Source: Pseudomonas sp. MM223 (GTDB taxonomy: Bacteria > Pseudomonadota > Gammaproteobacteria > Pseudomonadales > Pseudomonadaceae). Taken from it: DNA of 64,000 bases. The position numbers and the translations under genes were made by a program. The notes under the pieces were generated by a model. It did not search any database and had not been told where the DNA came from. It saw only the letters and a program-made list of their open reading frames with translations. The stretch lies in contig OX352322.1 of assembly GCA_947090765.1 (NCBI GenBank), positions 6,441,001-6,505,000 on the forward strand, written 5' to 3'. Shown one piece after another: positions 1 through 64,000 of this stretch (position 1 is the first letter of the stretch; each line of letters begins with the position of its first letter).

Positions 1-51
1 CTTGTGGATGTTGCGCACTTTCATCTGTGCGCCGGGGATGGTGTGGTTCAT
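1..51 (-). CDS. N-terminal fragment of a probable ABC transporter ATP-binding protein
   Basis: Only the first 17 codons lie in the window; the gene runs off the left edge. The ATG is at position 51 on the minus strand and the peptide reads MNHTIPGAQMKVRNIHK. The second half (MKVRNIHK) looks like the opening beta strand of an ABC ATPase before Walker A. The next gene is a LysR regulator of the type associated with 2-aminoethylphosphonate use, so a phosphonate-transport ATPase is a reasonable guess. The frame and start are seen; the function is inference from 17 residues and context. Confidence 0.45.
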   Translation of the reverse strand, partial: MNHTIPGAQMKVRNIHK

Positions 52-165
52 GGCAGGGCCTCATCGAAGAGATGGGGCCATGCTAGGAAGGCTGTGCGAA
101 GGTTCTGTGGCGTTAGGGCAAAAGCGGGTGATAGTGGTATTGGCAGATTTTGTATTGGCCTTCAA

Positions 166-263
166 GGGCCCTATCGCCGGCAAGCCAGCTCCCACAGGTA
201 CTGCACAGGTCTCAAGGACTGTGGGATACCTGTGGGAGCTGGCTTGCCGGCGATAGGGCCAGT
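166..263. repeat. REP pair, CCGGCAAGCC family
   Basis: Two arms in inverted orientation, each with the core CGCCGGCAAGCCAGCTCC followed by CACAGGTA, separated by about 25 bases. The outer ends (GGGCCCTATCG / CGATAGGGCC) also pair, so the whole element can fold into a long hairpin. It sits between the ABC ATPase start and the 3' end of the LysR gene. Confidence 0.85.
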
Positions 264-281
264 ACAGCCATTACATAACTG

Positions 282-1150
282 TCAGAAGTGCGAACCAGCC
301 ACTTCCTGCGCCACACCCAGGAATGCCGCCGGCAACCGGGCCTGGCGCCGTTCCTTCAGGCAATACAGGTACTCATGCATCACCGGCGCGTTATCCAGCG
401 CCAACACCCGCAGCTCTGGGTTGTGCGGTACCTCATGGCGGGCAATCACGCTGATGCCGATGTTGCGCAGCACCGCCTCGCGGATCGACTCGCGGCTGCC
501 GATTTCCAGCAAGGCCCCGGCCTTGACCCCGGCATCCTGCATCATCTGCTCGGTCAGCTTGCGCGTGGTCGAGCCCTTTTCGCGCATCAACAGGCAATGC
601 CCGGCCACCACGTCAATGGACACTGTCTGACGATGGGCCAGCGGGTGGTTGCGATGCACCGCCACCACCAGCGGATCGGTGCCCAACACCCGCCGCACCA
701 GCCGGGCGTCCTCCAGCAGTTGCGACGAGGCGGCGATATCCACCCGGTAGTCTTCGAGCATTTCCAGCACCTGCTGGGAGTTGCCGATCTCCACCGCCAC
801 ATCCACCTGCGGCAAGCGTTCGCGGTATATCTTCACCAGGTCGAGAATGTAGTAAGGCGCCGTCGCGGCGATGCGCAAGCTGCCTTGGGCCTGGCCACTG
901 TTGCGCAGCTCGAACTCGATGTCGGCCTCCTGCTGCAACAGCGCCTTGACCATCGGCAGCAGGCGCACGCCCTCTTCGCTCAGCACCAGGCGCCGCCCGC
1001 CGCGGTAGAACAGCTCCACCGCGTACTGGCTTTCCAGGTTGCGGATCTGCGTGGTCACCGTAGGCTGGCTGAGCCCGAGCTTCTTCGCCGCCAGGGTGAT
1101 GCTGCCCAGGCGGGCCACCATGTAAAAGGCTTTCGAGCCGAACTCAGCAT
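282..1150 (-). CDS. LysR-type regulator, probably linked to aminoethylphosphonate use; start probably frameshifted
   Basis: The body is a complete LysR regulator: an N-terminal winged helix-turn-helix (KAFYMVARLG, then LSQPTVTTQIRNLE), followed by a periplasmic-binding-protein-like effector domain running to the C terminus. Sequence and position beside a probable phosphonate-transport ATPase fit the aminoethylphosphonate-associated LysR group. The start is a problem. The open frame extends to a TTG at 1202 through repeat-like DNA. The only sensible ATG (1150, followed by CTGAGTTCG) is one base out of frame with the helix-turn-helix. Restoring one A near 1138 (GGC to GAGC) gives a 289-residue protein beginning MLSSSSKAFYM, a normal length for this group. 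The family call is firm; the substrate link and the frameshift are inference. Confidence 0.75.
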
Positions 1151-1154
1151 CGCT

Positions 1155-1273
1155 GCGCGCTGCAGTTGAAAGCTTGAAGCCGCAAGCCACAAGAAAAAAC
1201 AAATCCGTGCAGTTTCCTATCTATCACTGTCACCTCGATCAGCTTGCCGCTTGTAGCTAGAGACTTGCAGCTG
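1155..1273. repeat. AAGCTTGAAGC / CTTGCAGC-type intergenic repeat fragments
   Basis: Positions 1155-1196 (GCTGCAGTTGAAAGCTTGAAGC and following CGCAAGCCACAAG) and 1238-1273 (GATCAGCTTGCCGCTTG, then ACTTGCAGCTG) resemble the CTTGAAGCTTGCAGC-type repeats scattered between Pseudomonas genes. They lie between the LysR start and the end of cadA. I saw no gene here. The assignment rests on remembered pattern only. Confidence 0.45.
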
Positions 1274-3527
1274 TCATTTGCGCAAAAGGCGCAAGCCGTT
1301 GAACACCACCAGCAAGCTCACGCCCATGTCGGCGAACACCGCCATCCACAGGGTGGCCATGCCGGCAAAGGTAATCGCCAGGAATATCGCCTTGACGCCC
1401 AGGGCCAGAACGATGTTCTGCATGAGGATCGCCGCACTTTGGCGCGACAGCCTGACGAAGGCCGGGATTTTCCGCAAGTCGTCGTCCATCAGCGCCACAT
1501 CGGCGGTTTCGATGGCAGTGTCGGTGCCGGCAGCAGCCATGGCAAACCCGATCTCGGCGCGGGCCAGGGCCGGGGCATCATTGATGCCGTCACCCACCAT
1601 GCCTACCCGATGGCCCTGTGCGTACAAGGCCTCGATGGTTTTCAGCTTGTCGGCAGGCAACAGGTTGCCCTCGGCGCGGTCGATACCCACTACGGCAGCG
1701 ATGGCCTGCGCGGTATGCGGATTGTCACCGGTCAGCATGACAGTCTTGATGCCCAGCTCATGCAGTTCGGCGATGGCTTGGCGGCTGCTGTCCTTGACCG
1801 TATCGGCCACAGCGAACAAGGCCAATGGGCCACTGCGGTCGAGCAACAGAACCACGGTCTTGCCCTGGCGCTCCAGGGTATCCAGCTGGGCTTCCAGCTC
1901 GGGCGAGCACAGCCCCAGGCTCCTCCACCAGGCGATGGTTGCCCAAGTGATAGACCTCACCGGCGATGGTGCCACGTACGCCGCGCCCGGCCAGGGCGGC
2001 AAAGTCATCGACCTCGCTGAAAGCCAGGCCTTGCTCCTTGCCGAACTGGGCAATGGCGCGGGAAACCGGGTGGTCCGAGCGCTCGCCCAGGCTGGCAGCC
2101 AGGGCTTGCGCACGGCCTTCGAACCTCTGCTCCAGTACCTTCGCGTCAGTCTGTACCGGCTTGCCGTGGGTGATGGTGCCGGTCTTGTCCAGGGCCAGGT
2201 AGTCCAGGTGGCGGCCGCCCTCCAGGTACACACCGCCCTTGATCAGGATGCCTTTGCGCGCCGCAGCGGCCAGGCCGCTGACGATGGTCACCGGGGTCGA
2301 GATCACCAGGGCGCACGGGCACGCGACCACCAGCAGCACCAGGGCGCGGTAGACCCAGTCGAACCAGCCTGCGGCCATGAACAGCGGCGGGATCACCGCC
2401 ACGGCCAAGGCGATGGCAAACACCGCCGGGGTGTAGATACGCGAAAACTGGTCGACGAAGCGCTGGGTAGGCGCCCGCGCGCCTTGTGCTTCCTCCACGG
2501 CCTTGATGATCCGCGCCAAAGTCGATTGCCCGGCACCGGCGGTAACGCGAAATTCCAGCGCCCCCGCCTGGTTGATGGTACCGGCGAACAGCTTGTCGCC
2601 TACGGCCTTCTCCACAGGCAGGCTTTCGCCGGTGATGGGCGCCTGATCGACGCTGGATTGCCCACTGGTCACTTCACCGTCCAGGCCGATGCGTTCGCCG
2701 GGGCGCACCCGCACCAAGGCGCCGATGGCCACTTCGCGCACCTCTGCTTCGCGCCATTGGCCATCTGCCTGCTGCACGGTGGCCATGTCCGGGGTCAGCT
2801 GCATCAACCCGCTGATGGCATTGCGCGCGCGGTCCAGCGAGCGGGCTTCGATCAGTTCGGCAACGGTAAACAGCACCATCACCATGGCCGCTTCCGGCCA
2901 CTGGCCGATCAGCACGGCGCCGGTCACGGCGATGCTCATCAGCGCGTTGATGTTGAGGTTGCGGTTTTTAAGGGCAATCCAGCCTTTCTTGTAGGTGCCC
3001 AGGCCACAGCCAAGAATGGCTGCCAGTGCCAAGGCCGCCACCACCCATTCCGGGGCCAGCTCGGCAAAGTGCACGATTTCGGCAGCAAGGGCGGCAACAC
3101 CCGACAATGCCAACGGCCACCAGCGGGTCTTGGCCGGTTGTGGCGCGGCAGCGTTACTGTCGCCTTCGGCACCAAGCGGCTCGGCCTTCATGCCCAGGCT
3201 GTCGATGGCCCGCTCGATGTCGCCAGTGCCGTCCAGGGTATGGCGCACGCCGAGCACGCGGTTGATCAGGTTGAATTCCAGCTGCTCGATACCGGCCAAC
3301 TTGCCCAGCTTGTCCTGGATCAGGGTCTGCTCGGTGGGGCAGTCCATGGCCTCGATGCGAAAACGGCTGAACTGTGCCTGGGCACTGGCCGTTTCGCTCA
3401 GTTGCACCAGGGATGGCGCGGCTTTGGAGCCGCAGCAGCTGTGACCGTGAGCGGCATGGCCATGGTCGTCATCGCCATGGGCGTGATCGTGCGGGTGCTT
3501 GTGGTCGTGGCCGACAGGCTGGTTCAT
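1274..3527 (-). pseudogene. cadA: Cd2+/Zn2+-exporting P1B-type ATPase, single-base frameshift
   Basis: CadA pumps Cd2+, Zn2+ or Pb2+ out of the cytoplasm using ATP. Start is the ATG at 3527 with AAGGA upstream. Visible in order: a His-rich N terminus (residues 5-29), a metal-binding HMA domain with DCPTE (62-66), membrane helices, TGES (299-302), the CPC metal site (403-405), DKTGT with the phosphorylated Asp (447-451) and the HP motif of the N domain (486-487). After Glu536 the frame breaks: GAGGAGCCTGGGG where GAGGAGCTGGGG is expected, an extra base at 1918/1919. The rest, with TGDNPHT, GDGINDAPA and the last helices, continues in another frame to 1274. Repair gives exactly 750 residues. 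As written the product stops at about 589 residues without the hinge motif and would be inactive. It is divergent from cadR and shares its operator. Confidence 0.93.
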
Positions 3528-3564
3528 GGGGTCATCCTTAAAGTGAGCCTGTTGCCAAGTGAAC

Positions 3565-3585
3565 ACCCTGTAGCCACTATAGGGT
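3565..3585. promoter_or_regulatory. CadR operator between cadA and cadR
   Basis: Imperfect palindrome ACCCTGTAGCCACTATAGGGT in the 83-base gap between the divergent cadA and cadR starts. It matches the known P. putida CadR box, where MerR-type regulators bind in the over-long spacer of the target promoter. TTGACC on the minus strand (3588-3583) directly before the dyad is a plausible -35 for cadA. Confidence 0.85.
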
Positions 3586-3610
3586 CAAGCCACTTGCTGG
3601 AGATTTCGTG

Positions 3611-4054
3611 ATGAAGATCGGAGAACTGGCCAAAGCCACCGACTGCGCAGTGGAAACCATCCGCTACTACGAGCGTGAAAACCTCTTGCCCGAGCCTGCC
3701 CGCACAGAAGGCAACTACCGGCTGTACACCCAGGCCCACGTGGAACGGCTGACCTTTATCCGCAACTGCCGCACCCTGGACATGACCCTGGAGGAAATCC
3801 GCAGCCTGCTACGCCTGCGCGACAGCCCCGACGACTCGTGCGGCAGCGTGAATGCGCTGATCGACGAGCATATCGAGCATGTGCAGGCGCGGATCGATGG
3901 CTTGGTGGCGTTGCAGGAGCAGCTGGTGGAGCTGCGGCGGCGCTGCAATGCGCAGGGGAGTGAATGCGCGATCTTGCAGCAACTTGAGACGAACGGGGCG
4001 GTATCGGTGCCGGATACCGAGCATTCGCATGTGGGGCGAAGCCACGGGCATTGA
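3611..4054 (+). CDS. cadR: MerR-family cadmium-responsive regulator CadR
   Basis: 147-residue MerR-family metal sensor that activates cadA when Cd2+ (or Zn2+/Pb2+) binds. The N-terminal helix-turn-helix spans about residues 1-70 (MKIGELAKATDCAVETIRYY), followed by a dimerisation helix. The metal-binding cysteines Cys77, Cys112 and Cys119 are present, as is the His-rich tail HSHVGRSHGH typical of P. putida CadR. A GTG lies one codon upstream at 3608, but the ATG at 3611 gives the family's usual start. It is divergent from cadA with the CadR operator between them. Confidence 0.96.
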   Translation: MKIGELAKATDCAVETIRYYERENLLPEPARTEGNYRLYTQAHVERLTFIRNCRTLDMTLEEIRSLLRLRDSPDDSCGSVNALIDEHIEHVQARIDGLVALQEQLVELRRRCNAQGSECAILQQLETNGAVSVPDTEHSHVGRSHGH

Positions 4055-4058
4055 TTCA

Positions 4059-4165
4059 AGGGCCTAATCGCCGGCAAGCCAGCTCCCACAAGTTTTGCAT
4101 AGCCCCTACAGGCAGCGCCATCCTGTGGGAGCTGGCTTGCCGGCGAAAGGGCTGCAAAGCAGCCC
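4059..4165. repeat. REP pair, CCGGCAAGCC family
   Basis: Inverted arms with the cores CGCCGGCAAGCCAGCTCC and GGAGCTGGCTTGCCGGCG, followed by a small GGGCTGCAAAGCAGCCCC hairpin. It lies between the convergent cadR and thyA 3' ends. Confidence 0.85.
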
Positions 4166-4180
4166 CGACAGTCTAAAGGG

Positions 4181-5152
4181 TTACACCGCCATCGGCGCTG
4201 TCATCGGCGCATGGTGCTCATACCCTTCCAGCCAGAAATCACTCGGTTCGATCTTCTCCAGCCACTCCGGCTCGTACTTGCCCGTTTCGGCAAACGAAGG
4301 CACACGATCACTGATCACCAGCTTCGGCGCCTCCAGCGGCTCGCGCTTGAGCTGCTCGTTCAGCATGTCCAGGTGATTTTCATACACATGGGCATCGCCG
4401 ATGAAGTAGGTGAACCAGCGCGGGGTATAACCGGTCAGGCGGCCGAACAACGACAGCAGCGCCGCGCCTTCGGTGAGGTTGAACGGTGTGCCCAGGCCCA
4501 GGTCGTTGGAACGGATGTAAAGCGTCAGGGAAATTTCCTTGGTCTCTACATTCGGGTGGAACTGGTACAGCAGGTGGCACGGCGGCAGGGCCATTTCGTC
4601 CAGTTGCGCGCAGTTCCAGCCGTGGAACAGGATGCGGCGGCTGCCCGGGTCGTTGGCGATGGTGTCCAGGCACTGGCGCACCTGGTCGATGGCCTTGTAC
4701 AGCACCACGAACGCCTGGCCGTCTTCTTCGTCCTGGGCAATACGGCGGAAACCGGCCTTCTCGGCCATTTCGATGGCAGCCGGGTTGCTCAGCGGAATGC
4801 GCTTGTAGCCCGGCCACTGGCGCCATTGCACGCCGTAGATCTCGCCCAGGTCGTCATGGCCTTGGCGGAACGGGTTGGCCAGCCACTGGGCGTTTTCGTT
4901 GGCGTTCTGGTCCCAGACCTTGCAGCCCAGTTCGCGGAATTCACCAGCGTTCTTCACGCCACGCAGGAAACCGACCATTTCGCCGATCGCCGACTTGAAC
5001 GCCAGCTTGCGCGTGGTAATGGCCGGGAAGCCCTTCTGCAGGTCGAAACGCAGCATGGCGCCCGGCAGGCTGATGGTGCGGATGCCGGTGCGGTTTCCCT
5101 GCAGCGTGCCGTTGTCGATGACGTCGCGGACCAGGTCCAGATACTGTTTCAT
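4181..5152 (-). CDS. thyA: thymidylate synthase
   Basis: Converts dUMP to dTMP with methylenetetrahydrofolate as methyl donor, the only de novo route to dTMP by ThyA. The catalytic cysteine is Cys192 in [10 protein letters not shown]. Other family signatures are RNRTG-like phosphate binding near residues 19-24 (QGNRTGIRT) and the folate/dUMP-binding stretch [11 protein letters not shown]. At 323 residues it is longer than the 264-residue E. coli enzyme because of an insert after about residue 90, which is normal in Pseudomonas. It lies downstream of lgt in the same direction, but a terminator-like hairpin stands between them. AGGTAAGCC precedes the ATG. Confidence 0.97.
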
Positions 5153-5166
5153 GGCTTACCTGTAGC

Positions 5167-5195
5167 AAAAACGGCAGGGGGATCGCCCCTGCCGT
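5167..5195 (-). terminator. Rho-independent terminator between lgt and thyA
   Basis: Ten-base-pair GC-rich stem (ACGGCAGGGG / CCCCTGCCGT) with a five-base loop, followed on the minus strand by five T. It ends just ahead of the thyA ribosome-binding site, so it may attenuate read-through from lgt. Confidence 0.75.
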
Positions 5196-5203
5196 GGGAT
5201 TAA

Positions 5204-6010
5204 TCAGGCGGGTTTCGCCGTGGGCTTGCGATTATAAGCCCACCAGATCAGGCCAAGGCCAGCCAGGATCATCGGTACGCACAGAATCTGACCCATGGTC
5301 AGCCAGCCCCAGGCGATGTAACCCAGTTGGGCATCCGGCACCCGCACGAATTCGACGATGAAGCGGAAGATGCCGTAGAACAGCGCGAACATGCCCGATA
5401 CCGCCATGGTTGGCCGCGGCTTGCGCGAGAACAGCCACAGGATCAGGAACAGTGCCACGCCCTCCAGGGCGAATTGGTACAGCTGCGACGGGTGGCGCGG
5501 CAACTGGGCCGGGTCGCTGAACGGCGGGAAAATCATCGCCCATGGCACGTCGGTGGGCTTACCCCACAGCTCCGCGTTGATGAAGTTGCCGATACGCCCG
5601 GCACCCAGACCGATCGGCACCAGCGGGGCGACGAAGTCCATCAGCTCGAAGAACGACTTGTTGTTGCGCTTGCCGAACCACAAGGCCGCCAGCATCACGC
5701 CGATGAAACCGCCGTGGAACGACATGCCGCCCTTCCACACCTCGAAGATCAGCGTCGGGTTGGCCAGGTAGGCATGCAGGTCGTAGAACAGCACGTAACC
5801 CAGGCGGCCACCGACGATCACCCCCATCGACAGCCAGAACACCAGGTCGGAAAGCTTCTCACGCGACCAGGTAGGGTCGAAGCGGTTCAGCCGGCGCGAG
5901 GCCAGCAGCCAGGCGCCGCCGATGCCAATCAGGTACATCAGGCCGTACCAATGGATTTTCAGCGGCCCGATGGCCAGGGCCACGGGGTCTATCTGCGGGT
6001 AAGGCAGCAT
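5204..6010 (-). CDS. lgt: prolipoprotein diacylglyceryl transferase
   Basis: Inner-membrane enzyme that transfers diacylglycerol from phosphatidylglycerol to the lipobox cysteine of prolipoproteins, the first step of lipoprotein maturation. The 268-residue length and about seven membrane helices fit Lgt. The signature [13 protein letters not shown], which includes the essential Arg and Asn, is present, as is the N-terminal [10 protein letters not shown] segment. It lies 16 bases after the TSUP permease gene in the same direction, so the two are probably co-transcribed. Confidence 0.97.
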
Positions 6011-6026
6011 GGAACTTCCTCTCGAT

Positions 6027-6809
6027 TCAAATCAAAAAGCTGAGGCCGACACAGAACAGCAGCGCTGCGAACAGGCGTTTCAACAAACGGGGCGACAGCT
6101 TGTGCGCCAGGCGCGCGCCAAAGCGGGCAAAAAACATGCTGGTCACGGCAATGCCGACCATCGCCGGCAGGTACACATAACCCAGGCTATGGGCCGGCAG
6201 GTGCTCTTCGTGCCAGCCCAGCAGCATGAAGCTCAGGGCACTGGCCACGGCAATCGGCAGGCCGCATGCCGAGGACGTGGCCACCGCCTGCTGCATGGGC
6301 AGGCTGCGCCAGGTCAGGAACGGCACGGTCAGCGAACCACCGCCGATACCGAAAATGGCCGAGGCCCAGCCAATCACCCCACCGGCCCCGATCAATGCGG
6401 GTTTGCCGGGGATGCCATGGCTGGCCTTGGGCTTGAGGTCCAGGGCCATCTGCGCGGCAATGACCAGGGCAAACACACCGATGATCTTTTGCAGCAGCGG
6501 GCCCTGGATCAGCGAGGCGGTCTTGGCGCCAACCCCGGCGCCCAGGAGAATACCAAGGGTCATCCAGGCAAAAATCGGCCATTGCACTGCGCCCTTGCGG
6601 TGGTGCTCAAGCACGGCGTTGATCGAAGTGAACACGATGGTTGCCAGTGACGTGCCAACTGCCAGGTGGGTCAGCACCGAAGCGTCAAAGCCCTGCAAGG
6701 TGAAGCTGAACACCAGCACCGGCACGATGATGATGCCACCGCCCACGCCGAACAGCCCTGCCAGCACACCGGCACAGGCGCCCAACAGCAGATAGAGCAC
6801 GAATTCCAT
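6027..6809 (-). CDS. TauE/SafE-family (TSUP) membrane permease
   Basis: 260-residue polytopic protein of the TSUP family, whose members export or import sulfite, sulfonates or other small anions. The N-terminal helix [16 protein letters not shown] and the repeated glycine-rich turn [14 protein letters not shown] are the two half-repeat signatures of the family. The frame extends upstream to 6830, but the ATG at 6809 ([10 protein letters not shown]) has a GGGGAAG ribosome-binding site. It probably heads a unit with lgt. The substrate cannot be told from sequence. Confidence 0.85.
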
Positions 6810-6938
6810 TCGGCTTCCCCGAGAAAACAATCCGGCATGGTAACGGAAGCCGGGCTCGGGGCTCTAGTGAACTCTGTGTCAGGATGGATCCGCCCCGCTG
6901 CTGTGGGTACAGTGGCAGAAAACACAGAGGCCCAACCG

Positions 6939-7685
6939 ATGTGCCTGATCGTATTTGCCTGGCGGCCCGGGCATGCCCTGCCGCTGATCGTCGCGGCTAA
7001 CCGTGACGAGTTCTATGCCCGCCCCACTCAACCTCTGGCAGCCTGGGAGGATGCACCTGGGGTGTACGCCGGGCGCGACCTGGAGGCCGGTGGCACCTGG
7101 CTGGGCGTAGGCCCGCAGGGGCGCTTTGCCGCGCTGACCAACATCCGCGACCCTGGCCAGGCGCTGGGGCCACGTTCGCGGGGCGAGCTGGTAGCGGCCT
7201 ACCTGCAGGGCGAGCTGGGGGTGGAGGCTTACCTGGACCAAGTGGCCAGCCGCAGTGGGCAGTATTCGGGGTTCAACCTGCTGGTGGGTGACGGGCGGCA
7301 ACTGGGGTACCTGCATGCCCGTGACGCCACGCCGTGCCTGCTGGACGCCGGGGTATACGGGTTATCCAACGCTGGGCTGGATACGCCGTGGCCGAAGCTG
7401 GTGAAGGCACGTAGCGGCTTGGAGAGGTTGCTGGACACACCGGAGCCGCGTCGGTTGCTGGATTTGCTGGCGGATAACGAGCCGGCGGCTGATGGTGATC
7501 TACCCGAGACAGGCGTTGGGGTGGCGACTGAGAAGTTGCTGTCGAGCGTGTTCATCGCCAGCCAAAATTACGGGACGCGGGCGAGTACGGCGCTGATTGT
7601 AGATGATCGGGGACGAAGGCAGCTTATTGAGCGCAGTTTCGGGCCCTTTGGTGGGCATTTGGGGGAAATTGAGCTTAAGGTCTGA
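6939..7685 (+). CDS. NRDE-family (TANGO2-like, DUF833) protein
   Basis: 248-residue protein starting MCLIVFAWRPG. It has the NRDE motif (AANRDEFYARP) near residues 20-30 that names the family, an N-terminal cysteine in the position used by Ntn-hydrolase-like folds, and the conserved GGTWLGV and LTNIRDP segments. Function in bacteria is unknown; eukaryotic TANGO2 is linked to haem and lipid handling. The open frame starts much earlier (6666), but that part is antisense to the TSUP gene; the ATG at 6939 is the family start. Confidence 0.88.
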   Translation: MCLIVFAWRPGHALPLIVAANRDEFYARPTQPLAAWEDAPGVYAGRDLEAGGTWLGVGPQGRFAALTNIRDPGQALGPRSRGELVAAYLQGELGVEAYLDQVASRSGQYSGFNLLVGDGRQLGYLHARDATPCLLDAGVYGLSNAGLDTPWPKLVKARSGLERLLDTPEPRRLLDLLADNEPAADGDLPETGVGVATEKLLSSVFIASQNYGTRASTALIVDDRGRRQLIERSFGPFGGHLGEIELKV

Positions 7686-7689
7686 GGGC

Positions 7690-7791
7690 CATGGGGCTGC
7701 CCTGCCGCCCTTTCGCGGCACAAGGCCGCTCCTACACGCGATCTTCTGTAGGAGCGGCCTTGTGCCGCGAACGGGCCGCAAAGCGGCCCCA
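7690..7791. repeat. REP pair, CGGCACAAGGCCG family
   Basis: Inverted arms TTTCGCGGCACAAGGCCG / CGGCCTTGTGCCGCGAA, each ending in CTCCTACA or its complement, with a trailing GGGCCGCAAAGCGGCCCC hairpin. It lies between the convergent NRDE and ptsP genes. Confidence 0.85.
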
Positions 7792-7796
7792 AAATT

Positions 7797-10076
7797 TCAC
7801 AGGGTTTTATTGGCCCCAGGCCCGATCATCCGTGCCAACCCAAGGTTTTTAAGGGCCAGCTGCAACGAGCTGTGGATAACCTGCGGGTTGTCATGGCTCA
7901 GGGCCTCGGCCAGCAGGTCCTTGGCCTTGCTCATGTTCACCTGACGCAGCATCCACTTCACCTTCGGCAGGTTGGTGGCGTTCATCGACAAGCTGTCGAA
8001 GCCCATGGCCATCAGCAGGATCGCCGCCGCCGGGTCACCGGCCATTTCACCGCAGATGCTCACCGGTTTGCCTTCGCCATGGGCGTCGCGCACTACGGTG
8101 TTCAGCGCTTGCAGCACAGCCGGGTGCAGATAGTCGTAAAGGTCGGCGACCCGCGGGTTGTTGCGGTCCACCGCCAGCAGGTACTGGGTCAGGTCGTTTG
8201 AGCCGACCGACAGGAAGTCCACCTGCCGCGCCAGCTCCTTGGTCTGGTACACCGCCGCAGGGATTTCCACCATCACGCCCACCGGCGGCATCGGCACGTC
8301 GGTGCCTTCGTCCCGCACCTCGCCCCAGGCGCGGTGGATCAGGTGCAGCGCTTCTTCCAGCTCGTGGATGCCAGAAATCATCGGCAGCAGGATGCGCAGG
8401 TTGTTCAGGCCCTCGCTGGCCTTGAGCATGGCGCGGGTCTGCACCAGGAAGATTTCCGGGTGGTCGAGGGTAACGCGGATGCCGCGCCAACCGAGGAACG
8501 GGTTTTCTTCCTTGATCGGAAAGTACGAAAGCGCCTTGTCACCGCCGATGTCGAGGGTACGCATGGTCACCGGCAGCGGGTGGAAGGCCGCCAGCTGCTC
8601 GCGGTAAATGGCCAACTGCTCTTTCTCGCTGGGGAAGCGCTGGTTGATCATGAACGGCACTTCGGTGCGGTACAGGCCTACCCCTTCGGCGCCGCGCTGC
8701 TGGGCACGGGCCACGTCGGCCAGCAAGCCGGTGTTGACCCACAGCGGCATGCGGTGGCCGTCGGGGGTGACGCACGGCAGTTCGCGCAAGGCATCCAGGC
8801 CCTGGGCCAGCTGGCGTTCTTCTTCGACCACTTCGCTGTACTGCTTGCGCAGCACTTCGCTGGGGTTGGTGAACACCTCGCCCTTGTAGCCGTCGACGAT
8901 CAGTTCGATACCGTCGACCTTGGAGTACGGCAGGTCGACCAGGCCCATCACCGTGGGGATGCCCATGGCACGAGCGAGGATGGCGACGTGGGAGTTACCC
9001 GAACCCAGTACCGAAACCAGGCCCACCAGCTTGCCTTCCGGCACTTCGCCGAGCATGGCCGGGGTCAGCTCTTCACTGACCAGAATGGTGTTGTCGGCAT
9101 ACACCAGCGACTGCGAGCGGGCTTCCTGCAGGTAGGCCAGCAGGCGCCGGCCAAGGTCCTTGACGTCGGAGGCGCGCTCACGCAGGTAGTCATCGTCCAT
9201 CAGTTCGAAGCGGTTGACGTGCTCGCCAACCACTTGGCGCAGGGCGCCCTGCGCCCACTGGCCGGTCTTGATGACTTCGGTCACCTCGCCGCCCAGGGCT
9301 GCATCTTCGAGCATCATCAGGTACACATCGAACAACGCGCGCTCTTCCGGGCGCAGCTGGGTGGCCAGCTTGGCCGACAGCTTGCGCATGTCGTCGCGCA
9401 CGCCTTCAAGGGCGTTCTGGAACAGCTTGAGCTCAGCGTCGATGTCATCGACGGTTTTGTCCGGCACCACTTCCAGGTCGGCCGGCGGCAGCATCACCAC
9501 CGCACGCCCTACGGCAGCGCCAGGCGAGCCGGGTACACCGACGAAACGCGCTTCCTGAATACCCTTGCCCTGCCGGCCAAGGCCACGGATCGAGCCAGTG
9601 GCTTCGGCGTGGGCAATTACCCCGGCAAGCTGGGCGCTCATGGTGACCAGGAAGGCTTCTTCGCCCTCGTCGAACTGGCGGCGCTCCTTTTGCTGGATGA
9701 CCAATACCCCAACCACGCGGCGGTGGTGAATGATCGGCGCACCCAGGAAGGAGGCGAATTTTTCTTCACCGGTTTCGGCAAAGTAGCGGTAACGCGGGTG
9801 GTCGGCGGCGTTTTCCAGGTTCAGCGGCTCTTCCCGGGTACCGACCAGGCCAACCAGGCCCTCGTTGGGCGCCATGCTGACCTTGCCGATGGAGCGCTTG
9901 TTCAAGCCTTCGGAGGCCATCAGCACGAAGCGGTTGGTTTCCGGGTCGAGCAGGTAGACCGAGCAGACCTGGCTGCCCATGGCCTCCTTGACGCGCAAGA
10001 CAATGATCCCCAACGCCGACTTGAGATCTTTGGCGGAGTTTACTTCCTGGACGATCTTGCGCAGCGTATTGAGCAT
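7797..10076 (-). CDS. ptsP: phosphoenolpyruvate-protein phosphotransferase PtsP (EI-Ntr)
   Basis: First enzyme of the nitrogen-related PTS relay: it takes phosphate from PEP and passes it to NPr and then EIIA-Ntr, linking carbon and nitrogen status to regulation. The 759 residues show a GAF sensor domain (about 1-160), then the PTS EI core with the phosphorylated histidine near residue 363 (SGNSHVAILARAMG) and the C-terminal PEP-binding barrel (TLDIGGDK, GEMAGDP). It follows rppH by 22 bases in the same direction, an arrangement conserved in gamma-proteobacteria. Confidence 0.97.
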   Translation of the reverse strand: MLNTLRKIVQEVNSAKDLKSALGIIVLRVKEAMGSQVCSVYLLDPETNRFVLMASEGLNKRSIGKVSMAPNEGLVGLVGTREEPLNLENAADHPRYRYFAETGEEKFASFLGAPIIHHRRVVGVLVIQQKERRQFDEGEEAFLVTMSAQLAGVIAHAEATGSIRGLGRQGKGIQEARFVGVPGSPGAAVGRAVVMLPPADLEVVPDKTVDDIDAELKLFQNALEGVRDDMRKLSAKLATQLRPEERALFDVYLMMLEDAALGGEVTEVIKTGQWAQGALRQVVGEHVNRFELMDDDYLRERASDVKDLGRRLLAYLQEARSQSLVYADNTILVSEELTPAMLGEVPEGKLVGLVSVLGSGNSHVAILARAMGIPTVMGLVDLPYSKVDGIELIVDGYKGEVFTNPSEVLRKQYSEVVEEERQLAQGLDALRELPCVTPDGHRMPLWVNTGLLADVARAQQRGAEGVGLYRTEVPFMINQRFPSEKEQLAIYREQLAAFHPLPVTMRTLDIGGDKALSYFPIKEENPFLGWRGIRVTLDHPEIFLVQTRAMLKASEGLNNLRILLPMISGIHELEEALHLIHRAWGEVRDEGTDVPMPPVGVMVEIPAAVYQTKELARQVDFLSVGSNDLTQYLLAVDRNNPRVADLYDYLHPAVLQALNTVVRDAHGEGKPVSICGEMAGDPAAAILLMAMGFDSLSMNATNLPKVKWMLRQVNMSKAKDLLAEALSHDNPQVIHSSLQLALKNLGLARMIGPGANKTL

Positions 10077-10098
10077 GGCTCGGGGTCGAACTCCGTCG

Positions 10099-10578
10099 TC
10101 AGTCGCGCGTCAGAAGACGCGGTGCTAGCTCTTTCAGGGCGCGTCGGTACACCTCGCGCTTGAATGTCACAACCTGGCCCAGCGGATACCAATAGCTCAC
10201 CCAGCGCCAGCCGTCGAATTCGGGCTTGCCGGTCAGGTCCATCCGCACCCGCTGTTCATTGCTGACCAGCCGTAGCAGGAACCACTTCTGCTTCTGGCCG
10301 ATGCACAGCGGCTGGCTGTGGGTACGTACCAGTCGCTGGGGTAAACGATAACGCAACCAACCGCGGGTGCAGGCAAGAATTTCCACATCATCGCGTTCAA
10401 GGCCAACTTCTTCGTTCAGCTCGCGGTACAGGGCATCTTCCGGCGTCTCGTCAGGGTTGATACCCCCCTGGGGAAACTGCCAGGCATCCTGGTTGATCCG
10501 GCGAGCCCATAGCACCTGCCCGGCATCATTCGTGAGAATGATCCCGACATTGGGGCGAAAACCATCCGGGTCGATCAC
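10099..10578 (-). CDS. rppH: RNA 5'-pyrophosphohydrolase RppH
   Basis: Nudix hydrolase that removes pyrophosphate from triphosphorylated mRNA 5' ends and so starts RNase E-dependent decay. The Nudix box runs from [17 protein letters not shown] into NEEVGL. The open frame reaches 10650, but the conserved protein starts at the GTG at 10578 ([13 protein letters not shown]) with GAGG upstream, giving the usual 159 residues. It is first in an rppH-ptsP unit and divergent from the HAD phosphatase. Confidence 0.95.
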
Positions 10579-10719
10579 GGCAGCAACCTCGCAAACGCAT
10601 GTCACCGCATTGTTCCACAAAGCTTGCGAGCGCAGCAACGCGCCCGCCAAGCTTATGTGCAGCAGCGTGAAAACTCCGTATTCTGCGGGCCTACCCTGTG
10701 GCTGATGCGAGTGACCGCG

Positions 10720-11376
10720 ATGCGCCTGGCTTTATTCGACCTGGACAATACCCTCCTCGGTGGCGACAGCGACCATGCCTGGGGTGACTACCTTTGCGAG
10801 CGCGGCATTCTCGACCCGGTCGCCTACAAGCAACGCAACGATGGCTTCTACCAGGAATACCTCAACGGCACCCTGGACCTGCAGGCCTACCTGGCCTTTT
10901 CCATGGAGATCCTGGCGGCAACACCTGTGGCCCAGCTCGACGAATGGCACCGCGACTTCATGCGCGACTGCATCGAGCCGATCATCCTGCCCAAGGCCCT
11001 GGCCTTGCTACAGCAGCACCGCGAGGCGGGCGACCAGCTGGTGATCATCACCGCCACCAACCGTTTCGTCACCGCGCCAATTGCCCGGCGCCTTGGGGTA
11101 CGCGTACTGCTGGCAACCGAATGCGAGAGGCACGAGGGCCGCTACACCGGGCGCAGTACCGATATACCGTGTTTCCGTGAAGGCAAAGTGACGCGGCTGG
11201 AACGCTGGATGCTGGAGAATGGCTTCGACCTGGAAGACAGCTACTTCTATAGCGACTCGATGAACGATTTACCGCTGTTGCAGCGGGTGACGCACGCGGT
11301 GGCGGTGGACCCGGACCCGAACCTGCGGGCCGAGGCCGAGAAGCGCGGGTGGCCGGTGGTTTCGCTCAGGGGTTGA
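10720..11376 (+). CDS. HAD-family (IB, phosphoserine-phosphatase-like) hydrolase
   Basis: 218-residue HAD phosphatase. Motif I FDLDNTLL has the nucleophile Asp7 and acid Asp9; motif II is IITATN; motif IV is [11 protein letters not shown]. The cap is of the small alpha-helical type found in SerB-like subfamily IB. In beta-proteobacteria related proteins act on histidinol phosphate, but Pseudomonas members are unassigned, so the substrate is open. The ATG at 10720 (MRLALFDLD) is chosen because the upstream extension in this frame overlaps the divergent rppH region and is not family-like. Confidence 0.88.
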
Positions 11377-11382
11377 GATTGC

Positions 11383-11485
11383 CGGGGCTGCTTTGCAGCC
11401 CTTTCGCGGCACAAGGCCGCTCCTACAGGGGAACGCATATCCCTGTAGGAGCGGCCTTGTGCCGCGAAAGGAGGGCAAAGCCTTC
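11383..11485. repeat. REP pair, CGGCACAAGGCCG family
   Basis: Inverted arms with CGCGGCACAAGGCCGCTCC and its complement around a short AACGCATAT centre, preceded by the small hairpin GGGGCTGCTTTGCAGCCC. It lies between the convergent HAD and DUF2269 genes. Confidence 0.85.
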
Positions 11486-11493
11486 CCCTGGCC

Positions 11494-11919
11494 TCAAACT
11501 GGCTTGGCCCCCATCAACCCGGCAATGGACAGGAAGCAGACCCCGCTGAACACCGCCAGTGCCAAGGTAAACCGCAGCCCCACCACTTCAGCCTTGCGCA
11601 GCCGGTTCAGGCGCACCAGCAGCCACCACACGGCAAAGGCACCGAAGGTATAGATGACGCTGGACGCCAGTACCCAGGTCTGCCCCAGCGGCCAGCCGAC
11701 CAGGTGCACCAGCCACCAGCCGGTGAACGGCATGCTCACCAGGCACAGGCCCATCACCAGCCAGATGAACACCAGCGGCCGGCGCAGCAGCTTGGCGTAG
11801 GCTTCTGCATCGCCTTGCCTGCGGGCGCGCACGGTCCAGATCGCCAGGCCCAGGGCGCCCAGCAGCAGCAACACGGTGGCAATGATGTGCAAGGTCTTGA
11901 GGGTGGTCAGGTGTTCCAT
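11494..11919 (-). CDS. DUF2269-type integral membrane protein
   Basis: 141 residues with four predicted membrane helices: about 8-28 (LHIIATVLLLLGALGLA), 48-70, 80-102 and 117-137. It begins MEHLTTLKTLHIIATVLL, close to the DUF2269 pattern with a histidine inside helix 1. Such proteins are of unknown function. It stands alone between two REP elements. Confidence 0.75.
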   Translation of the reverse strand: MEHLTTLKTLHIIATVLLLLGALGLAIWTVRARRQGDAEAYAKLLRRPLVFIWLVMGLCLVSMPFTGWWLVHLVGWPLGQTWVLASSVIYTFGAFAVWWLLVRLNRLRKAEVVGLRFTLALAVFSGVCFLSIAGLMGAKPV

Positions 11920-11956
11920 GTCTCGGTTGTCCTTAAACAGGCCATTTGGCGGTGGC

Positions 11957-11987
11957 TTCTTCGCGGGCGAGCCCGCGAAAGGGCCAT
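11957..11987. repeat. single REP-like hairpin
   Basis: TTCTTCGCGGGCGAGCCCGCGAAAGGG forms one short palindrome (CGCGGGC / GCCCGCG). It resembles one arm of a P. putida REP and lies between ilvA and the DUF2269 gene. Confidence 0.6.
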
Positions 11988-12005
11988 CAGCCCTAGCTTA
12001 GCCGC

Positions 12006-13520
<1,515 letters not shown>

Positions 13521-13655
13521 CGGGAAAGCATCACTGGGCCGCGGGACAAGGGCTGCGAGTCTACCCCAGCGCTACGTCGGGCGACCACAGCAAAGCCGCC
13601 CAAGCCGTTATACTAGGCAACTTTGAAAACCGCCCTGCCCCTTTTCGGAGCCCGC

Positions 13656-14330
13656 ATGACCCAGGACCAACTCAAACAGGCCGTCGCCCAGGCCGCTGTC
13701 GACTTCATTCTGCCCAAGCTGGATGAAAAGAGCGTTGTCGGCGTCGGTACCGGTTCGACTGCCAACTTCTTCATCGACGCCCTGGCTCAGCACAAGACCG
13801 CCTTCGACGGCGCGGTTGCCAGCTCCGAAGCTACTGCCCAGCGCCTGAAGGGCCATGGCATCCCGGTGTACGAGCTGAACAGCGTCAGCGAGCTGGAATT
13901 CTACGTGGACGGCGCCGACGAGAGCGACGCGCACCTGAACCTGATCAAGGGCGGCGGTGCGGCCCTGACCCGCGAGAAGATCGTCGCCGCCGTGGCCAAG
14001 ACCTTCATCTGCATCGCCGACGGCAGCAAGCTGGTGCCGGTGCTGGGCGCCTTCCCGCTGCCGGTCGAAGTGATCCCGATGGCCCGTAGCCATGTGGCCC
14101 GTCAGCTGGTCAAACTGGGCGGCGACCCGGTGTACCGCGAAGGTGTGGTTACCGACAACGGCAACGTGATCCTCGACGTGCACAACCTGCAAATCACCAA
14201 CCCGGTGGAGCTGGAAGCGCAGATCAACGCCATCGTTGGCGTGGTGACCAACGGCTTGTTCGCGGCGCGGCCGGCGGATTTGCTGCTGCTGGGTACTGCT
14301 GAAGGCGTGAAGAGCCTGAAGGCCGAGTAA
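13656..14330 (+). CDS. rpiA: ribose-5-phosphate isomerase A
   Basis: Interconverts ribose 5-phosphate and ribulose 5-phosphate in the pentose phosphate pathway. Signatures are [15 protein letters not shown] (phosphate loop), DGADESD with the catalytic Asp/Glu region, and [11 protein letters not shown]. The ATG at 13656 with GGAG upstream gives 224 residues; an upstream ATG at 13623 is not supported. TTATACTA at 13607-13614 is a good -10 candidate. It is divergent from ilvA, an arrangement conserved in Pseudomonas. Confidence 0.96.
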
Positions 14331-14337
14331 CCTTCGG

Positions 14338-14458
14338 CGAGGGCTTTGCCCTCGATTCGCAGCACAAGGCTGCTCCTACAAGGGACCGCATCAGGTTCAG
14401 GCCCTGCGGCCTCTTGTAGGAGCAGCCTTGTGCTGCGAATGGGCTGCAAAGCAGCCCC
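14338..14458. repeat. REP pair, CAGCACAAGGCTG family
   Basis: Inverted arms ATTCGCAGCACAAGGCTG / CAGCCTTGTGCTGCGAAT with the CTCCTACA tail, flanked by small GC hairpins on each side. The stem bases differ from the CGGCACAAGGCCG family by paired changes. It lies between convergent genes. Confidence 0.85.
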
Positions 14459-14462
14459 ACCC

Positions 14463-15365
14463 TCACTCCACCGGCTGCTTGAACACATAGAACAGGTTCG
14501 GCTCACTGACCAGATAGATGGTCCCCGCCTCGTCCATCGCAATCCCCTCCGCCTGCGGCACCGTCGCCCGCAACCCCTGGAAGCCCTTGCGCAACGACAA
14601 GGTGCTCAGCGGCCTGCCTTCCACATCAAGCTCCAATACCAGCCGCGACTCGTCCGACAGCGCCAGCAAATGCCCGCTGCGCTCATCGAACTGCAAACTC
14701 GACAGGTCCCGCACAAACAGCCGTGAATCACGCTTGCGGTCTTGCACCACATGCACGGCGTAGGGCTTTTCCGGGTTGTCATGGGGGAAGCCATGCACCT
14801 CGTAGATCAGCATCGGGTCACGCTCCTTCGCCACGAACAGGCGCTTGCCCGCCGAATCGTAGGCCAGGCCCTCGAACCCCTTGTTGCCGTTCAGGCCAAT
14901 GCCCAGGCTGAGCTGTTCAGCGTCACCGGCATCGAGGAACATCGTGTCGTCTTCCAGCCGCACGCGAATCAGCCGCTGCTGACGCTCGTCGGTGATTACA
15001 TAACTGTTCGGCCCAACATACTCCACAGCTTCCGGGTCACCAAAGCCGGTAAGCGGCACGCGGCGCAGGATACGGCCGTCCAGCGATAGCTCGATCAACT
15101 CCGAACGGGCGTTGGTGACGGTGAACAGGGTTTTGCGGTCGGGGTCGTAGGTCAACGCCGAGATGTCGTCATCCAGCCCTTCGACCGGCTGCGCCTCCAC
15201 CACCACCCGGTAGCGGTCCAGGCCGATGCTCTGCTCGGCAGGCTGCCACCAGGTCTTCAGATTGAACCAGCCACGCTCGAACAGACGAAACTCCTGCCCG
15301 GCCCAACCAAGCAGGAGCAGGCCAAGGGCGGCCAGAACAACAAACAGGCGAACAAAACGACGCAT
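14463..15365 (-). CDS. SdiA-regulated-domain (YjiK-like) beta-propeller protein, copy 1
   Basis: 300 residues. An N-terminal membrane anchor or signal segment (about 5-22, VRLFVVLAALGLLLLGWAG) is followed by a predicted beta-propeller with repeats such as DISALTYDPDRKTLFTVT, PEAVEYVG, GFEGLAYDSAGKRLFVA and AEGIAMDEAGTIYLVSEPN. This matches the SdiA-regulated domain of E. coli YjiK, whose function is unknown. The next gene upstream is a clear paralogue, so the pair arose by tandem duplication. Confidence 0.85.
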   Translation of the reverse strand: MRRFVRLFVVLAALGLLLLGWAGQEFRLFERGWFNLKTWWQPAEQSIGLDRYRVVVEAQPVEGLDDDISALTYDPDRKTLFTVTNARSELIELSLDGRILRRVPLTGFGDPEAVEYVGPNSYVITDERQQRLIRVRLEDDTMFLDAGDAEQLSLGIGLNGNKGFEGLAYDSAGKRLFVAKERDPMLIYEVHGFPHDNPEKPYAVHVVQDRKRDSRLFVRDLSSLQFDERSGHLLALSDESRLVLELDVEGRPLSTLSLRKGFQGLRATVPQAEGIAMDEAGTIYLVSEPNLFYVFKQPVE

Positions 15366-15455
15366 AAGGGCAGACTCGGCACAGGGGTGGCGAATCTAAC
15401 CATTAACGGCTGAAGCAAAGCTTAATGCCAGCGTCAGGCAAATCTGATGATGCTG

Positions 15456-16376
15456 TCAGTTCTTCTTGAAGCGATAGAACAGCGCCGGCTCGCTGACCAT
15501 GTACAGGTTGCCCTTGTCGTCCATGGCTACCCCTTCGGCACGCGGAATGGTGTCCTCAAGCCCGTTGAAGCCGCCCAACAAGGTCATGAAGCTGACTTGC
15601 TGCCCTTGCTCGTCCAGCTCCAACAGCATGTTGGAGTCGGCCGAAAGCACCAGCAGGTGACCGGTACGTGGGTCGACACCCAGCGCCGAGAGGTTGCGCA
15701 GGTCGAGTTCATCGCTGGGCATCGGCTGCTTGTCACCCTTGAGCGGGCTGCGGCCATCGGTGTTCCAGGTGTACAGCTTGGGTGGGCGCTCCTCGCCGAT
15801 GACCAGGCGCTGGCGCAGCGGGTCCCAGGCCACTGCCTCGAAGCCCTTGTTGCTCTTCACTGACGGGCCCAGGTCGTGGCTTTGGAAATCGTCGTGGTTC
15901 AACGCCGTGGTTTGCGCATCCACCTTGACCACGGTCAGGTCATGCAGGCGCTCGTCGGTAATGGCCAGGTAGCCATCTTCCAGCACGGCGACGCCTTCCG
16001 GGTTACTCCAGCCGTTAAGCGGTATCTTGCGCAGTACATCGCCATCCAGGCTCAGCTCGACCAGGATCGGGTTCTTGCCCATGACCGCGAACAGAGTACG
16101 GGTGCGCGGGTTGAAGGACACGTCCGAGGCTTCGTCGTCGTCCATGCCCGGCAGGGGCTTGGCATCGATGTCTACCTGGTAGTCCGGCAGCCACACGCTT
16201 TCGCTGCGCTCGGCGGTGCTTTCGAAGCTTTCCTTTACCCACAGCGCGCCGCGGTCATCCCAGTGCATGGCGACCGATACGCCATAACCGATCACCGCCG
16301 CCACGGCCAGGCCGAAGGGCCAGCGCAGGTAGAAGCGACGCTTGGGAGTTGCCGGGGCGCTGGAGGGTGATGGCAT
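15456..16376 (-). CDS. SdiA-regulated-domain (YjiK-like) beta-propeller protein, copy 2
   Basis: 306 residues with the same plan as its downstream neighbour: a short basic N terminus, one membrane segment (about 20-38, WPFGLAVAAVIGYGVSVA), then propeller repeats (EASDVSFNPRTRTLFAV, PEGVAVLEDG, GFEAVAWDPLRQRLVIG, AEGVAMDDKGNLYMVSEPA). The two proteins align along their length but have diverged well beyond recent duplication. The gap to copy 1 is 90 bases, so they may be co-transcribed. No function is known. Confidence 0.85.
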   Translation of the reverse strand: MPSPSSAPATPKRRFYLRWPFGLAVAAVIGYGVSVAMHWDDRGALWVKESFESTAERSESVWLPDYQVDIDAKPLPGMDDDEASDVSFNPRTRTLFAVMGKNPILVELSLDGDVLRKIPLNGWSNPEGVAVLEDGYLAITDERLHDLTVVKVDAQTTALNHDDFQSHDLGPSVKSNKGFEAVAWDPLRQRLVIGEERPPKLYTWNTDGRSPLKGDKQPMPSDELDLRNLSALGVDPRTGHLLVLSADSNMLLELDEQGQQVSFMTLLGGFNGLEDTIPRAEGVAMDDKGNLYMVSEPALFYRFKKN

Positions 16377-16496
16377 GCGGGTTTCCTGGGGGAATGGGCG
16401 TAGGTCCGCGCATTATCCTGATTGGGTGTGAAAAAAACGCCAAATCCTGCCTGGGCGCGCTCCCACAGGGGTCAGAGCACCCGGCTTTCGAAGCGG

Positions 16497-17138
16497 CTAA
16501 CGCCCGGCAGCCTCCAGCACCAGCTCGTCACCGACATTGAACGGGCCTACGCCCGCCGGGGTGCCGGTGAGGATCACATCGCCCGCCTGCAGCGAAAAAT
16601 GCGCCGCCATGTACTGGATCATCGGCACGATCGGGTTCAGCATCATCGCGCTGTTGCCGTCCTGGCGCACTTCGCCGTTTACAGTCAGGCGCACCGGGAT
16701 GTCGGTCACGTCCTCGAAGCTGGCAGCCGAGACGAACGGCGGCAACACGCAGGCGCCGTCAAAACACTTGGCCAGTTCCCACGGCAGGCCCTTCTCTTTC
16801 AGCTTGGCCTGCACGTCGCGCAAGGTCAGGTCCAGCGCCGGGGCATAACCGGAAATGGCGTCCAGCACCTCTTCCTCGCTCGGATGGGTCGACAGCGGTT
16901 TGCCCAGCAGCACGGCAATTTCGGCCTCGTAGTGCACCGAGCCGCGCTCGGCCGGGATCTTGAAGCCGCCCTCGGCCGGCACTACGCAGCTGCCCGGTTT
17001 GATGAACAACAGCGGCTCAGTAGGGATCGGGTTGTCCAGTTCCTTGGCATGCTCGGCATAGTTACGGCCAATACACACCACCTTGCCCAGCGGGAAGTGA
17101 ATGCGCGTGCCGTCTACGTACTGGTGCTGGTAACTCAT
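16497..17138 (-). CDS. fumarylacetoacetate hydrolase (FAH) family protein
   Basis: 213 residues. The FAH fold signatures are CIGRNYAEHAKELDN near the N terminus, the metal-binding acidic residues around HYEAEIAVLLG, and the C-terminal GDVILTGTPAGVGP. Family members are metal-dependent hydrolases, decarboxylases or isomerases of 2-oxo acids, including acylpyruvate hydrolase and oxaloacetate decarboxylase (FAHD1). The ATG at 17138 has AGAGGAG seven bases upstream and is preferred to the TTG-initiated extension. It follows the D-2-hydroxyglutarate dehydrogenase by 25 bases in the same direction, so a link to 2-oxo acid clean-up is plausible. Confidence 0.85.
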   Translation of the reverse strand: MSYQHQYVDGTRIHFPLGKVVCIGRNYAEHAKELDNPIPTEPLLFIKPGSCVVPAEGGFKIPAERGSVHYEAEIAVLLGKPLSTHPSEEEVLDAISGYAPALDLTLRDVQAKLKEKGLPWELAKCFDGACVLPPFVSAASFEDVTDIPVRLTVNGEVRQDGNSAMMLNPIVPMIQYMAAHFSLQAGDVILTGTPAGVGPFNVGDELVLEAAGR

Positions 17139-17163
17139 GGCCGACTCCTCTGGATACTGCTTT

Positions 17164-18561
17164 TTATTCAGGTGCAAAGATCTTACCCGGATTCATGATG
17201 CCGTTAGGGTCGAAGACGGCCTTTATTGCCTTCATGCAGGCAATTTCATCCGGCGAGCGGCTGTAGCCCAGGTAGTCGCGCTTGGTCATGCCCACGCCAT
17301 GCTCGGCCGAGATCGAGCCGTTGTAGTGCTTGACGATATCGAACACCCATTTGTTGACCTTGGTGCACGAGGCGAAGAAGTCGTCCTTGCTCATGTGCTC
17401 AGGCTTGAGGATGTTCAGGTGCAGGTTGCCGTCGCCGATGTGGCCGTACCAAACCACTTCGTAGTCCGGGTAGTGCTCTGCAACGATGGCGTCGATATCA
17501 CGCAAAAACGCCGGCACCCTGGAAACAGTGACCGAAATGTCGTTTTTGTACGGGGTCCAGTGCGAAATGGTTTCCGACAGGTACTCGCGCAGCTTCCACA
17601 GGTTTTTAAGCTGGGTTTCGCTCTGGCTCATCACCCCGTCCAGCACCCAGCCCTGCTCGACGCAATGCTCGAAGGTAGCTAACGCTTCGTTGGCGACTTC
17701 CTCAGTGCTGGCTTCGAACTCCAGCAGTGCATAGAACGGGCAGTCGGTCTCGAACGGGGCGGGTACATCGCCGCGCGCCAGGATCTTGGCCAGGCCCTTG
17801 TCGGAGAAGAACTCGAAGGCGGTCAGGTCCAGCTTGCCCTGGAAGGCATGCAGCACCGGCATGATCGAGTCGAAGTCCGGCGTGCCCAACACCATGGCAG
17901 TGAGGTTGCGCGGGGCACGGTCCAGGCGCATGGTGGCCTCGACCACGAAGCCCAGCGTGCCTTCGGCGCCAATGAACAACTGGCGCAGGTCGTAGCCGGT
18001 GGCGTTCTTGATCAGGTCTTTGTTCAGTTCCAGCAACTCGCCTTTGCCGGTGACCACTTTCAGCCCGGCCACCCAGTTGCGGGTCATGCCGTAGCGAATT
18101 ACCTTGATCCCGCCAGCATTGGTGCCGATGTTGCCGCCAATCTGGCTGGAGCCGCTGGAAGCGAAGTCCACCGGGTAATACAGGCCCTGCTCTTCGGCGA
18201 AGGTTTGCAGTTGCCGGGTAATTACCCCCGGCTGGCAGACCACGGTGCGGTCGAAGGCATTGAAGTCGAGAATCTGGTTCATGTAGTCGAAGGAAACGAC
18301 CACCTCGCCATTGGCCGCCACGGCGCCGGCAGAAAGCCCGGTACGCCCGCCAGAGGGCACCAGCGCCACCTTGTGCGCATTGGCCCAGCGCACAATCGCC
18401 TGCACCTGTTCGACCGTCTTGGGGAAGACGATGGCACTGGGCGCCGGCGGGTAATGTTTGGTCCAATCCTTGCCGTAGGCTTCGAGGGAAGCCGCGTCGG
18501 TCAGGACCTTGCCAGGGTCGACAAGGGTCATCAGTTCATCAATTACAGCGGGGTGGGTCAT
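17164..18561 (-). CDS. FAD-dependent D-2-hydroxyglutarate dehydrogenase (GlcD/DLD-like)
   Basis: 465-residue flavoprotein with an N-terminal VAO-type FAD-binding domain (VPSGGRTGLSAGAV, SSGSSQIGGNIGTNAGG) and a C-terminal FAD-oxidase domain ending NPGKIFAPE; GHIGDGNLHLNIL holds metal-binding histidines. It lies divergent from serA. In Pseudomonas stutzeri the equivalent enzyme removes D-2-hydroxyglutarate, made when SerA reduces 2-oxoglutarate, and so drives serine synthesis. The same pairing here supports that role. The start at 18561 (MTHPAVIDELMTLV) is preferred to the ATG-like frame start at 18600. D-lactate dehydrogenase is the main alternative. Confidence 0.85.
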   Translation of the reverse strand: MTHPAVIDELMTLVDPGKVLTDAASLEAYGKDWTKHYPPAPSAIVFPKTVEQVQAIVRWANAHKVALVPSGGRTGLSAGAVAANGEVVVSFDYMNQILDFNAFDRTVVCQPGVITRQLQTFAEEQGLYYPVDFASSGSSQIGGNIGTNAGGIKVIRYGMTRNWVAGLKVVTGKGELLELNKDLIKNATGYDLRQLFIGAEGTLGFVVEATMRLDRAPRNLTAMVLGTPDFDSIMPVLHAFQGKLDLTAFEFFSDKGLAKILARGDVPAPFETDCPFYALLEFEASTEEVANEALATFEHCVEQGWVLDGVMSQSETQLKNLWKLREYLSETISHWTPYKNDISVTVSRVPAFLRDIDAIVAEHYPDYEVVWYGHIGDGNLHLNILKPEHMSKDDFFASCTKVNKWVFDIVKHYNGSISAEHGVGMTKRDYLGYSRSPDEIACMKAIKAVFDPNGIMNPGKIFAPE

Positions 18562-18732
18562 CGCTGGAACTCTCGACTTATTCATAGTCACCCTGAGCAC
18601 TCTTCACCTGTCGGGATAAGCTCAGATTGTGTCGCGTATGCTAGCATAGCCCTCCCGCTGTTCATGCTAAGGCTGCCCTCGCGCCTGGCATCACCCCTCG
18701 CCATTTTTTCTCCGGGATACAGGTTTACGCAG

Positions 18733-19961
18733 ATGAGCAAGACTTCTCTCGACAAGAGCAAGATCCGGTTCCTTCTTCTTGAAGGTGTGCACCAGAACGC
18801 AGTCGATACCCTCAAGGCTGCCGGCTACACCAACATCGAATACCTCACTGGTTCGTTGCCGGAAGCCGAGCTGAAGGAAAAGATCGCCGATGCCCACTTT
18901 ATCGGCATCCGTTCGCGCACCCGCTCACCGAAGAGATCTTCGACTGCGCCAAGAAACTGGTTGCTGTTGGCTGCTTCTGCATCGGCACCAACCAGGTTGA
19001 CCTGGAAGCTGCCCGCCAGCGCGGTATCGCCGTATTCAACGCGCCATACTCCAACACCCGTTCGGTAGCCGAGCTGGTGCTGGCCGAGGCCATCCTGCTG
19101 CTGCGCGGCATCCCTGAGAAGAACGCCTCCTGCCACCGTGGCGGCTGGATCAAGAGCGCGGCCAACTCGTTCGAAATCCGTGGCAAGAAGCTGGGCATCG
19201 TCGGTTACGGCTCGATCGGTACCCAGCTGTCGGTACTGGCCGAGAACCTCGGCATGCAGGTGTACTTCTACGACCCGCTGACCAAGCTGCCACTGGGCAA
19301 CGCCGTGCAGGTCACCAGCCTGAACGAGCTGCTGGGCCTGGCCGACATCGTCTCGCTGCACGTGCCTGAGCTGCCATCCACCCAGTGGATGATCGGCGAG
19401 AAGGAAATCCGTGCAATGAAGAAGGGCGCGATCCTGATCAACGCCGCCCGTGGCACCGTGGTCGAGCTGGACCATCTGGCCGCCGCCATCAAGGACAAGC
19501 ACCTGATCGGCGCCGCCATCGACGTATTCCCGGTTGAGCCGCGCTCGAACGACGAAGAGTTCGAAAGCCCGCTGCGCGGCCTGGACAACGTGATCCTGAC
19601 CCCGCATATCGGTGGTTCCACCGCCGAAGCCCAGGCCAACATCGGCCTGGAAGTGGCCGAGAAGCTGGTCAAGTACAGCGACAACGGTACCTCGGTGTCC
19701 TCGGTCAACTTCCCGGAAGTGGCCCTGCCGGCCCACCCAGGCAAGCACCGCCTGCTGCACATCCACGAAAACATCCCGGGCGTGCTCAGCGAGATCAACA
19801 AAGTCTTCGCCGAGAACGGCATCAACATCTCCGGTCAGTTCCTGCAGACCAACGAGAAGGTCGGTTACGTGGTGATCGACGTCGACGCCGAATACTCGGA
19901 CCTGGCACAAGAAAAACTGCAACAGGTCAAGGGCACCATCCGTTCCCGCGTCCTGTTCTAA
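18733..19961 (+). pseudogene. serA: D-3-phosphoglycerate dehydrogenase, single-base frameshift
   Basis: SerA oxidises 3-phosphoglycerate with NAD+, the committed step of serine synthesis. From MSKTSLDKSKIRF the frame reads correctly to Thr63 (GIRSRT), then breaks: ACCCGCTCACC stands where ACCCAGCTCACC is expected, one A missing between 18922 and 18923. The rest runs on in the next frame: CIGTNQVDLEAA, the NAD-binding GIVGYGSIGTQ, the catalytic His in LTPHIGGSTAEAQ, and the C-terminal ACT domain (HENIPGVLSEINKVF) that binds serine. Repair gives 409 residues, the normal length. As written the gene is dead and the cell would need serine, so a sequence error is likely. It is divergent from the D-2-hydroxyglutarate dehydrogenase. 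Confidence 0.93.
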
Positions 19962-19977
19962 GTTTGCTTGCTGCATG

Positions 19978-20010
19978 AAAAAGGGAGGCCCTGGTGGCCT
20001 CCCTTTTTTT
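19978..20010. terminator. bidirectional Rho-independent terminator after serA
   Basis: Ten-base-pair stem AAGGGAGGCC / GGCCTCCCTT with loop CTGGT, flanked by A-rich sequence on the left and seven T on the right. It serves serA (+) and the convergent DUF4399 gene (-). Confidence 0.9.
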
Positions 20011-20485
20011 ATTTCACTTCAACCGTGATCTTCTTCGATTCCACGCTCGGCTTGAACGGGACGTGATACTGGTCACCCAGGATCAGTTGCAGGGTGTGCT
20101 TGCCCGGCGTCAGGGTGATGCTGGTTTCGGTCTGCGCCTTGCCGAAGTGCAGCACCTGCGGGCCCGCTGGCAGCGCAGTGCCCGCTTCTGGCATCAGGCT
20201 GGTTGGCAGCGGCATGTCGGCCACGGGTTCTTTGTCTACATCCACCAGCAGGTGGTGGTGCCCGGTGTGCGGGGTCTGGTCACCCGCTGGCTTGAGTGCC
20301 ATACCCTCGATGCCGAACTTGACGGTGAAGGTCTTGTCGACCGTGGCACCATCAGCGGGGGAAACGATGAAGACCTTGGCCTCCTTGGGCGGCTCCTGGC
20401 TCTTCAGGGCGTCCGTTGCACCGGCGAAAACCGATGCTCCCATCAGCAGACCGGCAACGGCAGCACGCGAAAATAGGCTGTTCAT
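20009..20485 (-). CDS. DUF4399-containing exported protein
   Basis: 158 residues with a signal peptide (hydrophobic stretch AAVAGLLMGASVFAGATDA at about 8-26). The mature part has VFIVSPADGATV, a His-rich HTGHHHLLVD segment and PGKHTLQLILGDQYHVPF, which define DUF4399. Such domains look like small periplasmic beta-sandwiches, possibly metal-binding through the histidines. A single gene, convergent with serA; function unknown. Confidence 0.85.
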   Translation of the reverse strand: MNSLFSRAAVAGLLMGASVFAGATDALKSQEPPKEAKVFIVSPADGATVDKTFTVKFGIEGMALKPAGDQTPHTGHHHLLVDVDKEPVADMPLPTSLMPEAGTALPAGPQVLHFGKAQTETSITLTPGKHTLQLILGDQYHVPFKPSVESKKITVEVK

Positions 20486-20708
20486 TCACTTCTCCTGTGA
20501 TTCACTTATTGACCGCAGCCTGTCATCCAGCGGCGGCGGTAGTTCACATTAGTTGAATTATTCGCCAAGGTGTTCCCATTGTCTGACAGAAATATTTCGG
20601 TCAGGGTTAAACAATGCCAAGGCTTCAAGGTCATAGGCTGCGCTCGATCACGGCGAGGAAGAAAGCCGTGGCGAAAGTTATTCATCTGCTAAAAGAAAAG
20701 GGGCATTC

Positions 20709-21197
20709 ATGCGTTCGACCATAGGGGTACTGCTGGCAGTACTGATCAGTCCATTGGCCCAGGCGGAGCTGATCGACGAAATCGCCGACCGGGGCGAACT
20801 GCGTATTGCCGTACAGGCCGACAATTCGCCGTACGCTTTCAAGCAAGACGACCACCTGACAGGTTTCGACATCGAATTTGGCCAGGACCTGGCCAAGGAA
20901 CTGGACTTGCGTGCCGAGTTCGTCGAAGCCCCGGCTGCCGAAGTAATGAGCGGTGTCGAAAGCGGCAAATATGACATCGCACTCACGCCATCGACTGATG
21001 CGCCCAAGGGCGACGGCCCGCTCGATGTGAGCCTGCCGTTTGGCGAAAAGAAGCTGGTGATCCCGTTCCAGAAGAACAACCCGGCGTTCGAAAGCGCCGT
21101 AAACAATGCACTGCAACGCTTGAAAGACAGCGGGCGCACGGCCGAGCTTGAGCAGAAGTGGTTCAAAGGTGTGCAGGAGACTGCGGCCGGGCAGTAA
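20709..21197 (+). CDS. half-size amino-acid ABC transporter substrate-binding protein
   Basis: 162 residues with a signal peptide (cleavage near AQA-E20). RGELRIAVQADNSPYAF, TGFDIEFGQDLAKEL, VESGKYDIAL and the C-terminal helix VNNALQRLKDSGRTAELEQKWF are all features of family 3 solute-binding proteins. Normal members have about 250 mature residues in two lobes. Here the sequence passes from lobe 1 (to about residue 115) straight to the C-terminal helix, so almost all of lobe 2 and the hinge return is missing. There is no frameshift. No permease or ATPase gene is near. It may be a degenerate or sensor-like binding domain. Confidence 0.8.
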   Translation: MRSTIGVLLAVLISPLAQAELIDEIADRGELRIAVQADNSPYAFKQDDHLTGFDIEFGQDLAKELDLRAEFVEAPAAEVMSGVESGKYDIALTPSTDAPKGDGPLDVSLPFGEKKLVIPFQKNNPAFESAVNNALQRLKDSGRTAELEQKWFKGVQETAAGQ

Positions 21198-21207
21198 ATC
21201 CTTTATG

Positions 21208-21303
21208 GCCTGTACCGGCCTCTTCGCAGCACAAGGCTGCGCCTACAAGGATACGCGATCCCTGTAGGAGCAGCCTTGTGCTGCGAAGAGGCCAGTACAG
21301 GTT
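21208..21303. repeat. REP pair, CAGCACAAGGCTG family
   Basis: Inverted arms GGCCTCTTCGCAGCACAAGG / CCTTGTGCTGCGAAGAGGCC with CTGCGCCTACA and TGTAGGAGCAG inside, outer ends CTGTACCGG / CCAGTACAG. It separates the convergent binding-protein and DUF523 genes. Confidence 0.85.
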
Positions 21304-21794
21304 TACCCCAAAGCCAGCTGTGCCTGTTCCAGCTCCAGCTCGCTGAACACCAGCACCCCGGCCCGCCGCAGCAACGCCGTGGTCACCCCTTCCCCAGCCA
21401 CCTTCACACCACTGAACGTGCCGTCATAGGTCAACCGGTTACCACACGAAGGGCTGCCAGCCTTCAGCACCGCCACGCGGATGCCATGCCGACGCACCAG
21501 CGCCAGCGCCAGTTGCGCCCCGTCCAGAAACGCTGCACTGACATCTTCGCCCGTCACCGTCAGCACCTGTGCGGTGCCATCAAGCACCTCGCCGCCCTGC
21601 CCACCCGGTATCTCGGCTGGCGGGCGTGGGGTCGGCAAGCCACCGGCTACCTCCGGGCACAACGGCACCACGCGCCCTTCGGCCTGCCACCGCTGCAACA
21701 AGTCGGGATGCCCGCTGGCCCGGCCGTCATAACGCACTGGCTGCCCCAGCAGACAAGCGCTGACCAGCACCTTGGGCAACTCAGAACGGGTCAT
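21303..21794 (-). CDS. DUF523 protein
   Basis: 163 residues. The DUF523 signatures are VLVSACLLGQPVRYDG at the N terminus, CPEVAGGLPTPRPPAEI in the middle and LKAGSPSCG towards the end; the conserved cysteines (ACLLG, LCPEV, SPSCG) suggest a metal or Fe-S site. Function unknown, though often annotated as a 2-thiouracil desulfurase-like protein. The ATG at 21794 overlaps the end of the upstream oxygenase gene by 14 bases, so translation is probably coupled. Confidence 0.85.
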   Translation of the reverse strand: MTRSELPKVLVSACLLGQPVRYDGRASGHPDLLQRWQAEGRVVPLCPEVAGGLPTPRPPAEIPGGQGGEVLDGTAQVLTVTGEDVSAAFLDGAQLALALVRRHGIRVAVLKAGSPSCGNRLTYDGTFSGVKVAGEGVTTALLRRAGVLVFSELELEQAQLALG

Positions 21795-22404
21795 TGCCAC
21801 GGCGCCTGAACCAACCCGTCAACGACAGCCGCTCACGGCCAGCCGGCAGCACTTCGTGGGGCACTTCACCCGACAGAAACACCACCAGGCAGCCCGCTAC
21901 AGGCTCAACGTCATACTCTACGTCGTCTGCCAGGAACATGCGCAACTGGCCGCCGTCCTGTGGCTGCCAACCTTCATTCAGGTACAGCACGGCCGAGACC
22001 ATGCGCCGGTCATCGTCGCGAAAGCGGTCCAGGTGCCGGCGATAAAACGCCCCCGGCGGGTACAGGGCAAAATGGCATTCAAAGTCTTCCAGGCCCAGAA
22101 ACAACCCCTGGTTGATCGCCAGGCGCAGCTGGTCCATGGCCGCCAGGTAATGGTCGCAGGCCTCGGCCTGCCCCGGGTCGATCCACTGGATCTGGTCGCC
22201 GCGAATGGCTTCGCGCACCTCCTGGGTAGCACCGCGCCCAACCCCCGCCGGGTTGAGTTCGCCTTCGGCATTACGCCGCCGGCATTCGGCTGCCAGCGCG
22301 CGCACCAGTTCAGCAGGCAGAAAGAGCGCCTGCCGGGACCAGCCACAGGTGGCCAGATCGTCGACGACGGCCGAAAGCATCGGGTGTTCAGGGGAGATAT
22401 GCAT
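21781..22404 (-). CDS. 2-oxoglutarate/Fe(II)-dependent oxygenase, prolyl-4-hydroxylase type
   Basis: 207 residues. The double-stranded beta-helix core shows the iron ligands in YRRHLDRF (His and Asp) and the distal His in GEVPHEVLP, with the 2-oxoglutarate-binding Arg in ERLSLTGWF. YLNEGWQPQDGGQLRMF is typical of the P4Hc family (EGL-9/SM-20-like). Substrate unknown; candidates are protein side chains or small molecules. The start MHISPEHPMLSAVVDDL at 22404 is chosen over the upstream extension, which lacks family similarity. It overlaps the DUF523 gene. Confidence 0.85.
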   Translation of the reverse strand: MHISPEHPMLSAVVDDLATCGWSRQALFLPAELVRALAAECRRRNAEGELNPAGVGRGATQEVREAIRGDQIQWIDPGQAEACDHYLAAMDQLRLAINQGLFLGLEDFECHFALYPPGAFYRRHLDRFRDDDRRMVSAVLYLNEGWQPQDGGQLRMFLADDVEYDVEPVAGCLVVFLSGEVPHEVLPAGRERLSLTGWFRRRGNDPF

Positions 22405-22526
22405 GGCGCGCATCATATCCATTAGCCATGGCGGCGCACAGCGCCACTTGGCCGAGAAACACGCGGATATCTCGACAAACCGGCGCCGGGCCAAGGACAA
22501 TAGCCACCTGCCGACAGGAGTCCTGA

Positions 22527-23279
22527 ATGCGCCGTCTGTTTTCCCTGATTCTGCTGATGATCTGCACCATGCCTGTCTGGGCAGACAACCTGGATCAACT
22601 GTACAAGGCCGCCGGCTGGCCCGACCAGCGCGCCCACTTCAACGATGCCCTTACCGCCGCCCAGGCGCGCTACCGCAACAGTTTGCCACCCGCCGTGTAC
22701 CAGGCGCTGGTCAACAACAGCAACCAGCGCTTCCAGGCCCAGGCGGTGGACCGTCGTGCCCAGGCGCAACTGCGTGCCACTTTGGCCAACCCCTCGCCGG
22801 CCCTGGCGTTCTTCCAGTCGCCGTTGGGGCGCAAGGTGGTGGCAGCGGAACTCAAGGCTACGCGCAAGGACGAACTGGCCAAGAACGCCAAGGGCTTGCC
22901 AAAGATTCAGGCCAGCGACGACCGCCTGCTGGTCATCGGCCACCTGGCCCAGGCCCTGCCAGCGCGTGAAGCCGGCGCCGAAGTCAGCCTGGCCATCGCC
23001 GGCGTGGCAGCCGACAGCCTCAGTTCGATGATCCCCGGCCTGTTCGGCGGCGGCCAGGCCCAGGGCCTGCTCGACGGCCAGCGCCAGCGCCTGATGAACC
23101 AGATCGGCGAAGACCTCAACAACACCCTGCTGTACGTCTACCGCGACCTGTCCGATGCTGAACTGGAAGAGTTCGCCACCTTCGCCGAGTCACCAGACGG
23201 CAAGGCCTACTACCAGGCAGCACTGGCCGCCGTCCGCGCGGGCCTGGCGGTTGGCCAGAGCGCCAACGACCTGAAGTGA
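22527..23279 (+). CDS. DUF2059-like exported protein
   Basis: 250 residues with a signal peptide (RLFSLILLMICTMPVWA, cleavage near residue 19). The mature part is helical and alanine-rich; the C-terminal segment DLSDAELEEFATFAESPDGKAYYQA resembles the DUF2059 repeat. It was probably built from two such segments, since LANPSPALAFFQSPLGRKVVAAE is an earlier related stretch. Function unknown. The stop codon directly abuts the stop of the convergent hydrolase gene. Confidence 0.75.
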   Translation: MRRLFSLILLMICTMPVWADNLDQLYKAAGWPDQRAHFNDALTAAQARYRNSLPPAVYQALVNNSNQRFQAQAVDRRAQAQLRATLANPSPALAFFQSPLGRKVVAAELKATRKDELAKNAKGLPKIQASDDRLLVIGHLAQALPAREAGAEVSLAIAGVAADSLSSMIPGLFGGGQAQGLLDGQRQRLMNQIGEDLNNTLLYVYRDLSDAELEEFATFAESPDGKAYYQAALAAVRAGLAVGQSANDLK

Positions 23280-24215
23280 TCAGCCCAGGCGCTGGTCGAT
23301 GAAGTCGAAGTAGCGCTGGCGAATGCCCGGCAGCTCGTTGGCCAGGTGGTGACGAGCCTCGGGCAGCATCAGGATTTGCGGCTCGGCAAACTTGGCCTTG
23401 AGCACTTCGAGGTTGTAGGGCCAGTCCACCGTGCCATCGGCCTCTCCCTGTACGATCAGCGGCCGCCGCAAGCTGCATGGCGCGGCTTCAATGCGTTTGA
23501 CCCAGGCGATCAGTGCACCCACCCAGGCGGTTGGCAGGCGACGCGGTTGCAGCGGGTCGGCCTCCAGAAACGGCAGGAAGGCCGGGTCGTTGGTGTTTTC
23601 GCTGAAGCGGCGCTCGATGCCGTTGACGAAATGACGCAGCACGCGATAATTCAACTTCGACCAGCGCCAGGAACAGGGCCGTACCAACGGCGCCAACAGG
23701 ATCACCTGGCCATCGATGGGACTGCTAGCGCCCTGATGCAGCAGATGATCCACGGCGATAGCGCCGCCCGTGCTCTGCCCGCACAAATGCCAAGGGCACG
23801 GCAGTTGCAAGGTGCGCCCCTGATCGAACAAGGCCTCCAGCACCTGCTGGTACACCGCAAAATCACTGATGCTGGCCCGTTCGCCACTGGACAGGCCGTG
23901 GCCGGGCAGGTCGCAGCTGATCACGGCGAACCCCTGCTTGAGTGCCCATTCAATCACATGCCGGTAAAGGCCCATATGGTCGTAATAACCGTGCAACAGG
24001 AACAGCGTCGCGGTGGGTTGCTCGGGTAACCAGGCCTGCCCGACCAGGTCGAACCCCGCCGCCTGGAAGCCGCCCAGCCAGCTGTGTGCCGACAGGTTCA
24101 GGCCATAGAAGCGCTGGTAGTCCTGCGCCTCGGCCGTTAAAGGCTGGCGAGCGCTCAACGGCGTCAGGCGGGAGCGCAGGTGGTCGGGGGGAAAGGCAGC
24201 GGGCATCGGGTACAT
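23280..24215 (-). CDS. alpha/beta hydrolase, lysophospholipase-like
   Basis: About 311 residues. LFLLHGYYDHMGLYRH forms the oxyanion region; the nucleophile elbow is CGQSTGG (Ser in GQSTG); the acid is in VQGEADGTVDWPYN and the catalytic His in EARHHLANE. This plan fits the serine-lipase/monoacylglycerol-lipase group. The ATG at 24215 (MYPMPAAFPPDHL) is used, with 24206 as a close alternative. The frame extends to 24326 only because it reads through a REP element. Confidence 0.8.
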   Translation of the reverse strand: MYPMPAAFPPDHLRSRLTPLSARQPLTAEAQDYQRFYGLNLSAHSWLGGFQAAGFDLVGQAWLPEQPTATLFLLHGYYDHMGLYRHVIEWALKQGFAVISCDLPGHGLSSGERASISDFAVYQQVLEALFDQGRTLQLPCPWHLCGQSTGGAIAVDHLLHQGASSPIDGQVILLAPLVRPCSWRWSKLNYRVLRHFVNGIERRFSENTNDPAFLPFLEADPLQPRRLPTAWVGALIAWVKRIEAAPCSLRRPLIVQGEADGTVDWPYNLEVLKAKFAEPQILMLPEARHHLANELPGIRQRYFDFIDQRLG

Positions 24216-24289
24216 CCACGGCGAAGCAAGTATTGATCTGGGATATTCAGCTCTGGCCGGCGTCATGGCAAGCTTGGGGCTATGTGTCA

Positions 24290-24395
24290 CCTGTACTGGC
24301 CCTATCGCCGGCAAGCCAGCTCCCACAGGTTATCCTTGGGCCCGAGGTCCGCAGATAACCTGTGGGAGCTGGCTTGCCGGCGATAGGGCCAGTGA
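24290..24395. repeat. REP pair, CCGGCAAGCC family
   Basis: Near-perfect inverted arms: TGGCCCTATCGCCGGCAAGC to CACAGGTTAT on the left and ATAACCTGTG to GATAGGGCCA on the right, with a 24-base centre. It lies between the divergent hydrolase and DUF6436 genes, one of the few REPs in a 5' region. Confidence 0.88.
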
Positions 24396-24423
24396 ACCCA
24401 CCACAAGATATCCGCAGACATCC

Positions 24424-24993
24424 ATGCAGACGCGCCTCGTCAAACCCATCTTGATTGCACTTGCCTTGCTACTCTGTACCGTTCTGGTCTGGCAGGCCTA
24501 CACCACCTTCCAGGCCCGCTACCTGCGCCCGTTCGACAACCAGGCCACGCTGTTCGACGGCAGCCAGCTGCAATTGCCTGCCGAGCTGGCCGGCCCGGGC
24601 CCGGTCCGCGTGGTGCATTTCTGGGACCCGGCGTGCCCGTGCAATGTCGGCAACCAGCAGCACCTGGGCGACCTGGTCAGCCAGTTCGCAGGCCAGGGCG
24701 TTACCTTCCATGTACTGCAAAAGCCCGGCAGCCATGGCCAACTGCCCGCCAACCTCGCCGCCCTCAAGCCAATCGCCAACCTGCCCGGCAGCGACCATCT
24801 ACCCGCCTCCCCGGCCGTGGCCATCTGGGACCGGCAAGGCCGCCTGGTCTACTTCGGCCCTTACAGTGAAGGCGCCGTGTGCAACGCCAACAACAGCTTC
24901 GTTGAGCCCATCCTCAAGGCGCTTCTCGGTGGGCGCAATGTCAGCGCCTCCAATACCTTGGCGGTAGGCTGCTACTGCCCTTGGGCGGGCTGA
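24424..24993 (+). CDS. thioredoxin-like DUF6436 membrane-anchored protein
   Basis: 189 residues with an N-terminal membrane anchor (about 7-24, KPILIALALLLCTVLVW). The rest is thioredoxin-like: VVHFWDPACPCNVGNQQHL carries a CPC motif where thioredoxins have CxxC, and LPASPAVAIWDRQGRLVYFGPY is the cis-Pro region and last strands. The C terminus has VGCYCPWAG with two more cysteines. A periplasmic thiol or copper-handling role is possible but unproven. The 3' end overlaps the convergent acetyltransferase gene by 22 bases. Confidence 0.8.
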   Translation: MQTRLVKPILIALALLLCTVLVWQAYTTFQARYLRPFDNQATLFDGSQLQLPAELAGPGPVRVVHFWDPACPCNVGNQQHLGDLVSQFAGQGVTFHVLQKPGSHGQLPANLAALKPIANLPGSDHLPASPAVAIWDRQGRLVYFGPYSEGAVCNANNSFVEPILKALLGGRNVSASNTLAVGCYCPWAG

Positions 24994-25538
24994 CGCACCC
25001 GCGCCGGGTTGCCCACCACCGTCGCGCCCGCCGGCACATCCCGGGTCACCACACTGCCGGCACCCACCACGGCGTTGTCGCCAATGGTCACCCCAGGCAG
25101 GATGATCGCCGCACCACCGATCCACACATTGTTGCCGATGGTTACCGGCCGCCCACTCTCCAAACCGCTGCGCCGTACTTCCGGGTCAAGCGGATGGTCG
25201 GCGGTGTAGATCTGCACGTTGGGGCCGATCTGGCAGTCGTCGCCGATGCGCACCTGTACCACGTCGAGGATCACACAGTTGAAGTTCATGAAGGTATTGC
25301 GGCCGACGCTGATGTTGTAGCCGTAGTCGCAATAGAACGGCGGGCGAATCACCGCGCCTTCGCCGGCCTGATTGAAGTGTTCGGCCAATAGCCCGTAACG
25401 CGCATCGTTGAGCAGCTCGGCACTGGTGTTGTAGCGGTGCATCCAGTGTTTGTTGGCGATCTGCTCGGCCTGCAGCTCGGGGCAGCCAGCGTGGTAGAGC
25501 TGGCCGGCAAGCATTTTCTGTTTTTCGCTGAGGGACAT
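24972..25538 (-). CDS. sugar O-acetyltransferase (maltose acetyltransferase/NodL type)
   Basis: 188 residues. An N-terminal helical Mac domain (MSLSEKQKMLAGQLYHAG) precedes a left-handed beta-helix of hexapeptide repeats (IGNNVWIGGAAIILPGVTIG, then DNAVVGAGSVVTRDVPAG). The catalytic His is in the YTADHPLDPEVR segment. These enzymes move acetyl from acetyl-CoA to sugars such as maltose or glucose. Length and layout are standard. Confidence 0.92.
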   Translation of the reverse strand: MSLSEKQKMLAGQLYHAGCPELQAEQIANKHWMHRYNTSAELLNDARYGLLAEHFNQAGEGAVIRPPFYCDYGYNISVGRNTFMNFNCVILDVVQVRIGDDCQIGPNVQIYTADHPLDPEVRRSGLESGRPVTIGNNVWIGGAAIILPGVTIGDNAVVGAGSVVTRDVPAGATVVGNPARVRQPAQGQ

Positions 25539-25624
25539 GGAAACTCCTTCCTGGGGCTATGCTCTGTTCGCGAATCCGCCGATGATCGGACCACATTTTC
25601 CGCTTGAACGCACAAGGAGTCTGC

Positions 25625-27988
25625 ATGAAGCGCAGCCTGACCCTGTTAGCCGTGGTCGTTGCCGTGGCCGCTGGTGCCGGTTACTGGTACGTGCAGGGCA
25701 AGCTGCCGCAGCGCGAGGGCGAGGTGGCCATCGCCGGCTTGCAAGCGCAGGTCAGCGTGCGCTACGACGCCCGAGGCGTGCCGCACTTGCAGGCGCAGAA
25801 CGAGCCGGACCTGTACCGAGCGCTGGGCTACGTGCATGCCCAGGACAGGCTGTTCCAGATGGAGATCCTGCGCCGCCTGGCCCGGGGTGAGCTGGCCGAG
25901 GTGCTGGGCGACAAGCTGCTGCCCACCGACACCCTGTTCCGCAGCCTGCGCATTCGCGAACAGGCCGCGATCATGGCCAAGCGCCAGGACCCGCAGTCAC
26001 CGGCCTGGCTGGCCCTGCAAGCCTACCTCGACGGGGTCAACAGCTGGCAGGCCAGCCACCCCAAGCCCATGGAATTCGACCTGCTCGGCATCACCCCGCG
26101 CCCGTTCACCGCCGAAGACACCCTGAGCATCGCAGGCTACCTGGCCTACAGCTTCGCCGCTGCGTTTCGCACCGAGCCCGCACTCACCTACATCCGCGAC
26201 CAGCTGGGGCCCGAATACCTGAACATCTTCGACCTCGGCTGGCAGCCCGAAGGCGCGCTGGGCACGCCGCTGGCCGCTGCCGACTGGCAAAGCCTGGAGT
26301 CACTCGCCCGGCTCAGCCATGAAGCACTGGGTGACGCCGGTATCCCGCAGTTCGAAGGCAGTAACGCCTGGGCGGTGGCCGGCAGCCATACCCGCAGCGG
26401 CAAGCCGCTGCTAGCCGGCGACCCGCATATCGGCTTCGCGGTGCCGGCAGTGTGGTACGAAGCCGAGCTGTCGGCGCCCGGCTTCAACCTGTATGGCTAC
26501 TTCCAGGCGCTCAACCCGTTCGCCTTGCTGGGCCATAACCGGGACTTCGGCTGGAGCCTGACCATGTTCCAGAACGACGACATCGACCTGATCGCCGAAC
26601 GCACCAACCCGGCCGACGCCAACCAGGTCATGGTCGACGGCAAATGGCAGGCGCTGGAAAAGACCGAACAGCAGATCGCGGTGAAAGGCGAAGCGCCGGT
26701 CACCCTCAGCCTGCGCCGCTCGCCCCATGGCCCGATCGTCAACGACGTGCTGGGCGCCACGGCCGGGCCTACGCCAATCGCCATGTGGTGGGCGTTTCTG
26801 GAAACCGAAAACCCGATCCTCGAAGGTTTCTACCAGCTCAACCGTGCCGACACCCTGGGCAAGATGCGCGAAGCCGCCGCCAAGGTCCACGCGCCGGGGC
26901 TTAACTTTGTCTGGGCCAATGCCCGTGGCGATATCGGCTGGTGGGCCGCGGCAAAGCTGCCGATCCGCCCCGACGGCGTCGACCCTGCGTTCATCCTCGA
27001 CGGCGCCAGCGCACAGGCCGACAAGCTCGGTTTCTACCCCTTCAACGTCAACCCGCAGCAAGAGAACCCGGCCCGCGGCTATATCGTCTCGGCCAACTAC
27101 CAGCCTCCGTCGGCGGTTCCGGTACCGGGTTACTACAACCTGCCCGACCGTGGCCGCCAGCTCGACCGCCAGCTGGCCAACCCTGAGGTGAAATGGGACA
27201 CGCAGAACAGCCAGGCCCTGCAACTGGATACCGCCAGTGACCACGGCCCGCGCACCCTTGCGCCGCTCCTGGCAACCCTGCGCGCCGTGGCCGAGGGTGA
27301 CGAGGAGAAGGAGCTGGTCGAGCAGCTGGCTGCCTGGCGCGGCGACTACCCGCTGGACTCGACCAGCGCCACGCTGTTCAACCAGTTCCTCTACGAACTG
27401 GCCTTCGCGGCCCTGCATGACGAGCTTGGCGACACCTGGTTCCCGGTACTGATCAGCACCCGGGCCATTGACGCCGCCCTGCCGCGCCTGGCAGCGGATG
27501 CCAATTCACCTTGGTGGAACACCCGCGGTGGCAACCAGCGTACCGACCGCACAGCCATCGTACGTCTAGCCTGGCAGCACAGCCTGAAGCACCTGCGCGA
27601 CACCTTGGGCAGCGACCCGGCCAGCTGGCAATGGGGCAAGGCGCATACCCTGACCCACAACCACCCGCTGGGGGTGAAAAAGCCGCTTAACCTGCTGTTC
27701 AACGTCGGGCCGTTCGCCGCGCCCGGTACCCACGAAGTGCCGAACAACCTCTCGGCGAAGATCGGCCCGGCGCCATGGCCGGTGACCTATGGGCCCTCGA
27801 CGCGGCGGCTGATCGACTTTGCCGATGCCGGGCAGGCGCTGACCAGCAACCCGGTCGGGCAGAGTGGCGTGCCGTTTGATCGGCACTACGCGGACCAGGC
27901 CAAGGGGTATGTGCAAGGGCAGTACCAGAAGGCGCAGATGGGGGTGATTCCGGCACAGAGCACCTTGCGGTTGGTGCCAGGACCTTGA
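25625..27988 (+). CDS. penicillin acylase family protein (Ntn-hydrolase, possible AHL or amide acylase)
   Basis: 787 residues, exported, with an N-terminal signal segment (about 4-20, LTLLAVVVAVAAGAGYW). The protein is made as one chain with an alpha part (YDARGVPHLQAQNEPDLYRALGYVHAQDRLFQME), a spacer and a beta part beginning at the nucleophile Ser246 in EGSNAWAV, where self-cleavage gives the N-terminal serine. LLAGDPHIGF and HGPIVND are further family motifs. Relatives hydrolyse penicillin G, cephalosporins or acyl-homoserine lactones (PvdQ, QuiP), so the substrate cannot be fixed. AAGGAG precedes the ATG at 25625. Confidence 0.92.
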   Translation: MKRSLTLLAVVVAVAAGAGYWYVQGKLPQREGEVAIAGLQAQVSVRYDARGVPHLQAQNEPDLYRALGYVHAQDRLFQMEILRRLARGELAEVLGDKLLPTDTLFRSLRIREQAAIMAKRQDPQSPAWLALQAYLDGVNSWQASHPKPMEFDLLGITPRPFTAEDTLSIAGYLAYSFAAAFRTEPALTYIRDQLGPEYLNIFDLGWQPEGALGTPLAAADWQSLESLARLSHEALGDAGIPQFEGSNAWAVAGSHTRSGKPLLAGDPHIGFAVPAVWYEAELSAPGFNLYGYFQALNPFALLGHNRDFGWSLTMFQNDDIDLIAERTNPADANQVMVDGKWQALEKTEQQIAVKGEAPVTLSLRRSPHGPIVNDVLGATAGPTPIAMWWAFLETENPILEGFYQLNRADTLGKMREAAAKVHAPGLNFVWANARGDIGWWAAAKLPIRPDGVDPAFILDGASAQADKLGFYPFNVNPQQENPARGYIVSANYQPPSAVPVPGYYNLPDRGRQLDRQLANPEVKWDTQNSQALQLDTASDHGPRTLAPLLATLRAVAEGDEEKELVEQLAAWRGDYPLDSTSATLFNQFLYELAFAALHDELGDTWFPVLISTRAIDAALPRLAADANSPWWNTRGGNQRTDRTAIVRLAWQHSLKHLRDTLGSDPASWQWGKAHTLTHNHPLGVKKPLNLLFNVGPFAAPGTHEVPNNLSAKIGPAPWPVTYGPSTRRLIDFADAGQALTSNPVGQSGVPFDRHYADQAKGYVQGQYQKAQMGVIPAQSTLRLVPGP

Positions 27989-28090
27989 GGGGCTGCTTTG
28001 CAGCCCATCGCCGGCAAGCCAGCTCCCACAAAGTCTGCGCAGGCTTTTAGCCTTATGCACTACTTGTGGGAGCGGGCATGCCCGCGAAGC
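27988..28090. repeat. imperfect REP pair
   Basis: Left arm ATCGCCGGCAAGCCAGCTCC with CACAAAG; the right arm CTTGTGGGAGCGGGCATGCC has diverged (GCGGGCATGCCCGCG instead of GCTGGCTTGCCGGCG), so the arms come from two sub-families. It follows the acylase gene. Confidence 0.75.
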
Positions 28091-28111
28091 AGGCAACCGT
28101 GCCCAGAAACA

Positions 28112-28141
28112 AAAACGCCGACGCAAGTGCGTCGGCGTTTT
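28112..28141. terminator. bidirectional Rho-independent terminator
   Basis: Stem AAAACGCCGACGC / GCGTCGGCGTTTT around a four-base loop, with A- and T-rich ends. It can stop the acylase gene (+) and the metQ-like gene (-). Confidence 0.9.
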
Positions 28142-28158
28142 CTATCACTACGAGCGCA

Positions 28159-28944
28159 TCAGAACGCCGGCAGCACCGCGCCTTGGTACTTCTTGGCGAT
28201 GAATTCTTTCACTTCCGGGCTGGTCAGGGCCTTGGCCAGTTTCTGGATGGCTTCGCTGTTCTTGTTGTCCGGGCGGGCAACCAGGAAGTTCACGTACGGC
28301 GAGTCGGCACCTTCGATCACCAACGCATCCTTGGCCGGGTTCAGGCCGGCTTCCAGGGCGTAGTTGGTGTTGATCATGTCCAGGTCGACCTGGTCGAGCA
28401 CACGCGGCAGCATGGCCGACTCAAGCTCGCGGAACTTCAGCTTTTTCGGGTTCTCGGCGATGTCCTTGGGGGTGGCCAGGGCATTCTTCGGGTCTTTCAG
28501 GGTGATCAGGCCAGCCTTCTGCAGCAGGATCAGGGCGCGGCCGCTGTTGCTGCCTTCGTTAGGGATGGCAACAGTCGCGCCTTCCTTCAGCTCGGAGAGG
28601 TTCTTGATCTTCTTCGAGTAACCACCGAAGGGTTCGACGTGCACGCCGATTACCGTTTCCAGGTGGGTGCCTTTACCTTCGTTGAAGCTCTTCAGGTATG
28701 GCAGGGTCTGGAAGTAGTTGGCATCCAGGCGCTTCTGGTCTACCTGCACGTTCGGCTGCACGTAGTCGGTGAAGACCTTGATCTGCAGGTCCACGCCCTC
28801 TTTGGCCAGGGTCGGCTTGATCAGTTCAAGGATTTCGGCGTGCGGTACCGGGGTAGCGGCAACCACCAGTTTTTCGGCAGCGGCGGCCAGGCCGGAGAAC
28901 GACAGGGCAGCGGCCAGGGCGGTGGTCAGCAGGGTCTTCTTCAT
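28159..28944 (-). CDS. MetQ/NlpA-family substrate-binding protein
   Basis: 261 residues with a cleavable signal peptide (KKTLLTTALAAALSFSGLAAAA) and no lipobox cysteine. TPVPHAEILELIKPTLAKEGVDLQIKVF is the family N-terminal strand; VDQKRLDANYFQTLPYLKSFN and AIPNEGSNSGRALILLQ are ligand-binding parts of MetQ. Family members bind methionine or related sulfur compounds for an ABC importer, but no metN or metI lies here, so it is an orphan. A 175-base AT-rich region with two TTATTCC repeats lies upstream. The start is ATG at 28944. Confidence 0.9.
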   Translation of the reverse strand: MKKTLLTTALAAALSFSGLAAAAEKLVVAATPVPHAEILELIKPTLAKEGVDLQIKVFTDYVQPNVQVDQKRLDANYFQTLPYLKSFNEGKGTHLETVIGVHVEPFGGYSKKIKNLSELKEGATVAIPNEGSNSGRALILLQKAGLITLKDPKNALATPKDIAENPKKLKFRELESAMLPRVLDQVDLDMINTNYALEAGLNPAKDALVIEGADSPYVNFLVARPDNKNSEAIQKLAKALTSPEVKEFIAKKYQGAVLPAF

Positions 28945-29039
28945 GGTGGTCCTTGTTCTGAATCTGGGCCATCGGCGATGGCGAATCGGTTGCCCAACCG
29001 GTTCACCAGTGGGCGTGAGGCGGACAATACCTAGATTTT

Positions 29040-29078
29040 TTATTCCGTAACAATATCTTTTATTTAGCTGCTTATTCC
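29040..29078. promoter_or_regulatory. paired TTATTCC repeats upstream of the metQ-like gene
   Basis: TTATTCC at 29040-29046 (in TTATTCCGTAACAATAT) and again at 29072-29078, three helical turns apart, inside the AT-rich gap before the metQ-like gene. The first loosely resembles the enterobacterial CysB activation-site pattern. A similar element lies upstream of the hydrolase gene on the other strand at 30650-30667. Suggestive only. Confidence 0.4.
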
Positions 29079-29119
29079 AAAAACAAACTGCCACCAGCCA
29101 CTTTGCTTATGAGCGATGT

Positions 29120-29950
29120 CTAGCGTGCGGTGTTGGGCAAGTCGAGGTCCTCTGGCTGGATCTCTTCGCCGTCATTCACCAGCAAGGCAAAGTGGATGAC
29201 GTTCTCCAGTTCGCGGGTATTGCCAGGCCAGAAATGCGCTTCCAGCACCCGCTGCGCTGCCTCGCTCACCAGCGGCACAGGCCGCTGCAGGCGCACGCTG
29301 TAGATGCCCACGAAGTACTCGGCCAGCGGCAGGATATCGCCCGGTCGCTCGCGCAGCGGCGGCAGTGCCAGCGCCCCCTCGCGCAGGTACTGGTAGAGGC
29401 GTTCGTTGAAGCGCCCCGCACGTACCACCCGCGCCAGGTCAATGCTGGTGGCGGCGACCAGGCGCACATCCACCGGTTGTGGCTGCTGCGCGCCCACCCG
29501 GGTGACCTCGCGGTTTTCCAGGGCCGCCAGCAGCTTGCCCTGGATGGCCAGCGGCAAGTCGGCAATCTCGTCCAGGTACAGCGTGCCGCCGTTGGCCGAG
29601 CCGAACCAGCCAGCGCGGCTGCTGGCCGTACCGCCATGGCTGCCGGCGCTGTAGCCGAACAGCTCGGCATCGGCGTAGGTGGGGCTGATGGCTGCGCAGT
29701 TGACCGACACAAACAGCCCTCCACGGTCGCTGGCACGGTGGATCTGCCGGGCCAGCAGCTCCTTGCCGGTGCCGGTTTCGCCACGAATCAGCACGGGCAA
29801 AGGTTGCGGTGCCAAACGCTCAAGGTCTTCGCGCAACTGCTGCGAACGCGGGTCGATAAACACCAGGGCCTTGGCGCGGATGCTCAGCGGGCTCTTGTCC
29901 AGCTCGGGGAAGGTCAACAGTGGCTGGCCAAACGGGTTTTGAAACGTCAT
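29120..29950 (-). CDS. sigma-54-interacting AAA+ protein without DNA-binding domain
   Basis: 276 residues, essentially one AAA+ domain of the NtrC/SfnR type: Walker A GETGTGKE (about residues 56-63), Walker B GGTLYLDEIADL, arginine-finger region LREGALALPPLRERPGD and FWPGNTRELENVIHFALL. Two expected parts are absent. The sigma-54-contacting loop GAFTGA reads GSHGGT (ELFGYSAGSHGGTASSR), and the chain ends at EDLDLPNTAR with no Fis-type helix-turn-helix; I see none in other frames downstream. It may act with a partner regulator or be decaying. It lies between metQ-like and hydrolase genes, all on the minus strand. Confidence 0.85.
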   Translation of the reverse strand: MTFQNPFGQPLLTFPELDKSPLSIRAKALVFIDPRSQQLREDLERLAPQPLPVLIRGETGTGKELLARQIHRASDRGGLFVSVNCAAISPTYADAELFGYSAGSHGGTASSRAGWFGSANGGTLYLDEIADLPLAIQGKLLAALENREVTRVGAQQPQPVDVRLVAATSIDLARVVRAGRFNERLYQYLREGALALPPLRERPGDILPLAEYFVGIYSVRLQRPVPLVSEAAQRVLEAHFWPGNTRELENVIHFALLVNDGEEIQPEDLDLPNTAR

Positions 29951-30014
29951 GACGAACTCCCGCCCCAGGCCTGCATTGACCGGGCGTCAGGTAAACGGAA
30001 AACGGTAAGGGCTG

Positions 30015-30596
30015 TCAGGCCCGACGCAGTGCGCGCTGCTCGACCCGGCTCTGCAAGCGATACAAGTAGGCAAAGCCTTGTTCCCAGCGCTCATGGCCAG
30101 ACTTGACGTTGATGTGCCCGGCATTGCTCAGCAAGCCCGCTTCGGCGCCCCAGGCCTGGGCCAGGTACAGCGCCCGCGGCACGCTCACGGCCGGGTCGTT
30201 GTCCGGCTCGACAACCTGGCTGGGGAACGGCAAGGCTTCGGTCGGGATCGGCGCAAAGTTGCGCAGGGCCGGCGCGCAGGTCGGCCGTTCTACGTCGGCC
30301 GGTGCCACCAGCAGTGCGCCACGCACCCGCCGCCGCAAGGCCGGGCTGGCCTGCGCAGCCCAATGGGCGACAGTGACGCAGCCAAGGCTGTGGGCAATCA
30401 GGATCACCGGCGAGCGCTCGGCGGCAATCGCCTGCTCCAGCGCCTGCACCCAATCCTGCCGTTGTGGGGTAAGCCAATCGTGCTGCTCGACCCGTGAACT
30501 GTTGGGCAGGGTGCGCTGCCAGTGACTTTGCCAATGGTTGTCTGGCGATCCTTGCCAGCCCGGCACAATCAGGTAACGAATCGACTCATTGCGCAT
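30015..30596 (-). CDS. RBBP9/YdeN-family serine hydrolase
   Basis: 193 residues. YLIVPGWQGSPDNHWQSHW is the characteristic N terminus of the RBBP9/YdeN family; the nucleophile elbow is IAHSLGCVTVAHW, the Asp is likely in VEPDNDPAVS, and the catalytic His is in SNAGHINVKSGH. Substrate unknown. It lies 64 bases upstream of the sigma-54 protein gene in the same direction and is preceded by an AT-rich region containing TTATTCCTTTACGAATAT on the minus strand, so it may start the unit with the AAA+ gene and metQ-like gene. Confidence 0.88.
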   Translation of the reverse strand: MRNESIRYLIVPGWQGSPDNHWQSHWQRTLPNSSRVEQHDWLTPQRQDWVQALEQAIAAERSPVILIAHSLGCVTVAHWAAQASPALRRRVRGALLVAPADVERPTCAPALRNFAPIPTEALPFPSQVVEPDNDPAVSVPRALYLAQAWGAEAGLLSNAGHINVKSGHERWEQGFAYLYRLQSRVEQRALRRA

Positions 30597-30705
30597 GGGG
30601 ACGCCTCCAGTAAGTTTGCGTGCTTGGAGACAAGTATAGGGAGGGATATATATTCGTAAAGGAATAAGAAGCTATTTATTAATAACCAAAAATCTTATTT
30701 TGGCT

Positions 30706-30804
30706 AATGGCCCTATCGCCGGCAAGCCAGCTCCCACAGGGGCTGCACAAAGCCTGAGGGCAGTACTTTACCTGTGGGGCTGGCTTGCCGGCGATAGGGC
30801 CCTC
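30706..30804. repeat. REP pair, CCGGCAAGCC family
   Basis: Inverted arms GGCCCTATCGCCGGCAAGCC and GGCTTGCCGGCGATAGGGCC with CACAGG / CCTGTG inside. It lies between the hydrolase promoter region and the end of exbD. Confidence 0.85.
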
Positions 30805-30810
30805 ACAGGC

Positions 30811-30848
30811 AAAAAAAGAGGGCCAACCCCTGCCAAGAGATGTGGCCC
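30811..30848 (-). terminator. Rho-independent terminator after exbD
   Basis: On the minus strand a GGGCCA / TGGCCC stem with a long loop is followed by TCTTTTTTT. It lies 32 bases beyond the exbD stop and ends the tonB-exbB-exbD transcript. Confidence 0.7.
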
Positions 30849-30880
30849 ATAAGCACTTGCCTGAAGAGGTTTGATGAGGG

Positions 30881-31282
30881 TCAGCGCGCGGTAATCACCG
30901 CCAGCTTGCTGATCCCCGCACGTTCAATGGCAGCCATGGCCCGCGCCACTTCGCCGTAGTTCACGCCGTCGTCGGCCTGCAGCTGCACGCGTACGTCCGC
31001 GTCCTTGTCCTTGGCAGCCTTGAGGTTGGTTTCCAGCAGGTCGGGCTGGATCTGGTCCTTGTTGATGAACAGCTTGCCTTCACCGTCGATGCTGACCACC
31101 AGCGGGTCCTTCTGCTCCACCGGGGCCACAGCTTCGGTCTTGGGCAAGTTGATGGGGATGGCGTTGGTCAGCAACGGCGCGGTGACGATGAACACCACCA
31201 GCAGCACCAGCATGACGTCTACCAAAGGCGTGACGTTGATTTCACTGAGGACTTCGTCGCTGTCCTGGGTCGAAAAGGCCAT
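30881..31282 (-). CDS. exbD: ExbD/TolR-family protein
   Basis: 133 residues. One N-terminal membrane helix contains the proton-carrying aspartate (EINVTPLVDVMLVLLVVFIV), followed by a periplasmic domain. ExbD works with ExbB to turn proton-motive force into movement of TonB. The gene starts one base after the exbB stop and is third in tonB-exbB-exbD. This is a short-form energising set; its place inside the sulfur region suggests use by sulfur-source receptors, which is inference. Confidence 0.92.
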   Translation of the reverse strand: MAFSTQDSDEVLSEINVTPLVDVMLVLLVVFIVTAPLLTNAIPINLPKTEAVAPVEQKDPLVVSIDGEGKLFINKDQIQPDLLETNLKAAKDKDADVRVQLQADDGVNYGEVARAMAAIERAGISKLAVITAR

Positions 31283-31283
31283 A

Positions 31284-32003
31284 TCAGGACGCCTCCTTCA
31301 CGGGCTGGGTGAAACCAGGCTGGGCTTTTTGCACAGCGGGGTGCACCAACACGCGGAAGGCACTCTTCTGCGCCAGGCTATAGAAGTCGTGAGCAAAGTC
31401 ATCAAGGTCGGCAGCGGTCAGCTTGAGCCGACGCAGGAAGTAGTTGTAGACCAGCACCGCAGGCACCGCGACGGCGATACCCACACCGGTAGCCACCAGT
31501 GCTGCACCGATTGGCCCGGCGACGGTTTCCAGGCTGGCGGAGCCGGCCGCGCTGATGCCCTTGAGCGCTTCCATGATGCCCCACACGGTGCCAAACAGGC
31601 CGATGAAGGGCGAGGTGCTGCCGATACTGGCGACTACCGCCAGGCCGGTTTCCAGCGACCGGCGCTCACGCACGATCTGCTGACGCAGGGCGCGTTCCAG
31701 GCGGTCCTGGTGGTTGATGGCGTGGCTCAGGTCATTGGCCTGGGTATCGCCGACGGCAATCGCGGCGTAGCCAGATTGGGCAACGCGGGCAGCCGGGCCA
31801 GGCAACTCATGGCTGAGTTCGGCGGCCGAGTCCAGGCTGGAGGCAGCCCAGAACTGCTGGTGGAAGCGCTTGTCCTGGTTTTTCAACCGCACGAACTGTG
31901 CAACCTTGACCAGGGCCAGGCCCCAGGTGACGACGGAGAAACCGACCAGCAGCCAGATGACTGCACTTTCAACGGATTCGAGGGGGGATGCCAGCAGGCT
32001 CAT
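31284..32003 (-). CDS. exbB: ExbB/TolQ-family proton channel protein
   Basis: 239 residues with three membrane helices: about 14-36 (VIWLLVGFSVVTWGLALVKV), 130-155 (GLAVVASIGSTSPFIGLFGTVWG) and 170-195 (GAALVATGVGIAVAVPAVLVYN). TSPFIGLFGTVWGIM is the MotA/TolQ/ExbB signature. It lacks the long N-terminal extension of the main P. putida ExbB. It sits between tonB (30 bases upstream) and exbD (one-base gap). Confidence 0.93.
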   Translation of the reverse strand: MSLLASPLESVESAVIWLLVGFSVVTWGLALVKVAQFVRLKNQDKRFHQQFWAASSLDSAAELSHELPGPAARVAQSGYAAIAVGDTQANDLSHAINHQDRLERALRQQIVRERRSLETGLAVVASIGSTSPFIGLFGTVWGIMEALKGISAAGSASLETVAGPIGAALVATGVGIAVAVPAVLVYNYFLRRLKLTAADLDDFAHDFYSLAQKSAFRVLVHPAVQKAQPGFTQPVKEAS

Positions 32004-32033
32004 GATGGTGTCTTCCTGTGTTCTGCGAAAAAG

Positions 32034-32834
32034 TTAGCGAAGCTTGAAATCGATCGGCACGCTGACCCAGCCGGTCTGGGCCACGTCGCCCTGCTTGGCA
32101 GGCACGAAGCTCCAGCGCTTGACCGCGGCCAGCGCGGCGGCGTCGAGGGCATCACGGCCACTGCTCTTCTGCACCTGGATCTGCCCGGGCTTGCCACTTG
32201 GCAGCACCTCTACACGCAACAGCACGGTGCCTTCCCAACCACGGCGCTGGGCCATTTGCGGGTATTCCGGTGCCGGGTTCTTCAGGTACGCGGCGTTGGC
32301 CGATGCCGGGGTTATCGGGGCCGGCGCGGGTGGTGCTGGCGCAGGCGGTGCGGGGGCGGCCACCGGTGTTGGCGGTGGTGCTTCGACCGGCTTGGGCTGT
32401 GGCTTGGGCGCTTGCTTGACCACCGGCTTGGGCACGGGCTTTGGCTTGGGTTTGGGCTTGGCGGCCAGTTCGTCGACAACCGGTGGCGGTGGCGGTGGCT
32501 CGACCACGGGCGGCGCAGGGGCTGGCGGTGGCGGCTCGACCACGGGCGGTGCCGGCGCTGCAAACTCGATGGTCATGGGCGGCACCTGTGGCGGCACCAC
32601 CGGCAGCTCTGGCGTGGGTGCCTGGCTGACCCAGTACGCGGCAGCGCCATGCAGTACCAGCACCAGCAGGCCCAACACCAGCTTGTCGCGGCGCTTGAGC
32701 CCGCTGACGGGCGTGCGTTGCAGGCGCAGCTGGCCAAGCGGGAGGCGAAGCGTGCGTCCAAGCTCGACCAGGTCACCCGGGGCCGGGCGCCATGGCTGGT
32801 CGTAGGCCCTGACGGCCGACTGGACATTACCCAT
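32034..32834 (-). CDS. tonB: TonB energy-transducing protein
   Basis: 266 residues: cytoplasmic N terminus of about 50 residues, a membrane helix (about 51-70, KLVLGLLVLVLHGAAAYWV) with a histidine, a long Pro-rich periplasmic spacer (EPPPPAPAPPVVEPPPPPP, then KPKPKPKPVPKPVVKQAPKP) and the C-terminal TonB domain (PEYPQMAQRRGWEGTVLLRV, SSGRDALDAAALAAV). It energises outer-membrane receptors with ExbB and ExbD, encoded just downstream. The upstream 400 bases are partly AT-rich and should hold the promoter. Confidence 0.93.
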   Translation of the reverse strand: MGNVQSAVRAYDQPWRPAPGDLVELGRTLRLPLGQLRLQRTPVSGLKRRDKLVLGLLVLVLHGAAAYWVSQAPTPELPVVPPQVPPMTIEFAAPAPPVVEPPPPAPAPPVVEPPPPPPVVDELAAKPKPKPKPVPKPVVKQAPKPQPKPVEAPPPTPVAAPAPPAPAPPAPAPITPASANAAYLKNPAPEYPQMAQRRGWEGTVLLRVEVLPSGKPGQIQVQKSSGRDALDAAALAAVKRWSFVPAKQGDVAQTGWVSVPIDFKLR

Positions 32835-33049
32835 TGATCAAACTCCTGGGGTCTCGATTCAGGTGTGTGGCTGAATCATCGGGGCCAGAGGCTTATCTCT
32901 TAAAGTAATGTTTAAAATTATGGTTATAACTTAAGTGAATATTGTTTTTTATAGGTCGCGTGAAAGCCACGGATTGCGCGGGCTGTGGCTTTCATGGCTA
33001 ATGGCTATGCATTGGGGGCATGCAAAATATTCGCGTAAGGCATGAGATA
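32835..33049. other. tonB upstream region
   Basis: AT-rich segment at 32899-32953 (for example TTAAAATTATGGTTATAAC), the likely tonB promoter area, and a nine-base-pair palindrome GAAAGCCAC / GTGGCTTTC at 32962-32993 with no T run, which could be an operator or mRNA hairpin. No gene seen. I could not recognise a clear Fur box. Confidence 0.5.
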
Positions 33050-33173
33050 GCCGCGAGGGCTGCGCCCTCGATTCGCAGCACAAGGCTGCTCCTACAGCTA
33101 CAGCGTAATCTTGAAACTTGCACAGTACCTGTAGGAGCAGCCTTGTGCTGCGAAGGGCTGCAAAGCAGCCCCG
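33050..33173. repeat. REP pair, CAGCACAAGGCTG family
   Basis: Inverted arms TTCGCAGCACAAGGCTGC / GCAGCCTTGTGCTGCGAA with CTCCTACA tails, flanked by small hairpins GAGGGCTGCGCCCTC and GGGCTGCAAAGCAGCCCC. Confidence 0.85.
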
Positions 33174-33187
33174 GCAATCTCACAGGC

Positions 33188-33215
33188 AAAAAAAGCCCGG
33201 GACCAGGCCCGGGCT
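33188..33215 (-). terminator. Rho-independent terminator after cysA
   Basis: Stem AGCCCGGG / CCCGGGCT with a seven-base loop, followed on the minus strand by seven T. It lies 20 bases beyond the cysA stop and ends the sulfate-transport transcript. Confidence 0.9.
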
Positions 33216-33234
33216 TCTCATCATCAAAGGCGGC

Positions 33235-34224
33235 TCAGATATCCGCCACCTTCTGCCAAACCTTCGGCCGGAAGAACAACGTCTCCCCCCGCGCCAACCC
33301 GGTCAGGCTGTCATGGTCTTTCACCACCTCGGCCTCGATCAGCTCGCTCTGCCCTTCCACCTTCAAGGTTACCCGCGTGGTAGCACCCAACGGCCGGATA
33401 TCCCGCACCTCGGCCGCATGGTGCCCTTCGGTCTCATGCCGCGACAGCGACACCTCGTGCGGGCGGAACAGCACATGGTGCCCTTCGCTCACCGCCAGGC
33501 GGTTGGAATCGCCCAGGAAGTGGTAGACGAAATCGTTGGCCGGCTTCTCGTACACTTCGCCCGGCGAGCCGATCTGCTCGATCACGCCCTTGTTCATCAC
33601 CACGATGCGGTCGGCCACTTCCATGGCTTCTTCCTGATCGTGGGTAACGAACACAGACGTCAGGTTGATGTCCTCGTGCAACCGCGCCAGCCAGCGGCGC
33701 AGTTCCTTGCGCACCTTGGCATCCAGCGCACCGAACGGCTCGTCCAGCAGCAGTACCTTTGGCTCCACGGCCAAGGCACGGGCCAGGGCAATACGCTGAC
33801 GCTGCCCGCCAGACAACTGCTCCGGGTAGCGGTCAGACAACCAGTCCAGCTGCACCATGTTCAGCAGCTCATGCACCTTCTCGGCGATCTTGCTCTCGCT
33901 CGGGCGCTCGCCCTTGGGCTTCATGCGCAGGCCGAAGGCGACGTTGTCGAACACGCTCATGTGGCGGAACAGCGCGTAGTGCTGGAACACGAAACCGACG
34001 TTGCGGTCACGCACGTCATGGCCGGATACATCCTCGCCATGGAACACGATGTTGCCCTGGTCCGGGGTTTCCAGGCCGGCGATGATGCGCAGCAGGGTGG
34101 TTTTGCCGCAGCCGGACGGGCCCAGCAGCGCCACCAGCTCGCCGCTGTTGATGTCCAGGTTGATGTTGTTCAGGGCCTGGAAGCTGTTGAAGCGCTTGCT
34201 GACATTACGAACTTCGATCGACAT
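33235..34224 (-). CDS. cysA: sulfate/thiosulfate import ATP-binding protein CysA
   Basis: ATPase of the sulfate/thiosulfate ABC importer. 329 residues: Walker [10 protein letters not shown] (about 36-44), Q-loop, signature [15 protein letters not shown], Walker [15 protein letters not shown]-loop [11 protein letters not shown], then a C-terminal TOBE-like regulatory domain ([10 protein letters not shown] onward). Last gene of sbp-cysT-cysW-cysA, starting three bases after the cysW stop. Confidence 0.97.
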
Positions 34225-34227
34225 GAA

Positions 34228-35100
34228 TCATTCCTCCGCGGCGCTGTGGCGCAGGCGGTTAATACGGTTCTCGCTCCACTGCTTGAGCAGCAGGATGAAG
34301 AGCGCCAGGATCAGCAACAGGCTGGCCACGCTGAAGGCCGCGACGTGGTTGTACTCGTTGTAGAGGATCTCTACGTGCAGCGGCAAGGTGTTGGTCACGC
34401 CACGAATGTGGCCCGACACCACCGACACCGCGCCAAACTCGCCCATGGCCCGTGCAGTACACAGCACCACGCCATAGATCAGGCCCCATTTGATGTTGGG
34501 CAAGGTCACGTGCCAGAACATCTGCCAGCCATTGGCACCGAGCAGGCGCGCGGCCTCCTCTTCTTGCGTGCCCTGCTCCTGCATCAGCGGGATCAGCTCG
34601 CGGGCCACGAACGGTACGGTGACGAAGATGGTCGCCAGGACAATGCCCGGCAGGGCGAAGACGATCTGGATGTCATGGTCCTGCAGCCAAGGCCCGAACA
34701 GGCCCTGTGCGCCGAACATCAGCACGTAGACCAGGCCGGCAATGACCGGCGACACCGAGAACGGCAGGTCGATCAGGGTGACCAGGATACTTTTGCCACG
34801 GAAGGTGTACTTGCTCACGCACCAGGCGGCGCTGACACCGAACACCAGGTTCAATGGCACCGAGATGACCACGGCGAGCAGGGTCAGCTTCAGTGCCGAC
34901 AAGGCATCAGGCTCAAAAATCGCCTCGAAGAAGGTGCCAAAACCGTTCTTCAGCGCCTGCGATACCACAATCACCAGTGGCAACAGCAGGAACAGGGCGA
35001 ACACCAGCCAGCCAAGGCCGATGAGAATGCGCCGTGAAGTAGCGCTGCCACGGCGCGCGGCGTTGGCGGCGGCACTTGCACTCAGGGATGAACTGGACAT
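34228..35100 (-). CDS. cysW: sulfate ABC transporter permease CysW
   Basis: 290-residue inner-membrane permease with about six helices and the EAA loop ([28 protein letters not shown]). [11 protein letters not shown] and [16 protein letters not shown] are typical of CysW. The ATG at 35100 ([11 protein letters not shown]) is preferred to 35115. It lies 11 bases after the cysT stop. Confidence 0.96.
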
Positions 35101-35111
35101 GCCGGCCTCCT

Positions 35112-35930
35112 TCAAGGGGTTTCGATGCGGCGCTGCAGCAGGTTGATCAGCAGCAGCAGGATGAAGGAAACCACCAGCATCAGCACGCCGATGGCGGTCG
35201 CGCCGGTGTAGTCGTACTGGTCGAGCTTGACCATGATCAGCAGCGGCAGGATCTCGGTTTTCATCGGCATGTTGCCGGCAATGAAGATTACCGAACCATA
35301 CTCACCCACGCCGCGGGCGAAGGCCAGGGCAAAACCGGTGAGCCAGGCCGGCAGCAGGGCCGGCGCCAGAATATGCCGGAACACCTGCAGCGGCTTGGCC
35401 CCCAGGCAGGCGGCGGCCTCTTCCACTTCACGCGGGATGTCGGCCAGCACCGGCTGCACCGTGCGCACCACGAACGGCAAGGTGACGAAGGTCAGCGCCA
35501 AGGTGATGCCCAGCGGGGTGTAGGCGATCTTGAAGCCCAGGTCAGTGGCGAACTGGCCAACCCAGCCCGCAGGCGCGTACAGGGCAGTCAGGGCGATACC
35601 GGCAACGGCGGTGGGCAAGGCGAACGGCAGGTCGATCATCGCGTCGATGATCTTGCGGCCCGGGAAGGTGTAGCGCACCAGCACCCAGGCCAGCAGGGTG
35701 CCGATCACCCCGTTGATGATGGCGGCGAACAGGGCGGTGCCGAAACTCAACTTGAGCGCGGCGATCACCCGCGGCGCACTGATGATGGTCCAGAACTGCT
35801 CCCAGGTCAGCTGCGAGGCATGAATGAACATGGCGGCCAGCGGTATCAGCACGATCAGGCTGAGGTACACCAAGGTGTAGCCCAGCGTCAGCCCGAAGCC
35901 GGGTATGACGGGGGAAATACGACGTGACAT
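35112..35930 (-). CDS. cysT: sulfate ABC transporter permease CysT
   Basis: 272-residue permease partner of CysW with about six helices. [20 protein letters not shown] and the EAA loop [20 protein letters not shown] are family signatures. It lies 185 bases downstream of sbp, separated by a hairpin and a REP pair, which may lower permease output relative to the binding protein. Confidence 0.96.
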
Positions 35931-35954
35931 AAGTATCCCTGGTTGAACGCACGA

Positions 35955-36102
35955 AGCCCGGAATCAATCCCGGGCTGGTGCAAGCTTTTGAATCCTGGGG
36001 CTGCTTTGCAGCCCATTCGCGGCACAAGGCCGCTCCTACAGGGGGTCGCGATTCCATGTAGGAGCGGCCTTGTGCCGCGAATGGGCCGCAACGCGGCCCC
36101 GC
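35955..36102. repeat. hairpin plus REP pair between sbp and cysT
   Basis: A short stem AGCCCGG / CCGGGCT at 35955-35976 without a T run, then a CGGCACAAGGCCG-family REP pair (ATTCGCGGCACAAGGCCG / CGGCCTTGTGCCGCGAAT) with GGGCCGCAACGCGGCCCC. Inside an operon, such structures commonly stabilise the upstream message. Confidence 0.82.
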
Positions 36103-36115
36103 TTTTCCTTGGCCC

Positions 36116-37123
36116 TTACTGTGCCTGATAGATCTGGTCGAACACACCGCCATCATTGAAGAATTTGGGCTGTGCGGTCTTCCAGCCACCGAAGTCCTTG
36201 TCGATGGTTACCAGGTCCAGTTTCGGGAATTGCTTGCCGAATTCGGCAGCAACCTTCTCGTCACGCGGACGGTAGAAGTTCTCGGCGGCAATCTTCTGCC
36301 CGGCCGGGCTGTACAGGTGTTTGAGGTATTCAGTGGCAATGTCGGTATTGCCCTTCTTCTCGGCGTTCTTGTCCACCACCGCCACTGGCGGTTCGGCCAG
36401 GATCGACAACGACGGCACGACGATGTCGAACTTGTCGGCGCCACCGTCTTCCTTCAGCGCCAGGAAGGCTTCGTTTTCCCAGGCCAGCAACACATCGCCC
36501 TGGCCGTTGTTGACGAAGGTGATGGTTGAGCCACGGGCGCCGGTATCCAGCACCGGTACGTGCTTGAACAGCTCCTGTACGTACTCCTTGGCCTTGTCTT
36601 CGCTACCGCCGGCCTTCAGGCCGTAGGCCCAGGCGGCCAGGAAGTTCCAGCGGGCGCCGCCGGAGGTTTTCGGGTTAGGGGTGATGACCGACACGTCCTT
36701 CTTGATCAGGTCGCCCCAGTCCTTGATGCCTTTCGGGTTGCCCTTGCGCACCAGGAACACGATGGTCGAGGTATACGGGGTGCTGGCGTCCGGCAGGCGG
36801 GTCTGCCAGTTGTCCGGCAGGGTCTTGCCGAGCTTGGCCACTTCGTCGATGTCGCCGGCCAGGGCCAGGGTCACCACGTCTGCACGCAGGCCGTCGATCA
36901 CCGCACGTGCCTGCTTGCCCGAGCCGCCATGGGATTGCTGGATTTTCACCTTGTCGCCCGGGTGGGCCTGCTGCCAGTGCTTGATGAACTCGGCGTTGTA
37001 CTGCTGGTACAGCTCGCGGGTCGGGTCGTAGGACACGTTCAGCAGTTCGTAGTCCTTGGCGATGGCGGAACCGGCAAAAACAGCACTGGCCAGGGCGGCG
37101 AGCGCATAACGGCGGATGGACAT
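36116..37123 (-). CDS. sbp: periplasmic sulfate-binding protein
   Basis: 335 residues with a signal peptide ([19 protein letters not shown]). It binds sulfate or thiosulfate for CysTWA. Signatures are [40 protein letters not shown] and [19 protein letters not shown]. The ATG at 37123 follows GAGCTTCACC; the frame also opens at 37144. It follows oscA by 48 bases and begins the structural part of the sulfate-uptake operon. Confidence 0.97.
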
Positions 37124-37171
37124 GGTGAAGCTCCCGATTGGCATTTTTCTAATTTTGGATGTGAGGCGCGA

Positions 37172-37354
37172 TCAGCCGGACTTGTTGCCGGGCTGTTGCA
37201 GGCGGAACTTCTCCTTGCGCTCGATCTGTACGACCTGAGCGTTGTGCACAGTGATCTCCACCGCACCGAAACGCAGGTCGCGCAGGGCGCTCTGGATTTC
37301 ACGCAGAATGGTGGCTTCGTCCTGACCGTCGATGCTACGCAGAGATGCACTCAT
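37172..37354 (-). CDS. oscA: sulfur-starvation protein OscA (DUF2292/YezD family)
   Basis: 60-residue protein: EATILREIQSALRDLRFGAV then EITVHNAQVVQIERKEKFR, the DUF2292 pattern. In Pseudomonas corrugata oscA is needed for use of organosulfur compounds and for chromate resistance, and it sits beside sbp as here. A strong AAGGAG lies before the ATG at 37354; the longer frame to 37423 is not supported. It heads the unit with sbp. Confidence 0.9.
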   Translation of the reverse strand: MSASLRSIDGQDEATILREIQSALRDLRFGAVEITVHNAQVVQIERKEKFRLQQPGNKSG

Positions 37355-37442
37355 GCTCGTTCTCCTTGGAGTGAGGGTGCCGGGCAGAGGTTTGAAGGGG
37401 GTTTGCGCCTGGCTTGAGGGCAATAGTAGTGAGGCGGAGTTA

Positions 37443-37465
37443 TTCTTAAAAATACTGTTTAAGAA
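37443..37465. promoter_or_regulatory. AT-rich palindrome upstream of oscA
   Basis: Eight-base inverted repeat TTCTTAAA / TTTAAGAA with a seven-base spacer, about 90 bases before the oscA start and inside an AT-rich stretch (37440-37490). Position and composition fit a binding site for a sulfur regulator such as CysB, but this is not proven. Confidence 0.5.
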
Positions 37466-37502
37466 TGTTTATATAACTGTTTTTACAGAAGACACATTTC
37501 CC

Positions 37503-37606
37503 CTTGTAGGAGCAGCCTTGTGCTGCGAAGAGGCCAGCCCCCCCCATCAACATTTGATGGTTCAGGTACTGGCCTCTTCGCAGCACAAGGCTGCTCCTAC
37601 AAAGGT
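37503..37606. repeat. REP pair, CAGCACAAGGCTG family
   Basis: Arms TTGTAGGAGCAGCCTTGTGC and GCACAAGGCTGCTCCTACAA are in the opposite order to most other pairs, with GAAGAGGCCAG / CTGGCCTCTTC inside and a CATCAACATTTGATG palindrome at the centre. It ends nine bases from the RND pump stop codon. Confidence 0.85.
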
Positions 37607-37614
37607 GTGTGTGG

Positions 37615-40600
37615 TCAGGAAGATTGTTTTTCAGGCTCGCGGATTTTGTACCAGGCCACATACAGCGCCGGCAGGAACAGCAGCGTCAGCAGGGTCGCCA
37701 CGATGATCCCGCCAATCATGGCGTATGCCATCGGCCCCCAGAACACCTCGCGGGCAATCGGGATCATGCCCAGGCTGGCCGCCGCCGCAGTCAGCAGGAT
37801 TGGCCGGCGCCGATGGTTGGTGGCCTCCACCACCGCATCCCATTGCGAAAAGCCTTGCGCCACGAATTCGTCGATCTGGGTTACCAGAATCACCGAGTTA
37901 CGGATGATGATGCCCGCCAGCGCCAGGATGCCGAGAATCGCGACAAAGCCCATGGGCGTGCCCGTCGGCACCAGTGCGATGATCACGCCGATCAGCCCCA
38001 GTGGCGCCACGCTCACCACCAGGAACAGCTTCTGCACGCTGTGCAGCTGGATCATGAGGAATGTTGCCATCAAGAACAGCATCAGCGGGATGACCTTGCG
38101 GATCGGCCCTTGCGCCTTGGCGCTCTCCTCCACCGTACCGCCGGTAGCCACTTCGAAGCCCACCGGCAGCTTGCTGGCGAACTCGTCGATCTTGGGTTTC
38201 AGCTGGGCTACCAGGTCGGTGGGCTGGATGTCGCCGTTGACCGAGGCCTTGATGGTGATGGTCGGCTTGCGGTCGCGGCGCCATACCAGCGGCTGCTCCA
38301 GTTCGTAGCGCACGGTGGCAAACGAAAGCAGCGGAATCGAAGTGCCGCTAGGGGTAAGAATCTGCAGGTTCTGCAGGGTATCAGGCGAACCCCGCTCGCT
38401 GTCCTCGGCCCGCGCAACCACATTGACCAGGTAAATGTTGTCATTGACTTGGGTGATCTGCACACCACTGACGATGCTGTTCATCACATTGGCCACATCT
38501 TCGGACGACAGCCCCAACTGGCGTGCCTTGTCCTGGGCGATTTCCACGCGCAACACCTTACCCGGCTCGTTCCAGTCGTAGATCATCTCGCCGATGTGCT
38601 CGTTCTGGTCGAGCAAGGTGGCCAGTTCGATGGCGTGCTTGCGCACCTCATCGATGTTTGCGCCACTGACCCGATACTGTATCGGCCGCCCTACCGGCGG
38701 GCCCATTTCCAGCGACTGTACGTTGGTACCGATGCCGACGAACTCTTCATGCAGGATTTTCTGCAAGCGATCCATCATGGCCTGACGCTCTTCGAAACCT
38801 TTGCTGACGATCACCAACTGCGCGTAGTACGGGTTCTGCAATTGTTGGTCGAGGGGCAGGTAGAAACGAATGGCACCTTGGCCGATGTAGGTGCTCCAGT
38901 GCACCAGGTCCGGGTCATCCTTGATCCGCGCCTCGAAGCGGTCGACCACCTTGCGCGTCTCCTCGATCGAGGCGTTCTGTGGCAGGTTGAGGTCGACCAG
39001 AATTTCAGGGCGGTCCGAGGACGGGAAGAACTGGTTCTGCACAAAACGCTCGCAGAAAATGGCCAACACGAACAACAGCACCGTACCGATGATGGTCAGC
39101 CAGCGGTTGCGCATGCACCACAGCAGGCCACCTTCGAACGCTCGCCCTACTCGCCCGGTATGCTCCTCGTGGGCCTTGAGCTTGCTGTTCAGGATATGCA
39201 CGCCCAGTACCGGCGCGAAGAACACTGCCACCACCCACGACACGATCAACGCCACGGCGATGACCGCGAACAAGGTGTAGGTATATTCGCCCGCCGAGCT
39301 GGCATTGAGCCCAATGGGCACGAAGCCGGCAACGGTCACCAAGGTGCCGGTGAGCATGGGGAATGCGGTAGAGGTATAGGCGAACGTCGCCGCCTGCTCC
39401 TTGCTCTCGCCCATTTCCAGCCGCGTGACCATGACCTCCACGGTGATCATCGCATCATCCACCAGCAGGCCGAGGGCGATGATCAACGCGCCCAGCGAAA
39501 TCCGCTGCATGGTAATACCGCTGTATTCCATGAACACGAACACCATCGCCAGCACCAGCGGGATCGAACAGGCCACCACCAACCCTGCACGCACACCGAG
39601 GCTGATAAAGCTCACCGCCAATACGATCACCACGGCTTCGAACAGTGCGCTGGTGAAGCCGCCGACGGCCTGCTTCACGACCACCGCCTGGTCTGAAACG
39701 GTGTGCACACCCACCCCGACCGGCAAGTCGGTGATCACGCTGTCCATTTTTTTCTTCAGCGCCGCACCGAACACCTGCATGTTGCCACCGGCTTTCATGC
39801 CGATGGCCAGGCCGATCGCGGTCTGGCCGTTGAAGCGGAACATGGGCGTGGGCGGGTCGACGTAGCCACGCTCGATATCCGCGATATCGGCCAGGCGGAA
39901 GAAGCGGTCGTTGATCCTCAGGTTGACGGTTTGCAGGTCTTTTTCGGAGGCGAACTGCCCAGTGGTGCGCACCGAAATGCGCTCTGGCCCAGCCTCGATC
40001 ACCCCGGCTGGCGTTACCGCGTTCTGTGATTGCAGGGCCTGCATGACCTGGCGCTGGTCGATGCCCAGCGCTGCCAGTTTGCGGGTCGAGAAGTTCAGGT
40101 AGAGCACTTCGTCCTGGGTACCCACCAGTTCGATCTTGCCGATGTTGGGCACTTCGCGCACTTCGGCGCGGGCTTGTTCAACGTAGTCGCGCAGTTGGCG
40201 CAGGGTCAGGCCGTCAGAGGTAAAGGCGTAGATCGAGCCGAACACGTCACCGAATTCGTCGTTGAAGGCAGGCCCCTGAATACCCTGTGGGAACTGGCCG
40301 CGGATGTCCTGGATTTTCTTGCGCACCTGGTACCAGATTTCCGGAATGTCCTTGGCTTTGGTGGTGTCGCGCAGGTACACGTAGACGGTGGACTCACCCG
40401 GACGGGTGTAGCTTTTGGTGTAGTCGAGGGAATCGAGCTCCTCCAGCTTCTTCTCGATGCGATCGGTGACCTGGTACAGGGTTTCGTCCTGGGTCGCACC
40501 TGGCCAGCGGGTCTGGATGACCATGGTTTTGATGGTGAATGACGGGTCTTCCTCACGCCCGAGGTTGAAGTACGAAAAAATCCCCATCAGCAGGCCAACG

Positions 40601-40668
40601 AACATCAGATACCAGACGAATGACTGGTGCTTGAGCGCCCATTCGGAGAGGTTGAAGCTTCCTTTCAT
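37615..40668 (-). CDS. RND efflux pump permease, TriC-like
   Basis: 1017-residue inner-membrane proton antiporter. It has twelve expected membrane helices, two large periplasmic loops and the helix-4 proton-relay aspartates in LLVDDAMITVEVM. GREEDPSFTIKTMVIQTRWPG near the N terminus marks the HAE-1-like group that includes P. aeruginosa TriC. It starts inside the end of the second adaptor gene (ATGA overlap, 40665-40668). Substrates may include biocides such as triclosan, by analogy only. No outer-membrane channel gene is adjacent. Confidence 0.92.
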   Translation of the reverse strand: MKGSFNLSEWALKHQSFVWYLMFVGLLMGIFSYFNLGREEDPSFTIKTMVIQTRWPGATQDETLYQVTDRIEKKLEELDSLDYTKSYTRPGESTVYVYLRDTTKAKDIPEIWYQVRKKIQDIRGQFPQGIQGPAFNDEFGDVFGSIYAFTSDGLTLRQLRDYVEQARAEVREVPNIGKIELVGTQDEVLYLNFSTRKLAALGIDQRQVMQALQSQNAVTPAGVIEAGPERISVRTTGQFASEKDLQTVNLRINDRFFRLADIADIERGYVDPPTPMFRFNGQTAIGLAIGMKAGGNMQVFGAALKKKMDSVITDLPVGVGVHTVSDQAVVVKQAVGGFTSALFEAVVIVLAVSFISLGVRAGLVVACSIPLVLAMVFVFMEYSGITMQRISLGALIIALGLLVDDAMITVEVMVTRLEMGESKEQAATFAYTSTAFPMLTGTLVTVAGFVPIGLNASSAGEYTYTLFAVIAVALIVSWVVAVFFAPVLGVHILNSKLKAHEEHTGRVGRAFEGGLLWCMRNRWLTIIGTVLLFVLAIFCERFVQNQFFPSSDRPEILVDLNLPQNASIEETRKVVDRFEARIKDDPDLVHWSTYIGQGAIRFYLPLDQQLQNPYYAQLVIVSKGFEERQAMMDRLQKILHEEFVGIGTNVQSLEMGPPVGRPIQYRVSGANIDEVRKHAIELATLLDQNEHIGEMIYDWNEPGKVLRVEIAQDKARQLGLSSEDVANVMNSIVSGVQITQVNDNIYLVNVVARAEDSERGSPDTLQNLQILTPSGTSIPLLSFATVRYELEQPLVWRRDRKPTITIKASVNGDIQPTDLVAQLKPKIDEFASKLPVGFEVATGGTVEESAKAQGPIRKVIPLMLFLMATFLMIQLHSVQKLFLVVSVAPLGLIGVIIALVPTGTPMGFVAILGILALAGIIIRNSVILVTQIDEFVAQGFSQWDAVVEATNHRRRPILLTAAAASLGMIPIAREVFWGPMAYAMIGGIIVATLLTLLFLPALYVAWYKIREPEKQSS

Positions 40669-41732
40669 TGCGCATCCTCATCGAAGGTGACCTTCTGGCC
40701 AGGCTTCAGGCTGTTCACACCTGCGGTAACGACGCGCTCACCGGGCTGCACGCCCGCCGTCAGCACGATGCTGTCGGCGGTACGTTCGATCAGCGCCACG
40801 TCACGGGTTGCCACGGTCTTCTGCTGCGTATCGATCACCCACACCTGGGTCTTGCCATCACGCTCCAGCAAAGCGCTCAAGGGCAGTTCGCTTCGCGGCG
40901 TCACCTCCGAACTCAGGGTCACGCTGATGGCAGTGCCCAAGTGAAACGCCGCCGGCGTGCTGGCCAGGGTCAGGCGGGCCCGCCGGGTACGGGTGGTAGC
41001 GTCGGCCTGAGGCTCCAGCTCGCGCAGGCTGGCCGTGGTATTGATGGTGGGGTCGAGTTGCGAGGCAACGGTAAAGGTCAGGCCTTTGTTCAACTGCTCG
41101 GCCAAGCCGATTGGCAGGTCGATTACCGCTTCCTTCACGTCCGGGCGGGCCAGAGTCACCACGGCCTGGCCGGCCGTGACGGTTTGCCCGGCTTCGGCCT
41201 GCCACGCAGTGATCACGGCAGCGTGGTCGGTGCGCAAGGTGCTGTAGTCGAGCTGGTCGCGGGCCTGGCTGAGCGCAGAGCGCGCCTGCTCCAGCGCTGC
41301 GCTGGTGGTTTTCAGGTTGGTCTGGGCGATATCCAGCTGGGCCTGGGCGCCAACGCCGCGGTCATACAACTGTTGCTGGCGACGGGCATCGGCCTGGGCG
41401 TTGATCCACTGTGCCTGCACCTTGGCCAGGTCGCCTTCGGCAGCGCGCAATTGGTTCTGCTGGTCGGTCGGGTCGAGTGTGGCCAGGGTATCGCCCGGCT
41501 TCACCTGGGCGCCCACATCCAGCCAGCGCCGGGCAATGCGCCCGGAAACCCGGAAGCCCAGTGTGCTTTCAAAGCGCGCCTGGATACTGCCGGCGAAGCG
41601 GCCCAATTGCGATTGCACCTGGGGCTCGACCTTGACTGACAGCACCGGCCGAACCGGCTCTGGTGCCTCTTCCTCGCTACTGCAGCCGGCCAGCAGCACG
41701 CCGGCCGACAGCATCAGCAGCAGGCGCTTCAT
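40665..41732 (-). CDS. RND adaptor (membrane fusion) lipoprotein, TriB-like
   Basis: 355 residues with a lipoprotein signal peptide (LLLMLSAGVLLAGCSSEE, lipid Cys17). The chain then shows the lipoyl half (GFRVSGRIARRWLDVGAQV), a coiled-coil hairpin rich in Ala/Gln (about 95-160), the second lipoyl half (VITAWQAEAGQTVTAGQAV) and a beta-barrel. It links the pump to an outer-membrane channel. It overlaps the first adaptor gene by four bases and the pump gene by four bases. Confidence 0.92.
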   Translation of the reverse strand: MKRLLLMLSAGVLLAGCSSEEEAPEPVRPVLSVKVEPQVQSQLGRFAGSIQARFESTLGFRVSGRIARRWLDVGAQVKPGDTLATLDPTDQQNQLRAAEGDLAKVQAQWINAQADARRQQQLYDRGVGAQAQLDIAQTNLKTTSAALEQARSALSQARDQLDYSTLRTDHAAVITAWQAEAGQTVTAGQAVVTLARPDVKEAVIDLPIGLAEQLNKGLTFTVASQLDPTINTTASLRELEPQADATTRTRRARLTLASTPAAFHLGTAISVTLSSEVTPRSELPLSALLERDGKTQVWVIDTQQKTVATRDVALIERTADSIVLTAGVQPGERVVTAGVNSLKPGQKVTFDEDAQ

Positions 41733-42817
41733 AGCTCACCCCCTTGGGCCTTGGCGTCGACCTTTTGCACCTGCATGCCGGGGTGTAGCAGCTGGCCGCC
41801 ATTGACCACCACCGTTTCGCCGCCCTTCAAGCCGTTGGCAACCACGATCTTGCCGGTGAGATAACGGCTGACTTCGACCTTGCGCAGTTCCACCTTGTCG
41901 CCCTCGCCTACCACCCACACGGCGGGCTCATGCAGGGCCTTGGTCAGCGCCGACCATGGCAACTCGACGCTGGGCCGGCCCTGGGCGTTGGTCGTAGCAG
42001 TCACCGGTGCGCCCAGTTGCATGCCGGGTGGCACGTCCTTCAGGCCTACCTTGACCTGCACAGTGCCACTTTGTGCCGACACCGTGGGGGTGATTTCACG
42101 CACGAAGCCATGGGCCTGAACCTTGGGGTCGTCCAGCAGGCTGACGACCACCCCTGCATCGCTGGGCGGCGCTACAAGCAGTGATTCGTAAACGTTGAAC
42201 ACGGCGTCGCGGTCGCCATCGGTGGCCAGGCTGAAGATGGGCATGGTGGCCTGCACCACCTGGCCGACTTCGGCCTGGCGCTCGGTGATCACCCCGGCGG
42301 CGTCAGAGACCAGTGCGGTGTAGCTGAGCTGTTCGTTGGCGTTGGCCAGTTGCGCCTGGGCGGCCTTGAGTGCGCTCTGATTGCTGCGCAGCGCGGCTTC
42401 GGCGGAGTCATATTCACTCTGGCTGGTGTAGCCCTTGGGCAGCAATTTTTGCTGGCGCACGAAGGCGGCGCTGGTCTGGGTGACCCGCGCCTGCGCGGCG
42501 AATACCTCGGCCTTGGCCGAGTCGACGTTGTTTTGCAGGTCTTTCGGGTCCAGCCGGGCCAGCACCTGGTTGGCCTTGACGTGATCGCCCACGTCCACGC
42601 TGCGCGAAATGATCTTGCCGCCAACGCGGAACGACAAGTCGGTCTGTACCCGCGCCTGCACATCACCGGTCAGGGTGACCCTGGCAGCGAAATCAGTGGG
42701 CTGGACTTGTTGCACACCTACCCGAGGCAACGTCTCGGGGACCTCTTCCTTGCTACAGCCGGTGAGCATGTACAGCAAGCCCAAGCCTGCCAGCAACTGT
42801 GGACGCGTCACCCTCAT
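41729..42817 (-). CDS. RND adaptor (membrane fusion) lipoprotein, TriA-like
   Basis: 362 residues with a lipobox (LLYMLTGCSKEE). Domains are as in its partner: FRVGGKIISRSVDVGDHVKA (lipoyl half), coiled coil (about 95-165), ITERQAEVGQVVQATMP (lipoyl half), beta-barrel and a C-terminal domain. It is first in a tightly overlapping three-gene operon with two different adaptors, as in TriABC, where both are needed. The ATG at 42817 (MRVTRPQLLAG) is preferred to 42838. Confidence 0.9.
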   Translation of the reverse strand: MRVTRPQLLAGLGLLYMLTGCSKEEVPETLPRVGVQQVQPTDFAARVTLTGDVQARVQTDLSFRVGGKIISRSVDVGDHVKANQVLARLDPKDLQNNVDSAKAEVFAAQARVTQTSAAFVRQQKLLPKGYTSQSEYDSAEAALRSNQSALKAAQAQLANANEQLSYTALVSDAAGVITERQAEVGQVVQATMPIFSLATDGDRDAVFNVYESLLVAPPSDAGVVVSLLDDPKVQAHGFVREITPTVSAQSGTVQVKVGLKDVPPGMQLGAPVTATTNAQGRPSVELPWSALTKALHEPAVWVVGEGDKVELRKVEVSRYLTGKIVVANGLKGGETVVVNGGQLLHPGMQVQKVDAKAQGGEL

Positions 42818-42957
42818 GCAGGCTCCTAGCTTGCGCACAAATGATTTGTGAGATGCGACTGTCAGCGTAGTTCAGGGTTCGGCAAACATCACTGATGGAG
42901 ATCACTCAGGCATTTTCAGCGCCTGCGCGGGCCCTTTCGCGGGCTCGCATCCGAGCA

Positions 42958-43068
42958 TCACTGACAGTTCGGAGAAAGCATGGTTGAGGGGATATTGGCC
43001 TGGACGCGGAAGAGGTCCATGCAGGTTTCTTGGCCGACGGTGGTGCTGCTATTTGGATGATTAGTCAT
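42958..43068 (-). CDS. 36-residue ORF resembling the N terminus of DUF3077 proteins
   Basis: The peptide begins MTNHPNSSTTVGQETCMDLF and continues RVQANIPSTMLSPNCQ. AGGAG six bases before the ATG at 43068 is a good ribosome-binding site. TTVGQ and LFRVQANIP resemble the start of small Pseudomonas DUF3077 proteins (normally about 80-100 residues), but the chain ends just where their helical part should begin. The 5' region (43069-43230) also looks like leader sequence I associate with these genes. Probably a truncated remnant; similarity is from memory. Confidence 0.5.
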   Translation of the reverse strand: MTNHPNSSTTVGQETCMDLFRVQANIPSTMLSPNCQ

Positions 43069-43205
43069 GGTGGATCTCCTATATCTGGTCAAGGAGCTGC
43101 CACCTTCATCTTTCTCACGGATCAGGGCGGCAACCGTACGCGAGGTGAAAATCCGCGGATATAGGAACGCAGCCAGACGTAAGCCTGCCCGCGCACGGCT
43201 GCCAT

Positions 43206-44146
43206 GACTGAAGCATTGGGTTTGTTTGATGAATTTTCGTACGCTTTGAGGGCCTCTTCGCGGGTGAACCCACCTGGTCGGCTAATGCGGTCAACTGTAG
43301 GAGCGGCCTTGTGCCGCGAAAGGGCCGCGAAGCGGCCCCAGTGATTCAGCGCAGATGCACAAATTGCCGGGGCTGCTTCGCAGCCCTTTCGCGGCACAAG
43401 GCCGCTCCTACAAGGCCCTGTGCAGACTTCAAGAAATGCACAGCGGGCTTGCCCGCGGAGATCAGGCGGACGCCGCCTTCTTTGATTCCCCTACAACAGA
43501 GCAGCTTCCACACGGCTCGTAGGATAATTCCCAAGCTGCCCTGACTGAAGCATTGGGTTTGATTTGATGAATTTTCGTACGCTTTGAGGGCCTCTTCGCG
43601 CGTGAGCCCACCTGGTCGGCTAATGCGGTCAACTGTAGGAGCGGCCTTGTGCCGCGAAAGGGCCGCGAAGCGGCCCCAGTGATTCAGCGCAGATGCACAA
43701 ATTGCCGGGGCTGCTTCGCAGCCCTTTCGCGGCACAAGGCCGCTCCTACAAGGCCCTGTGCAGACTTCAAGAAATGCACAGCGGGCTTGCCCGCGGAGAT
43801 CAGGCGGACGCCGCCTTCTTCGATTCCCCTACAACAGAGCAGCTTCCACACGGCTCGTAGGATAATTCCCAAGCTACCCTGACTGAAGCATTGGGTTTGT
43901 TTGATGAATTTTCGTACGCTTTGAGGGCCTCTTCGCGGGTGAACCCACCTGGTCGGCTAATGCGTCAACTGTAGGAGCGGCCTTGTGCCGCGAAAGGGCC
44001 GCGAAGCGGCCCCAGTGATTCAGCGCAGATGCACAAATTGCCGGGGCTGCTTCGCAGCCCTTTCGCGGCACAAGGCCGCTCCTACAAGGCCCTGTGCAGA
44101 CTTCAAGAAATGCACAGCGGGCTTGCCCGCGCAGATCAGGCGGACG
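43206..44146. repeat. three tandem copies of a 338-bp unit, each with a REP pair
   Basis: Copies begin with GACTGAAGCATTGGGTTTG at 43206, 43543 and 43881 (periods 337 and 338). Each holds a degenerate half-REP (GAGGGCCTCTTCGCG), a full CGGCACAAGGCCG-family REP pair around a GTGATTCAGCGCAGATGCAC centre, and CAGACTTCAAGAAATGCACAG. Copies 1 and 2 end in a CCCTACAACAGAGCAGC to GGATAATTCCCAAGCT block; copy 3 instead runs into the 3' end of the spuH gene. Copies differ at only a few bases. No convincing gene lies within; the ORFs there are REP translations. Confidence 0.92.
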
Positions 44147-45029
44147 CAGCCACCTGCGCCGGGCGCTTGACCTGCGGCTGCGAGGCATTGGCCGCCGCGC
44201 CTTCTTCGATGGCCTGCTGAATCGCCTTGCGACGACGCTCTTCGCTGCGGCGGCTGAAGTACCAGACAAAGAAGGTCACCAGCGATACCGACAGCAGGAT
44301 CAGGCTGGCCACGGCGTTGATCTCTGGCTTCACGCCCAGGCGCACGGCCGAGAACACCTCCATCGGCAAGGTGGTCGAACCCGGGCCGGACACGAAGCTT
44401 GCCAGTACCAGGTCGTCCAGCGACAGCGCGAACGACATCATGCCGCCCGCCGCCAGCGATGGCGCAATCATCGGGATGGTGATCAGGAAGAACACCTTCC
44501 ACGGCTTGGCACCCAGGTCCATGGCCGCTTCCTCGATCGACAGGTCCAGCTCACGCAAGCGTGCCGACACCACTACCGCCACATACGCCGCACAGAACGT
44601 GGTGTGGGCAATCCAGATGGTGACGATACCGCGCTCCTGCGGCCAGCCGATCATCTGCGCCATGGCCACGAACAGCAGCAACAGCGACAGACCGGTGATC
44701 ACTTCAGGCATTACCAGCGGCGCGGTAACCAGGCCACCGAACAGCGTGCGGCCCTTGAACCGGGTGACCCGGGTCAGCACGAAGGCTGCCAGGGTACCCA
44801 GCGCCACTGCCGCCACCGCCGTGTAACAGGCGATTTCCAGCGAGCGCATCACCGAACCCATCAGCTGGGTGTTGTCGAGCAAGCCGACGTACCACTTGAT
44901 CGACCAGCCACCCCACACCGTCACCAGCTTGGAGGCGTTGAACGAGTAGATGACCAGGATCAGCATCGGCAGGTAGATGAATAGCAAGCCGAGCACCAGC
45001 ATCAGCTTGGAGAAACTGAAGCGTTTCAT
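44136..45029 (-). CDS. spuH: polyamine ABC transporter permease (PotI/SpuH)
   Basis: 297-residue inner-membrane permease with six helices and the EAA loop IEEAAMDLGAKPWKVFFLIT. FNASKLVTVWGGWSIKWY is typical of PotI-like subunits. It pairs with SpuG for spermidine/putrescine uptake and overlaps spuG by four bases. The last codons lie in copy 3 of the 338-bp repeat, and the Ala/Gln-rich tail (ANASQPQVKRPAQVAASA) may have been altered by repeat formation. Confidence 0.93.
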   Translation of the reverse strand: MKRFSFSKLMLVLGLLFIYLPMLILVIYSFNASKLVTVWGGWSIKWYVGLLDNTQLMGSVMRSLEIACYTAVAAVALGTLAAFVLTRVTRFKGRTLFGGLVTAPLVMPEVITGLSLLLLFVAMAQMIGWPQERGIVTIWIAHTTFCAAYVAVVVSARLRELDLSIEEAAMDLGAKPWKVFFLITIPMIAPSLAAGGMMSFALSLDDLVLASFVSGPGSTTLPMEVFSAVRLGVKPEINAVASLILLSVSLVTFFVWYFSRRSEERRRKAIQQAIEEGAAANASQPQVKRPAQVAASA

Positions 45030-45946
45030 GCGCGGCCCTCCATTTCTTTGGCCTGGCTGCGGTTGAACAGCAGGATCGGCACAATCAGGATCGCCAGCAT
45101 CACTACCGCAAGCGCAGAGGCTACCGGCCAGTCACGGTTGTTGAAGAACTCTTGCCACAGCACCTTACCGATCATCAGGGTTTCCGGGCCGCCAAGCAGT
45201 TCAGGGATCACGAACTCACCCACCACCGGGATGAACACCAGCATGCAGCCGGCAATGATGCCGTTTTTCGACAGCGGTACGGTGATCTTCCAGAAGCTGT
45301 TGAAGGTGCTCGAACCTAGGTCAGAAGCGGCCTCCAGCAACGAAGGGTCATGCTTCACCAGGTTGGCGAACAGCGGCAGGATCATGAACGGCAAGTACGA
45401 ATAGACCACGCCGATGTACACCGCCAGGTTGGTGTTGAGGATCTGCAGTGGCTGGTCGATCAACCCGGTCCACAACAGGAAGCCGTTGAGCAGGCCGTTG
45501 TTGCTGAGAATGCCCATCCAGGCATAGACGCGGATCAGGATCGCGGTCCAGGTCGGCATCATGATCAGCAGCAGCAGGACAGTCTGGGTTTCCTTCTTGG
45601 CATTGGCGATGGCATAGGCCATCGGGAAGCCGATCAGCAGGCACAGCAGGGTGCTGAAGAACGCCATCTTCAGCGAGCCCAGGTATGCCGAGAGGTACAG
45701 CTCATCCTCGGTCAACAACCCATAGTTGGCCAGATTGAGCACCAACTGGATCTTGTCTTCGACGTAGCTGTAGATCTCGGTATACGGCGGGATCGCCACG
45801 TCGGCTTCGGCGAAGCTGATTTTCAGCACGATGAAGAACGGCAGCATGAAGAACAGGAACAGCCAGATGAACGGCACGCCGATCACCACGTGCCGCCCCT
45901 TCGGGGTCAGGCGCTGGAAGGCTCGCTTGAGCTTGCGCAGTTTCAT
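45026..45946 (-). CDS. spuG: polyamine ABC transporter permease (PotH/SpuG)
   Basis: 306-residue permease with six helices. VIGVPFIWLFLFFMLPFFIV is helix 1 and LLEAASDLGSSTFNSFWKIT is the EAA loop. The ATG at 45946 (MKLRKLKRAFQRL) overlaps the spuF stop by four bases, so the frame extension to 45982 is not used. Confidence 0.94.
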   Translation of the reverse strand: MKLRKLKRAFQRLTPKGRHVVIGVPFIWLFLFFMLPFFIVLKISFAEADVAIPPYTEIYSYVEDKIQLVLNLANYGLLTEDELYLSAYLGSLKMAFFSTLLCLLIGFPMAYAIANAKKETQTVLLLLIMMPTWTAILIRVYAWMGILSNNGLLNGFLLWTGLIDQPLQILNTNLAVYIGVVYSYLPFMILPLFANLVKHDPSLLEAASDLGSSTFNSFWKITVPLSKNGIIAGCMLVFIPVVGEFVIPELLGGPETLMIGKVLWQEFFNNRDWPVASALAVVMLAILIVPILLFNRSQAKEMEGRA

Positions 45947-47085
45947 GACCGCAGTACCACGCCGCTGTCGTCTTCCCACCACACGTACACTTCATCGCCC
46001 CAGGTAGGGCGGGTGCCCTGGCGCTCGGCGTTGGCGACGAACGACTGGACCACCTTGCCGCTCGGCAGCTCCACGTAGAACACCGAGTGGCCGCCCAGGT
46101 AGGCGATGTCGTGCACCTTGCCGCGCGACCAGTTGTGCTCGCAGGTCGGCTGCTGGGTAGTGACCAGCATCTTCTCCGGGCGCAGGGCGTAGGTGATGTG
46201 CTTGTCTTCGACCGAGGTGGTGATGCCGTGGCCCACGTAAATCTTGCGCTCCAGCTCCGGGCTGGCAATGATCGCGTAGCCTTCGGCGTCGTCGACCACT
46301 TCACCTTCGAACAGGTTGACGTTGCCGATGAACTCGCACACCAGGCGGCTGGTCGGCGTTTCGTAGATATCCACAGGCGAGCCAATCTGGGCGATCCAGC
46401 CCAGGTGCATGATGGCGATGCGCTGGGCCATGGTCATGGCTTCTTCCTGGTCGTGGGTCACCATCACGCAGGTCACGCCCACGCGTTCGATGATCTCCAC
46501 CAGTTCCAGCTGCATCTGCGAACGCAGTTTCTTGTCCAGAGCACCCATCGGCTCGTCGAGCAGCAGCAGCTTGGGGCGCTTGGCCAGCGAACGGGCCAGG
46601 GCCACGCGCTGACGCTGGCCACCGGACAGCTGGTGCGGCTTGCGCTTGGCGTACTGGGTCATGTGCACCAGCTTGAGCATCTCGGCCACGCGGGCGTCGA
46701 TGTCGGCCTTGGGCAGCTTGTCCTGCTGCAGGCCGAAGGCGATGTTCTGCGCCACGGTCATGTGCGGGAACAGCGCGTAGGACTGGAACATCATGTTGAT
46801 CGGCCGCTCGTAGGGCGGCATGTCGGTGATGTCGACGCCGTCAAGCAGGATTCGCCCTTCGGTAGGGCGCTCGAAGCCGGCCAGCATGCGCAGCAGGGTC
46901 GATTTGCCGGAACCGGAGCCACCCAGCAGGGCGAAGATCTCGCCCTTGCGGATTTCCAGTGACACATCGTCTACGGCGATGGTTTCGTCGAACTTCTTTG
47001 TGACCCGGTCGATTTTGACCAGCACCTGCTTGGGTTGCTGGCCACCCTCGAGGGCTTTTTTATAGGCACCGGAGGCAACTGCCAT
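45943..47085 (-). CDS. spuF: polyamine ABC transporter ATP-binding protein (PotG/SpuF)
   Basis: 380-residue ATPase. Walker A GGSGSGKST, signature [15 protein letters not shown], Walker B KLLLLDEPMGALD and H-loop [11 protein letters not shown] are all present, followed by a C-terminal TOBE domain. The ATG at 47085 (MAVASGAYKKALEGG) is chosen over 47103. It energises uptake through SpuG/SpuH. Confidence 0.95.
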   Translation of the reverse strand: MAVASGAYKKALEGGQQPKQVLVKIDRVTKKFDETIAVDDVSLEIRKGEIFALLGGSGSGKSTLLRMLAGFERPTEGRILLDGVDITDMPPYERPINMMFQSYALFPHMTVAQNIAFGLQQDKLPKADIDARVAEMLKLVHMTQYAKRKPHQLSGGQRQRVALARSLAKRPKLLLLDEPMGALDKKLRSQMQLELVEIIERVGVTCVMVTHDQEEAMTMAQRIAIMHLGWIAQIGSPVDIYETPTSRLVCEFIGNVNLFEGEVVDDAEGYAIIASPELERKIYVGHGITTSVEDKHITYALRPEKMLVTTQQPTCEHNWSRGKVHDIAYLGGHSVFYVELPSGKVVQSFVANAERQGTRPTWGDEVYVWWEDDSGVVLRS

Positions 47086-47156
47086 GAGTGAAACTCCCAA
47101 CAAGATTTTTGTGCCCGCGCGGCCTGTTCTACAGGTGCGCTGCGGGTCTGGATTTG

Positions 47157-48320
<1,164 letters not shown>

Positions 48321-48372
48321 TTACCTTCGCAGCTTCGATGCCGCAATCATCAATTGCCTTTCACTGGCTCTA

Positions 48373-48390
48373 GGCCGGGAATGCCCGGCC
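48373..48390. other. intercistronic hairpin between spuD and spuE
   Basis: Perfect seven-base-pair stem GGCCGGG / CCCGGCC with loop AATG, 20 bases beyond the spuD stop, no T run. It is likely to stabilise the spuD message or reduce read-through to spuE. Confidence 0.7.
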
Positions 48391-48409
48391 CAGAGATGTC
48401 GCATGGGGC

Positions 48410-49507
48410 TTACTTGCCCGATTTGATCTTGGTCCAGCTGCGGGTGATCACACGCTGCACAGAAGCGTCAGGCGCAGCGATCGCGTACAGCTGCTTCTTC
48501 ACTTCGGCAGGCGGGTAGATGCTCGGGTCACCGCTGATGTCTTTGTCCACGAGCGCAGTGGCAGCCTCGTTGCCGTTCGGGAAGCGCACGGCGTTGGTGA
48601 TTTCAGCCATGATTTCCGGCTGCATCAGGAAGTTCATGAACTGATAGGCAGCGTCTTTGTGCTCGGCATCTTTCGGGATGGCAACCATGTCATAGAAGGT
48701 ACCGGCACCTTCTTTCGGAATGACGTAGTCCACTTTGACCTTGTCGCCAGCTTCGTGGGCGCGGGCCTTGGACTGCTCCAGGTCACCCGAGTAACCGACG
48801 GCCACACAGATGTTGCCGTTGGCCATGTCGCCGATGTACTTGGACGAGTGGAAGTAGGTGATCGAAGGACGGATCTTGAGGAACAGGTCTTCGGCGGCCT
48901 TCAGGTCTTCTTTCTTGGTGCTGTCGCTCGGCAGGCCCAGGTAGTGCAGCGCGGCCGGGATCATTTCGGTCGGTGCATCCAGGAAGCTCACACCGCAGCT
49001 TTTGAGCTTGGCGATGTTCTCAGGCTTGAACACGGCGTCCCACGAGTCGATGTGGTCGACACCCAGCGCGGCCTTGACCTTCTCCGGGTTGTAGCCGATG
49101 CCGATTGAACCCCACATGTACGGGAAGGCGTGCTTGTTGTCCTTGTCGCTGGCATCGCCAACGGCTTTGAGCAGGTCCGGGTCGAGGTTTTTCCAGTTCG
49201 GCAGCTTGGAACGGTCCAGTTCCTCGTACACACCGGCCTTGATCTGCTTGGCCAGGAAGTTGTTGGACGGCACGACGATGTCATAGCCCGACTTGCCTGC
49301 CAGCAGCTTGGCTTCGAGGGTTTCGTTGCTGTCGAAGACGTCGTACTTGACCTTGATACCGGTCTGCTTCTCGAACTTGGCGATGGTGTCTGGCGCGATG
49401 TAGTCCGACCAGTTGTAGACGTTCAACACCTTGTCGTCAGCCTGTGCAGCAGTAGCCATGGCACCCATCAGGGCTGCGGCCAGCAACGTCTTGCCCATTT
49501 TCTTCAT
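48410..49507 (-). CDS. spuD: putrescine-binding protein (SpuD/PotF)
   Basis: 365-residue periplasmic binding protein with a signal peptide ([17 protein letters not shown]). [21 protein letters not shown] and [19 protein letters not shown] define the family; the acidic and aromatic residues of the polyamine pocket ([16 protein letters not shown]) are present. It is a paralogue of the next gene, spuE. In P. aeruginosa this position encodes the putrescine binder. Hairpins on both sides suggest differential message stability. Confidence 0.92.
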
Positions 49508-49604
49508 GCGTCATGCTCCAGAATTTTTATTTAGCCATCTGTTCAGCAGCCAGGACCTACGGTGCAGAGCGCGCGGCGACTGAAACAGTCGCTAGTCTGG
49601 CAAG

Positions 49605-49642
49605 TTACAAGGCTCTGTTTCAAGGAGAGCAGAACCTTGTAA
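49605..49642. other. intercistronic hairpin between spuC and spuD
   Basis: Stem TTACAAGG / CCTTGTAA extended by CTCTG against CAGAA, with an AAGGAG-containing loop. It has no T run and lies in the 169-base gap before spuD, so it may be a processing or stability element that raises spuD output. Confidence 0.6.
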
Positions 49643-49676
49643 CGACTTAATGTCACATCGCTAGCCTAGCAGGTGA

Positions 49677-51038
49677 TCAGTTGATCGCCTCCAGGGTCAG
49701 GTCGAGGCATTTGCGTGCCTTTTCCACCAGTTCGTCGATCTCGGCATGGCTGATTACCAGCGGCGGCGCAATGATCATGGTGTCACCCACCGCCCGCATG
49801 ATCAGGCCGTTTTCGAAACAGAAGGTGCGGCAGATCATGCCCACGCCCTTGCCTTCGTAACGGCTGCGCGTGGCTTTGTCCTGGACCAGTTCGATCGCGC
49901 CAAGCATACCCAGGCCGCGTACTTCACCCACCAGCGGGTGGTCCTGCAGCTCACGCAAACGCTTTTGCAAATACGGTGCCGCTTCGGTGCGCGCCTTCTC
50001 GACAATTTTCTCGTCGCGCAGGATGCGCAGGTTTTCCAGGCCCACCGCGGCCGCCACCGGGTGGCCGGAGTAGGTGAAACCGTGGTTGAAGTCACCGCCT
50101 TCGCTGATCACCTTGGCCACTTTGTCACGCACGATCACACCGCCCATGGGGATGTAACCGGAGGTCAGGCCTTTGGCGATGGTCATCAGGTCGGGCTTGA
50201 GGTCGTAGTAGTCAGAGCCGAACCACTCGCCGGTACGGCCGAAACCACAGATGACTTCGTCGGCAACGAACAGGATGTCGTACTTGGCGAGAATCTCCTT
50301 CACCTTCGGCCAGTAGGTTTCTGGCGGGATGATCACGCCGCCTGCGCCCTGGATAGGCTCGGCGATAAAGGCGGCGACGTTGTCTTCGCCGACTTCGAGG
50401 ATTTTCTTCTCCAGCTGCTCGGCCGCCCATACACCGAATGCTTCCGGGGTCATGTCGCCGCCTTCGCCGAACCAGTACGGCTGCGGGATGTGCACGATGC
50501 CCGGGATCGGCAAGCCGCCCTGCTCGTGCATGCCGCTCATGCCGCCCAGGCAAGCACCGGCAAAGGTGGAGCCATGGTAGCCGTTGATACGGCCGATGAT
50601 GGTCTGCTTGTGCGGCTTGCCCTTCAGCGCCCAGTAGTGGCGCACCATGCGCAGCACAGTGTCGTTGCCTTCGGAGCCGGAGCCGGTGAAGAACACATGG
50701 GTCATGCCTTCGGGCGCCACGTCGGTGATCGCCTTGGCCAGCTCCAGCGCAGGCGGGTGGGCAGTCTGGAAGAACAGGTTGTAGTAAGGCAGCTCGCGCA
50801 TCTGCTTTTCTGCCGCCTGCACCAGCTCTTCACGGCCGTAACCAACCGCCACGCACCACAGGCCCGCCATGCCGTCGAGGATCTTGTGCCCCTCGCTGTC
50901 CCACAAATGCACCCCTTGGGCCTTGGTGATGATGCGTGGCCCCTTCTCTTTCAGCTGCTTGTAGTCACTGAAAGGTGCGAGATGGTGCTCCCCGCTCAGG
51001 GTTTGCCATTCACGGGTTTGCGGGTTGTTGGTGCTCAT
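49677..51038 (-). CDS. spuC: putrescine/polyamine-pyruvate aminotransferase SpuC
   Basis: 453-residue class III PLP aminotransferase that moves the amino group of putrescine (or other polyamines) to pyruvate. The PLP lysine is in IAKGLTSGYIPMGG; other motifs are GSGSEGNDTVLRMVRHYW (phosphate contact) and FVADEVICGFGRTG (Asp to the PLP ring). The start ATG at 51038 (MSTNNPQTREWQTL) has GGAGAAGC upstream. It lies 48 bases after spuB. Confidence 0.95.
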   Translation of the reverse strand: MSTNNPQTREWQTLSGEHHLAPFSDYKQLKEKGPRIITKAQGVHLWDSEGHKILDGMAGLWCVAVGYGREELVQAAEKQMRELPYYNLFFQTAHPPALELAKAITDVAPEGMTHVFFTGSGSEGNDTVLRMVRHYWALKGKPHKQTIIGRINGYHGSTFAGACLGGMSGMHEQGGLPIPGIVHIPQPYWFGEGGDMTPEAFGVWAAEQLEKKILEVGEDNVAAFIAEPIQGAGGVIIPPETYWPKVKEILAKYDILFVADEVICGFGRTGEWFGSDYYDLKPDLMTIAKGLTSGYIPMGGVIVRDKVAKVISEGGDFNHGFTYSGHPVAAAVGLENLRILRDEKIVEKARTEAAPYLQKRLRELQDHPLVGEVRGLGMLGAIELVQDKATRSRYEGKGVGMICRTFCFENGLIMRAVGDTMIIAPPLVISHAEIDELVEKARKCLDLTLEAIN

Positions 51039-51086
51039 GTGCTTCTCCGTTGTTCGACAGCCGCGCTCCAGCGGCACCAGGGTTAA

Positions 51087-52445
51087 TCAGACAGCGAACA
51101 GCAGGAACTCTCGCTCCCAGGAACTGATGACGCGCTTGAAGTTTTCGTGCTCGGCGCGCTTGGTGGCGACATATCCGGTAATGAATTTTTTGCCCAGGTA
51201 CTGCACCAGCGCACGGCTGTTTTCCATGCGTTCCAGGGCGTCTTCGATGGTCAGCGGCAGGCGCAGGTTGCGCCGCTCGTAGCCACGGCCTTGCACCGGC
51301 GCGCTGGCCTGAATGCCTTCGACCATGCCGATGTAGCCACACAGCAGGCTGGCGGCGATGGCCAGGTACGGGTTGGCGTCGGCGCCCGGCAGGCGGTTCT
51401 CTACCCGGCGGCTTTGCGGGCCGGCATCCGGTACGCGCAGGCCGACGGTGCGGTTTTCTTCGCCCCACTCCACGTTCACCGGCGCCGATGTGTCGGGCAG
51501 GAAGCGGCGGAACGAGTTGACGTTGGGGGCAAACAGCGGCAGCGCTTCGGGGATGAACTTCTGCAGGCCACCAATGTGGTTGAGGAACAGCTCGCTCATG
51601 CTGCCGTCTTCGTTGCTGAAGATGTTCTTGCCGGTGGTCACGTCGACCACGCTCTGGTGCAGGTGCATGGCACTGCCTGGCTCACCGGTCATCGGCTTGG
51701 CCATGAAGGTGGCGGCCACGTTGTGCTTGAGCGCGGCCTCGCGCATGGTGCGCTTGAACACCAGGATCTGGTCGGCCAGGTGCAGGGCGTCGCCGTGACG
51801 GAAGTTGATTTCCATCTGCGCCGTGCCGTCTTCGTGGATCAGCGTGTCCAGGTCCAGCTGCTGCAGTTCGCACCAGTCGTAGACATCTTCGAACAGCGGG
51901 TCGAATTCGTTGGCGGCTTCGATCGAGAACGACTGGCGGCCGGTTTCCGGGCGGCCAGAACGGCCTACCGGGGGCTGCAACGGGAAGTCCGGGTCTTCGC
52001 TGCGCTTGGTCAGGTAGAACTCCATCTCGGGCGCGACAATTGGCTGCCAGCCCTTGTCGGCGTAGAGCTTGAGGACTTTCTTCAAGACGTTGCGTGGCGA
52101 CAGTTCGACCGGGTTGCCCTTCTTGTCGTAGGTGTCGTGAATCACCTGCGCCGTCGGCTCGATGGCCCACGGTACAAGGAACACGGCGTTCTCGTCAGGG
52201 CGGCAGATCATGTCGATGTCGGCCGGGTCGAGCAGTTCGTAATAGATGTCGTCGTCGACGTAGTCGCCGGTCACGGTCTGCAGCAGCACGCTCTCGGGCA
52301 GGCGCATGCCTTTTTCGGCGATGAATTTGTTGGTGGGCGAAATCTTGCCGCGCGTGATGCCGGTCAGGTCACTGATCATGCATTCGACTTCGGTGATCTT
52401 GTGCTCTTTCAACCAATCGGTGAGCTGGTCGAGGTTGTTACTCAT
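51087..52445 (-). CDS. spuB: gamma-glutamylpolyamine synthetase, GS family (SpuB)
   Basis: 452-residue glutamine-synthetase-like enzyme that ligates glutamate to a polyamine using ATP. EMEFYLTKRS, EINFRHGDALHLADQ and GSAMHLHQSVVD supply the metal- and ATP-binding residues, and NPYLAIAASLLCGYIG the C-terminal family pattern. It is closest in plan to PuuA/SpuB rather than GlnA: it is shorter and lacks the adenylylation tyrosine segment. It heads spuB-C-D-E-F-G-H and is divergent from a second such gene. Confidence 0.93.
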   Translation of the reverse strand: MSNNLDQLTDWLKEHKITEVECMISDLTGITRGKISPTNKFIAEKGMRLPESVLLQTVTGDYVDDDIYYELLDPADIDMICRPDENAVFLVPWAIEPTAQVIHDTYDKKGNPVELSPRNVLKKVLKLYADKGWQPIVAPEMEFYLTKRSEDPDFPLQPPVGRSGRPETGRQSFSIEAANEFDPLFEDVYDWCELQQLDLDTLIHEDGTAQMEINFRHGDALHLADQILVFKRTMREAALKHNVAATFMAKPMTGEPGSAMHLHQSVVDVTTGKNIFSNEDGSMSELFLNHIGGLQKFIPEALPLFAPNVNSFRRFLPDTSAPVNVEWGEENRTVGLRVPDAGPQSRRVENRLPGADANPYLAIAASLLCGYIGMVEGIQASAPVQGRGYERRNLRLPLTIEDALERMENSRALVQYLGKKFITGYVATKRAEHENFKRVISSWEREFLLFAV

Positions 52446-53019
52446 AAATACCTCAGGAGGTAAGGTGGGCCGCGCATTGATTCTGGATGGAGTAGATTGC
52501 TAAAGCAAAAACCCCCGCGCAGCGCCGCAGTGGATACACTGAAAACAGGTGTGTCCGTAATGAGTTCGAAGGGCAGGAAGACGAAGCGAAGGGCGGCAAG
52601 CCGCTACGAGGGCGGGCCCGGGAACGCCAAACGTCAATTATTGCGGCCAGGGCGACCACGCCATTGACGAAGCTTGCAAAAACGACAGAGGTACCCGTTG
52701 GCACTGCGCAGGCAGTGCTTTCAGGTCGCGGCAAGCGGACCATGTGACCCTCGTATTATTGTGTTCTGGGTTGTGACCGAGCTTAGCCTTGTTCATTTTT
52801 TTACACAACACCCGCGTAAAAAATAAAAGACGGTACGCTTGAGATAGCCCTTCACAGGTGAAATAGCGGATAATGGCATGCCCCGATATGCAGCAAATCT
52901 GCCGTAGATGTGCCATTTCAGGGCATCATTGGGTTGGCTTGACATCAGTATGGCTTTTCGATTGACTGGTCCTGCAAGCCCCCCTTGATTGATATTTTTA
53001 ACAACAAAGGTGTTGCATC
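52446..53019. promoter_or_regulatory. 574-base divergent control region between spuB and spuI
   Basis: No convincing gene. It contains a perfect hairpin GCACTGC-GCAG-GCAGTGC at 52701-52718 followed by TTTC, an AT-rich stretch around 52780-52830 that probably holds the divergent promoters, and TTGACA near 52939 on the spuI side. In P. aeruginosa spuA lies in this position, but no glutamine-amidotransferase-like frame is present here. Confidence 0.55.
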
Positions 53020-54396
53020 ATGTCGGTACCCCCGCGTGCCGTTCAGCTTAACGAAGCGAACGCGTTCCTTAAGGAACATCCTGAGGTTCTCTACGTTGAC
53101 CTTCTGATTGCAGATATGAATGGTGTGGTGCGTGGCAAGCGCATTGAGCGCACCAGCCTCCACAAGGTTTACGAGAAAGGCATCAACCTGCCGGCCTCCC
53201 TCTTCGCCCTGGACATCAACGGTTCCACCGTCGAAAGCACTGGGCTTGGCCTGGACATCGGCGATGCTGACCGCATCTGCTACCCGATCCCCGACACGCT
53301 CTGTAACGAGCCGTGGCAAAAGCGCCCCACTGCCCAACTGCTGATGACCATGCACGAGATCGAAGGCGAGCCGTTCTTCGCCGACCCTCGTGAAGTGCTG
53401 CGCCAGGTGGTGAGCAAGTTCGACGAGCTGGGCCTTACCATTTGCGCTGCATTCGAGCTGGAGTTCTACCTGATCGACCAGGAGAACGTGAACGGCCGCC
53501 CACAGCCGCCGCGCTCGCCAATCTCGGGCAAACGCCCGCAGTCGACCCAGGTGTACCTGATCGACGACCTCGACGAATATGCCGACTGCCTGCAGGACAT
53601 CCTCGAAGGCGCGAAAGAACAAGGCATTCCGGCCGACGCCATCGTCAAGGAAAGCGCCCCGGCGCAGTTCGAAGTCAACCTGCACCACGTGGCCGACCCG
53701 CTCAAGGCCTGCGACTACGCGGTGCTGCTCAAGCGGTTGATCAAGAACATCGCCTACGACCATGAAATGGACACCACCTTCATGGCCAAGCCCTACCCGG
53801 GCCAGGCAGGTAACGGCCTGCATGTACACATTTCCGTGCTGGACAAAGATGGCAACAACATCTTCACCAGCGAGGATCCCGAGCAGAACGCCGCGCTACG
53901 TCACGCTGTCGGCGGTGTGCTCGAGACCCTGCCCGCGTCCATGGCGTTCCTTTGCCCGAACGTCAACTCGTACCGCCGCTTTGGCGCGCAGTTCTATGTA
54001 CCGAACGCGCCAAGCTGGGGCCTGGACAACCGCACCGTGGCCCTGCGCGTGCCGACCGGCTCGGCAGACGCTGTGCGCATCGAGCACCGCGTGGCCGGTG
54101 CCGACGCCAACCCGTACCTGATGATGGCTGCTGTGCTGGCCGGCGTGCACCATGGCCTGACCAACAAGATCGAACCGGGCAAGCCGATCGAAGGCAACTC
54201 GTACGAACAGCTGGAGCAGAGCCTGCCGAACAACCTGCGCGATGCCCTGCGCGAGCTGGACGACAGCGAGATCCTCAACAAGTACATCGATCCGAAGTAC
54301 ATCGACATCTTCGTCGCGTGCAAGGAAAGCGAGCTGGAGGAGTTCGAGCACTCGATCTCCGACCTCGAGTACAACTGGTACCTGCACACCGTGTAA
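53020..54396 (+). CDS. spuI: gamma-glutamylpolyamine synthetase, GS family (SpuI)
   Basis: 458-residue glutamine-synthetase-like ligase. AFELEFYLIDQ, FEVNLHHVADPLKACDYAV and GNGLHVHISVLD hold the metal- and ATP-binding residues, and NPYLMMAAVLAGVHHG the C-terminal pattern. It is the second GS-like gene of the cluster and clearly a paralogue of spuB. Divergent transcription from spuB matches spuI in P. aeruginosa, where such enzymes glutamylate putrescine, cadaverine or other amines. A strong terminator follows. Confidence 0.93.
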   Translation: MSVPPRAVQLNEANAFLKEHPEVLYVDLLIADMNGVVRGKRIERTSLHKVYEKGINLPASLFALDINGSTVESTGLGLDIGDADRICYPIPDTLCNEPWQKRPTAQLLMTMHEIEGEPFFADPREVLRQVVSKFDELGLTICAAFELEFYLIDQENVNGRPQPPRSPISGKRPQSTQVYLIDDLDEYADCLQDILEGAKEQGIPADAIVKESAPAQFEVNLHHVADPLKACDYAVLLKRLIKNIAYDHEMDTTFMAKPYPGQAGNGLHVHISVLDKDGNNIFTSEDPEQNAALRHAVGGVLETLPASMAFLCPNVNSYRRFGAQFYVPNAPSWGLDNRTVALRVPTGSADAVRIEHRVAGADANPYLMMAAVLAGVHHGLTNKIEPGKPIEGNSYEQLEQSLPNNLRDALRELDDSEILNKYIDPKYIDIFVACKESELEEFEHSISDLEYNWYLHTV

Positions 54397-54401
54397 ACGA
54401 A

Positions 54402-54428
54402 AACGCCGCCCACTAGGGCGGCGTTTTT
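54402..54428 (+). terminator. Rho-independent terminator after spuI
   Basis: Stem AACGCCGCC / GGCGGCGTT with a six-base loop, followed by five T, starting six bases after the spuI stop. Confidence 0.93.
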
Positions 54429-54455
54429 CATTTACGTCCAGGCAACTCGCTCCCT

Positions 54456-54578
54456 TGTAGGAGCGGCCTTGCGCCGCGAAAGGGGTGCGAAAGCGCCCCC
54501 AGGGGTTGTGCAGCTTGCAGACATTGCCGGGGCCGCTTTGCGGCCCTTTCGCGGCACAAGGCCGCTCCTACGAAGGCC
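54456..54578. repeat. REP pair, CGGCACAAGGCCG family
   Basis: Arms TGTAGGAGCGGCCTTGCGCC and GGCACAAGGCCGCTCCTAC, opposite in order to most pairs, with small hairpins GGGGTGCGAAAGCGCCCC and GGGGCCGCTTTGCGGCCC inside. The left arm has GCGCC where others have GTGCC. It lies between the convergent spuI and argA genes. Confidence 0.83.
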
Positions 54579-54596
54579 TCACTGCAGGCAGATACC

Positions 54597-55896
54597 TTAC
54601 AGGGGCTTCTCGAAAATCTTCGAATTGCGCTGGTAGTTGTACAGCGAAGCCCGCGCCGATGGCAGCCGTTCCACGCCGCTAGGCGCAAAACCGCGTTCGC
54701 GGAACCAGTGCGCCGTACGCGTCGTCAGCACGAACAGGGTATTCAACCCCATCTGCCGCGCCCGGCTCTCGATGCGCTCCAGCAATTCATCCCCGCGCCC
54801 GCCGTGGCGGTATTCCGGGTTCACCGCCAGGCACGCCAGGCTCACCTGCTTCGGAGTCGGCAATCGGGTACAACGCCGCACAGGCGATGATCATGCCCTC
54901 GCGCTCCACCACGCTGAACTGCTCGATCTCCCGCTCCAGCACCTCGCGCGAGCGGCGCACCAGAATGCCCTGCTCTTCCAGCGGGCTGATCAGCTCCAGC
55001 AAGCCGCCTACGTCCTCGATGGTCGCCTCGCGCACCACTTCGAACTGCTCCTGCGACACCAGCGTACCGCCACCGCCACGGGTGAACAGCTCGGTCAGCA
55101 GCGCGCCGTCCTCGGCATAACTGACAATGTGGCTGCGTGCCACGCCACCCTTGCAGGCCTCGGCGGCGGCGTCCAACAGCTCGCCCTGGTAGTCGCTGCC
55201 CAGGCGCTGCAGGTGCGGGGCAACCTGCTGCGGGCGCAGTTCCCGCACCAGCTTGCCGTCCGCGTCCAGCAGGCCCGGCTCGGCGCCGAACAACAGCAAC
55301 TTGTCGGCCCCCAGCTCGATGGCGGCACGGGTGGCCACGTCTTCGCAGGCCAGGTTGAAGATTTCGCCGGTGGGCGAGTAGCCCAGCGGCGACAGCAGCA
55401 CGATGGAGCGCTCGTCGAGCAGGCGGCTGATGCCCTTGCGGTCGACCCGGCGCACTTCGCCGGTGTGGTGGTAGTCCACCCCTTCGAGCACACCGATCGG
55501 CCGCGCGGTGACCAGGTTGCCGGACGCCACACGCAGGCGCGAGCCCTGCATCGGCGAAGCCGCGATGTCCATCGACAGGCGCGCCTCGATGGCCAGGCGC
55601 AAGGCGCCAACGGCGTCGATCACGCAGTCCAGGGTGGCGGCATCGGTGATGCGCAAGCCATGGTGGTAGTGCGGGGTCAGGCCGCGATCGGCCAGGCGGC
55701 TTTCAATCTGCGGGCGCGAGCCATGCACCAGCACCAGGCGCACGCCAAGGCTGTGCAGCAACACCAGGTCGTGGACGATGTTGCCGAAATTAGGGTGTTC
55801 CACCCCATCGCCAGGGAGCATGACCACGAAGGTGCAGTCGCGATGGGCATTGATGTACGGGGAGGCATGACGCAGCCAGTTGACGTAGTCGGGCAT
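54597..55896 (-). pseudogene. argA: N-acetylglutamate synthase, single-base frameshift
   Basis: ArgA acetylates glutamate in the first step of arginine synthesis. It has an amino-acid-kinase-like domain (about residues 10-280; VHGSRPQIESRLADRG) that binds arginine for feedback control, and a C-terminal GNAT domain. The frame breaks after Glu352: GGTGAGCCTGGCG where GGTGAGCTGGCG is expected, an extra base at 54839/54840. Acetyl-CoA-binding residues (CLAVNPEYRHGGRGDELL) are in the second frame, ending EKPL at 54597. Repair gives 432 residues, the normal length. As written the GNAT domain is lost. It lies 124 bases downstream of argE. Confidence 0.92.
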
Positions 55897-56020
55897 GACA
55901 GGGCCTGTGGATAAGTGGACGGAGAACGGCGATACAAGGGGCGTTCAAGATCATCGTCGGAACAGGCTTGCGGTCACGCGCGGTCTCCTCTAGGCAGGAA
56001 CGAATCAACTCGATTGACGT

Positions 56021-57163
56021 TTAATGCAGGCAATAGTGCCGGATCAGGTCACGCAATAGACGCACGGTAGGCTCGATTCGTGACATTTCCAGGTATTCGC
56101 CGGGCTGGTGGGCACAGGCGATGTCGCCGGGGCCCAGCACGATGGTCTGGCAGCCCAGTTGCTGAAGATAAGGCGCTTCGGTGCCGAACGCCACCGCTTC
56201 GGCGCGGTGGCCGGTCAGGCGTTCCGCCACTTGCACCAGCTCGGCATCGGCAGCCTGCTCGAACGGCGGCACCTCCGGGAACAGGGGTGCGTAGTCGATG
56301 CGCACATCATGGCGCTCGGCCACGGGCACCAGCTTCTCGCGAATGGCTGCACGCAGCTGCTCTACATCCATGCCCGGCAACGGCCGCAGGTCGAATTCAA
56401 GCGCACACTGGCCGCAGATGCGGTTGGGGTTGTCGCCGCCGTGGATGCAGCCAAAGTTCAGGGTCGGGGTCGGCACGGTGAACTGCGGGTTGCGATAGGT
56501 TTGCTGCCATTGCTGGCGCAGGCCCATCAGCTCGCCCATTACCGCATGCATGGCCTCCAGCGCACTGCGGCCCAGGCTTGGGTCCGACGAGTGGCCGCTG
56601 CGCCCGAGGATGTCGATGCGGTCCATGAGGATGCCCTTGTGCATGCGGATCGGCCGCAGCCCGGTAGGCTCGCCGATGACCGCCGCACGGCCCAGCGGTT
56701 GGCCGGCCTCGGCCAAGGCGCGGGCACCGGACATGGAGCTTTCTTCGTCGCAGGTGGCGAGGATCAGCAGCGGCTGCTTGAAGTCATGCTCCAACAGCGG
56801 GATGACGGCTTCGATGACCAAGGCGAAAAAGCCCTTCATGTCGCAGCTGCCCAGGCCGACCCAGCGGCCATCGACTTCGGTCAGCTTCAGAGGGTCACTG
56901 GCCCACAGTTGTTCGTCATACGGCACGGTGTCGCTGTGCCCGGCCAGCACCAGGCCACCCGGGCCGCTGCCACGGCTGGCCAGCAGGTTGAACTTGCCCG
57001 GGCTGACCTGCTGGATGTCGCATGTAAACCCCAAGTCGCCCAGCCAGCCGGCCAGCAGGTCGATGACCTGGCGGTTGGACTGGTCCAGCGCGGGCTGGGT
57101 GCAACTGACCGAAGGCGCGGCGATCAAGGCGGCAAACTGGTCTTTCAGCGTCGGCAACGGCAT
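56021..57163 (-). CDS. argE: acetylornithine deacetylase
   Basis: 380-residue M20-family zinc hydrolase that turns N-acetylornithine into ornithine. VLAGHSDTVPYD (metal His and Asp), GLGSCDMKGFFAL, ATCDEESSMSGA (catalytic Glu pair) and EFDLRPLPG are the family motifs. The second ATG at 57163 (MPLPTLKDQFAAL) is the start, because GAGGAG lies seven bases before it and would be too close to the first ATG. It is upstream of argA in the same direction. Confidence 0.94.
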   Translation of the reverse strand: MPLPTLKDQFAALIAAPSVSCTQPALDQSNRQVIDLLAGWLGDLGFTCDIQQVSPGKFNLLASRGSGPGGLVLAGHSDTVPYDEQLWASDPLKLTEVDGRWVGLGSCDMKGFFALVIEAVIPLLEHDFKQPLLILATCDEESSMSGARALAEAGQPLGRAAVIGEPTGLRPIRMHKGILMDRIDILGRSGHSSDPSLGRSALEAMHAVMGELMGLRQQWQQTYRNPQFTVPTPTLNFGCIHGGDNPNRICGQCALEFDLRPLPGMDVEQLRAAIREKLVPVAERHDVRIDYAPLFPEVPPFEQAADAELVQVAERLTGHRAEAVAFGTEAPYLQQLGCQTIVLGPGDIACAHQPGEYLEMSRIEPTVRLLRDLIRHYCLH

Positions 57164-57278
57164 GCGCATACTCCTCGGAAGCGTTGCCCATCATAGGACT
57201 ATCCGCCGTCTGGAATAAACCGTTGGCGGCGGACTGCTGTAGACTCTCCGCCAACCACGCCCCTCTTTCGAGTCTGTG

Positions 57279-58645
57279 ATGCACAAAGAAACCGAACTGA
57301 AGCTCCGCGCCAGCCGCGAGACCCTTGCCGCCCTGCGCGAGCACCCTCTGCTGAAAAAGCGCAACAAGTCCGGCTGGCAGACCCGTGAACTGCTCAACCA
57401 GTACTTCGACACCCCCGAGCGTGAGCTGTCCGCCGCCCGTGTCGCCCTGCGCCTGCGCCGCGATGGCGATGCCGTCATCCAGACCCTCAAGTGCCGCGGC
57501 ACCAGCGTGGCCGGCCTGTCCGAGCGCAACGAGTACGAATGGAACCTGGACAAGGTCAAGCTCGACCTGAAAAAGCTGGACGCCACCTGCTGGCCCGAGC
57601 AACTGGCCAACCTGGACAAAAAAACCATCAAGCCGTTGTTTACCACCGACTTCAGCCGTGAATACGCCGAAATCGCCTGGGGCCGTGGCAAAAGCAAGGT
57701 GGTGATCGAGGCCGCGCTGGACCAGGGCTTCGTGATTGCCGGCAAACGCAAGGAAGAGATCTGCGAGCTGGGCTGGAGCTGCGCGAAGGTGACCCGCAAG
57801 CACTGCTGGAACTGGCCGCCGAGCTGGCCGCCAGCCTGCCGCTGATGCCCTGCGACATCAGCAAGGCCGAGCGTGGCTACCGCCTGCTGGAGCCGGACAG
57901 CTACGAGCTGGGGCTGCCGCACACCGAGCTGGAAGCTGAAATGGCCCTGGACGACGCCTACGCCGCATTAGCCTGGCAACTGCTGGGCAGCAGCCAGCGC
58001 CTGGCCGAGCAGTACCGCCACAACGGCCACTGGCGCCTGCTGCAAGACTGGGTCGAGTGCCTGAGTGAGCTGCGCGCGCTGACTGCCAGCCTGGGCCAGG
58101 CTGCACCGCGTGCCAGCACCCGTGAGCTGCGCAGCAGCCTCGACGCCCTGCTGGAAGACTGGCGTCCGCTGGTGCAGGCCGGCAACGATGACGAAGACAT
58201 CCGCCGCGCCGCCCCCGAGCAGTTTGCCGAAGAACTGGAAGACGTGCGCTGGGGCCAGTTCTCGCTGGAAACCTCGCGCTGGCTGCTGGCCCGTGCCTGG
58301 ACCGCAGAACGCAAAGGCCGTGGCGAGCGCCAGGGCAAGGCGCAGCTGGCCAGCTGGCTGGCGCACCTGCTGGGCGAAGAAGGCCGTGCGTTGAAGCTGC
58401 CGCTGTACACCCAGCGCCCGGAAGACCTGGCCGAGCAACTGCCACGTATCGAGCAACTGCTGGCTTGGCTGCACCATGCCCGCCAGGTGCTGGAAGCACC
58501 ACAGATGGACCGCCTGTATGGCGACCTGAAAAAGCTGCACGAGCTGGCCGAACTGCCGATCAGCGATGAAGTACTGGAAGCCCGTATCGAACAGGCCCGG
58601 GCAGTGGACCAGAGCCGCGGCTGGAAGCACCTGCTCAAGGCGTGA
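57279..58645 (+). pseudogene. CYTH-CHAD inorganic triphosphatase-like protein, single-base frameshift
   Basis: The N-terminal CYTH domain has the ExExK signature as ETELKL; beta-strand residues LLNQYFDTPERELSAARVAL and ALRLRRDGD line the triphosphate tunnel. The C-terminal part (from about residue 220) is a helical CHAD domain, a polyphosphate-binding module. The frame breaks after Leu164: GAGCTGGGCTGGAGC where GAGCTGGAGCTGGAGC is expected, one A missing between 57771 and 57772. The second half runs to 58645 in the next frame; repair gives 455 residues. The real start is probably ATG 57279 (MHKETELKLRASRE). Such proteins may hydrolyse triphosphate or act in polyphosphate handling. Confidence 0.9.
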
Positions 58646-58671
58646 TGCCTGATCGGGATGGCGCGACCTTT

Positions 58672-58788
58672 GTAGGAGCGGCCTTGCGCCGCGAAAGGGC
58701 CGCAAAGCGGCCCCAGAACTCCGGCATTCCTTACTGTTGCTGGGGCTGCTCTGCAGCCCTTTCGCGGCACAAGGCCGCTCCTACACGG
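58672..58788. repeat. REP pair, CGGCACAAGGCCG family
   Basis: Arms TGTAGGAGCGGCCTTGCGCC and GGCACAAGGCCGCTCCTACA, order opposite to most, with hairpins GGGCCGCAAAGCGGCCCC and GGGGCTGCTCTGCAGCCC inside. Between the convergent CYTH-CHAD and Lrp genes. Same layout and GCGCC variant as the pair at 54456. Confidence 0.83.
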
Positions 58789-58814
58789 TCCGCGCCAGCT
58801 GCTTGAGAGCAGCT

Positions 58815-59285
58815 TTACTTTGAAAGTGGCAGGCTGGTGGTCGATTTGATCTCCGACAGCGCCACAATCGAATTCACTTCCTGAATCCCCGGCACGTTCG
58901 ACAACTTTTCGAAGAAGAAGCGCTCATAAGCCTCGATGTCCGATGTGACGATGCGCAGCAGAAAGTCCACCGCCCCCATCAGCACATAACACTCCAGCAC
59001 CTCCGGAAACCCGCGGATCGCCTCGGTGAACTCGGTAAAGTTGGAGCGCCCGTGCGCATTGAGTTTCACCTCGGCGAAAATCTGCGTGTTCAAGCCAACC
59101 TTCTTGCGGTCCAGCAAAGTCACTTGCCCGCGAATCACGCCCTCTTCCTTCAAGCGCTGTATGCGCCGCCAGCACGGCGATTGCGACAGCCCCACGCGCT
59201 CGGCGATCTGCGCGCTGGACAGCGAAGCGTCCTCTTGCAGCAGTTCGAGAATACGGCGGTCGTAGGCGTCCAGCTCGCTGTGCAT
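58815..59285 (-). CDS. Lrp/AsnC-family transcriptional regulator
   Basis: 156 residues. An N-terminal winged helix-turn-helix (LDAYDRRILELLQEDASL, then SSAQIAERVGLSQSPCWRRI) is followed by a RAM/AsnC ligand domain (AEVKLNAHGRSNFTEF, ECYVLMGAVDFLLRIV). Such proteins sense amino acids and control their metabolism. It is divergent from the small gene at 59412, which it may regulate. Close to the leucine-responsive Lrp of P. putida, though the exact paralogue is uncertain. Confidence 0.9.
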   Translation of the reverse strand: MHSELDAYDRRILELLQEDASLSSAQIAERVGLSQSPCWRRIQRLKEEGVIRGQVTLLDRKKVGLNTQIFAEVKLNAHGRSNFTEFTEAIRGFPEVLECYVLMGAVDFLLRIVTSDIEAYERFFFEKLSNVPGIQEVNSIVALSEIKSTTSLPLSK

Positions 59286-59411
59286 TACTCAATCTCCTTA
59301 AAGCCAATATCTGAATCAATCAATTCGCCAACACGGCGAAATAACCAAATCATAGCGAAAAAATGCCGCCGCCAACGTGCAAGAATTTCTCCCACATTCG
59401 CGGAGACCAGC

Positions 59412-59716
59412 ATGAACGCACAGCCCCGTACCGACGCCTGGGCCGCCAGCAACGCCCACAGCACCGTGCACTATCGCCTGCAGGCCGAAGCCGAACCCGA
59501 TAGCCTGTGCCGCGTGCTCAACCTGTTTGCCCTGCAGTTCCTGACCCCGCACAGCGTGCACGTCAGCCAGCAGGACGACTGGCTGGATATCGAAGTGGGC
59601 ATCGGCGGCCTGAGCGGCACCGGGCCGAGGTGATTGCGCAGAAACTGCGTAACCTGGTGTGTGTGGGTGAAGTGAGCCTGAGCAATGCCCAGCGGGTGGC
59701 GCTGGCGGTTGTATAA
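59412..59716 (+). pseudogene. small ACT-like protein, single-base frameshift
   Basis: The frame MNAQPRTDAWAASNAHSTVH to VGIGGLS then breaks after codon 68: AGCGGCACC where AGCGAGCACC is expected (A missing between 59616 and 59617). The remainder, HRAEVIAQKLRNLVCVGEV to NAQRVALAVV, continues in the next frame to 59716. Repair gives 101 residues. The pattern of beta strand, helix and QKLRNLVCV with a cysteine resembles small ACT-like amino-acid-binding domains. Its position beside a divergent Lrp gene supports an amino-acid link. Function unknown. Confidence 0.75.
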
Positions 59717-59721
59717 CCATT

Positions 59722-59822
59722 CTGCGGCCCTATCGCCGGCAAGCCAGCTCCCACAGGATCACCACAGGTTCGAACACTGCGCGGTACCTGTGGGAGCTGG
59801 CTTGCCGGCGATGAGGCCGGTA
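59722..59822. repeat. REP pair, CCGGCAAGCC family
   Basis: Arms GGCCCTATCGCCGGCAAGCC and GGCTTGCCGGCGATGAGGCC with CACAGG / CCTGTG. It lies just after the small ACT-like gene and before the GspE-like gene. Confidence 0.85.
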
Positions 59823-59917
59823 CAGAAATAGTAAAACCCTGAAACCCTTCACCTCCGATGCCTTTCCGCCGCCCGGCTAGCCTTGATCAGCACCTCCATC
59901 AGGCACGGACGCCAACC

Positions 59918-61591
59918 ATGCACACCCCAGACAACCCGGCACTCGAACTCAAGGGCGTGCTCCAGGCCCTGCTCGCCGACCAGCACTTGCACGCCAACGA
60001 CACCCTGCAAGTACTCGAACACGCCGCCGCCCACCCCACCGCCCACCCGCTGGAACACATCGCCGCCTGCTGCCTGCAAGACCGCCGGCAACCCGGGCAG
60101 CTGCTGGACCTGGACCACCTCTGCCAATGGCTGGCCAACAAGGTCGGCCAGCCCTACCTGCGCATCGACCCCATGCAACTCGACCTGCCCCAGGTTGCCG
60201 GCCTGATCTCCCCCGCTTTCGCCCAGCGTCACGGCATCCTCATCGTCGCCGCTGACCCCTCCGGCGTCACCGTCGCCAGCGCCCAGCCCTATCAGGACGA
60301 CTGGCAGGCAGACCTGGCCCGCAGCCTGGGTCGGCCGATCCGCCGCGTGCTGGCCAGCCCATTGCAGCTCCGTCAGTCGGGGCAGTCGTTTCACCGCCTG
60401 GCCCAGTCGGTAAAGGGCGCGCAGCACCAGCAATCAGCCAGCCTGGGTGAACTTGAACAGTTGCTTGAACTGGGCAAGCGCCAGGCCGAAGCTAGCGCCG
60501 ACGACGCGCACATCGTGCATATCGTCGACTGGCTGCTGCAGTACGCCATTGAACAGCGCGCCAGCGATATCCACCTGGAGCCCCGGCGCGAACTGGGCCA
60601 GTTGCGCTACCGCATAGATGGCCTGCTGCACACTGTCTATGCCTTCCCCGCCGGGGTCACCCTGGCGCTGGTCAGCCGCCTGAAACACCTGGGGCGCATG
60701 GACGTTGCAGAAAAGCGCCGGCCGCAGGACGGCCGCCTGCAAAGCCGGCTACCGGGTGGCGGCGAGGTGGAGCTACGGCTGTCGACCCTGCCGACCCCGT
60801 TCGGCGAAAAGCTGGTACTGCGCCTGTTCGACCCTCACCAACTGCACGAGGGCTTCGACCGCCTCGGCCTGGAGGGGCCGCAGTTGGCTCAGTGGCAAGG
60901 CCTGCTGCGCCAGCGCCAGGGCATCATCCTGGTCACCGGCCCCACCGGCTCCGGCAAGACCAGCACGCTGTACGCCAGCCTCAAGCTGCTGGCCACGCCG
61001 CAGGTCAACCTGTGCACCATCGAAGACCCGATCGAGCGCCTGGAGCCAGCCTTCAACCAGCTGCAGGTGCAGCCCGCGCTGGACTTGGGTTTCGCCAGCG
61101 CCGTGCGGGCCATGCTGCGCCAGGACCCGGACATCATCATGATCGGCGAAATCCGCGACCGCGAAACGGCCCTGGTGGCGGTGCAGGCAGCCCTGACCGG
61201 GCACCTGGTGCTGTCGACCCTGCATACCAACGACGCCTGCGCCGCGATCACACGCCTGCAGGAGCTGGGTGTGGCCGACTACCTGATCAAGGCCACACTG
61301 GTCGGGGTAATGGCCCAGCGTCTGGTCCGCACTGTGTGCCCGGACTGCCAGGCGAACGCACCAGCAACCTGCCAAACCTGCCGTGGCACCGGCTTTCATG
61401 GGCGCACGGGTTTGTTCGAACTGCTACAGCCCAGCGAAAGCCTGCGCGCATTGATTGGCCCGAGCGCCGACCTGACCCTTTTGCGGCGCCAGGCGCTGGC
61501 CGATGGCCTGGTTGACCTGCGCCGTTGCGGCGAGGCCAAAGTGGCTTGCGGGCAAACCCGACCGGAGGAAGTGCTGCGCGTCTGCACCTGA
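59918..61591 (+). CDS. GspE/PilB-family secretion ATPase, orphan
   Basis: 557 residues with an N-terminal GspE/PilB N-domain (about 1-180), then the hexameric ATPase core: DIHLEPRRELGQLRYRIDG, Walker A GPTGSGKTST (about 341-350), Asp box TIEDPIERLEP, Walker B DPDIIMIGEIRDRETA and His box LSTLHTNDA. A zinc-binding tetracysteine segment (CPDC to CQTC) follows. This drives type II secretion or type IV pilus assembly, but no other gsp or pil gene lies in the window. TCCATCAGG is a weak upstream ribosome-binding site. Confidence 0.9.
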   Translation: MHTPDNPALELKGVLQALLADQHLHANDTLQVLEHAAAHPTAHPLEHIAACCLQDRRQPGQLLDLDHLCQWLANKVGQPYLRIDPMQLDLPQVAGLISPAFAQRHGILIVAADPSGVTVASAQPYQDDWQADLARSLGRPIRRVLASPLQLRQSGQSFHRLAQSVKGAQHQQSASLGELEQLLELGKRQAEASADDAHIVHIVDWLLQYAIEQRASDIHLEPRRELGQLRYRIDGLLHTVYAFPAGVTLALVSRLKHLGRMDVAEKRRPQDGRLQSRLPGGGEVELRLSTLPTPFGEKLVLRLFDPHQLHEGFDRLGLEGPQLAQWQGLLRQRQGIILVTGPTGSGKTSTLYASLKLLATPQVNLCTIEDPIERLEPAFNQLQVQPALDLGFASAVRAMLRQDPDIIMIGEIRDRETALVAVQAALTGHLVLSTLHTNDACAAITRLQELGVADYLIKATLVGVMAQRLVRTVCPDCQANAPATCQTCRGTGFHGRTGLFELLQPSESLRALIGPSADLTLLRRQALADGLVDLRRCGEAKVACGQTRPEEVLRVCT

Positions 61592-61679
61592 CGAAAAGTC
61601 CTTTGTATTCAAGGAACTTGCCTTGCCCGGAAAGATCCAACGGCGCATCTTCAACCCTCACCCTTCGAGGTGTTTCAAC

Positions 61680-61994
61680 ATGCGTCTCAAAACCGCCATC
61701 GCCGCCGCTGCCTTGCTCTCGCTGCCTATCGGTTCGGCCATGGCCGATACCTTCTGGCGTAACGTGATGACCTCCGGTGCCACCACGGCATCGAGCTACC
61801 TGACCTCGCACGATCACAAGCTGGTAGTAGCGGCACAGGATGATGCCGGCAGCTTCGTGGCCAGCGAAGGTGCCATTCGCGGGCCATTCCTGGAGGCTGC
61901 GTTGAAGCAGGTGCGGGCGGAGAACCCGGGGATGCAGGCTTCCGACATGGAGCTGGCCAATGCCATCCTGGCCAAGAATGCAGTAGCCGAATAA
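61680..61994 (+). CDS. DUF2388 exported protein
   Basis: 104 residues with a signal peptide (RLKTAIAAAALLSLPIGSAMA) and mature sequence DTFWRNVMTSGATTASSYLT, SHDHKLVVAAQDDAGSFVAS and LEAALKQVRAENPGMQAS, the DUF2388 pattern of small Pseudomonas periplasmic proteins. CGAGG lies nine bases before the ATG. It follows the ATPase gene by 88 bases in the same direction. Function unknown. Confidence 0.85.
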   Translation: MRLKTAIAAAALLSLPIGSAMADTFWRNVMTSGATTASSYLTSHDHKLVVAAQDDAGSFVASEGAIRGPFLEAALKQVRAENPGMQASDMELANAILAKNAVAE

Positions 61995-61999
61995 CCGCT

Positions 62000-62104
62000 G
62001 CGGGGGCTTCGCCCCCGATCGCCGGCAAGCCAGCTCCCACAGGATCGCACCGCCCTCCAGGCCTGTGCAGTACCTGTGGGGGCTGGCTTGCCGGCGATGA
62101 AGCC
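62000..62104. repeat. REP pair, CCGGCAAGCC family
   Basis: Arms GATCGCCGGCAAGCCAGCTC and GGGGCTGGCTTGCCGGCGATG with CACAGG / CCTGTGGG; preceded by the small hairpin CGGGGGCTTCGCCCCCG. Between the convergent DUF2388 and gcvP genes. Confidence 0.85.
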
Positions 62105-62113
62105 ACACCGATC

Positions 62114-64000
62114 TTAGCGGTAAGCCTCCACCGGCACACACGAGCAGAACAGGTTCCTGTCCCCATACACGTTGTCGACCCGGTTCACCGCCGGCCAGTA
62201 CTTGTGCTGGCGCACGTGAGCACTGGGCGCCACCGCCTGCTCCAGGCTATAGGGCCTGTCCCACACCCCCAGCACATCGGCCAGGGTATGCGGCGCATGC
62301 TTGAGCGGGTTGTTCTCGGCCGGCCAGTTGCCCTCCTGCACCTCGCCAATTTCTGCACGTATCGCCAGCATTGCCTCCACAAACCGGTCCAGCTCAGCCT
62401 TCGACTCACTTTCAGTCGGCTCGACCATCAGCGTGCCCGGCACCGGGAATGACATGGTCGGGGCGTGGAAGCCATAGTCCATCAGGCGCTTGGCCACGTC
62501 CTCCTCGCTGATGCCAGTCAGTGCCTTCAACGGCCGCAGGTCAAGGATGCACTCATGTGCCACCCTCTGGTTGCGCCCGCGGTACAGCACCGGGAAGGCG
62601 CCGCCCAGCTGGCTGGCCAAATAGTTTGCCGAAAGGATCGCCACCTCGCTGGCATCCGCCAGTTGCGGCCCCATCATGGCAATGTACATCCAGCTGATTG
62701 GCAAGATGCTCGCGCTGCCCCAGGGCGCCGCGCTGACCGCGCTGTTGTTCGGGTCCAGGCCAGGCACCGGCACCACCGGGTGGCTGGCGACGAACGGCTT
62801 GAGATGCGCGCGAATACCGATCGGCCCCATGCCCGGGCCGCCACCGCCGTGCGGAATGCAGAAAGTCTTGTGCAGGTTCATGTGCGAGACATCAGCACCG
62901 ATATCCGCCGGGCGCGTCAGGCCCACCTGGGCATTGAGGTTGGCGCCATCCATGTACACCTGGCCGCCGTGCTGATGGACCACTTCGCAGATTTCGCGAA
63001 TACCTTCTTCGTACACCCCGTGGGTGGAAGGGTACGTGACCATCAGGCACGACAGACGCTCCCCGGCCGCCTGAGCCTTGGCCTTGAGGTCGGCCAGGTC
63101 GACGTTGCCATGCTCGTCGCAATCCACGATCACCACCTCCATGCCCGCCATTTGCGCCGACGCCGGGTTGGTGCCGTGGGCTGACGACGGAATCAGGCAC
63201 AGCGTGCGCTGTGGCTGGTGGCGGCTGCGGTGATAGCGGGTAATGGCCATCAAGCCAGCATATTCGCCCTGGGCACCGGAGTTGGGCTGCATGCAAATGG
63301 CGTCGAAGCCGGTAATAGCGCACAACCAGCTTTCCAGCTCGTCGATCATCGCCTTGTAGCCCGTGGCCTGGCTTGCCGGAGCAAACGGGTGCAGTTGAGC
63401 AAAACCGGGCCAGGTGATGGGGATCATCTCACTGGTGGCGTTGAGCTTCATGGTGCACGACCCCAGCGGGATCATCGACTGGTTCAGGGCCAGGTCCTTG
63501 TTTTCCAACTGCTTGAGGTAGCGCAGCATTTCGGTTTCGCTGTGGTGCAGGTTGAACACCGGGTGAGCGAGGAAGGGGGTGCGCCGTACAAGGCTGGCGG
63601 GGATGCCTTCGGGCAAGGCCAACTGGTCGAGGGCGGCAATTTCCAGGCCGTGGTCTACCCCCACAAAGATGTCGAGCAAGCGCAGTACTGTCTGCTCACT
63701 ACAGGTTTCGTCCAGGCTCACGCCCAAGTGCCCGCGACCAAGAATGCGCAAGTTGATATGCGCGGCCTCAGCGCTTTCGATGATGGCCGCCTGGGCACCG
63801 CCGACATCCAGGGTAAGTGTGTCGAAAAAATGCTGGTTGAGGCGCTTGATGCCTTTGGCCTCAAGGCCTGCCGCCAGGATAAAGGTCAGCCGGTGCACGC
63901 GCTGGGCGATGCGTTGTAGGCCTTCGGGGCCGTGGTACACCGCGTAGAAGCCGGCAATGTTGGCCAGCAACACCTGGGCCGTGCAGATGTTGGAGTTGGC
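62114..64000 (-). CDS. gcvP: glycine dehydrogenase (decarboxylating), P-protein, C-terminal part
   Basis: Partial: about the last 628 of some 950 residues; the gene enters from beyond the right edge. P-protein decarboxylates glycine with PLP and hands the aminomethyl group to lipoyl GcvH. The edge reads [20 protein letters not shown], a conserved stretch. The C-terminal half has [14 protein letters not shown] and the PLP lysine in [20 protein letters not shown]. It ends at 62114, ten bases before a REP pair. Confidence 0.96.

Follow-up and report, generated by a model that had tools for sequence, protein, structure and literature searches.

The window analysed here, a stretch of 64,000 nucleotides from Pseudomonas sp. 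MM223, contains six genes with interrupted reading frames:

282–1202, minus strand: LysR-family regulator of the aminoethylphosphonate-associated type (NCBIfam TIGR03339, 387 bits; alignment with relatives)
1761–3566, minus strand: larger open piece of cadA, a heavy-metal P-type ATPase (codon-aware alignment)
18733–19961, plus strand: serA, phosphoglycerate dehydrogenase (alignment; start estimated from a 409-codon relative)
54787–55896, minus strand: larger open piece of argA, amino-acid N-acetyltransferase (TIGR01890, 597 bits; alignment)
57276–58645, plus strand: CYTH-domain gene split over two frames (Pfam CYTH in the first piece; alignment)
59412–59716, plus strand: small gene, family unassigned (nucleotide alignment with relative G009, 71% identity over 189 columns)

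The breaks in cadA, serA, argA and the CYTH gene were examined by codon-aware alignment against the relatives G007, G009 and G003, and those in the LysR gene and the small gene by nucleotide alignment with relatives. All six, which a preliminary description had proposed as breaks of the single-base type, proved to be genuinely present in the record, and all were compatible in the alignments and the window's letters with a change at GAGCTG, or CAGCTC on the opposite strand. One base was gained within GAGCTG in cadA (variant word at 1916–1922) and argA (54837–54843), and one was lost from CAGCTC in serA (18922–18926) and from GAGCTG in the CYTH gene (57771–57775) and the small gene (59612–59616), the last agreeing to within one base with the position given earlier, 59616/59617. 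Intact 750-residue relatives of cadA exist, the best being 96% identical across 89% of the piece, and the open piece of serA at 18936–19925 matched NCBIfam NF008759 with 576 bits. The LysR frame is broken near the gene start, at about 1134–1140, where G007 carries GAGTTG; one clean single-base change does not account for this break, the window being both one base shorter and rearranged at this point. The earlier statement that GAGC had become GGC misdescribed both this break and that in the small gene. Its assignment of a CYTH-CHAD gene held for the CYTH domain, while the second piece gave no Pfam match, leaving the CHAD half unconfirmed; the small gene matched no family in Pfam and NCBIfam profile searches.

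At three of the six sites a relative reads GAGCTG at the exact position: G003 in cadA, and G009 in argA and in the LysR gene, where the word forms codons 5–6 in frame. At the serA, CYTH and small-gene sites the relatives carry the near words CAGTTG/CAACTG, GAGCTT and GAGTTG, respectively, and the window's own letters point to GAGCTG/CAGCTC as the probable original word.

When 1.404 Mb of this genome were scanned for frame changes, 68 frameshifts were detected. Of these, 56 fitted a one-base indel in GAGCTG, compared with 13.7 expected, placing this word first among 1,993 6-mers (log10 p −27.3, uncorrected). A separate 400 kb scanned likewise gave the same first-ranked 6-mer, with 12 of 16 frameshifts compatible against 4.1 expected. 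The motif-dependent base-calling error suspected earlier, whose link to the sites had been called suggestive only, is thus supported by both sets. The scan recovered three of the six breaks in the window; the three missed are either close to the end of their gene or in a gene that is itself short. Both +1 and −1 changes occurred at the word, and neither the gene nor the reference strand mattered, the breaks being found in unrelated genes and in both orientations (17 versus 18 among 35 unambiguous cases). Homopolymers do not explain the frameshifts, a run of six or more being present in only 4 of the 68 intervals. The remaining 12 frameshifts in the 1.404 Mb and 4 in the 400 kb were incompatible with GAGCTG, and for two of the 12, near 255838 and 6594400, a homology-based site list showed CAGCTC in a relative. 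This list, made without use of the model's frameshift calls, held 34 sites after a flank filter, of which 24 were GAGCTG-compatible (a count without a chance baseline) and in one more a relative reads CAGCTC. The other nine misfit the word, and each falls no further than about 45 codons from the start of the ORF predicted in the relative; we read them, without proof, as over-extended start predictions.

The preliminary description had named GAGC as the motif and proposed a frameshift scan of the whole assembly with a test of its enrichment. Run on 1.804 of the 6.73 Mb, the scan upheld enrichment of a motif but not of GAGC, since the signal tracked GAGCTG/CAGCTC in the 6-mer test. GAGCCG (40 versus 17.8 expected) and GAGCCC (23 versus 10.4) were raised only at first; upon removal of the GAGCTG-compatible events, the other 15 GAGCNN words retained 0–4 events against 0.5–2.6 expected. 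Among longer words, GAGCTGG (31 of 68 versus 5.7 expected) and GGAGCTG (24 versus 3.9) both scored below GAGCTG. GAGC occurs 13,198 times in the 1.404 Mb and GAGCTG 1,700 times; the latter is mostly intact there, as at its 108 sites in the window, and about 3% of GAGCTG sites were detected as affected. With most sites intact, a miscall must depend on more than modification. Comparison of the flanks of error and intact sites showed two raised positions out of 16: position −1, where omission of the palindromic GAGCTCG class as ambiguous introduced a bias, and position +7, whose chi2 of 15.3 is marginal given 16 positions. General loss of the word by substitution was nothing special (GAGCTG to GAACTG in 148 of 722 versus 107 of 597 in reverse), and blastn gaps at GAGCTG (30 of 722 versus 4 of 597 in reverse) are counts too noisy to use alone.

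We consider it very probable that the six breaks are consensus errors at GAGCTG, a word that is itself probably methylated, rather than mutations, and that the cell itself almost certainly carries intact genes. GAGCTG and its opposite-strand counterpart CAGCTC would be methylated in this strain, and native long-read signal, most likely nanopore, would be misread over the modified AGCT core often enough to add a base to the consensus, or remove one, at a few per cent of the sites. From the sequence we infer the long-read origin, the base modification and the responsible enzyme alike. This genome has at least five DNA-methyltransferase genes; those considered as the source of the mark include the following, shown with the neighbours of the first:

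C1:5937892–5941806: two-domain methyltransferase, 1,304 residues, with HTH and two N6/N4 methyltransferase halves (PF01555)
beside it, convergent: DUF2357-PDDEXK_7 nuclease-family gene, 526 residues
next after the 526-residue gene: MTaX1 protein, 627 residues
C1:350893–354792: Eco57I/TaqI_C-type methyltransferase, 1,299 residues, with SNF2/PLD helicase and AAA ATPase genes
C1:4277404–4278573: C5 methyltransferase

The best candidate for marking GAGCTG appears to be the 1,304-residue protein, in which each of the two methyltransferase halves might serve one strand of the non-palindromic word. It matched PF01555 with 142 bits in two stretches, and its translation contains DPF[SC]GSG and DPPF twice each, which we take to be motif-I-like and motif-IV-like, respectively. 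Across residues 4–1293 it matched the PADLOC model PDLC03312, a type II methyltransferase whose entry gives no recognition word, with 2,864 bits.

The same artefact could have another marker, namely the Eco57I/TaqI_C-type enzyme, the C5 methyltransferase, either of two other C5 genes, or a family outside the search. We regard this variant of the best explanation, which is compatible with its main claim, as a real but lesser possibility. Each of the four genes named has an open reading frame in this genome, and the Eco57I/TaqI_C-type enzyme, of a kind whose recognition words are often non-palindromic, scored best against type IIG models. Palindromes are the usual targets of C5 enzymes, whereas the 6-mer test preferred GAGCTG to GAGCTC, and a single-domain marker would need a second enzyme for the other strand.

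A weak spot of the base-caller or consensus step at GAGCTG, arising without any modified base, is unlikely. It would agree with the few per cent of sites affected, and the case is known here from the assembly alone. However, the relatives are richer in the word (1,538–1,938 per Mb versus 1,211 in this genome), yet 658 kb from G003, G007 and G009, whose sequencing technology and methylation may differ, yielded no frameshift in the same scan with the same model; the two-domain methyltransferase was not found in these three genomes.

That the six breaks are real and inactivating, or that GAGCTG is a mutational hotspot, for example through cuts by the strain's own restriction enzyme and error-prone repair, is highly improbable, even with the PDDEXK_7-family nuclease gene adjoining the methyltransferase gene. 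The 84 frameshifts detected in 1.804 Mb, about 47 per Mb, imply by extrapolation some 300 broken genes. GAGCTG-compatible breaks, in genes named from one-sided pieces, were also found in parE, polA, gshA, argH, metX, recG and pntB, and likewise in serA and argA; with parE, polA, gshA, argH, metX, recG, serA and argA, several of them for amino-acid biosynthesis, among the broken genes, true inactivation lacks credibility. Recoding at GAGCTG, by programmed frameshifting or in some other way, to which a word common to the breaks of several genes might point, has a negligible chance, given that both +1 and −1 changes are seen, that unrelated genes are hit, that the relatives stay in frame without it and that intact GAGCTG is so common.

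Errors of the class to which we assign these breaks are already known. Nanopore base-calling errors in bacterial assemblies, attributed to DNA modification, disturb cgMLST (PMC11610573); they resemble ours in affecting short, partly strain-specific words mirrored on two strands, and differ in having ambiguous R/Y positions, a minimal RA/TY pattern and Kit 14 reads, where ours are single-base indels in a full 6-mer known from an assembly. In nanopore-only assemblies of two Pseudomonas aeruginosa isolates, 46 and 25 residual errors were counted at 70,459 and 83,098 GGCC sites (PMC12345217), likewise a small fraction of the sites of a single motif; those errors were mostly G-to-A, and reportedly no methylation motif explained them, in contrast to indels at about 3% of GAGCTG sites. 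Kastor (PMC12007338), a general tool for gene-fragmenting errors in long-read assemblies, also deals with false frameshifts, finding them against a curated set. In the parts of these sources considered, methylation-linked errors are mainly base swaps, unlike our indels, and the literature searched did not name GAGCTG/CAGCTC as an error or methylation motif.

Used as a reference, this genome record would carry, by extrapolation, about 300 or more false pseudogenes, essential and biosynthetic genes among them, and studies of pangenomes, auxotrophy or gene loss would be misled. By setting frame changes against chance, an assembly's error word can be recovered without reads, and what was a nuisance then yields a testable prediction of a methyltransferase recognition word. 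Whether the false frameshifts are a methylome footprint, such that from FASTA alone GAGCTG would be modified on both strands and assigned to the tandem two-domain methyltransferase linked to the DUF2357-PDDEXK_7/MTaX1 pair, we judge to be evenly balanced; if so, public long-read assemblies could be mined for the recognition words of other orphan methyltransferases without raw signal. No second carrier that could replicate the link between enzyme and word was found among 398 Pseudomonas genomes (E 1e-100) and 398 genomes of a phylum sample (E 1e-200), this genome being the only one with the two-domain enzyme in either set. Plasmid records gave five matches to it at E 1e-100, all below 60% identity and all presumably actinobacterial by genus placement. 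The enzyme has many relatives in other bacteria, and among the matches listed one is 99% identical across 821 residues.

We checked the six frameshifts read from the window in the preliminary description against three comparison genomes of the same genus (G003, G007 and G009), which had approximately 80–89% DNA identity to the window in the main alignments spanning the serA and cadA regions. Codon-aware, frameshift-tolerant alignment to their intact ORFs recovered the +1 break of cadA and the −1 break of serA with all three relatives, and the +1 break of argA and the −1 break of the CYTH gene with G009 only; the LysR and small gene breaks were checked by nucleotide alignment. All six breaks were thus confirmed, and all six fit, as judged from the letters of the window and its relatives, an alteration of GAGCTG or of its complement, CAGCTC. 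GAGCTG was present at the site itself for cadA in G003 and for argA and LysR in G009. At serA, CYTH and the small gene (variant word at 59612–59616) the relatives carry near words, and the motif there is presumed from the window's own sequence. Codons 5 and 6 of LysR read GAGCTG in G009 and GAGTTG in G007; the claimed loss of one base held, but the window string (1134–1140) is also rearranged relative to G009. A near-identical rearranged string, again one base shorter than in G003 and G009, occurs at position 297787 of the contig, as if one complex miscall recurred rather than a clean one-base change.

Family matches of the open pieces of the broken window genes
LysR gene: TIGR03339
Heavy-metal ATPase (cadA): TIGR01525
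Phosphoglycerate dehydrogenase (serA): NF008759
Amino-acid N-acetyltransferase (argA): TIGR01890
CYTH gene, first piece: PF01928

The family search of open pieces gave no match for the second CYTH piece or the small gene. The ATPase has intact relatives of 750 residues, of which the closest is 96% identical (510 member sequences).

Frameshifts were scanned in 1.404 Mb of the 6,730,273-base contig (6041001–6725000, 1–320000, 1041001–1241000 and 3041001–3241000, including the window at 6441001–6505000) by a hidden Markov model. It had been trained on 780 long ORFs and distinguished a non-coding state from six coding frames, with a cost on each frameshift transition. The model called 68 frameshifts (48 per Mb). 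For each event we listed all 6-mers creatable by a single opposite-sign edit within the position interval, with matched random coding windows as control. GAGCTG/CAGCTC ranked first of 1,993 6-mers, being compatible with 56 events where 13.7 were expected (uncorrected log10 p −27.3); a recount with fixed variant words gave 56/68 events versus 22.6% of random windows (2,562/11,312). In an independent 400 kb unused in motif discovery (320001–720000), GAGCTG was again the top 6-mer (12/16 versus 4.1 expected, log10 p −4.3). The word-specific excess that the preliminary description proposed to test for was found, but it belongs to GAGCTG, not to GAGC: when GAGCTG-compatible events were removed, the other 15 GAGCNN words were near expectation. 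Some of the non-fitting events (12/68 and 4/16, respectively) look like gene starts or G runs. Two frameshifts with no GAGCTG reading, at 57537 and 3108619 of the contig, have G runs inside and are possibly ordinary homopolymer errors.

A single reading was possible for 43 of the 56 compatible events, the other 13 having several. The 43 comprised insertions (GAGCCTG 14, GAGCTCG 6, GAAGCTG 3, GAGGCTG 3, GAGCATG 1) and deletions (GGCTG 13, GAGCG 3), with each change falling within the AGCT core or at its edge. In 35 cases the orientation was unambiguous as well; in these the motif was divided 17 versus 18 between the reference strands and lay on the gene strand in 26, versus 82% of 1,494 intact coding sites. 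Since 1,700 intact copies of GAGCTG remain in the 1.404 Mb (108 in the window), the detected miscalled share is approximately 3% of sites (6/114 in the window). The true number of errors must be higher than called because the model recovered only three of the six window breaks; by extrapolation, the whole genome would contain approximately 300 detectable frameshifts, and perhaps double in truth. GAGCTG density is lower in this genome (1,211 per Mb) than in the three relatives (1,538–1,938 per Mb), a deficit too large for the frameshifts to explain and perhaps due in part to codon use or avoidance of the site.

In 658 kb of the relatives (G009 398 kb, G003 160 kb, G007 100 kb), 85–90% of which was labelled coding, the same model called no frameshifts, although its training on the Pseudomonas sp. 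MM223 genome possibly makes it less sensitive elsewhere. A homology-based list, for which the model served solely to pick the relatives' genes, held 68 candidate sites, a number matching the model's 68 frameshifts by coincidence. Requiring seven or more identities among 15 residues on each side left 34 sites, 18 of them also model calls. By raw count, GAGCTG-compatible changes accounted for 24 of the 34, and at one further site a relative carries CAGCTC; the leftover nine lie no more than approximately 45 codons from where the relative's ORF begins and may reflect over-extended starts. At least one relative had GAGCTG or CAGCTC within a 21-base stretch at 16 of the 34 sites, the CYTH-gene copy being a neighbouring one.

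Gene names were sought for 20 of the 56 compatible breaks through a one-sided open piece (cut-off E 1e-30); 14 pieces had a family match and six had none at that cut-off. Several pieces (parE, polA, recG, pntB) score under the full-length cut-off.

Broken genes named from one-sided pieces (E 1e-30)
polA, pntB, argH, gshA, parE, metX, recG
Succinate-semialdehyde dehydrogenase, putA-type dehydrogenase, class II PHA synthase
MocR-like regulator, three TonB siderophore receptors

The gene parE is essential, and a strain that had truly lost these genes together with serA and argA would lack a functional topoisomerase IV and several amino acids, which argues against real mutations. The six breaks are a sequencing artefact, as the preliminary description had rightly suspected in proposing a motif-dependent base-calling error. 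Because the indels follow one word whatever the gene or strand, and are mostly homopolymer-free, we propose as the likely cause a modified GAGCTG, whose misreading in native long reads would yield such indels. The practical consequences are caution over this genome record and a prediction about a methyltransferase.

Such artefacts are already known from published methylation- and motif-linked long-read errors. The papers report methylation-linked nanopore errors at ambiguous R/Y positions with a minimal shared RA/TY pattern, evaluating PCR-based sequencing and masking as remedies (PMC11610573); GGCC-linked errors at 46/70,459 and 25/83,098 sites in two P. aeruginosa isolates, with no methylation motif explaining them (PMC12345217); gene counts inflated by indels and SNVs, with native and PCR reads combined (PMC11649196); and a tool for gene-fragmenting errors (PMC12007338). 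A literature search on GAGCTG or CAGCTC with methylation- and nanopore-related terms found no paper, and we found no account of the motif, the indel form or the candidate enzyme.

Five methyltransferase genes were found in the genome with Pfam PF00145, PF01555, PF02384, PF07669 and PF20473; PF02384 had no match genome-wide, and the Eco57I-type protein nonetheless matches part of it.

Methyltransferase loci on the contig
5937892–5945249: two-domain methyltransferase gene, convergent with genes for a 526-residue DUF2357-PDDEXK_7 and a 627-residue MTaX1 protein
Near 0.35 Mb: Eco57I/TaqI_C-type enzyme
Near 3.58, 4.28 and 4.43 Mb: three C5 enzymes

The first locus looks like an uncharacterised restriction-modification or defence locus. 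Its two-domain enzyme (N6/N4 type, 1,304 residues) consists of an HTH and two catalytic halves with 41% mutual identity over 502 residues, aligns almost end to end with PADLOC model PDLC03312, and is encoded within 20 kb of DNA at 56% G+C, versus 62.5% in the window. It was carried by one of 398 Pseudomonas genomes and one of 398 in a phylum-wide sample, both times this genome; it has 2,924 database relatives at E 1e-50 and hence is not unique, these including an 80% identical Pseudomonas aeruginosa protein and one 99% identical over 821 residues. Having two catalytic halves suits a non-palindromic word, which needs marks on both strands, and we lean towards this enzyme as the candidate marker of GAGCTG. 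That one of the Eco57I/TaqI_C-type or C5 enzymes marks the word instead is a possibility we entertain tentatively.

At 349220–358111, an AAA ATPase, the Eco57I/TaqI_C-type methyltransferase and an SNF2/PLD helicase form a three-gene block of 51–53% G+C that looks like another defence system. A C5 methyltransferase, a NOV_C-domain protein and a ResIII-type helicase near pheT (PheRS beta domains) at 4273554–4278573 resemble a defence island.

Other elements were observed in the window.

43123–43209, minus strand: C4 antisense RNA (RF01695, 59 bits)
52747–52926, plus strand: Pseudomonas sRNA P1 (RF00623, 159 bits)
Approximately 165–270: repeat of approximately 95 bases that matches G009 at many places, in both orientations, and G007 at several

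The C4 antisense RNA, which we take to be of the phage-immunity type, hints at a prophage remnant, and the repeat is likely a REP-like element. A 348-residue window protein has 91–93% identity to proteins of Pseudomonas pudica, P. hunanensis, P. inefficax and P. monteilii, which suggests that the strain belongs to the P. putida group.
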